Source: an uncultured Saprospiraceae bacterium (GTDB lineage: Bacteria > Bacteroidota > Bacteroidia > Chitinophagales > Saprospiraceae). Taken from it: DNA of 64,000 nt. The first letter of the stretch is position 1; the number at the start of each line of letters is the position of its first letter. Made by a program: the position numbers and the translations under genes. Below the pieces are notes generated by a model, which was not told the DNA's origin, searched no databases, and was given only the letters and a program-made list of their open reading frames with translations. The stretch spans positions 1-64,000 of the forward strand of contig CALLWB010000021.1 of NCBI GenBank assembly GCA_938016265.1, written 5' to 3'. This document shows, piece by piece, positions 1-64,000 of this stretch.

Positions 1-900
1 ACAATCCAAGATGTCCCAGCCCTAGCCATCAGCTTACAATCCACCCCAATAACTTGTAATGGAGATACAGACGCCACAATTACAACCACAATCTCAGGAG
101 GAAACGGAGGCTACACGTACAATTGGAACACCACTCAAACGACACAAAATCTAACAGGATTAGGAGCAGGCACTTATTCAATAACAGTAACAGACAACAA
201 AGGCTGCGCAATCACAGCCAGCACAACAATCCAAGACGTACCAGCCCTAGCCATCAACTTACAATCCACCCCAATAACTTGTAATGGAGATACAGACGCC
301 ACAATTACAACAACAATCTCAGGAGGAAACGGAGGCTACACTTATAATTGGAACACCACCCAAACGACACAAAACCTAACAGGATTAGGAGCCGGCACTT
401 ATTCAATAACAGTAACAGACAACAAAGGCTGCGCAATCACAGCCAGCACCACAATCCAAGACGTCCCAGCCCTAGCCATCAACTTACAATCCACTCCAAT
501 CACTTGTAATGGAGATACAGACGCCACAATAACAACAACAATCTCAGGAGGCAACGGAGGCTACACTTATAATTGGAACACGACGCAAACGACACAAAAT
601 CTAACAGGATTAGGAGCTGGAACCTACATTATAACAGTAACAGATAACAAAGGCTGCGCAATAACAGCCAGCACCACAATCCAAGACGTCCCAGCCCTAG
701 CCATCAGCTTACAATCCACTCCAATCACTTGTAATGGAGATACAGACGCCACAATTACAACCACAATCTCAGGAGGAAACGGCGGCTACACCTACAATTG
801 GAACACCACTCAAACGACACAAAATCTAACAGGATTAGGAGCCGGAACCTACACAATAACAGTAACAGACAACAAAGGCTGCGCAATTACAGCAAGCACC
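1..900 (+). repeat. Four near-identical 225-bp tandem repeats inside the adhesin gene
   Basis: The word ACAATCCAAGA recurs at 1, 226, 451, 676 and 901, a spacing of exactly 225 bp (75 codons). The units differ only by scattered synonymous or near-synonymous changes, and the array continues upstream of the window. Units after 901 keep the protein pattern but not the DNA sequence. This points to recent duplication or homogenisation at the upstream end, with copy number likely to vary in frame. Confidence 0.95.
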
Positions 901-3726
901 ACAATCCAAGACGTCCCAGTCCTAGCCATCTCTCTTTCTTCGAATAATATTGCTTGTAATGGAGGGACTGATGGAAATATTGCGGTAACTGTGATTGGAG
1001 GAAATGGTGGATATAGTTATATATGGAGTAGCAGCCAGACTACAGCCTCATTGTCAAATATTACCGCAGGCAATTATCTAGTAACTGTGACCGATAGCAA
1101 AGGATGCATGATTACTGCTAGTGAAACCCTCACAGAACCAACAGCTATTTCAAGTACTATAGCAGATTCCTATGCTAATTGCTTAGGGGTGATCAACCTG
1201 GAGGTAATTGGTGGAGTGGTTCCTTATGATTTCAATTGGAGCAATAGCGCCACGACGGAAGATATTGCTAATCTCGTGGATGGAAACTACGTGGTGACGG
1301 TGGTAGATGCGAATGGATGTATTCATACTAATTCAATTTTAATTGATGTTGCCCAAATACCACTTAGCTTAAGCATCTTGACATCCAATTTAAGTTGTAA
1401 TGGAAATAACACAGGGGGAATAGATTTGACTATCTCTGGAAGTAATACGCCTTATTCCATAGATTGGGATAATGCGCCTGATATTGAAGATCCTCAAGGA
1501 TTGTCAGCGGGTATGTATCAAGTAACAGTAACAGATTCAAGAGGGTGCGTGGAGACGGCAAGTGGGACGATTTCTGAACCTCAGCCTCTGTCGATACTAG
1601 CACTTGGAGATGCGCTGGATTGCTTTGGCGATACGGATGGCGAATTACAACTGATAGTAGGTGGAGGAACAATGCCTTACTCCTTTGATTGGGACAATGC
1701 TCCAGATATACAAAACCCCATGAACTTGCCTGCAGGTAGCTATCAAGTTACAGTAAGTGATGCGAATGGTTGCGAGATCACTGCATCTGCAACTATTACA
1801 GAACCAACGGCAGCATTGTCTGGTTCTTTAGCAACGACTACTGCAGGTTGCGATATTGCTTGTGGTGGGACATCCAGCTACACCGTGTCAGGAGGAACAC
1901 TACCTTATTCTATTGTATGGTCTACTGGTCAAACGGGGCCGAACGCATCCAACTTGTGTGCAGGGAACTATGGAGTGACCATAATTGACGCCAATGGATG
2001 TTCAATAAATGATAATTTTACTATTTCAAATCATCCTTCTATTGTATTGTTAACAAGCATAGTTCAGGATGTGATTTGTTCTGGTGATAGCAATGGTGTC
2101 GCTGAAGCTACAATTTCAGGGGGAACTCCACCATTCAGTATTCTATGGAGTAATGGCGCTGTCACTGCAACTGCCATCAATTTAGGTGCTGGACCACAGA
2201 CCGTAACTATAACAGACCAAAATAATTGTGAAGCGGTAGGTCAAGTAATCATGTCTGATGCTGCTCCTATGGCCTCTACCGCTGTAACAACTATGACAAC
2301 CTGCCCTGGTGATTTGGATGGAACAGCCTATCTTACTGTAACAGGTGGTATTGTGCCTTATCAGTATCAATGGGATAATGGAGAAATATCTAATCCTGCG
2401 GTAAGTTTAGATGATGGACTTCACAATGTGACGATTACTGACAACAATGGATGTATGTTGGTTGAACTAATTACCGTAGGAAGTCCACAGCCTTTAAGTG
2501 TATTGATGACTTCTTCGTCCGCGCCGACTTGTGATGGACAGATGGATGGTTCTGCCATTATAGAAGGGGGTGGAGGAACTGCTCCATATCAGTATGTTTG
2601 GAATACTTCTCCACCTAGCTTTGGAAGTGTTGTATCTGGATTGAGTTCAGGAGTGGTCAATGTTAATATAATTGATGCGAATGGATGTACATTTGGTCCA
2701 ATTGGAGTGACAATAGACAATGCGCCTGCCCCTGTGGTTCTTAGTGTCGATGGTCAAAATCCATTATGTTTTGATGGGAATGATGGTTCTGCAACCGTAA
2801 ATCCAACGGGAGGAACTCCAAGTTATACTTACCTTTGGAACGATGGACAAACTACTCAAATCGCCTTAGGTCTTAGCGCAGGAAGTTATACTGTTACAGT
2901 CACAGATGCAAATGGTTGTCAAGCTGTTGATGCCATCACTCTAACTGCTCCAACACAAGCAGTAATCTCACTTGTAGCAAACGATGTAACTTGCTTTGGA
3001 GATAGTGATGGAAGTTTAATTGTTTCTGGAAATGCAGGAGGTACAGGTGTTTTAGCCTATTCCATAGATGGTTCCAGTTATCAAGTAGATTCGATATTTA
3101 CTAATTTGTCTGTAGGACAATATACTGTATTTGTAGAGGATGCCAATGGTTGTGTTTTTGAATACCAGGAATATGTTGGCGGGCCAAATGAGATAATAGT
3201 TGATGCCGGGGCAGATTTGGTCGTGCAATTAGGCGACAGTATACAGTTGGATGCAACGACTAATTATTTTGGTCCACTTTCGTGGAATTGGGAAACTTCA
3301 GAATTTTTGAGTTGTAATGATTGCCCTGATCCATGGGTGTATCCATTCAATTCTATCACCTATGAAGTGATGGTCATCGATTCGAATGGTTGTGAGGGCA
3401 CCGATGATATATTCATAGATGTAATCACTGATCGCAATGTTTTTATTCCTAATGCCTTTACTCCAAATCAAGATGGAGTAAATGATATCTTTTACATTTT
3501 TGGTGGACAAGATGTTGCAAAAATAAATGTCTTGAGAGTTTTCGACCGATGGGGAGAAGCCGTTTTTGAAGCAAACAATATTGCTCCAAATGATCCGAAA
3601 TTGGGTTGGGATGGTGTCTTCAGAAACAAAAAAATGAACCCTGGAGTATTCATTTATTACGCAGAAATAGAATTTGTTGATGGTAATAAAGAAAAATACA
3701 AAGGAGATGTTACCTTGTTGAAGTAG
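1..3726 (+). CDS. SprB-like giant surface adhesin, 3' part (T9SS type B cargo)
   Basis: The reading frame is open from base 1 to the stop at 3726, so the start lies upstream of the window. About 14 consecutive SprB-type repeats of roughly 75 residues are visible, each with a CxGxxDG-like start, a GGxxPYxYxW core and a VTVTDxxGC end. A PKD-like segment follows (about 3190-3420), then a C-terminal domain starting near 3430 with VFIPNAFTPNQDGVNDIF and ending in a Lys-rich tail. That ending is the gliding-motility-associated type B T9SS sorting domain. Known SprB-like proteins are mobile cell-surface adhesins in gliding Bacteroidota; adhesion is inferred here. The first four repeats are almost identical in DNA and use an A/C-rich codon style; later repeats are diverged and richer in T and G. 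Family assignment is firm; ligand and total length are unknown. Confidence 0.9.
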   Translation, partial: TIQDVPALAISLQSTPITCNGDTDATITTTISGGNGGYTYNWNTTQTTQNLTGLGAGTYSITVTDNKGCAITASTTIQDVPALAINLQSTPITCNGDTDATITTTISGGNGGYTYNWNTTQTTQNLTGLGAGTYSITVTDNKGCAITASTTIQDVPALAINLQSTPITCNGDTDATITTTISGGNGGYTYNWNTTQTTQNLTGLGAGTYIITVTDNKGCAITASTTIQDVPALAISLQSTPITCNGDTDATITTTISGGNGGYTYNWNTTQTTQNLTGLGAGTYTITVTDNKGCAITASTTIQDVPVLAISLSSNNIACNGGTDGNIAVTVIGGNGGYSYIWSSSQTTASLSNITAGNYLVTVTDSKGCMITASETLTEPTAISSTIADSYANCLGVINLEVIGGVVPYDFNWSNSATTEDIANLVDGNYVVTVVDANGCIHTNSILIDVAQIPLSLSILTSNLSCNGNNTGGIDLTISGSNTPYSIDWDNAPDIEDPQGLSAGMYQVTVTDSRGCVETASGTISEPQPLSILALGDALDCFGDTDGELQLIVGGGTMPYSFDWDNAPDIQNPMNLPAGSYQVTVSDANGCEITASATITEPTAALSGSLATTTAGCDIACGGTSSYTVSGGTLPYSIVWSTGQTGPNASNLCAGNYGVTIIDANGCSINDNFTISNHPSIVLLTSIVQDVICSGDSNGVAEATISGGTPPFSILWSNGAVTATAINLGAGPQTVTITDQNNCEAVGQVIMSDAAPMASTAVTTMTTCPGDLDGTAYLTVTGGIVPYQYQWDNGEISNPAVSLDDGLHNVTITDNNGCMLVELITVGSPQPLSVLMTSSSAPTCDGQMDGSAIIEGGGGTAPYQYVWNTSPPSFGSVVSGLSSGVVNVNIIDANGCTFGPIGVTIDNAPAPVVLSVDGQNPLCFDGNDGSATVNPTGGTPSYTYLWNDGQTTQIALGLSAGSYTVTVTDANGCQAVDAITLTAPTQAVISLVANDVTCFGDSDGSLIVSGNAGGTGVLAYSIDGSSYQVDSIFTNLSVGQYTVFVEDANGCVFEYQEYVGGPNEIIVDAGADLVVQLGDSIQLDATTNYFGPLSWNWETSEFLSCNDCPDPWVYPFNSITYEVMVIDSNGCEGTDDIFIDVITDRNVFIPNAFTPNQDGVNDIFYIFGGQDVAKINVLRVFDRWGEAVFEANNIAPNDPKLGWDGVFRNKKMNPGVFIYYAEIEFVDGNKEKYKGDVTLLK

Positions 3727-3767
3727 CGTGGTTGGTAGAAGGTAAGGAATAGAATTTTTATGTGTAG

Positions 3768-3839
3768 TAGCCCAAGCAGGAGTCGAACCTGCACCGCCTG
3801 AGTCAAAGTCAGGTATCCTAACCATTGGACCATTGGGCT
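3768..3839 (-). tRNA. tRNA-Gln (anticodon TTG)
   Basis: Read on the minus strand, a 7-bp acceptor stem AGCCCAA/TTGGGCT, an anticodon arm CCTGA-CTTTGAC-TCAGG with TTG at 34-36, and a T arm around GGTTCGACTCC are present, with A as discriminator. It is the last tRNA of the eight-gene minus-strand array. The perfect inverted pair GGTAGAAGGTA (3734-3744) and TACCTTCTACC (3862-3872) brackets it. Confidence 0.93.
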
Positions 3840-3883
3840 TTATTGAGTAGCAAATATTAAATACCTTCTACCATTTCTATCAG

Positions 3884-3975
3884 CGGAAAGCAGAGGACCC
3901 GAACCCCATTCAGTTATTCACCGAAACCTAGTTTTCAAGACTAGTCGCCGCTCCAATGCAGCTGCTTTACTTTCC
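3884..3975 (-). tRNA. tRNA-Ser (anticodon TGA)
   Basis: This is a class II tRNA. The acceptor GGAAAGT pairs with GCTTTCC and the discriminator is G. The anticodon arm CTAGT-CTTGAAA-ACTAG carries TGA. A long variable arm (TTCGGT...ACTGAA) is visible, as expected for serine. It is in the same orientation as its neighbours, 44 bases upstream (in transcription) of tRNA-Gln. Confidence 0.93.
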
Positions 3976-4020
3976 AGTATATTAATTGGAAGAATAGTCG
4001 AACTTCCTACTAAATAATAG

Positions 4021-4093
4021 CGGTGACGACGGGACTCGAACCCGCAACCTGAGGATAGACAATCCCCAATTCTGCCAATTGAACTACGTCACC
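4021..4093 (-). tRNA. tRNA-Asp (anticodon GTC)
   Basis: Acceptor GGTGACG pairs with CGTCACC, with the expected G discriminator. The anticodon arm GGGGA-TTGTCTA-TCCTC carries GTC, and the T arm is GCGGG-TTCGAGT-CCCGT. Confidence 0.95.
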
Positions 4094-4114
4094 AGTTTAT
4101 GTGTACTACTTTTG

Positions 4115-4186
4115 GGTGAAACCGGGACTCGAACCCTGAACTCCACATTCACAGCGTGGCATTTTACCTGTTAAACTAGATTCACC
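4115..4186 (-). tRNA. tRNA-His (anticodon GTG)
   Basis: Acceptor GTGAATC pairs with GTTTCAC with one T.T mismatch. An encoded extra 5' G sits opposite discriminator C73, the identity pair of tRNA-His. The anticodon arm CCACG-CTGTGAA-TGTGG carries GTG. Next to its 5' end, at 4196-4222, is an A/T-rich hairpin (TTTTTAGAA, 9-base loop, TTCTAAAAA) that separates it from tRNA-Phe and may be a processing or pausing site. Confidence 0.93.
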
Positions 4187-4226
4187 ATTTTTAGTTTTTT
4201 AGAAAGCATTACCTTCTAAAAATCTG

Positions 4227-4298
4227 TGGCAACACAGGAATCGAACCTTACCCTCTCCGGCTTCAACGGAGTGCTCTCACCAAGTGAGCTATATTGCC
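4227..4298 (-). tRNA. tRNA-Phe (anticodon GAA)
   Basis: Acceptor GGCAATA pairs with TGTTGCC, with A discriminator. The D arm is GCTC...GAGC. The anticodon arm CTCCG-TTGAAGC-CGGAG carries GAA. All conserved positions checked by eye are standard. Confidence 0.95.
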
Positions 4299-4330
4299 AT
4301 TTTACATTGCTTTACACAATTATTTTTTTG

Positions 4331-4415
4331 CGGAGGATACTGGGATCGAACCAGTGCTCCTTTTACAGAGGCCACGCCTTAGCAGGGCGGCACCTTTCCT
4401 CTCGGTCAATCCTCC
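4331..4415 (-). tRNA. tRNA-Ser (anticodon GCT)
   Basis: Class II tRNA: acceptor GGAGGAT/ATCCTCC, G discriminator, anticodon loop CTGCTAA with GCT, and an extended variable arm. It is the second serine isoacceptor of the array and reads AGC and AGU. Confidence 0.93.
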
Positions 4416-4424
4416 TGTTTTATG

Positions 4425-4498
4425 TACCTCTGGTGGGATTCGAACCCACAACATCATGATTCTAAGTCATGCGCCTCTTCCAGTTGGGCTACAGAGGT
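4425..4498 (-). tRNA. tRNA with UAG anticodon (Leu CUA by codon) and short variable loop
   Basis: The cloverleaf is sound: acceptor ACCTCTG/CAGAGGT with A discriminator, anticodon arm CATGA-CTTAGAA-TCATG, and T arm GTGGG-TTCGAAT-CCCAC. The anticodon at 34-36 is TAG, which reads leucine codon CUA. Bacterial tRNA-Leu normally has a long variable arm; here only five bases (ATGTT) separate the anticodon and T stems. The gene is therefore real, but its amino-acid identity is uncertain. Confidence 0.85.
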
Positions 4499-4555
4499 GT
4501 ATTTTGAAAACAAATTGCCTGTCTACCTTCGTGAACATACGCAAATGCCATTCAG

Positions 4556-4593
4556 TGCTCCGGGATCAAAAACCTAACAAAGACCCCGGAGCA
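4556..4593. other. Hairpin between tRNA-Ala and the UAG tRNA
   Basis: TGCTCCGGG (4556-4564) and CCCGGAGCA (4585-4593) form a perfect 9-bp stem with a 20-base loop. It sits in the 166-base spacer inside the tRNA array and is much more GC-rich than its surroundings. It could be a processing element, an attenuator or a decayed tRNA; no tRNA could be folded from it. Confidence 0.6.
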
Positions 4594-4664
4594 ATATATC
4601 AAAGATCAGCACCATTAAACGAATCAATTGTGGGACCAATCGAGCCATGTATCCTGATCTTTTG

Positions 4665-4738
4665 TGGAGAGGACGAGAATCGAACTCGTCGCACGAAGCT
4701 TGCAAAGCACCATCGCCGGCCTTGGAACATGCCTCCCC
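4665..4738 (-). tRNA. tRNA-Ala (anticodon TGC), atypical D arm
   Basis: Acceptor GGGGAGG pairs with CCTCTCC and includes G3:U70, the alanine identity pair, with A73. The anticodon loop TTTGCAA carries TGC. The T arm ACGAG-TTCGATT-CTCGT is perfect. The D stem is almost all G-U wobble pairs (TGTT/GGCG), position 8 is C instead of U, and the anticodon stem has a T.T mismatch. It is the first gene of the array in transcription order. It may be a functional variant or a decaying copy. Confidence 0.72.
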
Positions 4739-5345
4739 ATTTTTTACTATGGTAGAAAGTAACTGGTAGAAAGTAGAATACATCTATTGCCCTTGCCATC
4801 TATTAACTAGTGGTGGGGCTGATACGTTGTAAGTAATTGACTTTAAGTTGTAAGTTTAGTATTCGTATTAAATACGATTACCAACTACCAATTACTTTCT
4901 ACCCTTAAATTTTGCAGTTCGGAAAGAAATAGAATTGTAGAAATTTCGTCCTTCGCTGCAAGATTACAGCTTCGGACCTTCTTTAAGGTAAGCTGTTAGT
5001 CGCTAAATCGACTGGCGGAATCTTGATCATCAAATGACAGTGATTGCTGCAGTTGATCGCTGATTGGCGAACTGAGCAAAAAGCTGGATGCAAATGTATG
5101 TTGATGAAAAGTATTCATGATAAAAATTAAAACATTCTTGTTGTGAAATATGCCCTTATAACTTCAGATAAATAGAATAAGTTCCTTAAAGGAAAACTTT
5201 TTTTATAAAAAATGAATTTTAAGTAAATTGCTTACTAAAAAGTCGTTAATCGACGGAGTTCATTCTTCCTCCTTCATATCTTTTTGGGTTATATTAGAGA
5301 GTTGATTACCTTACGGAAAATTTGCATTCTAAAAATTGACAATTG
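4739..5345. other. Intergenic region between tRNA array and tryptophan dioxygenase
   Basis: No gene is visible. Two direct copies of GGTAGAAAGTA (4751-4761, 4765-4775) face an inverted copy TACTTTCTACC at 4893-4903. The region must contain the tRNA array promoter (minus strand) and the dioxygenase promoter (plus strand); neither could be placed with confidence. Confidence 0.5.
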
Positions 5346-6464
5346 ATGGCGGAAAACAACGAAAAAAAGTACTCAACAATACATTATCACTCTTATTTGC
5401 AATTGGATAAAATTCTGGGGGCTCAACGGTTACGGAGTCAGGAGCTAGGAGAGAATCCAGCACATGAAGAAATGTTATTCATAATTGTCCACCAGGCTTA
5501 TGAACTGTGGTTTAAACAAATCAAACATGAATTAGGATCTGTTATTGATTTGTTTGGGAATAATAATGTAGATGAGCGAAACCTGGGAACGGCTATTGGC
5601 CGACTAGAGCGGGTAGTAGAGATCTTAAAATTACTAGTACAACAAATCAGTGTTTTGGAGACAATGACACCGCTGGATTTTTTAGATTTCAGAAATTATC
5701 TTTTTCCCGCTTCCGGTTTTCAAAGTTTTCAATTTCGAATCCTGGAGATAATGTTAGGGTTGGAAGAGAAAGAACGGATTACCTACCACGGACAGCATTA
5801 TGCAAGCGTTTTCCCCGATGATCAAAAAGAAGAGCTAAAAAATGCCAAAGCAAAAGGAACACTTTTCGAAGTATTAGAATCTTGGTTGGAACGAACACCA
5901 TTCTTAAATTTCGGGACGTTCAATTTTTTGGATTTATATAAAACGGCGGTGCATAATATGCTCGACAAAGAGCGGGCTGCCATCAAAGCGAGCAGCTATC
6001 TAACAGAAAAGGAAATAGAAATGCGACTGAAAATGCTAGGAGGAACAGATACCTTTTTTCAGTCCGTGCTCGATCCAAAAGCACACGATAAAAAGATAGA
6101 AGAAGGCCATCTGAGAATGTCTTACAAAGCGAGTATCGCCGCATTATTGATCAACTTGTACCGTGATGAACCGATTTTGCATAATCCGTTCAAATTGCTG
6201 ATGACCGTAGTAGAAATCGACGATTTACTGACCACCTGGCGGTATCGACACGCGCAAATGGTGATGCGGATGCTAGGAAGAAAAATTGGAACAGGCGGTT
6301 CCTCTGGACATGATTATCTTAAGGAAACTGCTTCGAAGCATACCGTTTTCTCTGATTTGCATAATATATCTACACTTTTAATTCCTCGTTCTGAACTTCC
6401 AAGTTTACCGAAAGAGTTAGAGAAAGAATTAGGTTTTTATTTTACTACAAAGTCTAATAATTAG
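5346..6464 (+). CDS. kynA: Tryptophan 2,3-dioxygenase
   Basis: This haem enzyme opens the indole ring of L-tryptophan with O2 to give N-formylkynurenine, the first step of the kynurenine pathway, in the cytoplasm. The N-terminal signature (YHSYLQLDKIL, then PAHEEMLFIIVHQAYELWF) and the C-terminal signature RHAQMVMRMLGRK followed by GTGGSSG (residues 315-321) are diagnostic. H302 aligns with the proximal haem ligand and GTGGSSG with the substrate-binding loop. At 372 residues it is nearer the animal enzyme length than the shorter proteobacterial form. ATG at 5346 is preferred over an in-frame TTG at 5343. The stop codon touches the ATG of the next gene, so the two are very likely co-transcribed. 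Formamidase, the next enzyme, is not in the window. Confidence 0.95.
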   Translation: MAENNEKKYSTIHYHSYLQLDKILGAQRLRSQELGENPAHEEMLFIIVHQAYELWFKQIKHELGSVIDLFGNNNVDERNLGTAIGRLERVVEILKLLVQQISVLETMTPLDFLDFRNYLFPASGFQSFQFRILEIMLGLEEKERITYHGQHYASVFPDDQKEELKNAKAKGTLFEVLESWLERTPFLNFGTFNFLDLYKTAVHNMLDKERAAIKASSYLTEKEIEMRLKMLGGTDTFFQSVLDPKAHDKKIEEGHLRMSYKASIAALLINLYRDEPILHNPFKLLMTVVEIDDLLTTWRYRHAQMVMRMLGRKIGTGGSSGHDYLKETASKHTVFSDLHNISTLLIPRSELPSLPKELEKELGFYFTTKSNN

Positions 6465-7532
6465 ATGTCAACTCTATTCAAGATAAATGGTCACGGGCAT
6501 TTGCTACCAAATCCTGAGCAGATTCCTTCTTTTATGAAGGACAAAAAACTGTTTTGGGTGGATGCAGATCGGAAATTTATGAGGCAAGGCGATTGGAAAC
6601 GACCGATTACAGATCCTAGTTTTTTTCTAAATGAAAAACTAGTATGGATGGAAAAAAATGATATCCGACATGAGGTCGTACTGAATCTCTCTCAATTGTA
6701 TTGCAATGGCGTCGACCGTTCAACAGCAAAAGATATTATTCGATTTCAGAATGACTTCAATGCCGAATTACAAGCAAATCATCCTGAAAAATTTACCTGT
6801 GGATTTGTTGTCCAGCCTGCCCATTTGGAGGATGCTTTGGAGGAAATAGAACGATGTGTCAATAAGTTGGATCTGAAGTTACTTTGTCTACCCACCCACT
6901 ATTTGGACAACGGACAATGGAAGACTGTTGCCAATAAAGAGGTCGCACCAATTTGGGAATTAGCCAATAAATATGGCTTAGCAATAGAGATTCACCCTTA
7001 TGATGGACCAAGGATGATTAATTTGGAAGATCAATTCTGGCGGTTTCATTTGGTTTGGATGTGTGCACAAACTGCGGATACGTATCATTTTTATACACTG
7101 CTTGGCTTCCCAGACTTGTATCCTGAGACGCGGGTTTGTTTTGCGCACGGTAATCAGTTTGGCCAGATAAACGTAGGCAGAAGAAAACAAGGCTTTGAAG
7201 GAAGACCGGATTTGTTTAAAGATGCCCTTCATCCAAATAAAACACTTAAGAAAAGTAACGTATATTTTGATACACTTGTACATGACGTGTATGCGCTTCG
7301 ACTGCTGATTGATCGGCAAGGAGTTGGTCAAGTATTGGCAGGCTTGGACGACCCATATCCACTAGGGGAAATGGAATCTGTGCCAGGTTGCTACCCTGGA
7401 AAAGTAATCGACGAAGCCATGTCAATAGGGTTTATTTCAAAAGAGGAAAGGCAATTGATTTGGAAGGATCATGTTGCTGAATGGCTTTATGGTAAGAATA
7501 CGGACGAATTTTACCGTCGAATAAAATCGTAA
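6465..7532 (+). CDS. 2-amino-3-carboxymuconate-6-semialdehyde decarboxylase (ACMSD-type amidohydrolase)
   Basis: Members of this amidohydrolase family remove CO2 from 2-amino-3-carboxymuconate semialdehyde, the ring-cleavage product of 3-hydroxyanthranilate, steering tryptophan carbon to catabolism rather than quinolinate and NAD. The metal-site residues appear in order: HGH at 10-12 (HxH), EIHPYDG mid-protein, FAHGNQ, and GLDDPYPLGE, which replaces the usual GSDYPFPLGE. Length (355) matches ACMSD. It begins directly after the dioxygenase stop codon. Pairing with a tryptophan dioxygenase makes ACMSD more likely than a related gamma-resorcylate-type decarboxylase. Confidence 0.9.
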   Translation: MSTLFKINGHGHLLPNPEQIPSFMKDKKLFWVDADRKFMRQGDWKRPITDPSFFLNEKLVWMEKNDIRHEVVLNLSQLYCNGVDRSTAKDIIRFQNDFNAELQANHPEKFTCGFVVQPAHLEDALEEIERCVNKLDLKLLCLPTHYLDNGQWKTVANKEVAPIWELANKYGLAIEIHPYDGPRMINLEDQFWRFHLVWMCAQTADTYHFYTLLGFPDLYPETRVCFAHGNQFGQINVGRRKQGFEGRPDLFKDALHPNKTLKKSNVYFDTLVHDVYALRLLIDRQGVGQVLAGLDDPYPLGEMESVPGCYPGKVIDEAMSIGFISKEERQLIWKDHVAEWLYGKNTDEFYRRIKS

Positions 7533-7749
7533 ATTCAATACCTGAGGTTGTTTGGTAATTGAAAGAAAAATGCATGGTGATATTTAGTAATTTATAACTA
7601 TCACGTAGGCGGAAAAATCTTGTTATTGTTTCTCAAAAGCCTTTAATTATTACATAATTTTCGTTATATTGTCTTGTATTGTTTATATGAAATACAACTT
7701 TCATATTTAACGAATTGTTTACTAATCTAACAAACTGGAATAATCTACC

Positions 7750-9858
7750 ATGAGTATTTTTACTAACAAATCTAAGGAATCAAAGAGTAATGCGGCTGCA
7801 AATGAGAATATAGGAACTCAAACTGCTTCAGGTGGAGGAGGGGCTTCATTTGTAGACAATAGACCGGAAGTTTCTACTCAAAGGAATATGCAAGCGACAG
7901 CTAATGGCAGAAACGCTGCAGCAAAAACAAGTGGCGGTGAGAATGAAATCATAGAAACGGAAAAGGTATCAACGTCGGTGACACATGAGGTTGGAGAACA
8001 TTTATCCTTAAGAGAAGGGTTTAGAACCGAAGTATATTTAGATTCTGTCGGTAAACCTACTGCTGGAACAGGACACCTTCTTTCAAGAGCCGAACGCAGT
8101 AAATACCCTGTAGGGACTACCGTACCCAATTCCGTATTAGAACAATGGAGAATAGACGATTCCGAGAATGCTTATGCTGCAGCTTACCAAATGGCAATTG
8201 ATATAGGTTATGAAACACAAGATTTAGTTAATGCACTGACCGCAGTCAATTTTCAACTAGGAACTGCATGGGGAGATATTCATAAAAACACTTACAAACA
8301 TCTATTAAACCAAGATTGGGAAAAAACAGCCCATGAGGCAGCAGACAGTACTTGGTTCAAACAAACTCCAGTGCGTGTTATTGACTTCCAGCGGGCATTG
8401 CTAAATATAGCAGGAAAACCAACGGATTATGATTCAATGGTTGAATTTAACAAAGATGCAATTGCTAAGCGTGGAGTGGTTATGCCAGGTGCTGATAATG
8501 TTAATGCATTTGTACCTCAAACCTATGCAGCAGGCCCAGGAATAAGTTACGAAGATGCCGAAACGACTACTGAAACAACCGGTGGCGAAACGACCGGTGG
8601 CGAAACAGAAACTGCTACGCCAACAGTCTCTTCAGCACCACTAGTACTTTCTGGCGCGGTTGGTTTAGATAAAAATGGAAATTACACTGGATCGAATACA
8701 GATATTAAGCTAGTACAACAACAGCTCATCAATGCGGGATTCCTGCCAGTAGAAACCATGAGTAGAAGTGGGAAAATGGTGAGTTCTGCAGATGGATATT
8801 TAGGCCCAAATACAATAGATGCTATCAAATCATTCCAAGCACAAATAATGGGTTGGTCTAAACAAGATGGCCGAATTGATGCGGGTGGCAAAACATGGGG
8901 AAAACTCGCAACTTATACTTCCGTTGCTGAAGTGGAAATTAAAGAAGAGGAAACCTCTGGGCCAAGTACCGAAACTCCTACAACCACTCCAGAACCTCAA
9001 GTAGAAGAAACCAAGGAAGACGATAGCAAATCAGACGCTAACGAGACAGAAGGTGGTCAGGTGACAGGTCCTACAAATACACAAACGCAAGCTACTAGTA
9101 CCTTTGAAGACGTCCCAGCTACTTTCGCTACCAAATATAAAATTAACAAGTCTGTTGGTGGAGGAGGAGCCAATACGGCAAATGATATGGAGAAAGTCAA
9201 GTCTCTTCTTCGAATGTGTGGATATAAAACAGAGCTGCTGAATAATACTGGGTCTAATTCCTCTAAACGAGCAAAAAGATTACTCCAGCTTAAGAATAGT
9301 ATCTTTCATTTTCAATCAGTGCATGATTTAACTGCAGATTCGAAGGTCGATGCGGGGTATGGAACTTGGAAGCAAATGATTACTACTGCTTATCAAAATA
9401 GCGGAGGTGCTGATATGTCCGAATCTCAACTTGACGAACTCAACAACAAACGTAAAGGAAATTCTTCTGATGTGCCATCAGATATAAAAGCAAATATTAC
9501 TAATGGACATCTCTTGGGAATGGATAATTCTGGTTATTTGCTTCCTAAAGAACTTCATGGAGGAGCTAGGCAAATAAAAACAGCACTTGAGACTATAAAA
9601 GGAGAACTTGGTAACTTTGAAATTAGTAATGGATACCGTTCTCCAGAGCACAATGTTAAGATTGGCAGTACGGCTTCTAAAAGCCAACATATACAGGGAA
9701 TTGCCGCTGATATTCAAACTCCATCAGGTCAAACTCCGAATACATTGCGTACGAAAATCCTTCAACTTATGGATCAAGGGAAAATCCCGAAAGGAGGTGT
9801 CGGATTGTACGGCTGGGGGGTTCACTATGATGTACGCGGAACAAAAACAACCTGGTAA
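7750..9858 (+). CDS. Multidomain peptidoglycan hydrolase: DNRPE leader, T4-type lysozyme, PG-binding domains, M15 peptidase; candidate antibacterial effector
   Basis: Residues 1-85 are low-complexity with the motif VDNRPEVSTQR (35-45). A GH24 lysozyme domain follows (about 80-230): E89, D98 and T104 have exactly the spacing of T4 lysozyme E11, D20, T26, and WFKQTPVR matches its C-terminal helix. After a Thr/Gly/Glu linker come a peptidoglycan-binding domain (about 310-395) and a more diverged one (about 465-550). The C-terminus is an M15-type peptidase with H647, D654 and H692 (SQH...AAD, GVHYD). Such a protein would cut both glycan and peptide of the cell wall. There is no signal peptide, T9SS domain or holin neighbour, so it is not a standard secreted autolysin. 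I recall DNRPE...QRK-like leaders from proteins of extracellular contractile injection systems (eCIS); effector function is inference. A lipoprotein gene starts 21 bases downstream. Confidence 0.85.
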   Translation: MSIFTNKSKESKSNAAANENIGTQTASGGGGASFVDNRPEVSTQRNMQATANGRNAAAKTSGGENEIIETEKVSTSVTHEVGEHLSLREGFRTEVYLDSVGKPTAGTGHLLSRAERSKYPVGTTVPNSVLEQWRIDDSENAYAAAYQMAIDIGYETQDLVNALTAVNFQLGTAWGDIHKNTYKHLLNQDWEKTAHEAADSTWFKQTPVRVIDFQRALLNIAGKPTDYDSMVEFNKDAIAKRGVVMPGADNVNAFVPQTYAAGPGISYEDAETTTETTGGETTGGETETATPTVSSAPLVLSGAVGLDKNGNYTGSNTDIKLVQQQLINAGFLPVETMSRSGKMVSSADGYLGPNTIDAIKSFQAQIMGWSKQDGRIDAGGKTWGKLATYTSVAEVEIKEEETSGPSTETPTTTPEPQVEETKEDDSKSDANETEGGQVTGPTNTQTQATSTFEDVPATFATKYKINKSVGGGGANTANDMEKVKSLLRMCGYKTELLNNTGSNSSKRAKRLLQLKNSIFHFQSVHDLTADSKVDAGYGTWKQMITTAYQNSGGADMSESQLDELNNKRKGNSSDVPSDIKANITNGHLLGMDNSGYLLPKELHGGARQIKTALETIKGELGNFEISNGYRSPEHNVKIGSTASKSQHIQGIAADIQTPSGQTPNTLRTKILQLMDQGKIPKGGVGLYGWGVHYDVRGTKTTW

Positions 9859-9878
9859 AATCAAACCAAAACTTCACT

Positions 9879-10559
9879 ATGTATAAATATGTTATTCTAA
9901 TCCTTGGAATGTTGTTTCTAATGACTTCCTGTGATTCTACAGTCGCCAATGACCAAAATAAACCACCTGCCAAAACACCACAGCAGGTAGATTCAAAAAG
10001 TACAACTACTCAACCAACTAAAAAAGACGTGTCTACAACAATGAAAAACCACGAATTACTTGCCTTTTGTAAGGAATCAGACTCCTCCATTTTTACAACT
10101 TGCCACAGTGAAAAAGGTCATTTGGAGGACTATAATAACGGAAAGATTATTCCTAAGGAGCTAGTTGAAAAATACGGCCTTTATAAATTTAATATTTCTC
10201 CAATTGTTGCTATGAAATACAAGGTAGACAATCCTATGGTTGTTGTCAAAGGAGTTAATGCAATGAGTCATAATGGAAAACAGGTCTTAATTTATACTGT
10301 TGGAATAGAGCTGGAAGCAGAAGAGGCACCAGCAAACGAAGGGGTAGATACCCGATGTTTAGTCCTTGAAAAAAATGGAGAAATATCCGGGAATTACTTT
10401 CTAGGAGGATATGTAAAACGCGAAGGTAGGGCAGAAGAGATAGTCTGCCGAAAACTAAGTTTTGTTGACAACCAAATTCAATTAGAACTTGGGCTGGAGG
10501 ATACTGTTAATGAACCTTCCCATCTTAAACTGGAGGAAAAAGAAATGCGGGAATTGTAA
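9879..10559 (+). CDS. Lipoprotein, possible immunity partner of the upstream hydrolase
   Basis: The N-terminus is a lipoprotein signal with lipobox LMTSC (Cys18), then a Thr/Pro/Lys-rich linker to about residue 60 and a folded region of about 165 residues with several Cys. I recognise no family. It follows the cell-wall hydrolase by 21 bases on the same strand, so co-transcription is likely. A periplasmic or outer-membrane lipoprotein next to a lysozyme/M15 enzyme fits an immunity protein, as for many type VI secretion lysozyme effectors, but no sequence feature proves inhibition. Confidence 0.8.
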   Translation: MYKYVILILGMLFLMTSCDSTVANDQNKPPAKTPQQVDSKSTTTQPTKKDVSTTMKNHELLAFCKESDSSIFTTCHSEKGHLEDYNNGKIIPKELVEKYGLYKFNISPIVAMKYKVDNPMVVVKGVNAMSHNGKQVLIYTVGIELEAEEAPANEGVDTRCLVLEKNGEISGNYFLGGYVKREGRAEEIVCRKLSFVDNQIQLELGLEDTVNEPSHLKLEEKEMREL

Positions 10560-11160
10560 ACCGATTCTTTTCTTTTTTCTATACTATTTCATGAAGATTA
10601 TTCGTTAAAGTTCAATCTTTAACGTTGATGGAATAGAAACAGGGAACATTAAAATGTAGCTAAGATTGAATTTCAAAATCCTTCCGATAAAATTTGTTTT
10701 TCTTCTTATATCTTATCCATCTTTTTTTGTGAAATACTACTTGTACAAATACTAGTACAATACTCAGGATTTGAATTGGCTATGTCCAAATACTATAAAT
10801 ATTGATTAACCTAGAACGAATCCGACGAGTTGGTCTGCTTTTCTCAGAAGCGGTAATGTTGTTGGCAGTTGTTTATCCCATCCACTTCAATCCCAAGCAA
10901 TAATCCGGTGATGAATGGAGATACAGCATGATGTTTGGATATTAGAATCAACAAAATGCCGACGTAATCATCAATAGTCTACTTACCGTAGTCAAGCCTT
11001 AATTTTAGTCGTCACGGGAGGTATTTGACTGCAGACTAAAAAATACAAAATGCGATCAATTGATAGCCCCCAACTCCTATTTGTTATACTTTAAAATACC
11101 ATTCGTTTGATATTAATCTTTTAGAATACTTGTTTACCTTTGCCTAAAAGCTAGAAGCCA
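10560..11160. other. Intergenic region upstream of kynureninase
   Basis: About 600 bases with no convincing gene; all frames are broken and the base composition is AT-rich. A promoter-like element lies near the right end (11135-11142). Nothing else is recognised. Confidence 0.6.
11135..11142 (+). promoter_or_regulatory. Bacteroidota -7 promoter element (TACCTTTG) before kynureninase
   Basis: TACCTTTG fits the Bacteroidota -7 consensus TAnnTTTG exactly and ends 18 bases before the kynureninase ATG, implying a very short leader. A TTTG at 11106-11109 could be the -33 element, but the 25-base spacing is longer than usual. Confidence 0.4.
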
Positions 11161-12420
11161 ATGGATAAAGATACTAGAGACTATGCAGAAGAACTGGATA
11201 AAAACGACCCTTTAAAAGAATATAGAGATCAGTTTTATCTTCCTATTCAGAAGGATGGGAGTCCGTTTGTTTACTTTTGTGGCAACTCACTTGGGTTACA
11301 ACCCAAAACGACACGTTCTTATATTGAACAAGAATTGAAAGACTGGGAAAGCCTAGGGGTAGAAGGGCATTTTCATGCAAAAAATCCCTGGATGCCTTAT
11401 CATGAGTTTCTGACAGAGGCCATGGCAAATGTGGTAGGGGCAAAACCGGCTGAGGTAGTGGTTATGAATACACTCTCCGTCAATTTGCATTTGATGATGG
11501 TTTCCTTTTATCGACCAACTTCCAAGCGCTATAAAATAGTCATGGAAAGTGACGCGTTTCCTTCCGACCGATATGCCATAGAATCCCAAATCAAATTTCA
11601 CGGGTACGAGGTAAAAGACGCGCTTCTCGAGCTTAAGCCAAGAGAAGGGGAGGTATTAGTCCGCCATGAAGATGTCGAAGTACTGTTGGAAAAGGAGGGC
11701 GAGGAGATCGCACTTATTCTCCTTGGAGGAGTGAACTATTACACCGGGCAGGTATTCAACATGAAAGAAATTACAAAACTAGGACATGCTCAGGGGTGTG
11801 TTGTCGGTTTTGACCTGGCGCACGGTGCAGGCAATCTAGAGTTGGAGTTGCATAAGGACGGCGTTGATTTTGCGGTATGGTGCAGCTATAAATATTTGAA
11901 TTCTGGTCCTGGAAGTTTGGGTGGCTGTTTTGTTCATGAGCGGCATGCCTACAATAAAACGCTTCCTCGGTTTGCAGGTTGGTGGGGACACAATAAGGAT
12001 ACACGTTTTAATATGCGCCATTCTTTTGACCCGATTCCCGGTGCAGAAGGTTGGCAGTTGAGCAATCCGCCTATTTTGTCGCTGGCAGCCATGCGCGCTT
12101 CTCTTGATATTTTTAATGAAGTCGGCATGCGCGCACTGAATGTAAAATCGGTCGCCTTAACAAATTACCTTGAATTTTTGTTAGACGAACTAAGGGATGA
12201 ACGGATTGCGATTATCACACCTCGCGATATTGCCCAAAGGGGGTGCCAGTTGTCTATTCAAGTTCGAAATGCGGATAAATCATTGTTTGAACAAATTACT
12301 GCAAAAGGGGTTATAGCTGACTGGAGAGAGCCGGATGTGATTCGAGTGGCCCCTGTTCCTCTTTACAATTCGTTTGTGGATGTGTTTCGATTTGTAGAGA
12401 TACTAAAAAGTTGCTTGTAG
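11161..12420 (+). CDS. kynU: Kynureninase
   Basis: This PLP enzyme cleaves kynurenine to anthranilate, or 3-hydroxykynurenine to 3-hydroxyanthranilate, plus alanine. Visible signatures are FCGNSLGLQPK near the N-terminus, GFDLAHGAGN with D218 and H221 near the cofactor, and the Schiff-base lysine K244 in SYKYLNSGPGS. Length (419) matches bacterial and animal kynureninases. It lies between the other kynurenine genes but is separated from the dioxygenase pair by the hydrolase/lipoprotein cassette and from the monooxygenase by about 500 bases, so it probably has its own promoter (11135-11142). With the monooxygenase and ACMSD present, 3-hydroxykynurenine is the likely substrate. Confidence 0.95.
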   Translation: MDKDTRDYAEELDKNDPLKEYRDQFYLPIQKDGSPFVYFCGNSLGLQPKTTRSYIEQELKDWESLGVEGHFHAKNPWMPYHEFLTEAMANVVGAKPAEVVVMNTLSVNLHLMMVSFYRPTSKRYKIVMESDAFPSDRYAIESQIKFHGYEVKDALLELKPREGEVLVRHEDVEVLLEKEGEEIALILLGGVNYYTGQVFNMKEITKLGHAQGCVVGFDLAHGAGNLELELHKDGVDFAVWCSYKYLNSGPGSLGGCFVHERHAYNKTLPRFAGWWGHNKDTRFNMRHSFDPIPGAEGWQLSNPPILSLAAMRASLDIFNEVGMRALNVKSVALTNYLEFLLDELRDERIAIITPRDIAQRGCQLSIQVRNADKSLFEQITAKGVIADWREPDVIRVAPVPLYNSFVDVFRFVEILKSCL

Positions 12421-12937
12421 TTTGGGATTTCGATTAGAAATTGATTTCACTTCGCATTAGTAAAATAAAAATTTGATAATAATTGTCTGATTATCAGTGT
12501 TTATTGTTTTTGGCGCAAAAAAAAGTTCCAGATTTTTTATGTAAAAAATGCCTTTTCATACACTATATAGTAGGGAATTGTTTTTCCTCGATCAAACGGC
12601 CGAATTTACATAGTTTTAGTACTCAGAGCTGCCACTGGGGTTGGGGCAGGTCTGCAGGTTTATCAAGTACTGAGATGTTGGTGTTTTGCTCCCTGATTTT
12701 TTCGAAAATCAGGGAGGCGGAGGCGGAGGGTTGGGAAGCCCTCCCTCAATTCAGGGAGCAATGACAATTGATTAACAGTGCATTATAGATTGTAAATTAC
12801 TTAAATTTGACATGGGTGTTAATTCCAGTTTCAATAAAAAAATCAGGACACTCTAAGAAGAAACATCAAATTCCAGACTAGCGAATAGATATACAAAAAA
12901 ACAGTGCCAATTAGAAAATTAAAGCGTTAAAGAAGTT
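12421..12937. other. Intergenic region with a GC-rich structured element
   Basis: No supported gene; a 93-codon open frame here has no plausible protein character. The notable content is the stacked inverted repeats at 12686-12761, described separately. The rest is AT-rich. Confidence 0.6.
12686..12761. other. Structured RNA/DNA element with alternative hairpins and a TTCG loop
   Basis: CTCCCTGATTTT (12689-12700), TTCG, AAAATCAGGGAG (12705-12716) make a perfect 12-bp hairpin closed by a TTCG tetraloop. The same left arm, extended as TTGCTCCCTGA (12686-12696), can instead pair with TCAGGGAGCAA (12751-12761), enclosing a third hairpin GGAGGG/CCCTCC (12725-12730, 12739-12744). The element is strikingly GC-rich for this intergenic space. 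It lies 266 bases after the kynureninase stop and 177 before the monooxygenase start. It could be an attenuator, a small RNA or a palindromic repeat-family copy. Confidence 0.65.
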
Positions 12938-14290
12938 ATGAAAAAAGATAAAGTACTAATCATCGGCGCAGGTCTTTGCGGAACATTGCTAGCCATCAGA
13001 ATGGCACAAAAAGGCCATGAAGTAATCCTCTGCGAAAAAAGACCCGACATGCGAAAAGCAGATATCTCCGCTGGTAGATCCATCAATTTAGCATTGTCTA
13101 ACCGAGGACTGAAAGCACTTCGCATGATTGGCTTGGAGCAAAAAGTTCTTGAAGAATGCATCCCTATGAAAGGCAGAATGATTCATACACAGGAAGGCGA
13201 TCTTCGTTTTTCCAGCTATAGCGGAAGAGAAGGCGAACATATAAATTCAGTACCCAGAGGCGGATTAAATATCACACTGTTAGACCAAGCAGAAAAATTC
13301 GAAAATATCACCCTCCATTTCAATCAAATTTGCACAAAAGTAGATCTCGATAACGCAACCGCCACCTTCAAAGATTACCAAACCGGAGAAGAACAAACCA
13401 TCGAAGCCGCAGTCATTTTAGGCACAGATGGCGCAGGATCATCCGTCCGAAAAAGTATGGAACAAAACGCAAAATTCAATGCTCAAATTTCCCAGGAATT
13501 CTTATCGCATGGATACAAGGAACTGAATATTCCCCCAGGAGAAAATGACAGCTTTCAAATCGAAAAAAATGCCCTACATATTTGGCCCAGAGGAAGTTAT
13601 ATGGTAATTGCACTGCCCAACTTAGATGGCAGTTTTACAGTAACTGCATTTTTTCCCATGACTGGAAATAATGGATTTGATCAATTAGATACCAAGGAAA
13701 AAGTTCGATCCTTTTTTGAAGAACATTTTCCTGATTTAGTCCCTTTTGTACCAGCATTAGAAGAAGACTATTTTTCCAATCCAGTCGGCAAATTAGGAAC
13801 CATCAAATGTTACCCGTGGCAAGCAAATGGCAAGGTCTTGCTGCTAGGAGATGCTGCCCATGCCATTGTCCCTTTTTACGGACAAGGAATGAATGCCAGC
13901 TTCGAAGATGTCGTCGTTTTTGATGCTTTATACGATGAATACCAGGGCGATTGGTCAAAATTGCTGCCTGCCTACGAAGAAGTTCGAAAAACAGATGCAG
14001 ACGCCATAGCGGAGTTAGCGTTAGACAATTTTCATGAAATGCAAGATCATGTTGCCGACCCTATATTTGTAAAGAAACGGCAATTAGAAATGCAGCTTGA
14101 ACAGCAGTTTCCTGAATATTATTCTAAATATTCTATGGTGACTTTTAATGAAAATTTATCCTATAGACAAGCAAAAGAACTAGGGAGAAGACAAGATGAA
14201 TTATTAATGGAAATTTGTTCAAAAACCGATCTGGAAACGTTAGATTTAGAAGTCGTTTTGCAGCAGGTTGCCGAGTTATCCGCCAGCTAA
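12938..14290 (+). CDS. kmo: Kynurenine 3-monooxygenase
   Basis: This FAD- and NADPH-dependent hydroxylase converts L-kynurenine to 3-hydroxykynurenine. The FAD dinucleotide fold is at residues 7-13 (IIGAGLCG), with CEKRPDMRK at the end of the second strand. GRSINLALSNRGLKAL is the KMO-specific signature. GDAAHAIVPFYGQGMNASFED (around D305) is the second FAD motif and is also typical of KMO. Length (450) is normal. Its stop overlaps the convergent topoisomerase gene by 15 bases. The first half of the gene has an A/C-rich codon style unlike kynureninase. It is probably transcribed separately from kynureninase. Confidence 0.95.
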   Translation: MKKDKVLIIGAGLCGTLLAIRMAQKGHEVILCEKRPDMRKADISAGRSINLALSNRGLKALRMIGLEQKVLEECIPMKGRMIHTQEGDLRFSSYSGREGEHINSVPRGGLNITLLDQAEKFENITLHFNQICTKVDLDNATATFKDYQTGEEQTIEAAVILGTDGAGSSVRKSMEQNAKFNAQISQEFLSHGYKELNIPPGENDSFQIEKNALHIWPRGSYMVIALPNLDGSFTVTAFFPMTGNNGFDQLDTKEKVRSFFEEHFPDLVPFVPALEEDYFSNPVGKLGTIKCYPWQANGKVLLLGDAAHAIVPFYGQGMNASFEDVVVFDALYDEYQGDWSKLLPAYEEVRKTDADAIAELALDNFHEMQDHVADPIFVKKRQLEMQLEQQFPEYYSKYSMVTFNENLSYRQAKELGRRQDELLMEICSKTDLETLDLEVVLQQVAELSAS

Positions 14291-16657
14291 AATTGCCATC
14301 ACCAATTCCTTAGTTAGCGGTTGGCCGGCTGCTTGTTTTTTTATCTCCGCAAAGGGAAATCTGAAGGAACAGCCTCCTTTCCAGGCAGAACACCCATAAG
14401 CTGTTTTTCCCTTTACGATACTACCTTTTTTGCAAATTGGACATAGCGGATTTTTAGGTTTTGCAGGAGCAACGGCGGTTGTCTTTGGCTGCTCCAACAC
14501 CATCTCGAATTGTTCGTTAAAAAAGACTAACCCATTCACTTTTTGGGTTCCATCCTTAAATCCTTTTAAGGAAACCGTACATCCTTTTTCAAGCAATCGA
14601 AGCAACTGATTTTCTGATATTTTCTTTTGCATAAAAGTGAACGGTAGTCGGAAGGTACATCCAGCCTGCCACTGCGAACAGCCATAGGCCGTATTTCCCT
14701 TCAATAGTTTCCCATTTTTACATTTAGGGCAGTAACATTCCGTTACTGTAGACTTTTTTGCTGCTTTTTTGGTGGTGGCTTTTTTTGAAGACGAAGCTGT
14801 TTTTTTAGGAGCAGTATTGCGATTTTTTTTACCATAGCGCCCTGGTTTATCGGGAATAGCGGAGACATCTATTTTTGAAATGGCATTTGACATTCGAACC
14901 TCTGTAACCAAATCATCCGTCATCTTTTTCATTTCTTCAATGAAACGAATAGTGTTGTATTCACCAGCTTCGATCAACCTTAGTTTTTTCTCCCATTGGC
15001 CAGTCAGTTCTGCTGATTTTAGCAGATGATTTTCAATGGTATCGATGAGCTGAATTCCGAGGTCAGACGCCATAATCGTCTTTTTGCTACGGTAGGCATA
15101 TCGCCTTTTGAAGAGCGTTTCAATGATATTTGCTCTGGTAGATGGTCGGCCGATACCATTTTCTTTCATCAGGTCGCTGAGTTCCTCATCGTCTATTGTT
15201 TTTCCTGCGGTTTCCATACCACGTAGCAGACTAGCGTCCGTGTAGTACTTAGGTGGTTGGGTATTCTTTTCAACTAACGCTGGTTCATGAGGGCCGGTTT
15301 CTCCTTGGACAAACAAGGGTAAAATTTTCTCCTCCTCCTTTTCCTTATCACCGTCTGTTTTTGGGGCTTTTTTTGACTTGGGGTAGACGACTTTCCAACC
15401 CGGATCTTCGATTTCCTTTCCTTTTGCTTTAAACTGGTAGCCTTCCGATTCACCGATTACTTCTGCATTGTTTACCAGACAATCGGGATAGAAATTGGCA
15501 ATAAATCGGCGGACAATTGCATCGTACACCTTTCCTTGCTCCCCACTTAAGAAAATTTCGACTCCTGTAGGAATAATCGCATGGTGATCGGTTACTTTTT
15601 TATCGTTGAATACCCGTTTTGATTTACGGATGGGAGCACCAAGCAGTGGAGCAGTAAGCTGACTATATTTACTTAATTTACTGAGAATGCCTTTTATTTT
15701 TGGATAGACATCATTCGGCAAAAAAGTCGTATCCACTCTAGGATAGGTGACCACTTTTTGCTCGTACAACTTCTGCACAATTTTCAAGGTTTGATCGGCA
15801 GACAGACTGTATCGTTTGTTGCAATATACCTGAAGGCCAGTCAAATCAAATAACTTAGGCGCGTACTCCTTACCTTTCTTCTTTTTGGAGGACACAATGG
15901 TAAAGGGTTTGTCCGTTATCTTTTCTAGTAAAGATTGTCCATCTTCTATTTTTTGAAACCGGCCTTTCTCGTATCGGAATATCGTTTCCCTGTAGGTCGT
16001 TTCTAGTTCCCAAAATGGTTTAGAAACGAAATTTTCAATTTCTTTGTGTCGTTTGACTAGCATGGCTAGGGTAGGGGTTTGCACCCTGCCAATAGAGAGC
16101 ACTTGCTTTCCTCTTCCATACTTTAAGGTATACAGTCGAGTCGCATTCATCCCCAGCAGCCAATCACCAATTGCCCGAGCGCTCCCAGCATGAAATAATC
16201 TGTCAAAATCACTCGATGGACGAAGTTTTGTAAATCCATCTTTTACGGCTTCTTTAGTCAAAGACGAAATCCATAGTCGATCTACTTTTCCAGTGTATTT
16301 TGCCTCTTTGATTACCCATCGTTGGATCAATTCACCCTCTTGTCCAGCATCCCCACAATTGATAACTAAAGATGCCTTGTCAAACAGTTTTTTGATGACC
16401 GCGAACTGTTTTTTTACGCCAGAATCTGACATCAGTTTCGTTTGAAACTTCGCAGGCAACATGGGCAACGAATTCAAATCCCATCGCTTCCAGGATATTT
16501 GATAATCATTCGGACTGAAAAGTGTACAGAAATGACCAAACGTCCAGGTCACCGCATAGCCATTACCTTCAAAGTAACCGTCCCTGCGGCTGTTTGCTCC
16601 TAGTACATTGGCTATTTCCCTTGCGACGGATGGTTTTTCGGCGATACAAACTTTCAT
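14276..16657 (-). CDS. topB: DNA topoisomerase III
   Basis: A type IA topoisomerase that nicks one strand through a tyrosine and decatenates DNA. The Toprim domain is N-terminal (CIAEKPSVAREIANVLG with E7, then NCGDAGQEGELI, where the usual Arg of DAGREGE is Gln). The active tyrosine is Y305 in TYPRVDTTFLP. The C-terminal part has a Lys/Thr-rich linker and two Cys4 zinc-ribbon repeats (CPKCKNGKLLKG...GC..GCTF and CPICKKGSIVKG...GC..GCSF), each followed by a FRxPF strand. At 793 residues with this tail it is longer than E. coli TopB (about 650). It converges on kmo with a 15-base overlap. No conjugation genes are nearby, so I take it as a chromosomal copy. Confidence 0.95.
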   Translation of the reverse strand: MKVCIAEKPSVAREIANVLGANSRRDGYFEGNGYAVTWTFGHFCTLFSPNDYQISWKRWDLNSLPMLPAKFQTKLMSDSGVKKQFAVIKKLFDKASLVINCGDAGQEGELIQRWVIKEAKYTGKVDRLWISSLTKEAVKDGFTKLRPSSDFDRLFHAGSARAIGDWLLGMNATRLYTLKYGRGKQVLSIGRVQTPTLAMLVKRHKEIENFVSKPFWELETTYRETIFRYEKGRFQKIEDGQSLLEKITDKPFTIVSSKKKKGKEYAPKLFDLTGLQVYCNKRYSLSADQTLKIVQKLYEQKVVTYPRVDTTFLPNDVYPKIKGILSKLSKYSQLTAPLLGAPIRKSKRVFNDKKVTDHHAIIPTGVEIFLSGEQGKVYDAIVRRFIANFYPDCLVNNAEVIGESEGYQFKAKGKEIEDPGWKVVYPKSKKAPKTDGDKEKEEEKILPLFVQGETGPHEPALVEKNTQPPKYYTDASLLRGMETAGKTIDDEELSDLMKENGIGRPSTRANIIETLFKRRYAYRSKKTIMASDLGIQLIDTIENHLLKSAELTGQWEKKLRLIEAGEYNTIRFIEEMKKMTDDLVTEVRMSNAISKIDVSAIPDKPGRYGKKNRNTAPKKTASSSKKATTKKAAKKSTVTECYCPKCKNGKLLKGNTAYGCSQWQAGCTFRLPFTFMQKKISENQLLRLLEKGCTVSLKGFKDGTQKVNGLVFFNEQFEMVLEQPKTTAVAPAKPKNPLCPICKKGSIVKGKTAYGCSAWKGGCSFRFPFAEIKKQAAGQPLTKELVMAILAGG

Positions 16658-17010
16658 GTAGGTTCTTACGGTTTGTCTAAGATTTGTTAATGAACACGAT
16701 CATCAACAGTTTAATTCATTGTCTGACAACTCTGATTGTAGTCATAAAAGTAAAAAGTAACAACCGGTTTTAAAAGTATTGTCATAACAATTTGCAAATA
16801 CGTACAAATGAGTTAAATACGAATTTCGTTCAAATTAAATATTTTGGATTTTTTAGAATACTAGGTTCCCTTCATACTGCAAAGACTTAGGCTTTTTGTT
16901 AAAAAAACAACAAATAATCAACAGGCCAAAACAATCCCCAACGTAATGCAGATATCAATTTCCTAGCATAAACCTATATGAATTATCAATTTATCGAAAA
17001 AAATATTAAA

Positions 17011-17040
17011 TTGATTTATAATTATAATTTTAATTGTTTG
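17011..17040 (+). promoter_or_regulatory. Possible promoter of the 17115 secreted protein
   Basis: TTG (17011-17013) and ATTGTTTG (17033-17040) are 19 bases apart, matching Bacteroidota -33/-7 spacing, though the -7 lacks the TA of TAnnTTTG. It implies a leader of about 70 bases before ATG 17115. The rest of the gap 16658-17114 is AT-rich and shows no gene. Confidence 0.33.
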
Positions 17041-17114
17041 CATTGCTCCTCTTAGGTGAACCAATCTTACCTTTTCTTCAACAATGTAACCATTTATCTA
17101 CAAATCTCCTCCCT

Positions 17115-20100
17115 ATGAAAAGCCTACTATTTAGCCTTCTTTTTCTGTTCTCCATAAGTCCTTTTATCGTTATGAGCCAGTCGGTCACCTGGGGACCAGC
17201 CTCTCCACCAGGCCAAGCGACAAATCTGATTACATACACCGGAACAGGAACTGCCACTTTTGAATTTACAAACGGTGCAACTCCATTATCTAATGCAACG
17301 ATGGAGGTTGAATTGGCTACTGGGGTAGAATACATCGCCGGAACCTTAGTCGCAACAACGAGCGCGTCAGCCACAGTAACAGAAAATTCGTCTACTGGTG
17401 ACAATATCGCACTTTTTACAATTGGCAGTTTAGCAACTGGAGAAAGTGTCCTGTTTACCTTTGGCAGACAAGCTTCTTGCATGGCAAGGACTCATAAAGA
17501 ACAAGGTGGTACCTTTTCGGATATTTGCCACGTTTTTGAAAACGGCACAGAACTAACGTATACCAACAATAATGGAAGTCCATACTCCGCAGATTATGAC
17601 GTTTTCTCTGCCAACCTTGTGCTAGGGACGGTAGCGCAGACTCCTGGATCTTCAACTGTGGTCGGAGCAACAATCAATCGAGCGTTAACTATTATTAATG
17701 GCAGTTTTGGGGAGGCAGATGAGTTTTGGTATAAGGATGATCACACAACTGCCAATTTATCAATAACCAATATTCTAATAAATAATGCACCGATACCAGC
17801 GTCCAACATCACCAATACTTTAACTAATCTTGAGATCCACTTTGATGCAGCCCTTATAGCACTGATTGATGGCAGCATGACAACAGTAGGCAATGGCAAC
17901 TCCCTTTTTGAGCGAGATGAATTTTTTAACCTTTCCTACGACATTACTCCTTTAAATTGTGGAGTGAATTATGCCATACCCTCCAACTTGAGCGTTTTTT
18001 ATGGACCAGATATACTAAATGAATGTTCCCCTTCAGGGAATGGTTCTACAAGTATTACTATAGAAAATGGAACTCCAGAAGTAGTCATTTCAGGGGCGGT
18101 AAATCCAAGAGTTGACTTCTGTGGGTCCACCACACATTCTGTCACCTACACCAATAATGGAACAAGTTTAGAGGATTTTGCAAAAGACATTACTTTTTTC
18201 ATAGGATTACGACAAAACAGTTCTTTTCTATCCACGCACAACAACGTATCTATGTGGGGAGGAAGCCGGTTTGGCGTGAAGAATTTTTCAAACATTACTA
18301 TTGGGGGAAATGTTATCGTTGCCCCTCAAATTGGTGGACTTGCAAATACGAGTATAGATTACATACCGCATGATTATTTTACCTCAGATCCGGATGGTTC
18401 TGGTGGATTAGAAGACCTTGATGGGGATGGTTTTTTTGACGATTTGGGACCTGGAGATTCAGTTACAATAGGTTTCGATATCACCATTATCCCATTGACT
18501 GTAGCTTGCGGTAATAGTCCTGCAACACAATATATTATGTGGGAACATATTTCGATAGATGGTGCCTGGTTAAATCAATGTGGAGATTTGCAAACGCCTA
18601 AACGACAAGAATTTTCTTATGTTAATCAAATCAGAAACTCTTCGAATTCAACCTTTGTAGATGGTCCGACGGATATTCAGGATGGTGGTAATTTTGAAGT
18701 AACTATTAAGCCACACCTTGCTACGAGTGTATTTTGTAATGGTGAAAATGGATCAACAGGGGCAGATGTTTCCTGGTTGGTAAAAGCAATATTACCGCCT
18801 GGTGTTTCCTTGCAACCTGGAGCTACTACAGATGCAACTTTAGCAAACTACAATCCTTCAATTTATCAATCCAACGATACTGTTTATTATACCATTAATA
18901 GGTATATCTATAGATACTTTACCTTTCCACTAGTGATGGATTGTAGTCTTTGGGATGGGACCACTCCATTTGCAATTGATTTTGTAACTACCTATGATTG
19001 TGCTGGATGTTATGTTCAGGATATTCATTGTGAATCAATAGAAATTGTTCCGCATTGCCCGAGCAACTGTGCCGGAATTACAACAGACGGATTTACCGCA
19101 GAAAGAACAACTGCGGGATGGACGGATAATACAAAATCGACCCCTGTTATCTTGACAAAAGGCATTCATGCAATAGATAAAATTCTGCCTTTTGATACGA
19201 TTCGTATAACTGCAAAAGGGCATGTTTCTGATACGCTCTCTGATAATTTATATTTGAGAATGAAGTATTCTCCTGAATCCGAGGATGATATTTTTGATTA
19301 TGTATCGGGATCAATTACAATTTATGATCTAGATGGAGGAACTGGAAACATTAAAAAAACATTCCCAATTACAACTTCTCCAATAGTTACAAGTCCTGTT
19401 ACCGGTTCTTATGTTTGGCAGTTTGATCTCTCTGGATATTTGGCTTTAGTAGGCCCTGCTTTTACGCTAGGAAGTGGCATGCTATCAGACTCTTTTGAAG
19501 TAAACCTAAATGCCATTTACAATACCAACTCTAATCAGTTGTATTATGAAGTAAATGACTTCAGAAGCGATTTTTTCATGTTTAATGCTACTAATGATAC
19601 CTTAAGTTGTGATAACTATGGAACAAGGATGGGATATACTGGATTTGCAGTCCTTGGTGGTGGGCAGACGATCACCATGCAAGGGTGTAATGCTCATACA
19701 ACAAGAGGTTTTTCCACCTGGGCAAATTATTCTGGTGATATTTTTCCTTCGGAATATAGGCCGATTCAACAGATTGATTCCATAATCTGGTCCTTCCCTG
19801 ATGGGGTTGACGTGCTTGGAGCTGGCCAATCTCAACTGGCTTGCACCGTTTCTTATCATTACAATAACTTAGGAGAAGTGGTAGTTACCCCAAATAGTGA
19901 TTATTTCCCAGCAGACTGGAGATCGACTTATTATCCGGGCTTTTTTCTGGAGGTTAATGGTTCTTGTGAATTGTATGAAGGGGTCAGTTTTGGGAAAATT
20001 AGGATATACAGAACGTTGTACAACTACCATCCAAACCCAGCTGTACATGAAATAAACATAAAAATTGATAATAATGATCCTAGAATAACTTACGTAAAAC

Positions 20101-22544
20101 CTGATGTGATTCTTACTCCAGAAGCGCAAATTCAGCAAGGAATAACGGATACGGTAAAATGGGATATTGATGTTTGCAATGGATCTGGTGGACTAGGAGT
20201 CAATTTTGGTTGGGTGACTTTTGATGAATCTACTAGCAATGGAATAACGATCACCAACGTTTATGACATCTCAACTGGAGTAGAAGTCCCTGTCTCCACT
20301 ACCAATCTAGGAGGATCGCTAGAGATGATACCAATCGGCGATATACTCGGCGGAGATTGCAAAACCCTGCGGTTGGTCGGTACTTACAGTGATTGCAGTG
20401 CAGATAGTATCAGCATTGATATGGGATGGAATTGTATTGACTATCCAACTGATTTAATGGATTTGAATAATTGCGATGCAAATACTTTTTTAAGTGTCGT
20501 ACCATTGATCGCACAAATGGATGCCACACTGACTAGTTTATCTGCTTCACCCGTTGACCCCATGGACCCCGCTGCTGGCAATTATAACAATAACGAAATT
20601 TCAATGTGCGAAACATTTCCTGTAGAATTGACCATTCTTAGTTCGGGTCTGGGGTCTGTTTTTGATATCAACTTAGACCTGTCAGTGCTAGGCTTAGGCA
20701 ATGGAATAATGTATGTTGCCAATAGCGCAACCATAGAGGTAGAAGGAATCGATGCACCAAACACTCCCAGGCCGATAGACGCTACCGGAGAAACCATCCT
20801 CACATCAAACACTAGTTCCACTATAAACATCCAGCTTTCTGATTTGGACAATGCCAACTTCGGATTAGGTATCGGACTTGCAGGAGCCGCCACCAACCCT
20901 GCAGGCAATGAAGTCACCATTCGTTGGCTCATGGAGTCCACCTGTGATTTTACTAGTGGAGAACAAATCAAAATTCAAACGTTCGGAAACGCCGCTTGTG
21001 CTGATGTCGCTCAAGGTGCTGGACAGATTACTTCTACTGGCGCACTAAATGTAGATGGGGTGATTTTACCATATGCCGCATTACTAACGACCAGCTTTTT
21101 GTCATCAAGCAGTTTTATCGGATGTCAGGCAGAAGAAAATCTAGCATTAGAAGTTTATGTTTCCGGTGGAACAACAGGCCTCACAGATTCTATGTTTATC
21201 ACCTTGCCAGAAGGACTTTCTTATGCTGGTACTCAAAACTGTACCTCTGCAAAATGCCCTGTTTATCTTGGTATGCAAATGAGCTCTGGGCAGGAGGTAT
21301 TGGTCTTTAGTTATCCTCCTGGTGTAAGTAATGAGACCATGACATTCGATATAGATGTGATTTCGAACTATGCAGTAACTTGCACCTCTTCGGAGATCGA
21401 TATCAAAAGTACAGTGAATGTAGGCGGTGTTTCTTGCGGTACAGGGACTTGCCCAAGTGTTAAAGTGATTGCAGGCGCTAAAACTGAATCAATAAATACG
21501 GATAAACCAGATTTGACAATCAGTTTTTCTTCTATTGTGTATAATGAGAATACAGATGAATTTAGTTACGACCTAACAATTATCAATGATGGTGCAGATT
21601 CCGATTCTTCTACCATAGTAGATATTTATTGCATGGATGCGAATGGAAATCCTGATCTTGCCGGAGGCGCAATGGGCACTTTGCAAATCCCTATTTTGAC
21701 GAGCAATCAAATACTAACCCTTACAGGTAGTTTTACAGCCGCAGGATGTGATGCCAACAATGGAATATATGCAGCTATAAATCCTACTGCCAGCACAGGA
21801 ACTCAAAATTGCATTTGTGAATCAAACGATACTCAATTTACAAATATCGATTTTGGTGTTCAGATAAATATTAAGGTTCAATTGGAAGGACCCTATGATG
21901 CTTCCACAAGTTTATGTACCGACAATCTTCGAACATCAAATTTGATTCCTACCACGGAGCCCTACTCTGCACTTGGATTCCAGCATTATTTTAGAGGAGG
22001 GGGAGAGATAGTTGACCCTTCGGTGTTTACCACAACTGGGCAAAATGCGATTGTAGATTGGATATTTGTAGAGTTGCGGGACCCAACCAGTTTTACTACG
22101 ATTGTAGCAACACGAGCAGCTTTACTACAAGCAGATGGGAATGTTGTTGATGTCAATGGTGATTCTTTTGTTTTCTTTGCTGGTGTCGCTGCCGGCAATT
22201 ATTATATCGTTGTCCGCCATCGAAACCATTTAGCCATCATGACGCCTGGGGCAATACCGTTGAGCAATTCAACGGCCTATCTGCATGATTTTACAACTGG
22301 ATCTGCCTATGGTGTTCTTTCGAATCTGAACGTGCAAAAGTCCATTGCTCCTGGCAAGTTCGGAATGTTCGAAGGCGATCTCGATCAAACGGGACTAATA
22401 AACGCAGCGGATCGAAGTATCGCCTGGAATTTCAGAAATTTAACTGGATATGCTCAACAGGACTCTAATTTTGACGGAGTGTGCAACGCCAGTGAACGAA
22501 GTATAGTTTGGAATAACAGGAATTTGTCATCCCAGGTTCCCTAA
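17115..22544 (+). CDS. Giant secreted beta-rich protein with IVDWV/HRNH/dockerin-like C-terminus
   Basis: ATG 17115 gives a clean signal peptide (MKSLLFSLLFLFSISPFI...); an upstream in-frame ATG at 17034 would bury it. The mature protein of about 1790 residues begins SVTWGP. Residues up to about 1590 consist of beta-sandwich-like segments with many paired Cys and conserved phrases such as WEHISIDGAW, with no enzyme motif. This body is paralogous along its length to the minus-strand protein at 40550-45871. The last 225 residues differ: they carry AIVDWIFVELRDP, VVRHRNHLAIMTPG, then two Ca-loop-like motifs (DLDQTGLINAADRS, DSNFDGVCNASERS), a dockerin-like arrangement. There is no type A or B T9SS domain, so this module may act as sorting or anchoring region. 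Probably a surface or matrix protein; function unknown. Confidence 0.85.
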   Translation: MKSLLFSLLFLFSISPFIVMSQSVTWGPASPPGQATNLITYTGTGTATFEFTNGATPLSNATMEVELATGVEYIAGTLVATTSASATVTENSSTGDNIALFTIGSLATGESVLFTFGRQASCMARTHKEQGGTFSDICHVFENGTELTYTNNNGSPYSADYDVFSANLVLGTVAQTPGSSTVVGATINRALTIINGSFGEADEFWYKDDHTTANLSITNILINNAPIPASNITNTLTNLEIHFDAALIALIDGSMTTVGNGNSLFERDEFFNLSYDITPLNCGVNYAIPSNLSVFYGPDILNECSPSGNGSTSITIENGTPEVVISGAVNPRVDFCGSTTHSVTYTNNGTSLEDFAKDITFFIGLRQNSSFLSTHNNVSMWGGSRFGVKNFSNITIGGNVIVAPQIGGLANTSIDYIPHDYFTSDPDGSGGLEDLDGDGFFDDLGPGDSVTIGFDITIIPLTVACGNSPATQYIMWEHISIDGAWLNQCGDLQTPKRQEFSYVNQIRNSSNSTFVDGPTDIQDGGNFEVTIKPHLATSVFCNGENGSTGADVSWLVKAILPPGVSLQPGATTDATLANYNPSIYQSNDTVYYTINRYIYRYFTFPLVMDCSLWDGTTPFAIDFVTTYDCAGCYVQDIHCESIEIVPHCPSNCAGITTDGFTAERTTAGWTDNTKSTPVILTKGIHAIDKILPFDTIRITAKGHVSDTLSDNLYLRMKYSPESEDDIFDYVSGSITIYDLDGGTGNIKKTFPITTSPIVTSPVTGSYVWQFDLSGYLALVGPAFTLGSGMLSDSFEVNLNAIYNTNSNQLYYEVNDFRSDFFMFNATNDTLSCDNYGTRMGYTGFAVLGGGQTITMQGCNAHTTRGFSTWANYSGDIFPSEYRPIQQIDSIIWSFPDGVDVLGAGQSQLACTVSYHYNNLGEVVVTPNSDYFPADWRSTYYPGFFLEVNGSCELYEGVSFGKIRIYRTLYNYHPNPAVHEINIKIDNNDPRITYVKPDVILTPEAQIQQGITDTVKWDIDVCNGSGGLGVNFGWVTFDESTSNGITITNVYDISTGVEVPVSTTNLGGSLEMIPIGDILGGDCKTLRLVGTYSDCSADSISIDMGWNCIDYPTDLMDLNNCDANTFLSVVPLIAQMDATLTSLSASPVDPMDPAAGNYNNNEISMCETFPVELTILSSGLGSVFDINLDLSVLGLGNGIMYVANSATIEVEGIDAPNTPRPIDATGETILTSNTSSTINIQLSDLDNANFGLGIGLAGAATNPAGNEVTIRWLMESTCDFTSGEQIKIQTFGNAACADVAQGAGQITSTGALNVDGVILPYAALLTTSFLSSSSFIGCQAEENLALEVYVSGGTTGLTDSMFITLPEGLSYAGTQNCTSAKCPVYLGMQMSSGQEVLVFSYPPGVSNETMTFDIDVISNYAVTCTSSEIDIKSTVNVGGVSCGTGTCPSVKVIAGAKTESINTDKPDLTISFSSIVYNENTDEFSYDLTIINDGADSDSSTIVDIYCMDANGNPDLAGGAMGTLQIPILTSNQILTLTGSFTAAGCDANNGIYAAINPTASTGTQNCICESNDTQFTNIDFGVQINIKVQLEGPYDASTSLCTDNLRTSNLIPTTEPYSALGFQHYFRGGGEIVDPSVFTTTGQNAIVDWIFVELRDPTSFTTIVATRAALLQADGNVVDVNGDSFVFFAGVAAGNYYIVVRHRNHLAIMTPGAIPLSNSTAYLHDFTTGSAYGVLSNLNVQKSIAPGKFGMFEGDLDQTGLINAADRSIAWNFRNLTGYAQQDSNFDGVCNASERSIVWNNRNLSSQVP

Positions 22545-22894
22545 CAAAAACATAGAAATTTTAGCAGTATACCAACAAAATATAATTTATTGTGCCACTG
22601 AAATCCTAAGGCTTATTGCTGTTGTTTTAAACGTCAATGGGTTCAATTCATTTCGATAGTGCAAAAAAAACACTTGTTTTTAGGGTGTTGTGCTGCTTGT
22701 GCAATGTTCGAATAATACAAAGGTGCATCATTATCAGGAAGATAATTTTATTTTAAAACCTATTTATTCTGTAAGGTTGATTGCAACTATTAAGTTTTTA
22801 TTTCGTCTAGTATATAGAGATGTTTCCTTTTTTCTGTTAAGTGACATACTTCGATAAGGAAAAGGTAACGAATTGACTGAAAATTTGATTGCAA
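22545..22894. other. Intergenic region before the CotH/cadherin-like giant
   Basis: 350 bases with no gene visible. It must hold the promoter of the downstream giant gene; CATACTTCG near 22848 resembles a degenerate -7 element but is not convincing. No terminator hairpin was found after the 22544 stop. Confidence 0.5.
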
Positions 22895-25800
22895 ATGACT
22901 GACACTACTACTTGGAATTTCAAAGGCATTTTGAAGTTCTTGATTTTCTTTATTGTATTGGGTATTAATAGTACCTTATATGGTCAAGGACCAATCGTAA
23001 TCAACGAGATCAATTACCGATCTGTTGAGGTCCAGAGTAATATCGATTTTGTAGAGCTGCACAATGTTTCTGCGAATTCTGTAAATATTTCTAACTGGAT
23101 ATTAACAAATGGGATTAATTATGTTTTTCCCTCAGGTACTTCTATTCCCAGCGGCGGCTATCTTGTTGTGGCTGCTGATCCAGCAAACTGTCAGGCCGTA
23201 TTAGGCTTTTCCAATGCCTATGGACCCTATTCCTCTAGCTTGAGCTCTGAAGATGACCTTATCGAATTGAGAGATAATGCCTTCGTTTTAGTTGATCTTG
23301 TAGAATACGCTAGCTGGGACGAATGGCCAAGTGTTCGTCACCTTAACGATGGAGATTCACCAGTTTCCATTCAAAAAATTCACCCGCTTCTTAATGGCAA
23401 TCATGGGGGTAGCTGGAGTAGCAACATTCCGACTCCCAATGCACAAAACACCTCTGTATATCAGTCAAATCACGTCGAATTACCAATAGTAAAAAAAGTA
23501 TCCAAAACGCCCAACAATCCAACTGCAGGTGTCAACATGCTGATCGAAGCAGAACTCAAAAATCTATCTGGTATTCTAGGCACCTTTACTGTGACACTTG
23601 AATATCAGGCGATGCTGGCAGGTTCCTATATCGGAAAATCAACGGCAGCTTATGCAACAAACTGGACGCCAATCCCAATGCTGGACAATGGAGTAGGAGC
23701 CGACCCAATTGCAGCGGATGGAATTTTTTCCGCCCACATTCCCGCCAATATCCAGGTACACAGAAGTTTAGTTCGCTACAGAGTCAAAATACAACATTCA
23801 AATGGCTACGGAAGAACCTTCCCTGATCAAAACCATGAAGAAAGCAATTATGCCTATTACGTTTATAACGGTCATGCAAATTTTAATGGGTACAGTTTTG
23901 CTGGATTACCAGATTTGCAAGAAATGACAGTCATCACTACTGCAAATCATACCGAACTCTACATGGGAGACGGAGGACCTAATACCAATCAATATCAAGG
24001 CAAGAGTTATCTGGGAGAAGGAGCAATGATTTATCAGGGCAAAGTATATGACCATATTCGCTTTAGACCAAGAGGAAGTGGGAGTAGAAGAGATAGAGTC
24101 AAACCGGGATTGAAGTTTGATATGAATAATGCGCACAGCTTCTCTACACAAAACGATTGTGGAGAATTGTACAAAGAAAATCGAGGAAAATTAAGACTCT
24201 CTGGTGGCTGGGTAAATGATATCGCTGGACATGGGATAACAGAATCCATTGTCTACAAAGTATTAGAACTTGCTGGGGGACTTTCCAGAAACACCGACTA
24301 CGCACAATTAAGAATCGTTGATTCTAGTACTGAAACTGGAAATGCTGGAGACTTCTGGGGATTGTTTTTAATTCAAGAAGATTTTAATGGCAATTATCTT
24401 AAAGAACATCAACTAGCAGAAGGGAATTTCTGGCAGACCGAGCGTCCCGTAAGAGATCGGACTATTGATTACCTTGGCGATTTTCCAGGTTCAGCGACCA
24501 CGCCCACCTTTGCACCACAAACACAAACAAATGGGAGTTTTACCATCAATAGCTTAGGTCATTTAGATCTATTGTTTGGGGATAAAATCGCAGCAGTTTC
24601 TAATGGTTTGAATGGGAATAACTATATCGGAAAACATAGTTATATGGAATATTATGACTCCGGTACCAGTTTGCATCATGGTTGGTGGGGAGATTTTGAC
24701 AATACTTTCGGCTCTCCATTTGATGATGTAGTGGTATTCCCTCGTAGTCAGTCGAATTCAAGTGCGGTCTACGATAATGACATGCTTATTCCTGCTACGA
24801 TGTTGATTGATTTTCAAAGCAGGTTTCGGTCATTTTATGATTTGTTTCTCAATGTAGAACAACGTGAATACCTGGTGGACAAGGAAGCCGAGAAAATATT
24901 TACTCCAGGAGTAGCAGATGATTGGGCTGAATTGGACCATAGCCGATGGCTGCAAACCTACGATTTGACTACTTTTGACAATCATGTCAATTGGTATAAA
25001 ACCTGGTTTTCGAATAGATCGACTTTTATTGCAAATGATGCAACACATGGTATTTTGGATGTGAATATTCCAAGCAAGCCAACCGTAAGTCTGATAGGAA
25101 GCAATGCACTTGACAACTTAACTTTTTCCAACTCCAGCTATCAAGGAGTCAATGGCTTTGCAGCCTTAGAGTGGAGAGTAGGTGAGTGGAGTGACCCCAA
25201 CAATCCTGCCTATTCAACAGATTGTGAACCAATTTATGAAGCTCAAACTAAATGGCAAAGTGGAGAGATCACTTCCTTCACCAGCAGTTATACCATCCCC
25301 GCAGATGCAAACCTGGAAGCAGGCAAAACCTACAAATTCAGAGTACGCTACAAAGATGCTACCGGAAGATGGAGTCACTGGTCAGCTCCACAAAGTATTG
25401 TACCAACTCCAGCAGTCAACTATGTCGGACCAAATTTAGTCATCAACGAAATTTTATACGATCCTACTTTGGAATGCGGCCAGGAATACCTGGAGTTATA
25501 CAATAACACGCCAAACACAGTTGCACTCAAAAACTTTCAGTTTACGGAAGGGATTACCTATCATTTCCCTGCAAGTGCTTCTTTGCCTGGATATGGCTAT
25601 TACCTAATTGCAAGAGATAGTATTGATTTTTTCCATAAATATGGTTTTTATCCTGATGGTGAATATCGTGGTGCATTGAGCAATACTGGAGAAGAAATAA
25701 TCCTTACTGGTCCCTTCAATGTATTGATTGATAATGTTGCCTATTCCAATCAACATCCCTGGGATTTGGCGGCTAGTGATGATGGACGAGCGCTCGAGTT

Positions 25801-28800
25801 ATTAAATCCGTTTTACAACAACAACAATCCATTAAACTGGTTTCGTTCAGACGATGCTTGCGGTACTCCGGGCAGCGTAAATTCTAGAATTTGTACTGGT
25901 ACGGCACCTGCCATCGTCATCAATGAAATACACTATAATCCGGCAATCAGCAATGACCCTGGTGAATGGGTAGAACTCCATAATCCAGGTTCCACTCCAA
26001 TCAATTTATCAGGATGGACATTATACGACAACACCAATAAATTTATTTTCCCTTCCAATACAATTATGGAGGGTGGGGACTTTTTAGTGCTTGTAAATGA
26101 CCCTGTAAAGTTTGCAGCCAAGTATCCTGAAGTTACCAACTTTATAGGCACGGTGACTTTCGGATTAAAAAATGATGGAGAGCGAATTTCTTTATTTAAT
26201 GGGAATAAATGCCTTTCTGATTATGTAGTATATGATGATTCTGCTCCTTGGACAACTGGCCCAGATGGTTTCGGACCAACGCTTTCTCTGATTACTCCTA
26301 ATTCAAATAATACGCTTGCCTCTTCCTGGGAAAGTTCTTCGAATATCAATGCTCCCCTGGGAACACCCGGTCGAGCAAATGAGGCCTGCCCAACTTACAC
26401 CATTACAGGCGCAGCTACTGCCTGTAGAGACACTCCTGCTCAATTTTCAATTAATACCCCGCCAGGTGCTAGACATGAATGGACCCTTAGTGGTAACAAC
26501 CAAATTCTAGGTACTAGTGCTACAGAAACGTTTACCTTCGCCACTACAGGAATTAAGGCCGTAGTAGTAACAAGCTATTATTATGAATGTGAAACATCTA
26601 CCGTATTTATAGTCAATGTTCAAAATTGCAACACCAATCCAAATGCAGTCAATGATGCATTTACAACACTAGAAGACGGCTACTTAGCCGAAAATGTATT
26701 GATTAATGATACCGATGCAGAGGGAGATAATCTGTCCATAACAGTGCAACCAGCAGATTTTCCTACCAATGGAACATTTTCTTATTCTGTGAATGGTGGA
26801 TTCACTTATTTGCCGGATCTAAATTTTTATGGAACCGATAGCTTTACCTACGAAGTATGTGATGACGGAATTCCCTTACTTTGCGATCAGGCAACGGTTA
26901 CTATTACTGTGAATAGTGTCAATGATGCTCCGATAGCACTAGACAATACACGTAATATAGTTGAAGATACACCTGCGAATAGGAGCGTATTAAATAATGA
27001 CAGTGATATTGATGGCAATCTAGTCGTTAGTACACTTTCTCTGATTACTACTCCACCAGCATCAGAAGCTACGGTGACCATTAATGGCAATGGAACAATC
27101 AGAATTACTCCTGCTCCCAATTTCAATGGTACGGTTTCTAGTTTTACCTACGAGATTTGCGACAATGGAAGCCCCGTACTTTGCGATCAAGCGGATGTTT
27201 TTGTCATTGTTTCTGCAGTCAATGACCAACCATTAGCAAACAATGATAGCTACAGCGGAAATGAAGACCAGACTATTTCTGGCAACGTAATGACAAACGA
27301 CTCGGATATAGAAGGAGATGCATTATCATCCACAATAGTCAATCAACCATCCAATGGCTCCTTGACACTTAATGCATCTGGGAGTTTTGTATACACCCCA
27401 GTCGCTAATTATAATGGAACAGATTCCTTCAGTTATGAAGTATGTGATGATGGAAGTCCTGTACTTTGCGATCAGACCACTGTTATTCTTACTGTGAATC
27501 CTGTCAATGACACTCCGGTAGCAGTTGCAGATTCAGAAACAACACAAGAAGATCAATCGGTATCCTCCACCGTTGCAACAAACGATTCAGATGTAGATGG
27601 TGGAAATTTAACTTACACTAGTCTTCTGCAACCGCAAAGCGGGTCTTTGTCCTTCAATGCAAACGGCACCTATACCTATCAGCCAATTGCCAATTTCCAT
27701 GGATCGGATTCTTTCACTTACGAGGTCTGTGATAATGGTAATCCTTCGCTTTGCGCGAATGCTACAGTTTCCATTATTGTGAATCCAGTCAACGATTCAC
27801 CAACGGCAGTCGCTGACTCGGAAACCACACAAGAAGATCAACAACTTTCAAGTACCGTTGCCACCAATGATAATGATGTAGATGGAGATAACCTGTTGTT
27901 TACTGCTGCAACACTGCCGCAAAATGGAACATTGTCTTTTAATGCCAATGGTACCTATTCCTACCAACCAATATTAAATTATCATGGCCCTGATTCCTTC
28001 ACTTATGAGATCTGTGATGATGGCACTCCATCGCTTTGTGCGAACGCCACAGTAACAATAAATGTGAACTCCGTCAATGATTCACCAGTTGCTGCTGCTG
28101 ACTGGGAAATCACGCTGGAAGATCAGCCGCTTTCAAGCACAGCAGCCACCAACGATTCAGATGTAGATGGCGACAATTTAGTGTTTAGTGTTATGGTGCA
28201 AACTCAAAATGGAACATTGTCGTTCAATGCAAATGGAAGTTATACCTATACACCAAATACAAACTACAATGGAGTAGATTCCTTTTCCTACGAAGTATGT
28301 GATGATGGAACACCTGTACTTTGTGCCAATAATGTAGTAACGATAAGTGTAGAACCAACTAATGATGGTCCAATAGCAATAGGGGATACTCAAACCTTGC
28401 AAGAAGACCAACAAGGGACTGGAGATGTCTCTATAAATGACTCAGATGTAGATAACGGGATATTGACTTTTAGTAGCCTTCAACAGCCACAAAATGGGTC
28501 ACTGTCGCTTAATGCAGACGGCACCTTTACTTATCAACCGATCTCAAATTATCATGGTCCGGATTCCTTTACTTATCAAGCCTGTGATGATGGGACGCCT
28601 GCACTCTGTGCTACTGCAACAGTGACACTGACCATCAATCCTGTCAATGATACTCCAGTAGCAGTTGCCGACTCAGAAAATACGCAAGAAGATCAACTAT
28701 TATCAAGCACAGTCGCTTCGAATGACTCAGATATTGATGGAGATGATTTGACCTATAGTGTTCTTGTCCAACCACAAAGCGGAACGTTGTCTTTTAATGC

Positions 28801-31060
28801 AAATGGTTCCTATTCCTATACTCCTAATGCGGATTACAACGGGGCGGATTCCTTTTCTTACGAGACTTGTGATGATGGCACTCCTGTGTTATGTGCAAGC
28901 AATGTTGTTTCAATTAGTGTACAAGCGGTCAATGATGATCCTGTGGCTATTGCTGATTCGAATACTACACAAGAAGATCAACTGACAGGTGGCGACGTAA
29001 GTATTAATGACTATGATACGGATAGTGGCGTACTAACCTTTAGTGTGGTTCAGCAACCACAAAATGGTTCTTTAGTATTTAATTCGGATGGAACTTATGT
29101 TTATACTCCGAATGCAAATTTTCATGGTGTAGATATCTTTACGTATCAGGCATGTGATAATGGAACTCCTTCACTTTGCACAAGTGCAACCGTTGCACTT
29201 ACTGTTAATTCTGTCAATGATTCGCCAGTAGCAATTGCGGATACTGAAAATATACAAGAAGATCAACAATTATCAAGTACCGTAGCGACCAATGATTCGG
29301 ATGTAGATGGCGATAATTTGTCCTTCAACAATCTGGGACAACCACAAAATGGAACGTTGTCTTTTAATGTTAATGGTTCCTATTCCTACACACCAAATGC
29401 GGATTTCAATGGTACAGATGGTTTTCAATATGAAGTTTGTGATAATGCTTCTCCAAGCCTGTGCGCAAGCAACACTGTAACAATAACAGTTGCTGGAGTA
29501 AATGATGAACCAGTGGCCTTATCCGATTTAGAAACAGTAGCGGAAGATCAGCAACTACTAAGCGATGTCTCTGTAAATGATTATGATGTTGAAGGAAATG
29601 CACTCAGCTATTCTTCTACCTCCTTCCCTCAAAATGGGAGTTTGGTATTTTTGAGTGATGGGATGTTCACCTATACGCCTGTTAATAATTATAATGGAGC
29701 AGATTCTTTTAGTTATCAAGTTTGTGATAATGGTATTCCTAGTCAATGTTCAAATTCTACTGTCAATATTACCGTGAGCGCTGTGAATGATGCACCTTTC
29801 GTTATCAGTGATCAAAATACACTTTTAGAAGATCAACCGGTCTCCGGCAATGTAGGAGTTAATGACTCCGATATCGAAGGACAAAATTTATCTTTCTTCG
29901 CTGTCAGTGCCCCACAAAATGGGAATATCACATTAAATATTGATGGAACCTACACCTACGAGCCTAATCCTAATTATTTCGGCGCTGACCAATTTACTTA
30001 TGAAGCTTGTGATGATGATCCAGGTCAAATTTTATGCAGTTCTACCACTGTTAATCTTACGATAACTCCTGTCAATGATGCTCCGGTTTTATTGGATGAT
30101 AGTTTTATCGCAGAGGAAAATGAGACGATTCAAGGTACGGTATTGACCAATGATTTTGATTTAGAAAATGACTTGCTGACGGTGAACTCTAGTCCGATAT
30201 TTAATGGAGTAGGTTCGCTTAACTTGAATATAGATGGGACGTTTACGTATGTTCCAGTTGCCGGATTTTTTGGCATAGAAACCTTTGTTTATGAAGTTTG
30301 TGATAATGCCGTTCCCAGTTTGTGTAATCAGGCAACGGTCTCTCTGGAGATAACGGAGGCCTGTGTTGAATTGGAAATCTTTGCCTTTTTAGAAGGTGCA
30401 TTCAACGAACAAACTGATTTACAGAATACGACCTTAAATGCATTGGGATTACTTCCTGGGATGACCAACAATACTGGAATGAATGGCCAACCGTACAACG
30501 CCCCTCCTTGGAATTATACAGGAACAGAGGGTACAGGGTGGACTGACCAGAGTTATGATCCAGATGTGGTGGATTGGGTAGTGTTGTCCTTAAGAACCGG
30601 CCCACAAAAATCAACGGAAGTCTTACAAGCTGCTGGACTATTGTATAAAGATGGGCATATTGAAATGTTGGAAACTTGCTTTCCGGGCTTAAATGGTAGT
30701 CAATATTATATCGTAGTGGAACACCGAAATCACGCAGGGGTAATGACACCGTCAAAAGTCTCTATTGTCAATAAAAAACTGACTTGGGATTTCAGGATTC
30801 AAGACTCCTATGCCACCTTCAGTTTTGGTCAAAAACAAGTTAAACCTGGAATTTTTACCATGTTTGCTGGTGATGGTAGCCAGATTTTTGACAATATCAG
30901 TTATGATATTACTGGCATCGATAAGGAGGAATGGTCTGGGCAAAATGGATTTTTCGATGTATACGACAATTCTGATTTTAATTTGGATGGCGATATTAAC
31001 GGATTTGACAAAAAAATGTGGTCTGTAAATAATGGAGTATATAGTCGGGTTCCCCGATAG
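22895..31060 (+). CDS. Giant surface protein: lamin-tail domains, CotH-type kinase, 13 cadherin-like repeats, IVDWV/dockerin-like C-terminus
   Basis: ATG 22895 is preferred to TTG 22889; a signal peptide ends at LYGQ (about residue 31). Order: lamin-tail domain 1 (about 33-190, starting IVINEINYRS); CotH kinase-like domain (about 340-720) with KPGLKFDM (K403, K407), DFWGLFLIQEDF and the metal motif GDFDNTFG (D600, D602); lamin-tail domains 2 and 3 (about 847-990 and 1006-1160, each starting VINEI); an Ig-like segment; thirteen roughly 95-residue repeats (about 1249-2485) with VNDxPVAxxD...EDQ...NDSDVDGD; and the C-terminal module with VVDWVVLSLR, VVEHRNHAGVMTPS, DFNLDGDINGFDKK. CotH proteins of spore-formers are protein kinases; kinase activity here is inferred from motifs. 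Cadherin-like arrays usually give Ca-dependent surface adhesion or reach. It lies in a block of giant secreted genes with its own intergenic region. Confidence 0.9.
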   Translation: MTDTTTWNFKGILKFLIFFIVLGINSTLYGQGPIVINEINYRSVEVQSNIDFVELHNVSANSVNISNWILTNGINYVFPSGTSIPSGGYLVVAADPANCQAVLGFSNAYGPYSSSLSSEDDLIELRDNAFVLVDLVEYASWDEWPSVRHLNDGDSPVSIQKIHPLLNGNHGGSWSSNIPTPNAQNTSVYQSNHVELPIVKKVSKTPNNPTAGVNMLIEAELKNLSGILGTFTVTLEYQAMLAGSYIGKSTAAYATNWTPIPMLDNGVGADPIAADGIFSAHIPANIQVHRSLVRYRVKIQHSNGYGRTFPDQNHEESNYAYYVYNGHANFNGYSFAGLPDLQEMTVITTANHTELYMGDGGPNTNQYQGKSYLGEGAMIYQGKVYDHIRFRPRGSGSRRDRVKPGLKFDMNNAHSFSTQNDCGELYKENRGKLRLSGGWVNDIAGHGITESIVYKVLELAGGLSRNTDYAQLRIVDSSTETGNAGDFWGLFLIQEDFNGNYLKEHQLAEGNFWQTERPVRDRTIDYLGDFPGSATTPTFAPQTQTNGSFTINSLGHLDLLFGDKIAAVSNGLNGNNYIGKHSYMEYYDSGTSLHHGWWGDFDNTFGSPFDDVVVFPRSQSNSSAVYDNDMLIPATMLIDFQSRFRSFYDLFLNVEQREYLVDKEAEKIFTPGVADDWAELDHSRWLQTYDLTTFDNHVNWYKTWFSNRSTFIANDATHGILDVNIPSKPTVSLIGSNALDNLTFSNSSYQGVNGFAALEWRVGEWSDPNNPAYSTDCEPIYEAQTKWQSGEITSFTSSYTIPADANLEAGKTYKFRVRYKDATGRWSHWSAPQSIVPTPAVNYVGPNLVINEILYDPTLECGQEYLELYNNTPNTVALKNFQFTEGITYHFPASASLPGYGYYLIARDSIDFFHKYGFYPDGEYRGALSNTGEEIILTGPFNVLIDNVAYSNQHPWDLAASDDGRALELLNPFYNNNNPLNWFRSDDACGTPGSVNSRICTGTAPAIVINEIHYNPAISNDPGEWVELHNPGSTPINLSGWTLYDNTNKFIFPSNTIMEGGDFLVLVNDPVKFAAKYPEVTNFIGTVTFGLKNDGERISLFNGNKCLSDYVVYDDSAPWTTGPDGFGPTLSLITPNSNNTLASSWESSSNINAPLGTPGRANEACPTYTITGAATACRDTPAQFSINTPPGARHEWTLSGNNQILGTSATETFTFATTGIKAVVVTSYYYECETSTVFIVNVQNCNTNPNAVNDAFTTLEDGYLAENVLINDTDAEGDNLSITVQPADFPTNGTFSYSVNGGFTYLPDLNFYGTDSFTYEVCDDGIPLLCDQATVTITVNSVNDAPIALDNTRNIVEDTPANRSVLNNDSDIDGNLVVSTLSLITTPPASEATVTINGNGTIRITPAPNFNGTVSSFTYEICDNGSPVLCDQADVFVIVSAVNDQPLANNDSYSGNEDQTISGNVMTNDSDIEGDALSSTIVNQPSNGSLTLNASGSFVYTPVANYNGTDSFSYEVCDDGSPVLCDQTTVILTVNPVNDTPVAVADSETTQEDQSVSSTVATNDSDVDGGNLTYTSLLQPQSGSLSFNANGTYTYQPIANFHGSDSFTYEVCDNGNPSLCANATVSIIVNPVNDSPTAVADSETTQEDQQLSSTVATNDNDVDGDNLLFTAATLPQNGTLSFNANGTYSYQPILNYHGPDSFTYEICDDGTPSLCANATVTINVNSVNDSPVAAADWEITLEDQPLSSTAATNDSDVDGDNLVFSVMVQTQNGTLSFNANGSYTYTPNTNYNGVDSFSYEVCDDGTPVLCANNVVTISVEPTNDGPIAIGDTQTLQEDQQGTGDVSINDSDVDNGILTFSSLQQPQNGSLSLNADGTFTYQPISNYHGPDSFTYQACDDGTPALCATATVTLTINPVNDTPVAVADSENTQEDQLLSSTVASNDSDIDGDDLTYSVLVQPQSGTLSFNANGSYSYTPNADYNGADSFSYETCDDGTPVLCASNVVSISVQAVNDDPVAIADSNTTQEDQLTGGDVSINDYDTDSGVLTFSVVQQPQNGSLVFNSDGTYVYTPNANFHGVDIFTYQACDNGTPSLCTSATVALTVNSVNDSPVAIADTENIQEDQQLSSTVATNDSDVDGDNLSFNNLGQPQNGTLSFNVNGSYSYTPNADFNGTDGFQYEVCDNASPSLCASNTVTITVAGVNDEPVALSDLETVAEDQQLLSDVSVNDYDVEGNALSYSSTSFPQNGSLVFLSDGMFTYTPVNNYNGADSFSYQVCDNGIPSQCSNSTVNITVSAVNDAPFVISDQNTLLEDQPVSGNVGVNDSDIEGQNLSFFAVSAPQNGNITLNIDGTYTYEPNPNYFGADQFTYEACDDDPGQILCSSTTVNLTITPVNDAPVLLDDSFIAEENETIQGTVLTNDFDLENDLLTVNSSPIFNGVGSLNLNIDGTFTYVPVAGFFGIETFVYEVCDNAVPSLCNQATVSLEITEACVELEIFAFLEGAFNEQTDLQNTTLNALGLLPGMTNNTGMNGQPYNAPPWNYTGTEGTGWTDQSYDPDVVDWVVLSLRTGPQKSTEVLQAAGLLYKDGHIEMLETCFPGLNGSQYYIVVEHRNHAGVMTPSKVSIVNKKLTWDFRIQDSYATFSFGQKQVKPGIFTMFAGDGSQIFDNISYDITGIDKEEWSGQNGFFDVYDNSDFNLDGDINGFDKKMWSVNNGVYSRVPR
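26636..30353 (+). repeat. Thirteen tandem cadherin-like (VCBS-type) coding repeats
   Basis: In-frame units of about 285 bp in the centre of the array (for example AATCC phrases at 27497 and 27782, then 28067) encode PVNDTPVAVADSETTQEDQ-like starts and DSFTYEVCDDGxPxLCxxATV cores. The central units are the most similar to each other in DNA; the outer ones are diverged, as expected from internal duplication. A paired Cys (EVCDD...LC) in almost every unit suggests a disulfide-stabilised variant of the fold. Confidence 0.9.
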
Positions 31061-31235
31061 TAGATTTTCTATTAGGAATGGAGTCTACTCAAGGAAAGTC
31101 GATTTTTTACTTGCTACAGTAATATGAATGTTTTTTATAGTTAAGTGCCTTTTTTGACTTATTACATGTTGTTCAATTGGGAATTTCCCTGGTAAATACT
31201 TTTAGTTTGTCCAGTTAATTTTCTAATTTAATAGG

Positions 31236-34001
31236 ATGAAAGTGAGCACGCTGTCAAATAGAATAAGATCAATTTGTTTGGTCGGTCTAATTTTCTATTT
31301 TTTACCCACAACTCAGGCACAAACGGTAAGTATAGATCCCAACGTCCGACTACAAAAATTGGATGGGTGGGGGACTTCCTTGTCCTGGTGGGCAAATTTG
31401 GTGGGCAATTATCCGCAAGCGCAAATTGATATGATTTGTGATGATTTGGCTGATCCAAATGAGCTAAATTTTAATATTTTCAGATACAACATTCATGGTG
31501 GAGATAATCCGAGCCTGCACCACGGTACAACGGTAAATCATTTCCGATGGGATTCTGGAGATATTACTTCCTACAAGTCTTCCGCAAGTGCTCCGTACAA
31601 CTGGAACGCAAACGCCGCACAACGAAAAATTCTCACCGAATTGCTACTTAGAAATCCTAACCTGATCCTTGATGCCCAGTCCAATAGTCCACCCTACTGG
31701 ATGACGCTAAGTGGATGTAGTGGAGGTGGAATAAACAATGCTCCAAACTTAAACTCAAATTACGAAGACGACTTTGCTGATTTTCTGACGGATATAGTGA
31801 AGCATTACCATGATAATTTTAATATTACTTTTAATACCATCACGCCTACCAACGAACCGGTATCAGGGTATTGGGGAATAGGTGGCTCACAAGAAGGCTG
31901 CGGCATTTTTGCTGGACAGCAAATGAACTTAATAGAGGAGATTTATTCTCAACTAAGCGCAAAAGGGATGCTCAGTTATTGCGGTTTAAGTGGACCTGAC
32001 GAAACTAGCTACACTCAAACATGGAATGACTTAATCCAATACCAACATGGAAACGCCATTTTTGATAAAGTGAAACAAATAAGTACCCACAGTTACGAAG
32101 GGGAGCATAAGTCTGGTATTTCGGGATTGGTAAACGAAAAGGGACTAAAATTGTATCAGTCAGAGTCCGGCCCCTTGTATATTGGACCGATCACCGGCCT
32201 ACGGAATCACCTGTTTATAGCGGATCGAATTGTAGATGACCTTCGCTTGGCCAACGTAAATGCCTGGATAGACTGGCAAGCAGCTAGCAAAAACAACTTA
32301 TGGGGATTTTTCACTTTAAATCAAAATAATACCAATCTGATCAAAGGGAAAAACTTCTATGTTCGTAAACAGTTTTCTAAATATTTGAAGCAAGGCTATC
32401 AATTGATTTATTCAGGGCATGACCAAACAATAGCTGCGTTGTCACCAGACAATAGCCAGTTAGTTTTGGTATATGTCAACAATACAAATACAGGAAACAC
32501 CTTGACGTTTGATCTGTCTGAATTTTGTTATGAAGGTGGCCCAGTACAAATATACCGCACGTCAGGGAGTGAAAATACACAGCCGTATACGATCAATGGA
32601 ACAAATGGAAGTCTAACCTATAGCTCTCCATCTAATTCCATCACTACGCTGTTGGTCGATGTTACCGTTAGTCCGCCACACCAAGAATTGGCTGATGGCT
32701 TATACCGAATACGCAACAAATTTAGCAACAAACATGTCGCAGTACAAGGACTTTCTACCGCCAATGGAACGGACATCGTACAATGGACGAATCCTAATTT
32801 CGACAACTTCTTGTTTGAAGTAAAAAAAATGGGGCATGATTATTTAATCAAACCGAGATTTCACAATCGTATACTGACCGTTACTGGAGGGGCAACCAAT
32901 AATGGAGCTATTGTAGAACAGTACGATGATTCAGGAATGGACTACCAACGGTTTATTGTTCGGCCTACTAGTGATGGATATTACAAAGTGGTAGCAAAAC
33001 ACAGCGATAGATATTGGGCTATCCATCCTGCTGTTACTACGAACGGTGCTCGGCTCGTACAGCAAGACGAAGGAACCGGAGACAACTTCAAATGGTCTTT
33101 CGAGCCTGCAACTGTTGCCCAACCGATTGCCTCAGGTGTCTACAAAATCAAAGCCGTTCATTCCAATAAATACATGAAAGTTGCCAATTCCTCCTATGGT
33201 ATTGGCGCACTTATCGAGCAGCAAACTTCTTCGAATCAACCCAACCAGAGATTTCAGGTGGAATACAACAATTCTGGCTATTACACCTTCAGTCCAGTTT
33301 ACAACAAGAAACAATTGGATATCGCCGGAGGTTCCGGTGCGAATGGCGCTAAGTTAACTCAATATACTGCCTTGTCTGCTGTAAATCAGCAGTTCAAATT
33401 AGAACCGGTTGCAGGTGGCGCTTATAAGATTGCACCAAAGCACGCGCCAACTAAAGTCTTGAATGTAGCTGGGGAAAGTCTGGTAGATGGAGCGGATGTT
33501 ATCATTTGGGACTACAATGGAGGCGACCATTGTCATTGGGTTTTTGAAAGCCAGTTGATTGCTCCGACCTCTTTGACGATTTCTGACCCAAATGCTTGCC
33601 TTGGAAATGTGGTTGCTTTAGCTGCCGTTGGAGGTAATTCAGGGGGTGTTGGAATTCTCCGGTACTTTAAGGACAAATGCGGTGGGACTCTAATCTCCAA
33701 CCCTAATGCAGTTACTATAACAGAAGATGCGGAATACTTCGTTCGGTACCAGTCGGCTTTGGGACACACCCCTTGTGTTTCTGCCGAGGTAATTTGTAAC
33801 TGTGAAAATTTTGATTTGTTTTTGAATGCGCCCAATTTGGAAGGATTGTATAAAGTTGGAAACACGATCATTTCGAATGGTCAGGTCCAACCAGGAGATA
33901 CTACCTTATTTGACGGAGGATTAGAGATCATTCTAAAACCAGGTTTTGACGCTAATTTTGGTAGCGGTTTGGATACCAGACTGGATGGATGTAATCAATA
34001 A
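31236..34001 (+). CDS. GH30-family glycoside hydrolase with ricin-type lectin domains and GCX-like C-terminus
   Basis: A signal peptide (residues 1-29, ending TTQAQ) precedes a GH30 catalytic domain (about 30-480). QKLDGWGTSLSWWA is the N-terminal signature, E207 in TPTNEP is the likely acid/base and E310 in YQSESGP the likely nucleophile. The GWGTSLSWWA form resembles endo-beta-1,6-galactanase-like members; substrate is inferred. Two ricin-B-like lectin regions follow (about 487-635 and 637-775; motifs YRIRNKFSNKHVAV and YKIKAVHSNKYMKV). The tail (about 775-921) ends with GLEIILKPGFDANFGSGLDTR and GCNQ, the 3-coathanger-stack/GCX-COOH type of end seen on secreted Bacteroidota proteins. It is thus another sorting style than its neighbours. 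Likely a secreted polysaccharide-degrading enzyme. Confidence 0.9.
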   Translation: MKVSTLSNRIRSICLVGLIFYFLPTTQAQTVSIDPNVRLQKLDGWGTSLSWWANLVGNYPQAQIDMICDDLADPNELNFNIFRYNIHGGDNPSLHHGTTVNHFRWDSGDITSYKSSASAPYNWNANAAQRKILTELLLRNPNLILDAQSNSPPYWMTLSGCSGGGINNAPNLNSNYEDDFADFLTDIVKHYHDNFNITFNTITPTNEPVSGYWGIGGSQEGCGIFAGQQMNLIEEIYSQLSAKGMLSYCGLSGPDETSYTQTWNDLIQYQHGNAIFDKVKQISTHSYEGEHKSGISGLVNEKGLKLYQSESGPLYIGPITGLRNHLFIADRIVDDLRLANVNAWIDWQAASKNNLWGFFTLNQNNTNLIKGKNFYVRKQFSKYLKQGYQLIYSGHDQTIAALSPDNSQLVLVYVNNTNTGNTLTFDLSEFCYEGGPVQIYRTSGSENTQPYTINGTNGSLTYSSPSNSITTLLVDVTVSPPHQELADGLYRIRNKFSNKHVAVQGLSTANGTDIVQWTNPNFDNFLFEVKKMGHDYLIKPRFHNRILTVTGGATNNGAIVEQYDDSGMDYQRFIVRPTSDGYYKVVAKHSDRYWAIHPAVTTNGARLVQQDEGTGDNFKWSFEPATVAQPIASGVYKIKAVHSNKYMKVANSSYGIGALIEQQTSSNQPNQRFQVEYNNSGYYTFSPVYNKKQLDIAGGSGANGAKLTQYTALSAVNQQFKLEPVAGGAYKIAPKHAPTKVLNVAGESLVDGADVIIWDYNGGDHCHWVFESQLIAPTSLTISDPNACLGNVVALAAVGGNSGGVGILRYFKDKCGGTLISNPNAVTITEDAEYFVRYQSALGHTPCVSAEVICNCENFDLFLNAPNLEGLYKVGNTIISNGQVQPGDTTLFDGGLEIILKPGFDANFGSGLDTRLDGCNQ

Positions 34002-34209
34002 GGGTAGAAAATATTAATGCAGGAATACGTGCATATCTTGAATAAAAAATAGTTTAGGTTGGGAACCACCTCGAAACCTTTCGTCATTGCCCACATTCAC
34101 GCATTCAACAAACAAACACAAGAAATTTTTAAATTCCAATCATTTTGTATTATATTGATAATGAACCCTATAGTGCTTTTTTCATATTAAAAACACGAGT
34201 AATAGCATT

Positions 34210-37200
34210 ATGAAACAAATCTTCATTATTGCCCTTTTGATTTCCCTTTTTCTGACATTTACTTATGGACAACCTTATGTCAATCTAGTAAATCAGGGAG
34301 CATTTCCTGCCAATATACATGAGTCCTCCGGGCTTGCTTATTTCAACGATACTGGCGTTTGGACGCACAACGACAGTGGAGGTAGCAACGAGGCGTTTCG
34401 AACAAATACCACCGGCCAATTACAAAACACCCTTACCATTGCCAATGCCACCAACAATGATTGGGAAGATATGACACAAGATGATGCCGGTAGAATTTAT
34501 ATCGCAGATCTCGGATCGAGCGCTCAAAATGGCAATCGAACAATTTACCGATTTAATCAAAACAACAATACTACTTCCGTGAATGCGGAAACGATTCATA
34601 TTCAGTTTAGCGACACAGAGATTTATGATTGCGAGTCGATGTTTTATTTTAACAATAGCCTCTACTTCTTTTCCAAATTTTACCTCTCTAGCGTCAACGA
34701 TCCAAATTACGGGTATGTAAGAATGTACAAACTATCCAACCTTACTCCAAATACAGCCCAAAATAGACATACCGCTCAATATGTAGGCAGAAAATACATA
34801 GGCATCTCCACCACCGACCTTAATGGTGATGAACAAGCAAACGGCGCAACAGGAGCCGCCATTTCCCCAGATGGAACAAGAATGGCCATCATCGGAATTC
34901 AAGTAGTTTCAATTTTTACAAACTTCTCCGGGGATGATTTTTTTGGTGGAACGATGACACAACTCGCATTCAACCTAAAGTCGCAAAAAGAAGCCGTCGT
35001 ATTCAAAGATAATGACAACCTATACATCACTGACGAAAATTGGAATAACGCAACAACAGGCTGGTTGCGGACACTAAATATTGCCTCCTACCTGCCTCAA
35101 AACAGTGTCTCCGTAAGCAGAGGACCCTATTTGCAGACCGCCACTCCTACCAGTATAGTATTGAAATGGCGCACCAATCCTGCTACAGACACCAAAGTAT
35201 GGTATGGCACAGATCCGAACAACCTGAATCTATCCGAAACCACCGCACCCAATGTCACCAATCACGAAATAAAAATTTCCAACCTCAATCCCAATACAAA
35301 ATACTACTATGCAATTGGCAATGCCGCCGGTCAATTGCAAGGCGCCACCAGTGACTATTATTTTAAAACACATCCTACACCCGGTTCCTCGCTAAACTCA
35401 AGAATTTGGATACTGGGAGATGTCGGAAAACAAGCGCCCAACACCCATCCGCAATCCGTCAGGGATGCCTTCCTGACACACAACAATGGACAATCGCCTG
35501 ACATGATTTTGCTGCTAGGCGACAATGCTTACGACAGTGGGCTGGATAGTGAATACCAAACCGCCTTGTTTCAAAATAGATTTGAAAATCAATTTAGAAA
35601 CACGGTCATCTGGCCTTGCCCTGGAAATCACGAATATGCCAATAGCAGTCCAGTTGCTCCTTACTACGATATTTTTGCCTTGCCTACTAATGGAGAGGCA
35701 GGGGGAGTGGCTTCTGGTACGGAGAAATATTATTCCTATGATTATGGGAATGCGCACTTTATATCATTGGATTCAGACAATAATAATACGGGGCCAACCT
35801 CACAGATGATCTCTTGGCTACAGCAAGATTTACAGGCAAACACCCAGGATTGGGTTATCGTTTATTGGCATCATGCACCTTACACAAGAGGGTCTTATGA
35901 TTCAGATACGCAACCTTTTATGAAGGCCATGCGCGAGCAAGTAGTTCCCATTTTAGAGCAATATGAAGTGGATTTAGTCCTGGGAGGACACAGCCATGTT
36001 TATGAACGATCATTCCTAATTCATGGGCATCATGGGAATGCTGCTACCTTCAACAATTCTATGAAAATTGATGGTGGGAATGGGCGTGAAAACGACGATG
36101 GCACCTACAGTAAAAACACCAACAATGAAGGAACTGTTTTTGCTACGCTAGGCTGTTCTGCTAATGCTTATGCTGGTAATGGCCTAAACCATCCAGCTAT
36201 GTTTACTGGGTTTGTAGATCATGGTTCGGCGTACATGGACATCAATGGAGACCGACTGAATTTTTATTTTTTGGATGAGAATGGGAATATTGATGATTCA
36301 TTTACACTAGATCAAAACAACCCTAATCCAGGCAATACGACCACCATAGCAACAACAGTAAATGCAGGATCCGACGATATAGAAGAAAACGAATTGACTG
36401 GAAACATGTACACCAATTCTTCCGATATTGAACTGGTCAATGATGGGGCAAACAACGGCAATCAAACCATAGGTATCCGTTTCAACAATGTGAACATTCC
36501 AGCAGGTGCAACAATTACGAATGCCTACCTACAGTTTAATGCTAAGGAAAGTGATAGTGATGCTTCTAGTTTGTCTATTCATGCTCAACTGACTCCTAGT
36601 TCTCCACCAATGGATATCACTCCTTACTGGTTAAGCGGGCAGACATCGACCATTGCTAGCGTAGCATGGCAGGCTCCTGCATGGACATTCGGAAACATTT
36701 ATCCAACACCAAATATCAGCACGGTTATCCAGGAGTTGGTAGATTTGAACGGATTTAATGAAAATAGTAGCATTACAATAATAATAACAGGAACAGGCTC
36801 CAGAACAGCGCACTCCTACGATGGAGATCCGACAAAAGCAGCAACCCTGGTCATCGACTACGAAACTCCGACCAATCCACCAGATCCAACTATCCCCGGA
36901 CCATACGCCTGGAAGCAATTGCCGATTGGAGGAGGTGGTTATATTACTGGAATGGTCATCCACCCACAAAATCCGAATTTGCGATTTCTAAAAACAGATA
37001 TTGGTGGAGCTTACCGATTTGATCCGATAGGAAATAAGTACGACCAAATCCTCAACTTCCCTTTCGACGATCACGAGATTGGTAATGGGAACGACGCTGA
37101 AAACGACGGGACTAACAATCTATATGGAATAGACGGTATTGCAGTACACCCAACCAACACTAATATTGTCTATATGGCCGCCGACAAACGCTTGCAAAAT

Positions 37201-40200
37201 AAAGCCGCCGCCATCATCAAATCAACTGACCAGGGAACGACCTGGCAGGTGATCAATGCTCCGGATGGTATCGCCTTCGGTGCCAATCAAATGGTGCGAC
37301 AGGGCAATTGTTTGGCGGTAAATCCAAACAATCCAAATGAACTTTGGATTGGTGCACGAGGCAAGGGACTTTGGAAATTGAACGGCACCTCCTTCACACA
37401 AGTTAATACTGGGCAAATACCAGAATCAACCCTAGCAAACCAGGGTATTCGGGGGATCGTTTTTGATCCGAATAATACCAATCGGATTTACATCGGCTAT
37501 TATGGCAAAGGAGTATATCGGAGCACAAATGGAGGAAGTTCATTTAGTTTGATCCCTAATTCTCCCACCAATGTAAATGACCTCAGTCTTTCTGCGAATG
37601 GGACCAAACTGTATGCTGCTTGTAGAGAACAAGGCGTATATCGGTTGAACACTCCGCAGTCGGCTACTTCCTGGGTGCAAATCAAGTCGGGGACCGCCAC
37701 TGCGCCATATTTTACGGTGACAGCCAGTCCTTCAAATGACAATGTCGTACTAACTTGTATAAGTGCCTGGAATGCGCTCAATGGCTACAAATTTCAAGTG
37801 TCAAATGATAGTGGGGACAATTGGATTTCTAAAAATCACTCCATCAATCAACTATATGACTGGCATCCAGTTCAGTATCCTGGTTCTGCAATTGCCCAGA
37901 TTTCCTTCGATCCTACACCTGGGTCTAATACCGTTTATTTTGTCGATTGGTTTAGTATTTTTAAAACCACAAATTTTACAGCAAATCCTATCGTTTGGGA
38001 CAATTCAGAAAGCAAAGGACACGAAGAGGTGGTTACCCAATCTCTGGCGGCCCCTCCTAGCAATACAAACAATACATTGCTCTATTCTGCTTCAGCAGAT
38101 GTCACTGGTTTTGTCCACAATAATCTGGTTGACTATCCCCTAAAAAATATCAAGCAACAAACCCTCAACATGCCCAATAATTTAACTGCAAATGAAGGAA
38201 CAAGCTTTGATTTTTGCGAATCAGATTCGGAGTTCGTCGCCTTTGCTAATTGTAGTAAATGGGAAGGTACAAATGCTGGACTTTTCTTCTCGGAAAATGC
38301 TGGAGTAGATTTTTACCCTGCAGCAGGTTATTTAGCGGGTTGGGGGCGTTCTAAAATTGCTGTCAGTTCCTCCACTAAACAAAACATTGTAGCGGTGACG
38401 AATGGTGGAATTCGGTACTCTACCAACAAAGGATCCAGCTTCTCTTCGTCGAATCTGACCATCCCTTTTGGCTTTGGTATCTGGGAAGGAAATATCGAAC
38501 CCATCGCAGCAGACAAAGTTTTGGGAGGACAGTTTTATGTGTATGATTATTCTAATGGAAAATTTTATCGGAGTACGAATAATGGTGCTACCTGGACCAA
38601 TACAAGCACTCTGTCTGCCAGCTCGCAATGGGCCGGTGGAGTAGCTGCTACTCCAGGGAAAGCCAACCACGTGTGGGCTTATCTCAATAACCGTGGACTT
38701 TTTCAAAGTACAAACGGAGGCAACACCTGGACCCAAAAAACCGCCCTGGAAAACGCAAGGACGTTCGCAATCGGAAAGGCAGCACCAGGAAGTAACTACC
38801 CAACGTTGTACACTTATGGCAGACTTGCTGGAGATGATAACTATTTCGTTTATCGGTCAATTGATGAAGGCAGCACCTGGGAAAAAATAAATGATGAATC
38901 TAACTTTTTAGGCAATCAACCAGGTAAAATGGCCGCTGATAGAAATGTGTTTGGCCGAGTTTTTATCTCGCAAGGTGGCTGGGGTGTTTTTTATGGAGAA
39001 CCAACCCAAGTTTGTCCAACTGAAGGCACTAGTTGCGATGATGGAGACCCAACCACCTTTGACGATAAGTACGATAACAATTGCCAATGTATAGGGGACA
39101 CTGAAAATATCTATGATGCTTTTATCCGTTGTAATCCGCTTAATCCATCCATCAATGGAAACGTTGGCCCAATTTGGGATCAGGCGATTGATTATTCGCT
39201 AGAGAAGTTTGTTGGAACTGCAGTTCCTATCACTGATTTATCTGCCGAATTTGGTGTGATTTATAATTCGGATTATTTGACACTTTACGTGAATGTGGTG
39301 GATGATGTCGCCCAACGAGATTCAGGAAACCAGCCATACAATGATGACGCAATTGAAGTATTCCTGGATCCAGATAACAGTCGGAGTACGACTTACGATG
39401 CCAATGATATCCAACTGGTTTTTGGTCGGGGAGATGCTTCGTTTACTGCTTATCAAGGTGGGTTTTCTGCTACGATACCAGGAGTGGTGCATGCCCAACA
39501 AGAAAACTTAGGAGGTTATTCCTTAGAGTTACAGATTCCCTGGAGTTCTATCGGCGTTCAAAGCGTTAGTGAAAATCAGAAAATTGGTATTGAAGTACAA
39601 GTAAATGATGACGATGATGGCGGCCAAAGAGATCATAAATTGGCTTGGAATGATGGAACAGATAATGCCTGGAGTAATCCATCCTTATTTGGCGTTGGGA
39701 ATCTGGCTCCTTGTCACCCGGCCAATCTATGGGCTTATCTACAAGGTCCATTATTTACAGGAACGTCCCCTACTTATGGTCGTACCATGCGTGCAAATCT
39801 GAACAAACAGTTTCAACTTTTGCCTGGGATGAGCGGGAGTATAGAGGATGGTCAGCCTTACTCAATCGCACCCTGGAGTTATTTTGGTAATGAAGGAGTT
39901 GGATATACGGATGCCGACTATTTGAGGTTGGAACGCCTGCACGGTAACTTGCCGATTGTGGATTGGGTACTGGTAGAATTCAGAACGGGCCTTGCTGCAA
40001 ACACCAGAGTTGTCCAACAAGCAGGTCTAATGCTGAGTGATGGTCAGATTGTTTTTGAAGACCCTTCTGTCTTTGGCACTCTGAATGGCGCTTATTACCT
40101 CAAAATTGACCACCGGAATCATATAGGAGTGCTATCTAGTGTGCCTGTCAATATTTCGAATGGTACTTTCCGCCATGATTTCAGATTGCAAAATTCTTAT

Positions 40201-40449
40201 GCCAATGGTGGGGTAGGGATGACGGAAGTCGCTCCAGGCAAATGGGCACTTTTTGCGGCTAATGGTGATCAGCTTGCTGACGGTCAGTTTTATGATATCA
40301 ATGCCTCTGACAAACAACTCTGGTCCCTGGACAATGGTAATTTTAATACCTACCGAAGTTCTGATTTTACGATGGATGGCGATATTAATGGATTGGAATT
40401 GATATTGTTCAATATGAATAATGGGGTGTTTTCTACCGTGGAGCGGTAG
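34210..40449 (+). CDS. Giant secreted fusion: purple acid phosphatase, GH74-like propeller, CBM9-like domain, IVDWV/dockerin-like C-terminus
   Basis: Signal peptide 1-20 (MKQIFIIALLISLF...). Residues about 25-300 resemble a beta-propeller (repeated DDAGRIYIADLG-like phrases). A purple acid phosphatase follows: FnIII-like entry (about 302-390, GPYLQTATPTSIVLKW) and metallophosphoesterase core (398-690) with the metal motifs GDVG, LLGDNAYDSG, GNHEY, YWHHAPYTRG and GGHSHVYERS all intact. Then a DNRLRE-like beta domain (715-890), a GH74-like propeller (about 896-1600; WKQLPIGGGGYITGM, KTDIGGAYRFD, several NGGxTW sialidase-type turns), a CBM9-like domain (about 1637-1834) and the C-terminal module (IVDWVLVEFR, DHRNHIGVLS, DGDINGLE). 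The phosphatase is likely active by motif; the GH74-like part may bind or cut glucans. It probably acts outside the cell on phosphorylated or polysaccharide material. Confidence 0.88.
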   Translation: MKQIFIIALLISLFLTFTYGQPYVNLVNQGAFPANIHESSGLAYFNDTGVWTHNDSGGSNEAFRTNTTGQLQNTLTIANATNNDWEDMTQDDAGRIYIADLGSSAQNGNRTIYRFNQNNNTTSVNAETIHIQFSDTEIYDCESMFYFNNSLYFFSKFYLSSVNDPNYGYVRMYKLSNLTPNTAQNRHTAQYVGRKYIGISTTDLNGDEQANGATGAAISPDGTRMAIIGIQVVSIFTNFSGDDFFGGTMTQLAFNLKSQKEAVVFKDNDNLYITDENWNNATTGWLRTLNIASYLPQNSVSVSRGPYLQTATPTSIVLKWRTNPATDTKVWYGTDPNNLNLSETTAPNVTNHEIKISNLNPNTKYYYAIGNAAGQLQGATSDYYFKTHPTPGSSLNSRIWILGDVGKQAPNTHPQSVRDAFLTHNNGQSPDMILLLGDNAYDSGLDSEYQTALFQNRFENQFRNTVIWPCPGNHEYANSSPVAPYYDIFALPTNGEAGGVASGTEKYYSYDYGNAHFISLDSDNNNTGPTSQMISWLQQDLQANTQDWVIVYWHHAPYTRGSYDSDTQPFMKAMREQVVPILEQYEVDLVLGGHSHVYERSFLIHGHHGNAATFNNSMKIDGGNGRENDDGTYSKNTNNEGTVFATLGCSANAYAGNGLNHPAMFTGFVDHGSAYMDINGDRLNFYFLDENGNIDDSFTLDQNNPNPGNTTTIATTVNAGSDDIEENELTGNMYTNSSDIELVNDGANNGNQTIGIRFNNVNIPAGATITNAYLQFNAKESDSDASSLSIHAQLTPSSPPMDITPYWLSGQTSTIASVAWQAPAWTFGNIYPTPNISTVIQELVDLNGFNENSSITIIITGTGSRTAHSYDGDPTKAATLVIDYETPTNPPDPTIPGPYAWKQLPIGGGGYITGMVIHPQNPNLRFLKTDIGGAYRFDPIGNKYDQILNFPFDDHEIGNGNDAENDGTNNLYGIDGIAVHPTNTNIVYMAADKRLQNKAAAIIKSTDQGTTWQVINAPDGIAFGANQMVRQGNCLAVNPNNPNELWIGARGKGLWKLNGTSFTQVNTGQIPESTLANQGIRGIVFDPNNTNRIYIGYYGKGVYRSTNGGSSFSLIPNSPTNVNDLSLSANGTKLYAACREQGVYRLNTPQSATSWVQIKSGTATAPYFTVTASPSNDNVVLTCISAWNALNGYKFQVSNDSGDNWISKNHSINQLYDWHPVQYPGSAIAQISFDPTPGSNTVYFVDWFSIFKTTNFTANPIVWDNSESKGHEEVVTQSLAAPPSNTNNTLLYSASADVTGFVHNNLVDYPLKNIKQQTLNMPNNLTANEGTSFDFCESDSEFVAFANCSKWEGTNAGLFFSENAGVDFYPAAGYLAGWGRSKIAVSSSTKQNIVAVTNGGIRYSTNKGSSFSSSNLTIPFGFGIWEGNIEPIAADKVLGGQFYVYDYSNGKFYRSTNNGATWTNTSTLSASSQWAGGVAATPGKANHVWAYLNNRGLFQSTNGGNTWTQKTALENARTFAIGKAAPGSNYPTLYTYGRLAGDDNYFVYRSIDEGSTWEKINDESNFLGNQPGKMAADRNVFGRVFISQGGWGVFYGEPTQVCPTEGTSCDDGDPTTFDDKYDNNCQCIGDTENIYDAFIRCNPLNPSINGNVGPIWDQAIDYSLEKFVGTAVPITDLSAEFGVIYNSDYLTLYVNVVDDVAQRDSGNQPYNDDAIEVFLDPDNSRSTTYDANDIQLVFGRGDASFTAYQGGFSATIPGVVHAQQENLGGYSLELQIPWSSIGVQSVSENQKIGIEVQVNDDDDGGQRDHKLAWNDGTDNAWSNPSLFGVGNLAPCHPANLWAYLQGPLFTGTSPTYGRTMRANLNKQFQLLPGMSGSIEDGQPYSIAPWSYFGNEGVGYTDADYLRLERLHGNLPIVDWVLVEFRTGLAANTRVVQQAGLMLSDGQIVFEDPSVFGTLNGAYYLKIDHRNHIGVLSSVPVNISNGTFRHDFRLQNSYANGGVGMTEVAPGKWALFAANGDQLADGQFYDINASDKQLWSLDNGNFNTYRSSDFTMDGDINGLELILFNMNNGVFSTVER

Positions 40450-40487
40450 GAGAATTGGTATAGGGTTTAGGAGGACAGTTATTCACA

Positions 40488-40522
40488 AATAAAAAAGACC
40501 CCTTCAGAATATTCTAAAGGGG
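40488..40522 (-). terminator. Rho-independent terminator of the 45871-40550 gene
   Basis: On the minus strand a hairpin with GGCCCCTTT and AAGGGG-type arms (40499-40522, one mismatch) is followed by a T run (40488-40496). It lies 28 bases past the minus-strand stop. The T run is only on that side, so it acts mainly on the minus-strand transcript between two convergent giant genes. Confidence 0.8.
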
Positions 40523-40549
40523 CCTTGGTGACTATTCTATATTCCTCGA

Positions 40550-43500
40550 CTATTCAAAAACTATAAATTTTATTGATTTAAAACTAGATGAAGCTAAGTT
40601 TCTGGTTTGAAGGATGTAAGTCCCTGACCCAAGATTCTTTGTATCTATTGTAATAGTGCTAGAAGATTGACTATCTACTGTCATTTCTTTGACTACCTTT
40701 CCTACCATATCGACAATTCTTATTTGGATATCTCCTGTGGAACTTAGGAAGGCTTCACCCAACGCTAAGGTTAGAGGGGCACCCACAAAAACCGGATTTG
40801 GAGATAACGCAAATTCATCACCTTTATTACAGTTTTCAAAGCGAGTAACCTCCACCTCTGAAAGTTTGTATGTCCCATCAAGATCAACAAGTTTTAATCT
40901 ATAGTAGACATTATTGTCAATTACATTGGTAACGTTATCCTTATAGTCATAGCTGGAGGAAGTAGTTGCATCTCCTTTTCCAGTCACATTGTTTATTGTC
41001 GTGTAATCTCTGCCATCAAAACTTCTCTGAATCTCATAGTGGCTAAAGTTGACTTCCGATTCCGAAGTCCAATTCAAAATTGCAGTACAAGATGCTGTTT
41101 CGACAGTGAATGCAGAAAGCTCAACTGGCAAGATATTGGATTCAACTGTTAAGGAACTAGTCCCGCACATACAATTGGTGGCGCCCGTACTTGAGGTCGG
41201 CGTAACAATAGCTGCGAACCCGGTAAGATAGTTGCAACTTGTGCCCGGGAAAGTACCTGACATCATTTGCATACCTCCAGTGGTGATAACAGGAACGGCA
41301 ATTGTAGTTACAATACCAAGTCCTGCATCAATATCATCAGACGTCGCATTCGCACAATAGATGTCAATTTCTGTAGGACTATCGGTATCAATTCCTGCAT
41401 TCTGGACTTCTAAGGTATACTCATACATTTGAGTGTTGATATTGTAAGTAAGCGTAGTGAAATCTAGGCTAAATTCTGGTTTTTCTAATACACTTCCAGC
41501 TTCTACCACTCCTGTTATTACTTTTGAACTTGGACAAGCGACCAAATCACAGAATAGACCGCCAATTTGAGCCGTGCTTTTTATCTCAGTGGTCGCAGCA
41601 GCACATGTTGAATTGTCTGTAGAAGTCACTTCAAAATCAATATTGAAATCCGGGTTTACCAGCCCTCCAGGGTAATAAAAGACAACTACATCTCTTCCAA
41701 GTACAGATCGCACCTCAACAAAGGTTGGACAATTTACAGAGGTACAGTTTAAGCTTCCATTAAATGATAATCCTTCCGATAAGGTAACAAATAAGGAGTC
41801 TGTACTGGCTGTTGTTCCACCAGAAACTTTTGCATTTATGTCTATCGTTTTGGTGTCTCCGCAGCCAGAGAATACCTCATCCGGTGAAAAGCTAGAGGTC
41901 AGTATCGTAGTATACGGTAAGGTCACCCCATTAATTTTTAAATCTGAACTAACAATCTTTTCTCCATTACCTGTAGCGACATCAGAACAAGGTGCATTTC
42001 CAAAGGTTTGGATAGATAATTTTTCTCCACTGGTCATTGGACACTCCGGCTGCAATAGCCATCTGACCGTTACTTCATTTTGAAGAGCGTTAGTTCCGGC
42101 TCCTGTAAGACCGTTGTTAGCGAAATTAGCAGCATCTAATTCAGCAAGCGTAATATTCCAAACTGCACCGGTTGCGCCTGCAAACGCAGCTTCTCCTGCA
42201 GGGTCGATTGGTCTCGGAGTGTTTGGCAGATCAATTCCTTCTACTTCAATAGTTGCACTATTAGGGATGTAAGTAAGTCCAGCTCCCAAATCTGGTATGA
42301 TAATATCAAAGTTAATATCGTAGATAATTGCACCACCAGAACTGATTATTGTGTATTCAACCGGAAAGGGGTCGCACATGTCAACAGTGGATTGTCCATA
42401 GTTGCCGGCTGCCGGATCTAGTGGGTCTGCAGGCGTGGTGGCCAATGGTGTGATCGTAGAAGCCATTTGTGCATCTTCTGGTACCACTCTCAAAAAGTTG
42501 TCTGCAGCACATTCAGGAAGACTGGCAATATCTGTAGGATATTCATGGCAATCCCAACCATAATTGATTGGCAAATCATCTGGTGCACAATCGGTATAAG
42601 TGGCATATAGTCGCACTGTTCTGCATTCTCCACCAGCGAGGTCACTTGTCTGTATCAAATAAAGCCCTCCGGTTAAATCAACAGGTGTAACAGCAACCTC
42701 AGAACCTGAAGTGATATCTGCTACTCTGACTACTTCGATTCCATTACTTGCAGATTCGTCGTAGGTGATCCATGAATACTCTACTCCAAGATCACTAGTA
42801 CTATTGCATATCTCCACTTCCCAAGCAATTGTATCGGCTATACCTTGCTGTATTTGTCCTAACGGAGTTGCAAGGATGGCTGGTTCGATATAAGTGAATC
42901 GGGGTGTTGTATTATTTGACTCAATGTTAGTTTCATGAACAGCTGGATCTGGATGATAGTTGTACAGTGTTCTATGTTGGGTCACAGGGTAAATATGAAT
43001 TCCTGGGTCCAATTCGCAAGTACCAGTAACATAAATATCAAATCCTGGATAGGATATTGTTGTCCAATCTCTTGGTGAATAATCGCTATTTGGTTTGATG
43101 ACTAGCATTCCATTGGCGTCTATGTAATAAGTTGCTGTTCCATTAGAATAAGAATTGGCCGTTATATTGGTGACCTCTACTCCATCTGGCAAATCCACTA
43201 CTACTGAATCTAATTGTTCTATAGGTCGATATTCATCCGGGAAAATATCGCCTGCGTAGTTGTACCAGGTGGCATATGTTCTCAAATAAATTTCATTGCA
43301 TCCTTTTAATGTAACTTGATTACCACTACTACTTAAACTAAATCCGTTGTAAAATAACGGCGCTCCATAACTATTACATCCTCGCTCAGAAGGTACATCG
43401 TCATTCATAAAGAAGAACGCTCTGAAATTGCTGACTGAATAGTAGTTCGGTCCTGTATTCTGGTTGAAAACAGCTTTTAACACTACTTTAAATGAATCTG

Positions 43501-45871
43501 CTTCCATGCCCTCTCCAATCACATAGGAAGGATCAATCATAGAATGGTAACTTGAAAGATCCAGCAACCAATTGAAAGTACTGGCGGTGACCGCTGTAAC
43601 TGTAGGAGCAGTGGAAATTGGGAAGGTATACTCCGTGTTTCCGTAAGCACCGTCCAAATCGTAAAAGGTAATTTCTCCTTCTATATAATCAAATATGTTG
43701 CCTCCAAAGTCTGGAGTATATTCTAATCTCAAAAATAAGTTGTCTGTTATAGTATCAGAAACATGCCCTTTTGCTGTCAACTGAATAGTATCAAATGGAA
43801 GTATTTTATCCAGGGCATGTACGCCATCCGTCAAACTAACCGGAGTGGTCATTGTTGCATCCGTCCAACCTGGGGTAGTTCTGACAATATCAAAATCATC
43901 CGTTGTAACACCTGTACAAGGAGAAGGACAGTGAGGAATGGTTAAAAAGGATTCACAATGAATGTCGTCTTTATAACAAGTGCCACATTCATATGTAGTA
44001 ATAAAATCAAATGATATTGGATTGGAGCCATCCCACAAACTACAATCTAGCGTTAAAGGAAAGGTGAACCATTCGTACTGGTATCGATTTATGGTATAAT
44101 ATGCAGTGTCATTTGATTGATAGATGGTTGGTGCATAGGGCAAACTTGTATCATCTATTGCCGGATTTGCTTGCAAGGAAACACCAGGAGGCAACACACA
44201 TTTTACTGTCCATGTTACATCTGCGCCAGTCAATCCATCTCCTCCATTGCATCCAAGTGAGTTAGAAAGATGGGGTTTGATTTTTACATCAAAGTTATCG
44301 CCATCATTGACATCAGAAGGACCTTCTACAAACGTAGAACTGATATAATTTCGAATAAAATTTCTATAACTAAACTCTTGTCTTAGTGGCACTTGATCCG
44401 CGCCACACTGGTTTTGCCAAGCTACATCTGCAGAGATATGTTCCCATTTCATATAATCAACCCTTCCTTCTCCACAAGCGTGCTGAATTGGGTCTGTTGT
44501 TATATCAAATCCAATCACAATAGATTCTCCTGGGCCAAGGTCATCATAAAATCCGTCCGCATCCAAATCTTCAAGTCCTGATCCCGCAGCATCTGGATCG
44601 GATGTTAAAAAATTAGGTGGTAAATAATCGATCATTGTCGAATATAAACCTGCGATTTGAGAGGTAGGAAGTGGATTGCCATCTATAGTGAAGTTGGAAA
44701 ATTGCCTTGTCCCTTGATAATCTCCTCCCCACATGGTAATGTTGGATAGTGTTGAAACTGCAGAATAGTTGTAGCGTAATGCCATAAAAACAACTAGATC
44801 CTTCGCAAAATCATCTGCTGCAACTCCATTGTTCGTAATTCTAACGGAGTGTGTTGATGTTAAGCAAATGTCTACTCTTTCATTTGTTACCGCTTGAAGA
44901 GTAATAAGTGGTGTTCCATTGGTTAGCGTCACGCTTGTTGAACCTGTACCTGAAGGAGCACATTCCGTATTTACATCTTTGCCATAATAGGCTTTGAGTG
45001 CAGAAGGTTGTGTATTGTCTGAACCACAAGTTAGTGGTGTAACATCGTAGGAAATTGTAAAAAATTCATCTTTTTCGAAAAGTGCATTGGCATTACCATT
45101 AGTACCGGCTGCTCCATCAATAAGTGCAATAAGAGCGGCATCGAAATGTATAATTACCTGGCCACTATTTTGAGTGATGTTTGCTGTGGGAATTACTACT
45201 CCATTTATTTCGAAGTTGGAGAGCGCTATTCCTGTAGCAGAAAATACATCTTCATACCAGAATTCATTTATAGATCCAAAACTACCGTTTGTGATGTTTA
45301 GTGAACGGTTGATTACTCCACCGACGGCTGTAGCTGAGCCAGGTGTTTGAGTAACTGTACCAAGAACCAAGTTACCATATGTTACATCATAGGTAGCGGA
45401 AAATGGGCTAGCTCCATTATTCGAATAGGTAACTTCAGTACCACTTTCGAATACATGACCGACATCAGTAAAAGTTCCTCCAGCAGATTTGTGGTCTCTG
45501 GCAGCGCAGGTAGCTGTTCTATCAAAGGTGATCGTTACCCGTTCTCCAATATCCAGTTTGCCAATATTAAATACTGCAGGATTGTCTCCGGTAATACAGC
45601 CCTCCGTTACAATGGCACTGCCACTGGTAGAAAAAACCAAACCTCCTTCCAGGTATTCAATACCTGTACCTAGATTGACTTCAATGGTGGCATCTGTGAG
45701 GGCGGTACCGTCATTTGTAAACTCAAAAGTTGCCGTTGTTGCCTCGGAGTAAACTGATATATTATTTCCACTTCCTGCAGGGTTTGTTGGGCCCCAGGTA
45801 ACTGATTGGGCGTAGGACGAAGAATATCCAACAATCAGAAAGGAAAGTAATAAAATCATTAATTTTTGCAT
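40550..45871 (-). CDS. Giant secreted beta-rich protein with type A T9SS C-terminal domain
   Basis: 1773 residues: signal peptide ending SSYAQ (about residue 21), then SVTWGP and a body of about 1500 residues paralogous to the protein at 17115-22544 (for example ITFDRTATCAARDHK, FLTSDPDAAGSGLEDLDADG, KWEHISADVAWQNQCG, CPSSKVITG). After a shared NCMC motif the two proteins part. This one has an FnIII-like segment (LSAFTVETASCTAILNW...) and a type A T9SS sorting domain with FALSPNPVFVGAPLTL, VRIVD-like MVGKVVKEM and GTYILQT. Export by T9SS is therefore well supported; function is unknown. It is transcribed towards the 34210 gene and ends in its own terminator. Confidence 0.9.
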   Translation of the reverse strand: MQKLMILLLSFLIVGYSSSYAQSVTWGPTNPAGSGNNISVYSEATTATFEFTNDGTALTDATIEVNLGTGIEYLEGGLVFSTSGSAIVTEGCITGDNPAVFNIGKLDIGERVTITFDRTATCAARDHKSAGGTFTDVGHVFESGTEVTYSNNGASPFSATYDVTYGNLVLGTVTQTPGSATAVGGVINRSLNITNGSFGSINEFWYEDVFSATGIALSNFEINGVVIPTANITQNSGQVIIHFDAALIALIDGAAGTNGNANALFEKDEFFTISYDVTPLTCGSDNTQPSALKAYYGKDVNTECAPSGTGSTSVTLTNGTPLITLQAVTNERVDICLTSTHSVRITNNGVAADDFAKDLVVFMALRYNYSAVSTLSNITMWGGDYQGTRQFSNFTIDGNPLPTSQIAGLYSTMIDYLPPNFLTSDPDAAGSGLEDLDADGFYDDLGPGESIVIGFDITTDPIQHACGEGRVDYMKWEHISADVAWQNQCGADQVPLRQEFSYRNFIRNYISSTFVEGPSDVNDGDNFDVKIKPHLSNSLGCNGGDGLTGADVTWTVKCVLPPGVSLQANPAIDDTSLPYAPTIYQSNDTAYYTINRYQYEWFTFPLTLDCSLWDGSNPISFDFITTYECGTCYKDDIHCESFLTIPHCPSPCTGVTTDDFDIVRTTPGWTDATMTTPVSLTDGVHALDKILPFDTIQLTAKGHVSDTITDNLFLRLEYTPDFGGNIFDYIEGEITFYDLDGAYGNTEYTFPISTAPTVTAVTASTFNWLLDLSSYHSMIDPSYVIGEGMEADSFKVVLKAVFNQNTGPNYYSVSNFRAFFFMNDDVPSERGCNSYGAPLFYNGFSLSSSGNQVTLKGCNEIYLRTYATWYNYAGDIFPDEYRPIEQLDSVVVDLPDGVEVTNITANSYSNGTATYYIDANGMLVIKPNSDYSPRDWTTISYPGFDIYVTGTCELDPGIHIYPVTQHRTLYNYHPDPAVHETNIESNNTTPRFTYIEPAILATPLGQIQQGIADTIAWEVEICNSTSDLGVEYSWITYDESASNGIEVVRVADITSGSEVAVTPVDLTGGLYLIQTSDLAGGECRTVRLYATYTDCAPDDLPINYGWDCHEYPTDIASLPECAADNFLRVVPEDAQMASTITPLATTPADPLDPAAGNYGQSTVDMCDPFPVEYTIISSGGAIIYDINFDIIIPDLGAGLTYIPNSATIEVEGIDLPNTPRPIDPAGEAAFAGATGAVWNITLAELDAANFANNGLTGAGTNALQNEVTVRWLLQPECPMTSGEKLSIQTFGNAPCSDVATGNGEKIVSSDLKINGVTLPYTTILTSSFSPDEVFSGCGDTKTIDINAKVSGGTTASTDSLFVTLSEGLSFNGSLNCTSVNCPTFVEVRSVLGRDVVVFYYPGGLVNPDFNIDFEVTSTDNSTCAAATTEIKSTAQIGGLFCDLVACPSSKVITGVVEAGSVLEKPEFSLDFTTLTYNINTQMYEYTLEVQNAGIDTDSPTEIDIYCANATSDDIDAGLGIVTTIAVPVITTGGMQMMSGTFPGTSCNYLTGFAAIVTPTSSTGATNCMCGTSSLTVESNILPVELSAFTVETASCTAILNWTSESEVNFSHYEIQRSFDGRDYTTINNVTGKGDATTSSSYDYKDNVTNVIDNNVYYRLKLVDLDGTYKLSEVEVTRFENCNKGDEFALSPNPVFVGAPLTLALGEAFLSSTGDIQIRIVDMVGKVVKEMTVDSQSSSTITIDTKNLGSGTYILQTRNLASSSFKSIKFIVFE

Positions 45872-46613
45872 AGTTGTATTGTTAAATTTGCTTGAACTTA
45901 GTTGTAATGTATTACCCTGTCACGATAACGGCATTTTTTTGTTTCGACATTTGTGACATGGTATTTATTGTTTGTTGCGATTGTCTACTAATTTATATAG
46001 TTGTTCTTTGGTTTTTTTTGTTTCAAAAAAAATAAATTTTCATTTGGATTATCTGTTAAATTATTCTTTCAAATCCTATACGGATAGGCTATTCGATTGT
46101 TTCGATTAATTTTAACAGGTTTTGACAATTAATTGAGAAAGGATATGCTATTTTTTGGCCAGATAGTTAGTTGTGTGATTATCAAGATTTTATGTATTTT
46201 TATCGAATTAAGTTGTTCCCCGAAATGAATTTAATTCCCGTAATGGGAAAACGTAGAGCGTGGTGTTCTTGGAGAAGAATTATTCCATGAGGAGGAAAAA
46301 TCCGATACTAAAGTGTTAAATGTTTTTAATTGTACTGGGAATTATAGGCTTGAAATAGGAAGGAATTCTGATTTGATCCTAATTGAACTACTTTTTTTAA
46401 CTGTCTTTAGAAAATCAGAACCAATCTCAGGAAAGACAGGGTTATTTTTGACTTGAAAATTATTAACTTCGCGATATTATATAGTTCACCATATATTCAA
46501 TTTGTCACAAATTAATTGATGCACTTCAATATAATGTGTAATCTTGAAGTGACAGCGTTAAAATAACTGGTGAATAGAACGTATTAATCAAGAGCAGATA
46601 AACCTAATATACT
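45872..46613. other. Long divergent intergenic region
   Basis: 742 bases between divergent genes with no supported coding frame. It is AT-rich. TAACTTCG at about 46465 vaguely resembles a -7 element for the isomerase gene. No RNA gene or strong repeat is seen. Confidence 0.5.
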
Positions 46614-47384
46614 ATGGCCTTCTCCACACTTCAACTCGAACAGAAAAACAGTTATACCATTATTACCATGGACAATGGTAAAGTAAATGCAATCAATACT
46701 GAATTAATAAAAGAACTAGGAGATGCCTTTAGAATGCTGGATAAAGACGAGAGTAATAACGGTATCCTACTTACTGGTAGACCACATTGCTTCAGTGCAG
46801 GATTAGATGTCTATAGTTTGGCCGCAGGTGGTGTTGAAGGAGGCAAGGTGTTTTGGAAGCACTACTTGGAAACCTTGCAGGCGATGGTACGCTATTCAAA
46901 ACCCTTCGTTTGCGGGATTACCGGATATGCCCCGGCAGGAGCTACCGTCCTTGCTATATGTGCAGACTATCGGATCATGGGTAAAGGAGAGAAGCATGTC
47001 ATTGGTATGAATGAGTTTAAAATGAATTTATTGATACCAGAAATGTTGGCCGATATCTTTGCTTACGGTATGGGAGAAAAAGAAGCCTGGAAAGCTGTCC
47101 AGAAAATTAAACTGTTTAATAGTGATGAGGCGCTTGCCATTGGCCTGGTGGACGAATCTGTAGCGGTGGAGGAGGTATTGCCAACAGCAGAAAAGCAAAT
47201 GGAGCGATTTGGGAGAATTCACCCACCGATCTATCAGAAAACTAAATCATATCTAAGAAAAGGATTGTTGAAAATTGTAGACCGCGATGTTCAAAAAATG
47301 ATTGATGAGATCATTCTGAATATGGAGGATCCGTTTACTCAGCAAATGTTACAGTTCTTTTTGGCCAGTATGTCTGGTAAGTAG
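46614..47384 (+). CDS. Enoyl-CoA isomerase/hydratase (crotonase family, ECI-like)
   Basis: Crotonase fold, 256 residues. GRPHCFSAGLDV is the CoA/oxyanion segment. GYAPAGATVLAICADYRIM followed by VIGMNEF matches delta3,delta2-enoyl-CoA isomerases (PAGG...CDYRIM...GLNE) better than hydratases. E134 in GMNEF aligns with the isomerase catalytic Glu; the second hydratase Glu is not evident. It would shift double bonds during unsaturated fatty-acid beta-oxidation. It stands alone, with no other beta-oxidation gene nearby; the downstream gap carries the repeated element shared with the next gene. Confidence 0.85.
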   Translation: MAFSTLQLEQKNSYTIITMDNGKVNAINTELIKELGDAFRMLDKDESNNGILLTGRPHCFSAGLDVYSLAAGGVEGGKVFWKHYLETLQAMVRYSKPFVCGITGYAPAGATVLAICADYRIMGKGEKHVIGMNEFKMNLLIPEMLADIFAYGMGEKEAWKAVQKIKLFNSDEALAIGLVDESVAVEEVLPTAEKQMERFGRIHPPIYQKTKSYLRKGLLKIVDRDVQKMIDEIILNMEDPFTQQMLQFFLASMSGK

Positions 47385-47386
47385 AA

Positions 47387-47457
47387 GATTCCTTCCCGAT
47401 CTCGAAGCGTTTTGAATATATTCCGACTTTCGGCAATCCAAAAGTAAAGGAACCGAG
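47387..47457 (+). repeat. Post-gene repeat element, copy A
   Basis: Starts two bases after the isomerase stop. It shares GATTC, CGATCTC, TTTGAAT and an exact TCCGACTTTCGGCA core with copy B at 48050-48120, in the same register without gaps over about 57 bases. The core can form CCGA-CTT-TCGG, a small hairpin. Confidence 0.75.
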
Positions 47458-47580
47458 AAGGCGAATAACGAATTAACCTATAACAACTAACTCAAATTTT
47501 AGGTAAGATTATGATCATTTGATGTTTCGAAATTTAGTGAAGAATTACTACATTTGGTTATATAACTAAAAGGACAACCA

Positions 47581-48039
47581 ATGGCAATCTTAAATGTTTT
47601 TGATCCTGCTACCACAGCAATTACCTTAGAACGATTAGAAAAACTGACTCCAGAAACTCAGCCTCAATGGGGAAAAATGAATTCCGCACAGCTGCTTGCC
47701 CATCTTAATGTAGCCTACGATATGGCCTACGGCAAAATAAAAACCGACAACAACTTCCTAGTTAAATTTATGTTGAAAGCATTTGTCAAAAAAGGAGTTG
47801 TCAACGAAAAACCCTATCCAAAAAATTCGCGTACCGCTCCTGTTTTCCTGATTTCTGACGAACGGGACTTCCAGAAAGAAAAAGAGCATTTCATTGCGAA
47901 TGTAAAAAGGGTACAAGAAGATGGCGTTTCCCATTTTGAAGGAAAAGAAAGCGATTCTTTTGGCCCCTTGACTTCTAAAGAATGGAACAATTTATTTTAT
48001 AAACACCTAGATCATCATTTTATTCAGTTTGGTATTTAG
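47581..48039 (+). CDS. DUF1569 (DinB-like) protein
   Basis: 152 residues. WGKMNSAQLLAHLNVAYDMAYG near the N-terminus and LTSKEWNNLFYKHLDHHFIQFG at the C-terminus are the DUF1569 signatures, with His residues placed as in DinB-like four-helix metalloproteins. Biochemical role unknown. It lies 196 bases after the isomerase on the same strand; both genes are followed by a copy of the same intergenic repeat. Confidence 0.85.
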   Translation: MAILNVFDPATTAITLERLEKLTPETQPQWGKMNSAQLLAHLNVAYDMAYGKIKTDNNFLVKFMLKAFVKKGVVNEKPYPKNSRTAPVFLISDERDFQKEKEHFIANVKRVQEDGVSHFEGKESDSFGPLTSKEWNNLFYKHLDHHFIQFGI

Positions 48040-48049
48040 TGGAAGTAGA

Positions 48050-48120
48050 GATTCTTATACGATCTCATAGAGCTTTGAATGTGGTCCGACTTTCGGCAGT
48101 TAAAAAAGAACGAACCCCGA
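48050..48120 (+). repeat. Post-gene repeat element, copy B
   Basis: Begins 11 bases after the DUF1569 stop. It aligns to copy A (47387-47457) at roughly three quarters of positions, with an identical TCCGACTTTCGGCA core and a following A run. No third copy was seen in the window. Confidence 0.75.
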
Positions 48121-48188
48121 CAGCAGGTATTAAGTAGAGGTCTACTACTTCCTAACCTAATACACTCAATAATCTAATAACTACACTA

Positions 48189-48713
48189 TTAGTAGATAAC
48201 ATTTAATTTGTACCACTCCCGGTATTCTCTGTCAAAAATGTCGCATTCTGCTTCATAGGGATTTGGGTACTCGGTGTAGGATTTACAGGGCTTTCGGTCG
48301 TCGCCGTACGTTTTGTATTCTATCATGTCAAACAGCGGAGCTGCTTTTTTTGTAGTCGCATTAAAACCCCAAGTATAATTCATCGTGACGAGAAATTTGT
48401 GATTTCCATAGGCAGGAGCAGCATCTGGCAATTGTGGTCCAGTATCCGTATTCGGAATGTCCACAACTTTTCGAGTTTCCACTTCTATACTGTATTGGCC
48501 CTTTTTCCATTCACAATCAATAATTTTAACTGAAGTAACTTTTACGAGGGCAACTGATTCAATGTCGCAACAATCGCAATAATCAAGAACGTAAGGGTTT
48601 TGCTTAAGAAACTGCACCACTTTTTTTGCTTCCTGTTTTGTTAAATTATCCCAAGGATCAGCAAAAACCGCCAATGAAACAAACAAAAATAGTGTAAAAA
48701 AAAGTATCTTCAT
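48189..48713 (-). CDS. Secreted protein of unknown function
   Basis: 174 residues with a clear signal peptide (MKILFFTLFLFVSLAVFA). The mature part contains a Cys cluster DYCDCCD (about 44-50), two more Cys near the C-terminus and several charged beta-strand-like segments. No family recognised. It is divergent from the S74-domain gene with only 100 bases between the starts, so the two may share a control region. Confidence 0.75.
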   Translation of the reverse strand: MKILFFTLFLFVSLAVFADPWDNLTKQEAKKVVQFLKQNPYVLDYCDCCDIESVALVKVTSVKIIDCEWKKGQYSIEVETRKVVDIPNTDTGPQLPDAAPAYGNHKFLVTMNYTWGFNATTKKAAPLFDMIEYKTYGDDRKPCKSYTEYPNPYEAECDIFDREYREWYKLNVIY

Positions 48714-48813
48714 ATTAAAATCTTATTAAATTAGAGAAGAAAGAGGCTAATGATCTTCATTACCTGTCTAAGTAATATAGGAAATTATTTTAATACTAAT
48801 ATAAACCCAAGCT

Positions 48814-50787
48814 ATGAAAAATTTTCATGTACTCATTTTTTCGATTTTAGTGCTTTGTTGGTTTGACGCTGCTGCCCAGAATGTTGGAGTCAATCAAACA
48901 GCACCCACCAATTCACTGCATGTTTCACCTACTGCCCCCGGGCAAGATCCAATTCGGGTGGATGGGGTGCAAATGTATAATATTGGAGACACTTCCTTAT
49001 TAATGATCAACCCCACCAGCGGGCTTGTCAGATATATCAATCCAACTGATTTTGTTTCGGATGTTCTTACGACGAATGATCGGTTCAATACAGAAGTGCT
49101 TACCCTTGTCCGAGATTCAATTGAAACCACTATTGATAGTGTCACCCTTGCAGGAACAATGCTGACCATTCATACCGGAAGCAGTAACGTTTTTGTCGAC
49201 CTGACTTCAATTTCTGCTGATGCAGATGCGGATCCTGGCAATGAACTACAAAGTTTGACCTTAGCAGGCAATACGTTGACCCTTTCCAACTCCCCAGGAA
49301 GTCCTGTAAGTCTATCAGGCTTTTTGGATAATACGGATAATCAAAATCTGAACAGCTCCGTTTCTGGTAGCACAGCAACCATTGGAATAACGGGTGGTGC
49401 AGGAACTTCTTTCTCTGTAAATGATGCCGATTCCAACCCTGCGAATGAGTTTAACACAGGAGCAACCCTTACGGGAACCAACTTAAATATCATAGATGGA
49501 GGCGGTACACAAACGGTCAATCTCGCAGCGTTACAAGATGGTGTCAATGACGCGGATAGCAACCCTTCTAATGAGTTTAATACAGGAGCTACCCTTACAG
49601 GAACCAACTTAAATATCATAGATGGAGGCGGTACACAAACGGTCAATCTCGCAGCGTTACAAGATGGTGTCAATGACGCAGATAGCAATCCTTCTAATGA
49701 GCTCAACACTAATGTTACCCTTTCGGGAACTACGCTGAATGTGATAGACGCTGGGGGTACTCAAAGTGTGAATCTTTCTTCCTTAGTAAATGATGCCGAT
49801 TCCAATCCATCAAATGAATACAATACCGCTGTTTCGCTGAATGGTACAACGTTGAATGTGGTAGATGGTGGCGGTACCAAATCTGTCAATCTTTCTTCCC
49901 TTTCTTCTAGTGATAGCGACTGGTTTGAAGTAGGAGGAACGAATCCACCAAATGCAATCACAGATAATATGTATACACAAGGCAGAGTCGGAATAGGCGT
50001 ACCTGCCCCCACCTATACTATGGATATTTATCAGAATGTTATCGGTACCACCGTTAGAATTTCTTCTAATAGAATTTTGCAAGGGAATTATGACTACGAG
50101 GCGGGACCAAATTTGTTGTTGGAACTACCTGATTTTTTCTATTCTGAAAGAACGGCACAGGGTATCTTTTTCAACAGAAGCGGTGAGAATGTAGAATGGT
50201 TTGCTGGTAATCCTTCTGAATATGTTTTTGGTGCGAATGGCGATGGATTTGGAATTGGTCGAATGGTCACAACAGGTGGTGCACATAATAATGATGCTGC
50301 TCGGGGCCAAAACATAAAACTCTATATAGATAATGGCGGAGATGTAGGTATCGGATTAAACAATCCTACATATGCCTTACAACTACCTAACAATGCGCTA
50401 AATGATGTCGGACGAGCCATCGGCTATAGCTGGAATACTTATTCCGATGGTCGATTGAAAACGAACCAGCAGCCGCTTTCCTATGGACTGAAAGAAGTAA
50501 TGGATATCGAGCCTATGTCTTATGAACATCATTCTTCTTATTGGGAAACAATAAATTCAGAGTTTACGGTGGAGGCTGATTTTTCAAATGACATTGGTTT
50601 TATTGCTCAGGATTTGCACAAGATTATCCCCGAAGCGGTAAGCCAACCAGCTGATGAGTCGAAGGAATTGTGGTCTGTAGACTATACACGCCTGGTTCCG
50701 GTATTGACAAAAGCACTTCAAGAACAACAAGAATTAATTGAGGAATTGAAGTCCCGAATTGATGCGTTGGAGGCGAATCAAAACTAA
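48814..50787 (+). CDS. Tail-fibre-like secreted protein with peptidase S74 (endosialidase chaperone) C-terminus
   Basis: Signal peptide 1-22 (...WFDAAAQNVGVN). Central tandem repeats of 42 residues, each with DADSNPSNEFNTG and LNIIDGGGTQ, form a beta-rich stalk (about 203-370). DWFEVGG...NMYTQGRVGIG introduces a head-like region. The C-terminus (about 540-657) is the intramolecular chaperone/peptidase S74 domain: SDGRLKTN with S544 and K549, FIAQDLHKIIPEAV, and a terminal coiled coil (LQEQQELIEELKSRIDALE). Such domains trimerise fibres and then often cleave themselves off. There is no T9SS domain. It resembles the proteins at 55862-57472 and 57708-59276, suggesting a family of trimeric surface fibres. 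Confidence 0.87.
   Translation: MKNFHVLIFSILVLCWFDAAAQNVGVNQTAPTNSLHVSPTAPGQDPIRVDGVQMYNIGDTSLLMINPTSGLVRYINPTDFVSDVLTTNDRFNTEVLTLVRDSIETTIDSVTLAGTMLTIHTGSSNVFVDLTSISADADADPGNELQSLTLAGNTLTLSNSPGSPVSLSGFLDNTDNQNLNSSVSGSTATIGITGGAGTSFSVNDADSNPANEFNTGATLTGTNLNIIDGGGTQTVNLAALQDGVNDADSNPSNEFNTGATLTGTNLNIIDGGGTQTVNLAALQDGVNDADSNPSNELNTNVTLSGTTLNVIDAGGTQSVNLSSLVNDADSNPSNEYNTAVSLNGTTLNVVDGGGTKSVNLSSLSSSDSDWFEVGGTNPPNAITDNMYTQGRVGIGVPAPTYTMDIYQNVIGTTVRISSNRILQGNYDYEAGPNLLLELPDFFYSERTAQGIFFNRSGENVEWFAGNPSEYVFGANGDGFGIGRMVTTGGAHNNDAARGQNIKLYIDNGGDVGIGLNNPTYALQLPNNALNDVGRAIGYSWNTYSDGRLKTNQQPLSYGLKEVMDIEPMSYEHHSSYWETINSEFTVEADFSNDIGFIAQDLHKIIPEAVSQPADESKELWSVDYTRLVPVLTKALQEQQELIEELKSRIDALEANQN
49423..49674 (+). 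repeat. Two near-identical 126-bp coding repeats in the fibre gene
   Basis: 49423-49548 and 49549-49674 are nearly identical 42-codon units. More diverged copies follow to about 49910. The near identity indicates recent duplication and probable stalk-length variation. Confidence 0.9.
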
Positions 50788-50825
50788 ATTTTGCTTAGCA
50801 CTTTAGAGCACTTTTAGAAAGTCGT

Positions 50826-50870
50826 AAAATAGGTAGAGACATTGCATGCAATGTCTTTACCTATTTTTTT
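50826..50870. terminator. Strong terminator after the S74-domain gene
   Basis: AAAATAGGTAGAGACATTG and its complement meet at a GCATGC centre, giving about 20 paired bases with a single G-T pair, followed by a seven-base T run (50864-50870). It sits 38 bases after the 50787 stop; an A run on the left lets it also serve the minus-strand small gene. Confidence 0.85.
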
Positions 50871-50899
50871 GGTATTTGTTTTCTTGTATTTGGTTGGTT

Positions 50900-51088
50900 T
50901 TAAAGGTGGTCGGTTTTTCCACAAAATTCAGTTTTCCCTTTTTCCAGGCATTGGTCTTCCGTTTTTTGTTCCTCTTTTTTCTCTGATTCGGAATGGTCTG
51001 TGGAACTGGTTTTTGGGTCAACGGCATTCCTTAGAATGTCTTTGATTGGTCTCCGTCTTTTTGTTTGGTCGGTGTTTTTCTTATCCAT
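50900..51088 (-). CDS. Possible small, highly charged protein
   Basis: 62 codons, ATG to TAA, rich in Lys, Glu, Asp and Asn (MDKKNTDQTKRRRPIKDIL...), with no hydrophobic stretch and two Cys near the end. Its codon choice resembles nearby genes, and it ends 30 bases from a terminator that could serve it. The opposite-strand frame gives an implausible hydrophobic peptide. No family recognised. The rest of the 50788-51256 gap shows no gene. Confidence 0.4.
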   Translation of the reverse strand: MDKKNTDQTKRRRPIKDILRNAVDPKTSSTDHSESEKKEEQKTEDQCLEKGKTEFCGKTDHL

Positions 51089-51256
51089 TTCTATAATTTT
51101 AGATTATTTATTTTCATAATGTATGAATAAATTTTTGTTTATGAAAGAGAAGATGGAATAATTGAGTATTGAGTGTAGATTTCCATAAATGGGGTAGGGT
51201 ATTCACCATCAAAAATAATCGACGATATGCCATTCGCAAAGATTAAAACCGGGAAT

Positions 51257-51616
51257 TCACATGCCTAATTGAATGGCTTGTTGAATTAAGTCTTTTATGC
51301 CAGCACCCCTCGCTGCAATTTCTTCTAGATTTGTTACTTTGAGAGTCCTTGCTTTAGCGCCTGAACCACTCAAAATTTTGTGACCGTCATTAAGGCTAGC
51401 GCCTTCCATAAATAATAAAGTGACATGGGATTTGGCTACTCTAAATCCACAGATGTTCTTTTTATTATAGAACGCAATACTGCCCCATTTAATACCCTCT
51501 TTTACCTTATCATTTGCTGAAAGAACCAGTTCGCGAATTTCCAAAATGAGTTCTTTTTGAAAATCTGATAAACTGTCGAGGTAATTCAAAATTTCTTGAT
51601 TTTCTGAAGGTTTCAT
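51257..51616 (-). CDS. DUF1801 protein
   Basis: 119 residues. ILEIRELVLSANDKVKEGIKWGSIAFYNKKNICGF with VTLLFMEGASL and a basic AKARTLKV segment match the DUF1801 fold (YdhG-like). Members are small cytoplasmic proteins of unknown function. Its start lies six bases after the stop of the membrane-protein gene, so the two form an operon. Confidence 0.85.
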   Translation of the reverse strand: MKPSENQEILNYLDSLSDFQKELILEIRELVLSANDKVKEGIKWGSIAFYNKKNICGFRVAKSHVTLLFMEGASLNDGHKILSGSGAKARTLKVTNLEEIAARGAGIKDLIQQAIQLGM

Positions 51617-51622
51617 AATTCG

Positions 51623-52021
51623 TTATTTTTTGAAGTTATAGATAAAAGATACGGCAAGGCCCATGAGTCCACCAATCACCATATGAGCAAGGGAGTTCAA
51701 AAGAAAAATGCTGTTAAAATCAACTGTCCAAATACTCCGAACAACGATACCCGAAGGAATAAACATGACAGCCCCCATCAACAATCCATAAATGAATCCC
51801 CTCGAAATTTTAGGCGATTTTTCAAAGAAGGAGGAGAAAAGCAGCACAAATAGAAGGGCGTAAATAAGGTGATTAATAACCAATCCTAAAAAATTCATTT
51901 CTTCTCTTCTGAAAGAAACAAAATTGGCCTCATCTGTTGTCATGTACCATATTGTAGTTAGGATATTGCTCAATAGAAAGGCGACTATAACCGCCAAGGT
52001 TGTTTTTTTGAAGTTCATCAT
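51623..52021 (-). CDS. Small four-helix membrane protein
   Basis: About 133 residues from ATG 52021 (MMNFKK; a GTG at 52045 would add eight polar residues). Four hydrophobic helices are visible: LAVIVAFLLSNILTTIW, FLGLVINHLIYALLFVLLF, FIYGLLMGAVMFIPSGIVV and a C-terminal NSLAHMVIGGLMGLAVSFI. Family not named with confidence. It is first in an operon with DUF1801 and divergent from an AraC-type regulator 119 bases away, which may control it. Confidence 0.75.
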   Translation of the reverse strand: MMNFKKTTLAVIVAFLLSNILTTIWYMTTDEANFVSFRREEMNFLGLVINHLIYALLFVLLFSSFFEKSPKISRGFIYGLLMGAVMFIPSGIVVRSIWTVDFNSIFLLNSLAHMVIGGLMGLAVSFIYNFKK

Positions 52022-52140
52022 ATAGATTTTTGTGAATGGTTGCACTGTTTTCTTAAAAATTGGGCATCTTGTTTTTTACTTCTCAGCAAAGTTACAGCGG
52101 AATTATTTTGATAAATTGACAAAATGCGCCATTTTTGAGG

Positions 52141-53163
52141 ATGTATTTTTCAAAAATGATTTTAGCTGATATTGTTGAGTTTGGTGTATTGAACGGTGCT
52201 GACCGAGCGGATTTATGTCGGGCTATTGGCATCACGTTATCCAAGGAGACCAATTTGCAGGAACAGGTGTCCTACAATACCATGGTTAAGGCCCTGAGCA
52301 TTACCGGACAAACAATAAATGACGATTATCTGGGGCTTCACCTTGGTGAACAAGTCATGCTAAAAGGAACCGAACCGATAGACAACATCATGCGAAATAG
52401 CCCAACTATTGAAGAAGCTTTTGCGAATGCTGTAAACTTTAGCAAGCTAATAAGTGATGCACTAACAAGTACAATGGTGAAAACCGAAAACTATACCCGC
52501 ATTTCTTTTGAGGTAAATCCCAATTGGGCCGTCCTGCAAAGTTATGCCGTGCAACAGATCATTGATATGACATTGGTTTGTACGCTGAAGTCAATTTACT
52601 GGTTGAGTGGTAAAAAGCATTCCCCGGTAGAGGTGCATTTGAATTATCCCACCCTCAAGAAAAAAAAGGAATACTACAGAGTGTTTGATTGTACGGTGAA
52701 ATTTAAGGAATTGGTGCCTTGTATTATCTTCCACAACCCTGTTTTGAACCAATCGGTGCCCTCCCATAATCTGGGGCTCTTGGATTTTCTGAAAAAAGTA
52801 GCCAATGAAGAAATTGAAAAAATCCAAACAGAAGATCCGCTAATCATTCAAATCAAGGAAATGGTTTTGAAAAACCTACCTCAAAAATCTACGATCACCC
52901 ACATCGCCAAAGAGTTGCACCTGTCTTCTAGGACATTACAAAGAATGCTTTATGACTTAAAGACAAATTTTAAACAAGTAGAAAAGGACATTCTCCTAAA
53001 ATTAGCAAGAAAGCTAATCCTTTACGAAGATCGAAACATGGAAGAAATTAGCTATCTATTAGGCTTCTCTGAGTCAAGCGCTTTCATCCGATTTTTTAAA
53101 AAGGAAATGAACGTAACACCCAAAAAATATAAAATTTCGAATTTGGATGGTAATGCGAGCTAA
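52141..53163 (+). CDS. AraC-family transcriptional regulator
   Basis: About 340 residues from ATG 52141 (an in-frame TTG at 52135 is less likely). The N-terminal 200 residues resemble the arabinose-binding-like sensor domain of OruR/ArgR-type AraC proteins (YLGLHLGEQ, with SYNTMVKAL before it). The C-terminal third is the double helix-turn-helix: TITHIAKELHLSSRTLQRML, then EEISYLLGFSESSAFIRFFKKE. It is divergent from the membrane-protein/DUF1801 operon, the usual position of a local regulator; the effector is unknown. Confidence 0.9.
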   Translation: MYFSKMILADIVEFGVLNGADRADLCRAIGITLSKETNLQEQVSYNTMVKALSITGQTINDDYLGLHLGEQVMLKGTEPIDNIMRNSPTIEEAFANAVNFSKLISDALTSTMVKTENYTRISFEVNPNWAVLQSYAVQQIIDMTLVCTLKSIYWLSGKKHSPVEVHLNYPTLKKKKEYYRVFDCTVKFKELVPCIIFHNPVLNQSVPSHNLGLLDFLKKVANEEIEKIQTEDPLIIQIKEMVLKNLPQKSTITHIAKELHLSSRTLQRMLYDLKTNFKQVEKDILLKLARKLILYEDRNMEEISYLLGFSESSAFIRFFKKEMNVTPKKYKISNLDGNAS

Positions 53164-53256
53164 TTTATCCTCTGCCTAATTGACATTCAAAACCCCATGA
53201 TGCAATTTAGGAAAAGAACACTATGCATATAGTTGGAATACTATAATTTGACTAAA

Positions 53257-54024
53257 ATGAAAAACCTACTTTTACTATTTTCGTGTGTATTTTTTGCCTC
53301 CTGTTTTCGCTATGGAGAAAATCCAGATCATCGACTTACACTGGATCAAAAGGAAGTGCGGCAAATGATTTTTCAATGTGGAGATAACCTGGTTAGTCTT
53401 GATTCGGAAGAAACGGCATTACTAGTCAACAAGATCAATTCAGCTATTCCTATTGGACCCGTAAAGGGAATTGTAAGACAAAATTTGATTATTTACCTGC
53501 ACAACAACGACACTATAAAAATGAAACTGCTGGGTAATAAATTCAAATGGAATAAAAGCGGAGATTGGGCGTATGAAGTTGATTTTGATGAAACCTATTT
53601 TGAAAAAAAATGCGCCCTGGCAATAGACCGTAATAACAACCTGGAGGCGACACTAAAAATTCAAAATCCTATCCAAACAATTGAACGAATTTTCAATAGA
53701 TACAATACTGCTCAAGAATCAACAGACAGTCAAAGTAACTTGGATTCCCTAAAACAATCCCTAAAGATTTTAGAAACTACTCCTCTTAATGCCAATGACC
53801 TAAAATTGATTGTAAACGTTTGGATGTACTACACGGTAACCGATTTTTCTACAGTAAAATATACTAAAAATGTGCTATTCGCCCATAAGGAACAGAGCAT
53901 AATCGCAGTAGAACAACGAATCGCCAACAAAATGAATTGGGAGACGACCACCGGTGCGCCCTATTCAGAACTTCCCCTGCTTCTTGAAGAACTAAACGCT
54001 GCCCAAAATGTTACCCCAGATTAA
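53257..54024 (+). CDS. Lipoprotein of unknown function
   Basis: ATG 53257 gives a lipoprotein signal (MKNLLLLFSCVFFASC; Cys16 in the lipobox). The mature 240 residues are hydrophilic with mixed alpha/beta character and a KCALAIDR segment. No family recognised. It lies 93 bases after the AraC gene on the same strand, with no clear link. Confidence 0.75.
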   Translation: MKNLLLLFSCVFFASCFRYGENPDHRLTLDQKEVRQMIFQCGDNLVSLDSEETALLVNKINSAIPIGPVKGIVRQNLIIYLHNNDTIKMKLLGNKFKWNKSGDWAYEVDFDETYFEKKCALAIDRNNNLEATLKIQNPIQTIERIFNRYNTAQESTDSQSNLDSLKQSLKILETTPLNANDLKLIVNVWMYYTVTDFSTVKYTKNVLFAHKEQSIIAVEQRIANKMNWETTTGAPYSELPLLLEELNAAQNVTPD

Positions 54025-54239
54025 TATTGCTGAAACAGAATGCCTAAAAGAATTAGAAGATGTTCGCTCATCTGGTGATTTTTTATATATCTTACGCGAG
54101 CAATGAATGTCTATGAGGAAGATAGAATGGCAAGAACATCAAAGTCAGTAGCCAGACAATGCGTATCATTCATTAAGGTATAAAAGTTATAATTTTATTA
54201 ATGAATCCTATTGTATTAATAGGCTGTAAAAATCACATC

Positions 54240-55526
54240 ATGAGAATTTTTTTACTATTTGTTTCCTTGTTTGCTTTTTCAATCATCCATGCGCAATCGT
54301 TACCCATAGATTTTGAATCCACAATAACAACTTCCAACTTTATAGACTTCGATGGAGGCACTGCAACTGTCCTTGCCAACCCGCAATCCAGTGGCATTAA
54401 TACCAGCACAATGGTCGCACAGATAGTCAGGGATGGCGGGGAGACGTGGGGAGGAAGTAAGATCGTATTGGCAGCAAATTTGGATTTTTCTTCTATGAAC
54501 GGTATTTCAATGAAGGTTTTCACGACTGCACCAGTAGGAACAACAGTGAAATTTAAACTGGAAGGAACAGGAAGTGCAGAAAGAGATGTACAAACCACTG
54601 TTACCAATGAATGGGAAGTTTTGACTTGGGATTTTACGGGTACGCCTGCCGATTTTAACGAGGTGGTATTTATGTTTGATTTTGGAAATGTGGGGGATGG
54701 ATCTGCTACTTCTACCTTTCTTTTTGACGATGTGGAGCAACTGTCTGGCGGTGCCCAAATCGATTTGCCAGTAGACTTCGAAGGAGCTACCGTAAATTAT
54801 ACGACGACTGATTTTGGTGGGAATGTTTCCGCTCTGGTGACTGATCCTTTCAATGCCAACAACACCGTAATCCAAGCAGTAAAAACTGATCAAGCCGCTA
54901 CTTGGGCAGGGACTACAATTGGCACGCCCGCTGGTTTTGCAACGAATATTCCTTTGACTTTGACCGACTCCAAAATGACCGTCCGTGTTTGGTCTCCAGA
55001 AGCCGGCACACCGATAAGACTAAAAGTAGAAGATTCCAATGATCCAACTCACACTTGCGAAACAGAAACCAATACCACAGTTGCTGCTGGCTGGGAAGTC
55101 ATCGAATTCGACTTTCTAAACCAAGCACCTGGAACTGAATCATTGAGCGTCGGTTTGTCTATGGGATGGACCTACAATATGGCTTCCATCTTCTTCAATT
55201 TTGGAACGGATGGCCCAACTGCTGGAGAAAAAACGTATTATTTTGATGATGTGAATTTTGGTGAATTGGTCTCTGGAATTACAACACCAGAAATCCTAGA
55301 TTTGCGTCTATTCCCCAATCCAACTAATGATCAATGGACGGTTACTACCGGGAAGGAAACGATGGAATTGATAGAAATATTCGATGTAGCCGGCAAACGA
55401 TTACTTACACTTCGTCCTAATCAAAATAATGCCAATATTGATGCCTCCCAATTTGGCAAAGGGGTTTATGTTTCCAGGATTTCTACTAGTTCAGCATCTA
55501 GTATAGTGCAGCTTTTGAAGATGTAA
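54240..55526 (+). CDS. Secreted protein with two CBM-like domains and type A T9SS domain
   Basis: ATG 54240 gives signal peptide MRIFLLFVSLFAFSIIHAQ; an upstream ATG at 54201 would bury it. Two homologous beta-sandwich domains (about 20-175 and 180-345) each begin LPxDFE and end with a YFFDDV/FLFDDV-like strand, with TWGG/TWAG in between, typical of carbohydrate-binding-like modules on T9SS cargo. The C-terminal 80 residues (LRLFPNPTNDQWTV, IEIFDVAGKRLL, FGKGVYVSRI) are a type A sorting domain. Likely a secreted or surface-attached glycan-binding protein. Confidence 0.87.
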   Translation: MRIFLLFVSLFAFSIIHAQSLPIDFESTITTSNFIDFDGGTATVLANPQSSGINTSTMVAQIVRDGGETWGGSKIVLAANLDFSSMNGISMKVFTTAPVGTTVKFKLEGTGSAERDVQTTVTNEWEVLTWDFTGTPADFNEVVFMFDFGNVGDGSATSTFLFDDVEQLSGGAQIDLPVDFEGATVNYTTTDFGGNVSALVTDPFNANNTVIQAVKTDQAATWAGTTIGTPAGFATNIPLTLTDSKMTVRVWSPEAGTPIRLKVEDSNDPTHTCETETNTTVAAGWEVIEFDFLNQAPGTESLSVGLSMGWTYNMASIFFNFGTDGPTAGEKTYYFDDVNFGELVSGITTPEILDLRLFPNPTNDQWTVTTGKETMELIEIFDVAGKRLLTLRPNQNNANIDASQFGKGVYVSRISTSSASSIVQLLKM

Positions 55527-55572
55527 ATTTCGATGGCTTTTTAGGGGCTGGGAATTCAATTAAAAGACTAAA

Positions 55573-55609
55573 CATATTTGTGATTCGTGAATAGCGAATC
55601 ACAAATATG
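55573..55609. terminator. Perfect 15-bp inverted repeat between convergent genes
   Basis: CATATTTGTGATTCG (55573-55587), a seven-base loop, and CGAATCACAAATATG (55595-55609) are exact complements. It lies 47 bases past the 55526 stop, in the 335-base gap before a convergent gene, where a bidirectional terminator is expected. No long T run follows, so termination is likely but not certain. The rest of the gap shows no gene. Confidence 0.65.
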
Positions 55610-55861
55610 CTTTAGATGGATAATATGCTGAAGTTGTTGTTTGAATTCTACTAAATTCGAACGAATGCCTCCTAATTAGATTGGCCTATTTCAAACAAAA
55701 AATCCTTCATCATTCCCTCCCTTCAGCGAGTATGCAGTAAACGACCATTAGCCGAATAGGCAAAAATCTTCAATTAAATGCTCCGCAACTCCTTGCATCC
55801 CTTGTGATGGCCTATACAAGTCAAATAAATTTGAAGTGGTTTCTATTTCTTACTTGTACTA

Positions 55862-57472
55862 TTAATTCGCCTTTTTTATTAGTTGCTTGAGCAGTTCTAC
55901 TTCTTGGTGTAGTATTTTGAGGTCATTTATCTCTTTTTGTTGTTGCTCGATGATTTTGTCTTGCTCATTTATTTTAGTTTGCAAGGATTTAATACTTGAA
56001 GTTTCGATTTGTTTAAGTTGAATTTCATTAGAATTATCGTCCTTAATGTAAATAAGACTTTCGCCACTTAACTGTTCTACCAAACGAACCGTTTTAGCCA
56101 TATCAACATTGATTGTTTTGCCATTTCGCTCGCTGTAATATGCCCAGGCAAGATCTTCGCTTCTTCCTTCCGGTATTAGATTAAAGTTGTGGGGAGAAAT
56201 AACGGTAATATTGTTAGACTCATCCTTCACTCTAATTTCGCCAGACTGATTCCAGATAGCCGTTTTTCTAGCGGTGGTAAGGGAACCAGGAGCGGTCCCT
56301 CTATTCAAAAGAAGATTGTAGGTCCCCGATGTCAATCGACTTCCAGTGCCATTGCTACCACTCCAATCGGAGCCTAAAAATAGATTTCCTCCATAGTGGA
56401 CAATCAATGCTTCTCCATCTACGTTTCCAGCACCGCTTGAATTTTGTCGGCGATTCCCAATGGTAAACAAGCGATCGGATAACGCATTTTGACAAAATCT
56501 AGTATTACAACTTGGTGTATAGGTTGTATTAGAACATCCAATAACCACCTCATTTCTAGCAAACGCTTGCAGATCAATACCTGCAAAAGTGCCTGCTCCG
56601 TCTCCTACAACATTCGCATTCCAAGTTCCTAGGGAGTGAGCGTTATAACCATCTACATTACTGAAAGCACCACCGATGGCGGTCCCGTAGGAGGCGGTAG
56701 AACTTATTTCATTTGTACCACCACCGATTGCAGTACTGAAGGGCGCAGTGGCGATATTCGAACTCCCAATGGCAACAGAATAGTTGCCACTAGCTGTATT
56801 GGAGAATCCAGCAGCAAGTGCGTATGATCCAGAGGCTGTGCTGTTGCCGGGTTTGCCTTCTAGGGCAGTCCCATTAATGTCCCAATCGCCGTCATTTGAA
56901 GTAACTGAATTTCCCAATGGCAACAACGAAAGAATTACATTCGTAGAATTTGGAGGAGAGGAAACGGCAATGGTTTGCAATTCGTTTGTCGTACTAGGGT
57001 CGCCAGAGTTCGTAATCGTAAGGGTATTTCCTGATTCTGATAATTGGATGCCGGCTCCACTGCGAATGGTCACATCGGATCCATTTTCCATATCAATAAT
57101 TGAAGTGGTGGAACTCCCAACTCCGAGGCTAAGATTTTGATCATCGGTGGAGGTTCCTGCGCCTAATTGGGTCCAGCTAGTTCCACTCCAATAGTAGAAT
57201 CCTACACCAGTTCCTCCAGCAACAGTCGCATTCGTATTCCAGACGAGTAAACCAGTTGCAGGACTGCTTACCGGACTTGTACTGCTAGTCACATTGCTTA
57301 AGGAAACTCTGGGGACAAGCATCCCAGAAGAAGTAGAAACTACATCTAATTTTGCACTAGCATCCGGCGTTGAAGTTCCAATACCCACGTTTTGAGAAAA
57401 GGCATTTGGAAGTAAGTAAAAAGAAAGAAAAAGGAGTGTGGTAAAAAGGCGAATTGTATTCTTGTTATGCAT
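55862..57472 (-). CDS. Trimeric-autotransporter-head-like secreted fibre protein with coiled-coil end
   Basis: The in-frame ATG near 57472 starts a good signal peptide (MHNKNTIRLFTTLLFLSFYLLPNAFSQ); a longer frame from 57547 would add 25 residues before it. NVGIGTSTPDASAKLDV opens the mature protein, as in many Bacteroidota fibre proteins. The middle has YadA-head-like repeats (GSYALAAGFSNTASGNYSVA, then IGSSNIATAPFSTAIGG). The C-terminus is a long heptad-rich coiled coil (LQTKINEQDKIIEQQQKEI...). There is no S74 or T9SS domain. Likely a trimeric surface fibre. It is divergent from the related gene at 57708. Confidence 0.82.
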   Translation of the reverse strand: MHNKNTIRLFTTLLFLSFYLLPNAFSQNVGIGTSTPDASAKLDVVSTSSGMLVPRVSLSNVTSSTSPVSSPATGLLVWNTNATVAGGTGVGFYYWSGTSWTQLGAGTSTDDQNLSLGVGSSTTSIIDMENGSDVTIRSGAGIQLSESGNTLTITNSGDPSTTNELQTIAVSSPPNSTNVILSLLPLGNSVTSNDGDWDINGTALEGKPGNSTASGSYALAAGFSNTASGNYSVAIGSSNIATAPFSTAIGGGTNEISSTASYGTAIGGAFSNVDGYNAHSLGTWNANVVGDGAGTFAGIDLQAFARNEVVIGCSNTTYTPSCNTRFCQNALSDRLFTIGNRRQNSSGAGNVDGEALIVHYGGNLFLGSDWSGSNGTGSRLTSGTYNLLLNRGTAPGSLTTARKTAIWNQSGEIRVKDESNNITVISPHNFNLIPEGRSEDLAWAYYSERNGKTINVDMAKTVRLVEQLSGESLIYIKDDNSNEIQLKQIETSSIKSLQTKINEQDKIIEQQQKEINDLKILHQEVELLKQLIKKAN

Positions 57473-57707
57473 TTCTGGGGGTTTAGATTGTGGGTGATTA
57501 AACCCCAATATAGATAAAGTAGCTGTTAAAGTGAATCTGTTTTTCATGAAATTTTTAACCTAGAAGTGGATGTTTTGTTAAATCTATGTCAGGTTTCTAA
57601 AACCTAATAGTAAAAACGGTCCATTCAACTCGGAAAAAAGTACTATAATAAATTAAAATTAGAATATAAATAGTAAGTTTAATATTTCAATTACTAAAAA
57701 ACGCCCT

Positions 57708-59276
57708 ATGAAATCCTTCCTTCTTTTATTGCCCATTATTTGCATATTCTCCCTGTGTTCTTTTGCGCAGGGAGTTGGAATTACTGATACAGGAGCCGCA
57801 ACTCCTAATTCGAATGCAGTCTTAGATGTTTCTTCAGATACGAGGGGGACGTTATTACCAAGACTGACCACTGTGGCTAGAAATACCCTAGGCACCGCAT
57901 TGACTAATGCTGAAGATGGCATGTTGGTTTATGACAAAGACGTAACTATTTTTTACTACTGGGATGGGCCCAATTTACAATGGATGCAGGTAGGCACGGG
58001 GTCTGGCGATTTGTGGGGAAGTCAAGTTGTGCAAACCGCAGGCACCAATATTACTGGTGATGGGACGGCAAGCGCCCCCCTTACCGTAACAGAAGTGGAT
58101 GGATCGATAACCAATGAACTGCAAACTATCTCAGAAACAGGTAATGTGGTAACCCTAAGCAACAATGGTGGATCCTTTACCGATGACGATACCCAACTGT
58201 CAGAAGCTCAGGTGGATAACTTTGTAAGCAACAACGGATACCTAACCTCTTTTACTGAAGTGGATGGTTCGGTGACTAACGAACTGCAGAATATTGCTGG
58301 TTCCTCCTTCAACGGTTCTACAGGAAATTTAGCCATTGGTATCCAAAACGGAACTGGCCAAACTATCAATTTGAATGGTCTAAAGGATCATGATTGGTAT
58401 GAAACGGGGGGAACGATACAACCAAATAACATAAACGATGACATTTACACACAAGGCAGAGTCGGCATTGGAACAACAAACCCAACGCGAGCCTTAACAA
58501 ATATTGATGGCAACAGCTCCTTCGCTAATGTTGCTTCAGGGAATACCGGTCAAAATGTCAAGTCCTTTTCATGGCATACCAATCTACAAGGATTCTCCGC
58601 AGCCATAATAAACACTTCAACCGCAAATGGCTCTAACGGTTTGCAAGTAAGAACGGAACATGCCAGCGCAAATAGCAAAGTTATGGTACTAGGGACAGGG
58701 ATCTCTTCATTAGCAAATGCCAATACTGATTACCTGACGGTACTGGGCAATGGGAACGTAGGAGTTGGAGTAAGCACTCCCTCTGACAAACTCCAAGTAC
58801 AAGGAAAAGTCAAAATTGTAGATGGTACACAAGGGACTGGCAAAGTATTTACGTCAGATGCTAGCGGAAAAGGAAGCTGGGAATCGATAAAAAGATCAGG
58901 TTTGTTTTCAAATACAGCAGGTGCAAATTCGTGGTCGGGAGAAGTACCAGGCAATGATCCTCCATTTATTTATAATCTGGTCGGAAAATCTAATGATGTA
59001 CTAATCACAAAAACTAGTCAATATGAAATCCAAGGAAATGTACCACTGTATCTTACTAGTGGGGTTTATTATATTGGTTTTTGCCGATCTGATGGATCTG
59101 TTTTTTCTTGGTATGAATTAGACCTGCCAAGTACTCCATCTAAGAATGTTCCATTTCCAAGATCAACCATGATACTTTCCCCCGGAACCTATTATGTAGG
59201 GATATTTTGTGTGAATGGAACCTGCACTGGGTCTTATCCGCATATGAATTTGACAGTTCAGGGGATTGGATATTAA
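57708..59276 (+). CDS. Tail-fibre-like secreted protein
   Basis: Signal peptide 1-21 (MKSFLLLLPIICIFSLCSFAQ). GVGITDTGAATPNSNAVLDV is the common opening of this fibre family. Repeated VDGSxTNELQxI segments (about 130-200) form a stalk. HDWYETGGTIQPNNINDDIY with TQGRVGIG is shared almost word for word with the S74 protein at 48814. The C-terminal 130 residues form a separate beta domain (YQ-IQG-PLYLTSGVYYIGF, then GTYYVGIFCVNGTCTGS) instead of an S74 chaperone. Function unknown; probably a surface fibre with a different tip. Confidence 0.82.
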   Translation: MKSFLLLLPIICIFSLCSFAQGVGITDTGAATPNSNAVLDVSSDTRGTLLPRLTTVARNTLGTALTNAEDGMLVYDKDVTIFYYWDGPNLQWMQVGTGSGDLWGSQVVQTAGTNITGDGTASAPLTVTEVDGSITNELQTISETGNVVTLSNNGGSFTDDDTQLSEAQVDNFVSNNGYLTSFTEVDGSVTNELQNIAGSSFNGSTGNLAIGIQNGTGQTINLNGLKDHDWYETGGTIQPNNINDDIYTQGRVGIGTTNPTRALTNIDGNSSFANVASGNTGQNVKSFSWHTNLQGFSAAIINTSTANGSNGLQVRTEHASANSKVMVLGTGISSLANANTDYLTVLGNGNVGVGVSTPSDKLQVQGKVKIVDGTQGTGKVFTSDASGKGSWESIKRSGLFSNTAGANSWSGEVPGNDPPFIYNLVGKSNDVLITKTSQYEIQGNVPLYLTSGVYYIGFCRSDGSVFSWYELDLPSTPSKNVPFPRSTMILSPGTYYVGIFCVNGTCTGSYPHMNLTVQGIGY

Positions 59277-59416
59277 AGGCTTTTCGCTGAAGGGAAATGG
59301 CGTGAAATTTATTTTGCAGTATAGAAGAATAAACCCAAGGGAACTTTTATCACTTTTTCGCTGTCTTCTAGGTGCAAGTAAATCAATTCTCCAACAAAAA
59401 TAGATTCGCAAATAGC

Positions 59417-60265
59417 ATGCAGGAAAACGCTGAACTAAAAGAACTAGCAAGGTTAGATCAACTAGACCGCACCCGATACTGGTTAGGAGAATTGTCCGAA
59501 CAAGAACTTTGGAAGCGCGACCGCATCCGACTGTTGAAAGTCATTGAGTTGGTGGAGCAGAATATAGCTACTACTGCGAAAGACTTTACCAATGCGGCCA
59601 TCGTTTTTCAACACGGTAAGGATGAACAAAATGAACGATGGGCATACGCAAGTGGCATGGCCGTAAAAATGATGAGAAAAGCAATAGATTTAGACCCATC
59701 CACTCACAGATGGCTCCTCGCAGCAGCAATCGACAGAGATCTGATGGTGAGAAACCTCCCACAAATTTACGGCACTCAATACACCAGGAAAAATGAAAAC
59801 GCTCCCTGGGAGTTTTACACACTAGATCCCACAAAAATAACCGATGTAGAAAGAAAGGAATACCACGTCAAGACAATTCCAGAACAAAAATCAGCGCTCA
59901 TACAAATGAATAAAAAAAAGCTGGTACAAGTTTATTCAAAGCTAAAAGACATCAACAAAGTCCTGCAATTTTGCAAAGAGAATTTTGATATAAATTCGGA
60001 CTACGATTTCTCCTGGAGGGGAATCAGCACTTTTGCTTTTCAGTTAATCAGAATAGGAAAAAAGGAAGAGGCACTGAGCGTCTTCCAATTGTTGACCGGT
60101 TTGTATCCAAAGGAATACGATCCCTTTCATAGTTTAGGCTTCTTGCAGGCAGAACTTGGTTTGTACAAAGAAGCGGAAAGCTCCTATTTGCGTTCGCTGG
60201 AGCTCCATCCGGGTTTTGAAACGGCAAAGAGGGATTTGAGTAATTTGAGGAGTGAATTTTTATAA
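59417..60265 (+). CDS. DUF6624 and TPR protein
   Basis: ATG 59417 is chosen over an upstream in-frame start at 59372. The N-terminal part (about 10-165) matches DUF6624: LDRTRYWLGELSEQELWKRD, AAIVFQHG, AAAIDRDLMVRNLPQIYGTQY, and DPTKITDVERKEYHV. The C-terminal 110 residues carry TPR-like helices (EALSVFQLLTGLYPKEYD, EAESSYLRSLELHPG). Cytoplasmic, role unknown. It stands alone between the fibre gene and a hydrolase. Confidence 0.8.
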   Translation: MQENAELKELARLDQLDRTRYWLGELSEQELWKRDRIRLLKVIELVEQNIATTAKDFTNAAIVFQHGKDEQNERWAYASGMAVKMMRKAIDLDPSTHRWLLAAAIDRDLMVRNLPQIYGTQYTRKNENAPWEFYTLDPTKITDVERKEYHVKTIPEQKSALIQMNKKKLVQVYSKLKDINKVLQFCKENFDINSDYDFSWRGISTFAFQLIRIGKKEEALSVFQLLTGLYPKEYDPFHSLGFLQAELGLYKEAESSYLRSLELHPGFETAKRDLSNLRSEFL

Positions 60266-60417
60266 GGAGTGAACGCAAGAATGGAGCGTAGGAGAAAATG
60301 GGGAGAACATGCTTCAATGTTGAATACGAAAATAACAGAACCTTGTGTAGAAGTATTTTTTAATTTTACAGTATATCTTTGATAATGTTTCATATACTAG
60401 GGAACTAAAAATAATCA

Positions 60418-61260
60418 ATGGAAAAAATTGAAATTGAGGGAAACACGATAGACTACAAGGAGGTTGGAACGGGATATCCGCTGCTATTTATCCATGGCGC
60501 ATTCTCAAGCGGGAAAACTTGGAGAAAAGTAGTGCCGGAGCTATCTGCCCATTTCCGATGCATTATTCCCGAATGGCCATTTGGAGGGCACAAGACGCCA
60601 ATACAGCATGAAATGGACTTTACGCCATCAGGAATTGCGGAATTAATCTCCAAAGTTCTGGATTCGCTGAATTTGACACAAGTGATGATTGTTGCCAATG
60701 ATACTGGAGGAGCCTATGCACAAGTGTTTACTGCAAAATATAGTCAGAAAGTGTCAAGTTTGGTTTTGACGAATTGTGAAGGATTTGAGATTTTCCCGCC
60801 TAAAAAATTCCAATCCTTAAAAACAATGGTGAAAGTGCCTGGATATCTGCGGGGAATGGCGCGATTGTTTCGCTTTACTTCTTTCTTAAAATTGAATATT
60901 ACATTCGGTCTATTGTCCAATAGTTTGAAAAAGGAAGAAATCTATGAATTCTACGTAAAAGAATTTTCAGAAAACAAGTTAATCCAAAACGACTTTAGAC
61001 AATTGGCTGCTGGATGGGATCCAAAATATACAATAGAAGCCGCTAAGAAGTTATCGAGTTTTGAACAACCGGTTTTGATACTCTGGGGAACAGAGGACAA
61101 ACTACTGTTTCCAGTTGAACTCGGAAAAAGATTGAAAGCGCTTTTTCAAAACGGTACATTTGTAGAGATTCCTGATTCTATGACCTATGTTCAAGAAGAT
61201 AATCCGAAGGAGTTGGCTAGGAATATTATCAGGTTCTCTAAAGAACAAGGGCTACTTTAG
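60418..61260 (+). CDS. Alpha/beta hydrolase with Asp nucleophile but no catalytic His
   Basis: 280 residues, alpha/beta-hydrolase fold: FIHGAFSSGKTWRKV is the oxyanion region, the nucleophile elbow reads NDTGGAY with D95 (haloalkane-dehalogenase/epoxide-hydrolase style), and GTEDKLLFP supplies acid D227. At the normal GHFxQEDNP position the sequence is SMTYVQEDNP, so the catalytic His is replaced by T256. Otherwise the protein is intact. It may be a non-hydrolytic member or use another base. It precedes a GNAT gene by 75 bases. Confidence 0.85.
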   Translation: MEKIEIEGNTIDYKEVGTGYPLLFIHGAFSSGKTWRKVVPELSAHFRCIIPEWPFGGHKTPIQHEMDFTPSGIAELISKVLDSLNLTQVMIVANDTGGAYAQVFTAKYSQKVSSLVLTNCEGFEIFPPKKFQSLKTMVKVPGYLRGMARLFRFTSFLKLNITFGLLSNSLKKEEIYEFYVKEFSENKLIQNDFRQLAAGWDPKYTIEAAKKLSSFEQPVLILWGTEDKLLFPVELGKRLKALFQNGTFVEIPDSMTYVQEDNPKELARNIIRFSKEQGLL

Positions 61261-61335
61261 CGTATATACGTTTTGTTGTTCAGAAACTACTGGTAATTTG
61301 ATTTGGCCTTAAGGGGAATTAACAAAAAAAGAAAG

Positions 61336-61788
61336 ATGCAATTCAGAAAAGCAGAAAGAAGAGATGTCTTCGCAATCGTGCAAATGATCGCCAATGACAA
61401 ACTAGGGCAGCTCAGAGAAAATTTTAGCGACCCACTTCCCGATAGCTATTATTCGGCCTTCGAAAATATCACCAATGACCACAATCAAGAATTAATCGTC
61501 CTCGAAGATGACAATAAAAAAATAATCGGCACCTTACAATTGTCCTTCCTCCAATACCTAACCTACCAAGGAGGCATCCGAGCCCAAATAGAAGCAGTAC
61601 GAGTGCATCCCGACCACCGAGGAAAAGGAATCGGCGAAAAAATGTTTACCTGGGCAATCAACCGGGCAAAAGAACGAAATGCACACCTCGTCCAACTCAC
61701 CACAGACAAGAAACGACCAGAAGCACTTCGATTTTATGAGAAACTTGGATTTAAAGCATCTCACGAAGGGATGAAATTGCATTTTTGA
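61336..61788 (+). CDS. GNAT family N-acetyltransferase
   Basis: About 150 residues from ATG 61336. Motif A is VRVHPDHRGKGIGEKMFTWA (acetyl-CoA pyrophosphate loop HRGKGIG), motif B is RPEALRFYEKLGFKASHEG. Substrate cannot be read from sequence. The second half is in the A/C-rich codon style seen in patches across the window. The next gene starts ten bases after its stop, suggesting an operon. Confidence 0.88.
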   Translation: MQFRKAERRDVFAIVQMIANDKLGQLRENFSDPLPDSYYSAFENITNDHNQELIVLEDDNKKIIGTLQLSFLQYLTYQGGIRAQIEAVRVHPDHRGKGIGEKMFTWAINRAKERNAHLVQLTTDKKRPEALRFYEKLGFKASHEGMKLHF

Positions 61789-61798
61789 AGGGGATGAA

Positions 61799-62617
61799 AT
61801 GAGGAAAATAATACCACTTATTGTTTTATTAATTTTAAACGCTTGTACTTCTCAATACGACGAGTTAAATGGGCATTGGCATATTACCTTAGTGTCAAAA
61901 AACGACTTGCTTGGACACGGTAGAGCAATAATTGATTTTGAGGATAATTTCGGCATGTGGAATAAAAATGTAGAAAATGCATGGGGTGGGTTTGGAATAT
62001 TTCCGCAAGACGGTAATATTTTAGTGAGTAATTCAGCATGCTGGTCAGAAGAATTTACGTTTACGGTAGAAGGAGATTCCTTAAGTTTATTTAAGGAGGG
62101 AATTCTGAAATATGAAGGATATAAATGCGAATTGCAATGTTGCAACAAAGAAAAGGATTTTTTTTTATTATCCGATTTGAAGATAGAACTACCTATTTCG
62201 AAAGATTTACATATAGATAGTCAACTACAAAATAGAGATTTCTACCCAATCCAAATACTGATTTTTGGTAAAGATTTGAATGGGGAGATCACATTGGAAT
62301 TTGGCCAGGATTTATCAAGACAGATTGAAATAGAATCCTGGATAAAAGAACTGGAAGGCCTGTATCAATATAAAGAAAATGGGGAGCATAAAATTTTGGT
62401 CTATATAGACAAAAGTATACAGTTATCAAGTATAAAAAAGGTATTACTCGAATTGGAAAAATGGGGAGTAAAAAAAATACACTATGCCACCAAGATGCCA
62501 TTAAATTTGTCCCAAGAATATAAACCTATTCTGTACGAACTAGATGTCAAAGAGAATTTTGGAACAAACGCGATAAGTGATAATTTTCAAAATTGGATAG
62601 ATGTAAATATGGAATAA
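61799..62617 (+). CDS. Lipoprotein of unknown function
   Basis: Signal with lipobox ILNAC (Cys16). Residues 25-115 look like a lipocalin-like or META-like beta barrel (LNGHWHITLVS...FGMWNKN...FTFTVEGDSLSLF), with a CELQCC cluster after it. The C-terminal half has an alternating beta/alpha pattern (HKILVYIDKSIQLSSIKKVLLEL) reminiscent of the ExbD/TolR periplasmic fold, though no membrane helix precedes it. Family not assigned. GAAGGGG just before the ATG could be a ribosome-binding site. Confidence 0.72.
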   Translation: MRKIIPLIVLLILNACTSQYDELNGHWHITLVSKNDLLGHGRAIIDFEDNFGMWNKNVENAWGGFGIFPQDGNILVSNSACWSEEFTFTVEGDSLSLFKEGILKYEGYKCELQCCNKEKDFFLLSDLKIELPISKDLHIDSQLQNRDFYPIQILIFGKDLNGEITLEFGQDLSRQIEIESWIKELEGLYQYKENGEHKILVYIDKSIQLSSIKKVLLELEKWGVKKIHYATKMPLNLSQEYKPILYELDVKENFGTNAISDNFQNWIDVNME

Positions 62618-62649
62618 AGAAGCTCCAATCCCTCAGAATCAATAAACAA

Positions 62650-63308
62650 ATGAAAATATACGCAATAAGCGGCCTCGGTGCAGACAAAAGAGTGTTCCAA
62701 TACCTAACTCTCAATGATCAGCTTATCCTATCGAATGGATCGACCCCAAACCTCAAGAATCCATCGAAGCCTACGCCAGCCGCTTTGCTACAGTGATCAA
62801 CACCAAGGAACGCTTCGCTATACTAGGAGTGAGTTTTGGAGGATTAGTCGCAGTAGAAATCAGAAAAAAATTAAAACCAGCATTAACCATATTAATATCC
62901 TCCGCCGAAACTAAAAACGAACTGAGATCAATCTATCGCCTCATCGGAAAATCTAAAATAATCAAGCTCCTTCCTAGGCAATTGTTCGACCCACCAAGAA
63001 AAATAGCCCACTGGCTATTTGGAACATCACACACAAAACTACTAAGCCAAATACTAGATGACACCGACCTCCAATTTGCAAAATGGGCAGTCAACGCACT
63101 ACTAAATTGGCAAAACACCACCCAACTAGCCCATCCAACATTAAAAATTAGTGGCACTAAAGACAAGCTAATTCCTCCACAAAAAGACAGTAAACAGATA
63201 CGAATAGACCAAGGAGCCCATTTTATGATTGTAGACCGAGCAGCCGAAATTAGCAAAATCATAAATGAAGAAATTAGGAAAATTGACCAACAATCAATAT
63301 TATCCTAA
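62650..63308 (+). pseudogene. Frameshifted alpha/beta hydrolase
   Basis: ATG 62650 opens MKIYAISGLGADKRVFQYLT, the usual start of a small Bacteroidota alpha/beta hydrolase, but the frame stops at 62796. The rest of the protein (PIEWIDPKPQESIEAYASRF, then GVSFGG, GTKDKLIP and GAHFMIVD) continues in another frame to 63308. One missing base near 62727 (ATCC where ATCCC would restore the frame) explains it. The Ser-Asp-His triad is intact across the two parts, so the break is recent or a sequencing error. Unlike the 60418 hydrolase, this one keeps the catalytic His. Confidence 0.82.
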
Positions 63309-63344
63309 TCAGAATCGCAACATCAAGCACAATCAACAACAATA

Positions 63345-63773
63345 TTGAAAACGCCAAACAACAATAATCATGTGGAAGCACCAGAGGAGGTCTATCTATA
63401 CAAAGGGCCGTCTCAAATTCCTGATTCCGGAGATGGATTGTTTACCGCAATAGATATCTATCAAGGAGAAACGATCGCTTTTTTTAAAGGAGAAATATTG
63501 ACAGAGAATCAGGCAAAAACAAGAGCTGACGAAGGAAATGACCAATACTTTATCAATTTGCTGGATGGCAGTATAATGGACTCGCTTAACACTAAATGTT
63601 TTGCGAAATACGCCAATGATGCGAAAGGGCTCACCAATTCCAACTTTACTAACAACGCAAAAATCACCTTAGATGATAACGAAAAGGTATGCCTTGAAGC
63701 TACTAGGGATATAAATGCGGAGGAAGAATTGTTTTGCAGTTATGGCAAAGAATATTGGGAAAAACATGGTTAA
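63345..63773 (+). CDS. SET-domain protein (putative lysine methyltransferase), non-ATG start
   Basis: 142 residues forming little more than a SET domain: GDGLFTAIDIYQGETIAFFKG is the N-terminal SET motif, CFAKYANDAKG...NFTNNAKI stands where NHSCxPN is normal, and DINAEEELFCSYGKEYW is the C-terminal catalytic motif with Tyr. SET proteins methylate protein lysines using S-adenosylmethionine; free-standing ones occur in some bacteria. No in-frame ATG exists near the start; TTG 63345 or GTG 63372 must be used. Substrate unknown. Confidence 0.82.
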   Translation: MKTPNNNNHVEAPEEVYLYKGPSQIPDSGDGLFTAIDIYQGETIAFFKGEILTENQAKTRADEGNDQYFINLLDGSIMDSLNTKCFAKYANDAKGLTNSNFTNNAKITLDDNEKVCLEATRDINAEEELFCSYGKEYWEKHG

Positions 63774-63939
63774 ACGTATTGGTTTTTAATGATTAACATT
63801 GATTACTAAGGGATTCTTTGGCAAGGCAATTCTGGTATTTTTTCAGTGGTACCTCGTTGAAAATTAAATTGCAAAGATCAAATTTTCTTAAAACGATTTT
63901 TAAGAGTAGGTTTATCAATAAATAAATATGGGGTTGAAA

Positions 63940-64000
63940 TTATTCAATCTTTAAAACATGCTTCGTTAGTCCATACCGATCATCTTGATATTGCACAAAA
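63940..64000 (-). CDS. Possible 3' end of a minus-strand gene
   Basis: The minus strand reads FVQYQDDRYGLTKHVLKIE and then TAA at 63940-63942, open to the window edge. Only 19 codons are visible; composition is protein-like but no family can be named. The gap 63774-63939 shows nothing else. Confidence 0.35.
   Translation of the reverse strand, partial: FVQYQDDRYGLTKHVLKIE

Follow-up and report, generated by a model that had tools for sequence, protein, structure and literature searches.

The window, that is, the whole stretch of 64,000 nucleotides analyzed here (positions 1 to 64,000 of contig CALLWB010000021.1, assembly GCA_938016265.1, from an uncultured Saprospiraceae bacterium), carries two giant paralogous genes on opposite strands, at 17115-22544 (+) and 40550-45871 (-), with translations of 1809 and 1773 amino acids, respectively. 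BLASTP aligned the two proteins with identity in 805 of 1571 columns (51%) and 5 gaps. The initial annotation had taken them to be alignable from SVTWGP onward; alignable they are, but the homology begins earlier, as the alignment opens at residue 1 of both proteins and includes their signal peptides. Signal peptide and giant body make up residues 1 to 1570 of the first paralogue (17115-21824, +), and the body of the second lies at 41159-45805 (-). The two part at a junction consisting of an NCIC motif and a short linker (21807-21860, +). NCIC starts at residue 1565 and its counterpart in the 40550 protein, NCMC, at residue 1566, near the end of the BLAST alignment. From residue 1400 to 1580, each step of 20 residues contained 4 to 10 identities; in a forced global alignment past the motif, there were 0 to 8 per step as the gaps grew, and past residue 1760 there were no identities. 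Thus, pairwise alignment upheld both the homology of the bodies and a breakpoint after NC(I/M)C, as had been proposed, and the swap of tails between the two proteins is confirmed.

At its C terminus, the 40550 protein has a T9SS type A sorting domain (40562-40747, -) that passed both curated cutoffs (PF18962, 31.9 bits versus 27; TIGR04183, 23.2 bits versus 23), in agreement with the initial annotation. The stretch ahead of it (40772-41128, -) looks FnIII-like by eye, as had been described, but gave no Pfam fn3 match at an E value of ≤1. The 17115 protein ends in a two-part module, referred to here as the X-dockerin. An X-module-like beta-sandwich part containing IVDWV and HRNH (21861-22367, +) was delimited with an AlphaFold model, fold matches, and an alignment of 65 copies, with the border to the next part placed by eye. 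The dockerin part (22368-22541, +), defined by loop conservation and PDB sequence-profile matches, has two calcium-type loops (ca. 22377-22412 and ca. 22461-22496), and the protein ends right behind it. The 65-copy alignment and the conserved loops confirmed this ending as it was first read. A cryptic T9SS domain in this C terminus, the finding against which the swap had originally been set, was looked for and not found: there was no match at an E value of ≤1 to type A (TIGR04183/PF18962) or type B (TIGR04131/PF13585) models in Pfam and NCBIfam, and a home-made type A profile run over the six frames of 21401-23100 detected no type A domain or relic behind the gene.

Versions of the C-terminal 227 residues of the 17115 protein are also present in two other proteins of the window, both with the NNG dockerin subtype. 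One is the tandem-repeat adhesin at 22889-31060 (tail at 30374-31057, +; profile match, E value of 2.4e-66) and the other the phosphoesterase/CBM9 protein at 34210-40449 (tail at 39727-40446, +; E value of 4.1e-59). With its cadherin-like repeats and a phosphoesterase with CBM9, the X-dockerin cargo of the window looks extracellular. Between these two genes, a GH30/lectin protein of the same cluster ends in another kind of tail, a 3-coathanger stack (GCX_COOH; 33849-33995, +; NF045639, 36.2 bits versus a cutoff of 26).

The giant body is present in the same genome in four close and two distant copies. It ends in the X-dockerin in the 17115 protein and on contig C18, in type A in the 40550 protein and, over the cutoff, on C80, and in HYR-like repeats without a recognized tail on C46; the C90 copy is cut by the contig end. 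Body matches were found in 32 of 120 genomes of the family. Among 12 tails of these relatives inspected by eye, there was a type A motif in seven (G399 C5 and C72, G463, G466, G460 twice, and one G468), a weaker one in the other G468 copy, a type B-like tail in two (G419 and G399 C46), and no tail motif in the two bodies on G399 C17. In a maximum likelihood tree of 15 bodies, the 17115, C18, and C46 copies grouped together with 100/100 support; their sister was the pair of the 40550 protein and G399 C5 (both type A), and the type A body of G463 fell outside. Because the bodies with an X-dockerin branch from within the type A bodies, type A is likely the older state in this clade and the X-dockerin the newcomer, in a tree that is midpoint rooted, takes its direction from the type A neighbors, and does not resolve the order inside the X-dockerin clade.

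Abundance, fold, and distribution of the C-terminal module

At least 150 copies of the module were found in the genome that contains the window (best 150 of 200 candidates; the weakest had an E value of 1.1e-15). We sampled every second rank, which after merging gave 66 regions outside the window; 58 were taken, plus two for the body tails (the C18 copy is L003), and seven weak copies were left out. The profile returned 72 matches, two of which repeat window genes, leaving 70 distinct copies. The module lies within 5 residues of the stop codon in 64 of the 70 and within 15 in 68, the exceptions being L011 (at least 66 further residues) and L015 (37). We kept 68 copies (L001, L004, L006, and L011 were dropped), and 65 of the 68 were aligned. 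One glycine, the D and W of IVDWV, the second H of HRNH, and the first D of the second loop are invariant, and the dockerin subtypes are WNNRN-like (38 copies), NNG-like (22), and others (5). Signal-peptide-like starts were recognized with a crude script in 61 of 63 module proteins of this genome with the N terminus in view; the remaining two have a hydrophobic N-terminal stretch by eye. No lipobox was found in these 63 proteins, the script revealed no export signal other than the Sec signal peptide in module proteins, and none of 68 matched the home-made type A profile.

The C-terminal position held in other genomes as well. At 30 loci of a phylum survey (L068-L097, one of them from the same genome), the match ended 0 to 60 residues before the end of the frame, with L091, broken by a stop, as the sole outlier. 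At 79 named loci with 98 matched stretches, the tail behind the module did not exceed 83 residues, bar L208, L219, and a piece in L241. The first two have at least 127 and 221 residues after the module, with a further domain that we take to be FISUMP-like, and the L241 piece is a weak dockerin match upstream of that protein's own module.

The AlphaFold model built from the 65-row alignment (pLDDT 96.4, pTM 0.92) is a beta-sandwich followed by two helices (residues 182-190 and 210-218), each behind a loop. The calcium-type loops that, with a helix behind each, mark a dockerin are preserved across the 65 copies: the first D in 57 (first loop) and 65 (second loop), and the last D/E in all 65 in both. 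In a Foldseek search against the PDB, the nine best rows were type II X-dockerins or scaffoldin chains with one (E values of 5.8e-5 to 2.3e-3). Likewise, the eight best VIA entries were type II cellulosomal X-dockerins or chains with one (Z 9.5-10.6, next row 5.1; root mean square deviation [rmsd] of 3.7-4.2 over 141-146 residues). These matches span the whole module, including an X-module packed directly before the dockerin. By sequence, most top rows of a PDB profile search were cellulosomal proteins or named dockerins, with a best E value of 0.0019 and only the dockerin half aligned. Dockerin_1 (PF00404) was found in 17 of the 65 modules at an E value of ≤1, always below threshold (best, 0.0035); the window copy scored 11.5 bits versus a gathering cutoff of 22.9. 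No NCBIfam family appeared in more than one of the 65 members, neither Pfam nor NCBIfam has a model for the 227-residue tail, and TIGR04183, TIGR04131, PF18962, and PF13585 were absent among the matches of the 65 modules at an E value of ≤1. The only T9SS tail in the VIA list was that of mirolase (Z 3.8), level with other sandwiches; no T9SS type A domain stands above this value in the list, an absence that proves nothing. The model thus indicates an architecture shared with clostridial X-dockerins, the descent of the X part being a separate matter.

The genome that contains the window encodes SprA, at least 150 type A domains over the cutoff, and 41 type B domains over the cutoff. In a phylum sample of 395 genomes, the module was found in 53 and SprA in 304, including all 53 with the module; at most the best 7 module candidates per genome were scored, which makes absences soft. 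SprA also had a match in all 40 module-bearing genomes reached via named loci (39 over the cutoff); these sets of 53 and 40 genomes were counted separately and may overlap. A strong reading of the co-occurrence had to be rejected: the hypergeometric probability (2.9e-7) ignores kinship, and SprA occurs in 166 of the 171 genera sampled. Because SprA is nearly everywhere in the phylum, its co-occurrence with the module speaks of compatibility, not dependence. Module-bearing genomes carry the labels Bacteroidota, Ignavibacteria, Kapaibacterium, Calditrichota, KSB1, and Cloacimonadota, and the carriers among named loci include one metagenome-assembled genome (MAG) labeled Deltaproteobacteria as well as Saprospiraceae-labeled MAGs. 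Two culturable bacteria, Kordia periserrulae DSM 25731 and Phaeocystidibacter luteus, also carry the module. Copy numbers are patchy, with at least 74 in each of three genomes of the genus, 65 in one other family member, 36 in one member of another family, and none in 25 of 40 relatives.

Candidate receptors: cohesin and XPD proteins

A Pfam cohesin (PF00963) search of the same genome gave one match just under the cutoff (22.9 versus 24.1 bits), and this domain used as a query retrieved six copies, itself included. The family stays below the PF00963 gathering threshold: the whole proteins on C48 and C76 scored 19.2 and 18.7 bits, and no PF00963 match was listed for the remaining four. A model built from the six sequences (pLDDT 80.7) has the cohesin fold. 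Of the 50 top Foldseek rows, 48 were named cohesins or cohesin-bearing chains, the other two being an interaction module of C. perfringens and a fibrillar-adhesin domain. The VIA list was similar, with cohesins or cohesin-bearing chains in 49 of 50 rows (Z 10.6-15.6) and 2o4e, named an interaction module, in the remaining row; the best match had a Z of 15.6 and an rmsd of 2.0 over 133 residues. All six proteins end, directly behind the cohesin domain, in PF18962 over the cutoff (40.3 to 68.6 bits versus 27). By eye, each also has a dockerin ahead of the cohesin (PF00404 was over the cutoff in one and weak in two). At two of the six loci, the cohesin gene adjoins a module gene, directly after it on C48 and directly before it on C73. 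As a universal partner, this family was ruled out: it occurs in 13 of 395 phylum genomes, only 4 of which are among the 53 with the module, and because it is so rare, it is not the general partner of the module.

Another type of candidate came from the genes next to module genes. We use XPD as a label, coined here, for an N-terminal domain of ca. 165 residues. At 20 loci from 20 other genomes (L105-L124), an XPD gene lay directly downstream of a module gene, on the same strand, in 19; the matching figure per module gene, 19 of 22, only describes these loci, because their neighbors went into the profile itself. Thirteen of the loci (L105-L116 and L122) represent one orthologous operon, six (L117, L118, L120, L121, L123, and L124) have other contexts, and L119 is the exception. 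Ten XPD neighbors were scanned with PF18962. It was over the cutoff in L118, L120, L121, L123, and L124; among the five scanned from the orthologous operon, it was below the cutoff in L106 and gave no match in L105, L110, L116, and L122. The type A-like ending of the 13 orthologous neighbors was recognized by eye only, and the L117 neighbor runs off the stretch.

The 79 named loci were compared with control genes from 20 windows at arbitrary places in nine genomes of the non-named set. Of the genes directly behind a module gene, 30 of 87 carried a type A-like tail by a home-made profile (28 of them on the module gene's strand), against 10 of 55 upstream genes and 2 of 294 controls; the respective values for XPD were 11/87, 0/55, and 0/294. 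Fisher tests of downstream versus control genes gave 2e-19 (type A-like tails) and 5e-8 (XPD), and downstream versus upstream tails gave a P value of 0.04, all with genes that are not independent, as several named loci share a genome. Among the 11 XPD matches, L215#2 is itself a module protein, that of L243 is on the other strand, and one is not independent because L202 and L124 are one and the same stretch; a comparison of the middle 200 bases revealed no further overlap between named and non-named loci. The other 57 of the 87 downstream genes have no type A-like tail. No PorP/SprF-like shuttle was recognized by eye among the listed neighbor clusters that module genes share.

When XPD profiles were iterated against 864 decoy tiles, two seeds gathered 28 and 30 of 41 members with 6 decoys each, and two other seeds gathered 18 and 15 of 41 with 1 and 0 decoys. 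The 6 decoy hits lie in five module proteins of the window's genome that start with XPD, and we count them as genuine XPD members; the 22889 adhesin gave a seventh, which appeared in the last round from another seed. Because these hits are module proteins beginning with XPD, this genome also appears to encode [XPD]-[X-dockerin] proteins, resembling adaptor scaffoldins. XPD as a cohesin found no support by sequence (hhalign probabilities of 4.1 and 1.2% to a cohesin alignment), and sequence searches against known families and solved structures gave no consistent match, with one of 16 members matching DUF7243 at 5e-4.

Proposed export and anchoring of X-dockerin proteins, and known systems

The explanation that we favor, and consider somewhat better than an even bet, is that X-dockerin proteins dock on receptors exported by the T9SS, either cohesin or XPD proteins, so that a plug and socket would keep the giant protein at the surface. 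It builds on the computed fold of the module, its C-terminal place and abundance, the nested swap, the company of SprA, the joining of cohesin and type A domains, and the type A-tailed neighbors. From these, we infer the binding to a receptor and the hold on the surface. The X-dockerin would bind the cohesin or XPD of a receptor, and the receptor would exit through the T9SS by its own type A domain, which PorU would remove while coupling the receptor to surface polysaccharide. The X-dockerin protein would then be held via the receptor instead of by a sorting domain of its own. It might cross the outer membrane by one of two candidate routes, through T9SS recognition of its own or together with the receptor. 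The initial annotation proposed that the module can replace a T9SS domain. This stands as far as place is concerned, as both occur on one same body; with regard to function, it is more likely that only the anchoring half of the T9SS domain's job is replaced, since the modeled fold is that of a cellulosomal docking module and there are receptor candidates that join cohesin to type A. Several observations count against docking: the same genome sets six cohesins and few known XPD proteins against 150 or more module proteins, clustering of T9SS genes may by itself explain the neighborhoods (10 of 55 upstream genes have type A-like tails), and L011, L208, and L219 depart from the C-terminal place. 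The Pfam scan of the six cohesin proteins strengthens the receptor side, and the weak tails of the 13 orthologous neighbors weaken it.

A related scenario is secretion in trans: the X-dockerin would bind its partner, a cohesin or XPD protein, while both are still in the periplasm, and the type A domain of that partner would take the pair through the translocon onto the surface. Such a route would account for three observations: SprA was present in every module-bearing genome tested, known sorting domains were not seen together with the module, and the gene of a type A-tailed partner is often the immediate neighbor of a module gene; we rate it as unlikely, but if true, one T9SS sorting domain would serve many proteins carrying none, and the idea of what such a domain can do would change. 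Alternatively, the module itself could be a T9SS sorting signal, a further class of C-terminal domain read either by the translocon or by a dedicated shuttle, with the dockerin fold incidental or a later means of anchoring. Its alternation with types A and B on one body, its C-terminal place in most copies examined, the presence of SprA in all module-bearing genomes of both sets (53 and 40), and the lack of any export signal seen beyond the Sec signal peptide (crude script) would all fit. However, none of the four T9SS models appeared among the matches of the 65 modules at an E value of ≤1, the fold is that of a docking module, with mirolase as a lone T9SS tail no better than other sandwiches, and receptors exported by the T9SS give another reason for the co-occurrence with SprA, so that we hold this possibility, too, to be a doubtful one.

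Ordinary domain shuffling would make the module a generic calcium-binding adhesion module acquired by recombination and involved in neither export nor anchoring. Free exchange of ends is usual among modular secreted proteins: the C46 copy of the body finishes in HYR-like repeats with no recognized tail, and a neighboring protein of the window ends in a 3-coathanger domain. Nevertheless, one class of module in at least 150 copies, C-terminal in nearly all of the 70 proteins of many lengths examined, alternating with sorting domains and flanked by genes that are far from random, is not what random shuffling would be expected to leave, and we find this explanation improbable. Permanent residence in the periplasm, with dockerin-based assemblies formed there, would agree with signal-peptide-like starts that come without a known outer membrane export signal. 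It seems highly improbable given the extracellular-looking cargo of the window (cadherin-like repeats and the phosphoesterase with CBM9) and the type A domains over the cutoff on candidate receptors (6 of 6 cohesin proteins and 5 of 10 scanned XPD neighbors).

A tail for which Pfam and NCBIfam hold no model is thus present in at least 150 copies in one genome and across several phylum labels. If the module docks on T9SS-exported receptors, these bacteria would have a plug-and-socket surface in the style of cellulosomes, built on the T9SS, and some surface proteins would escape secretome predictions limited to types A to C. With each tail present on one of two natural paralogues, docking could then be tested directly. 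Among the open PMC papers listed in literature searches, none was seen to describe this tail or to present X-dockerins as a substitute for T9SS domains. The excerpts of that literature that touch on the subject describe T9SS C-terminal domains of types A, B, and C (PMC10202324), T9SS shuttles (PMC12618676), the removal of the type A domain by PorU while the protein is coupled to surface polysaccharide (PMC11969387), cellulases of M. roseus without dockerin (PMC3534657), and dockerin- and cohesin-related clusters in a seagrass metagenome (PMC8547425); further related excerpts are in PMC5831590 and PMC6247017.

The closest precedent in these excerpts is “Candidatus Stygibacter” (Cloacimonadota), with an inferred cellulosome-like complex of one large tandem-cohesin scaffoldin with a C-terminal domain and of C-terminal dockerins (PMC8542988); these excerpts are silent on an X-module, a swap with sorting domains, and XPD-like neighbor genes. 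The module resembles the T9SS C-terminal domains of types A, B, and C in its place in the protein and in occurring in the same genomes and on the same bodies (type A, and type B by eye), but no sequence relation to types A and B was found, and its 227 residues compare with models of 72 and 85 positions. The six domains ahead of type A share the cohesin fold with cohesin modules (PF00963), from which they differ in scoring below the Pfam cutoff and in their fusion to a T9SS domain.

In clostridia, type II X-dockerins anchor cellulosomes to the cell surface, and the scaffoldins carry one such tail. The module shares with them (PDB 2b59, 4u3s, and 5m0y) the order of X-module and dockerin and a whole-module fold match (Z of ca. 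10), with 14 to 19% identity in the structural alignments and a sequence-profile match in the dockerin half only. Unlike the clostridial tail, it belongs to a T9SS-bearing bacterium, with at least 150 copies in a single genome, on adhesins and varied enzymes.

X-dockerins and other tails in the window

The X-dockerin, the X-module-like beta-sandwich and two-loop dockerin that close the 17115-22544 protein, was also found at the end of the 2723-aa protein encoded at positions 22889 to 31060, which contains LTD and tandem-95/cadherin-like repeats, and at the C-terminal end of a phosphoesterase with a purple acid phosphatase N-domain and CBM9 (34210-40449). In the alignment of 65 modules from the genome of the window (A1), the dockerin halves fell into a WNNRN-like class (38 copies), which includes the 17115 tail, and an NNG-like class (22), to which the tails of the 22889-31060 and 34210-40449 proteins belong, with 5 others. 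These classes may mark different receptors.

Between these genes, a GH30-like enzyme with ricin lectin domains (31236-34001) has a 3-coathanger stack domain (NF045639) as its tail, and therefore three kinds of tail adjoin one another in the window. A type B (CHU_C) tail was observed on the SprB-repeat protein at 991-3726.

Unusual tail arrangements

The clearest exception to the C-terminal position of the X-dockerin was seen in stretches L208, L219, and L250, where it is followed by a further domain, which we take to be FISUMP-like. On contig C46 (stretches L002 and L008), a copy of the giant body, a member of the X-dockerin clade, continues into HYR-like repeats and then a stop codon; no recognised tail was found on this copy after the repeats. 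A subtilisin-like protein (assigned by eye; L241:1-3699) has a dockerin and a cohesin-like stretch and ends in an X-dockerin, whereas dockerin-cohesin proteins of the window's own genome have a type A tail.

XPD and XPD-like proteins

A 290-aa gene on contig C36 (L173:17759-18628), a short distance after a module gene, encodes an N-domain resembling, by eye, XPD (the N-terminal domain of proteins encoded beside many module genes) and a tail that is type A-like by profile. Proteins of the window's own genome, 420 to 588 aa long, start with XPD and end in an X-dockerin (L033, L043, L057, and L059, the last with two such genes), an arrangement that resembles adaptor scaffoldins.
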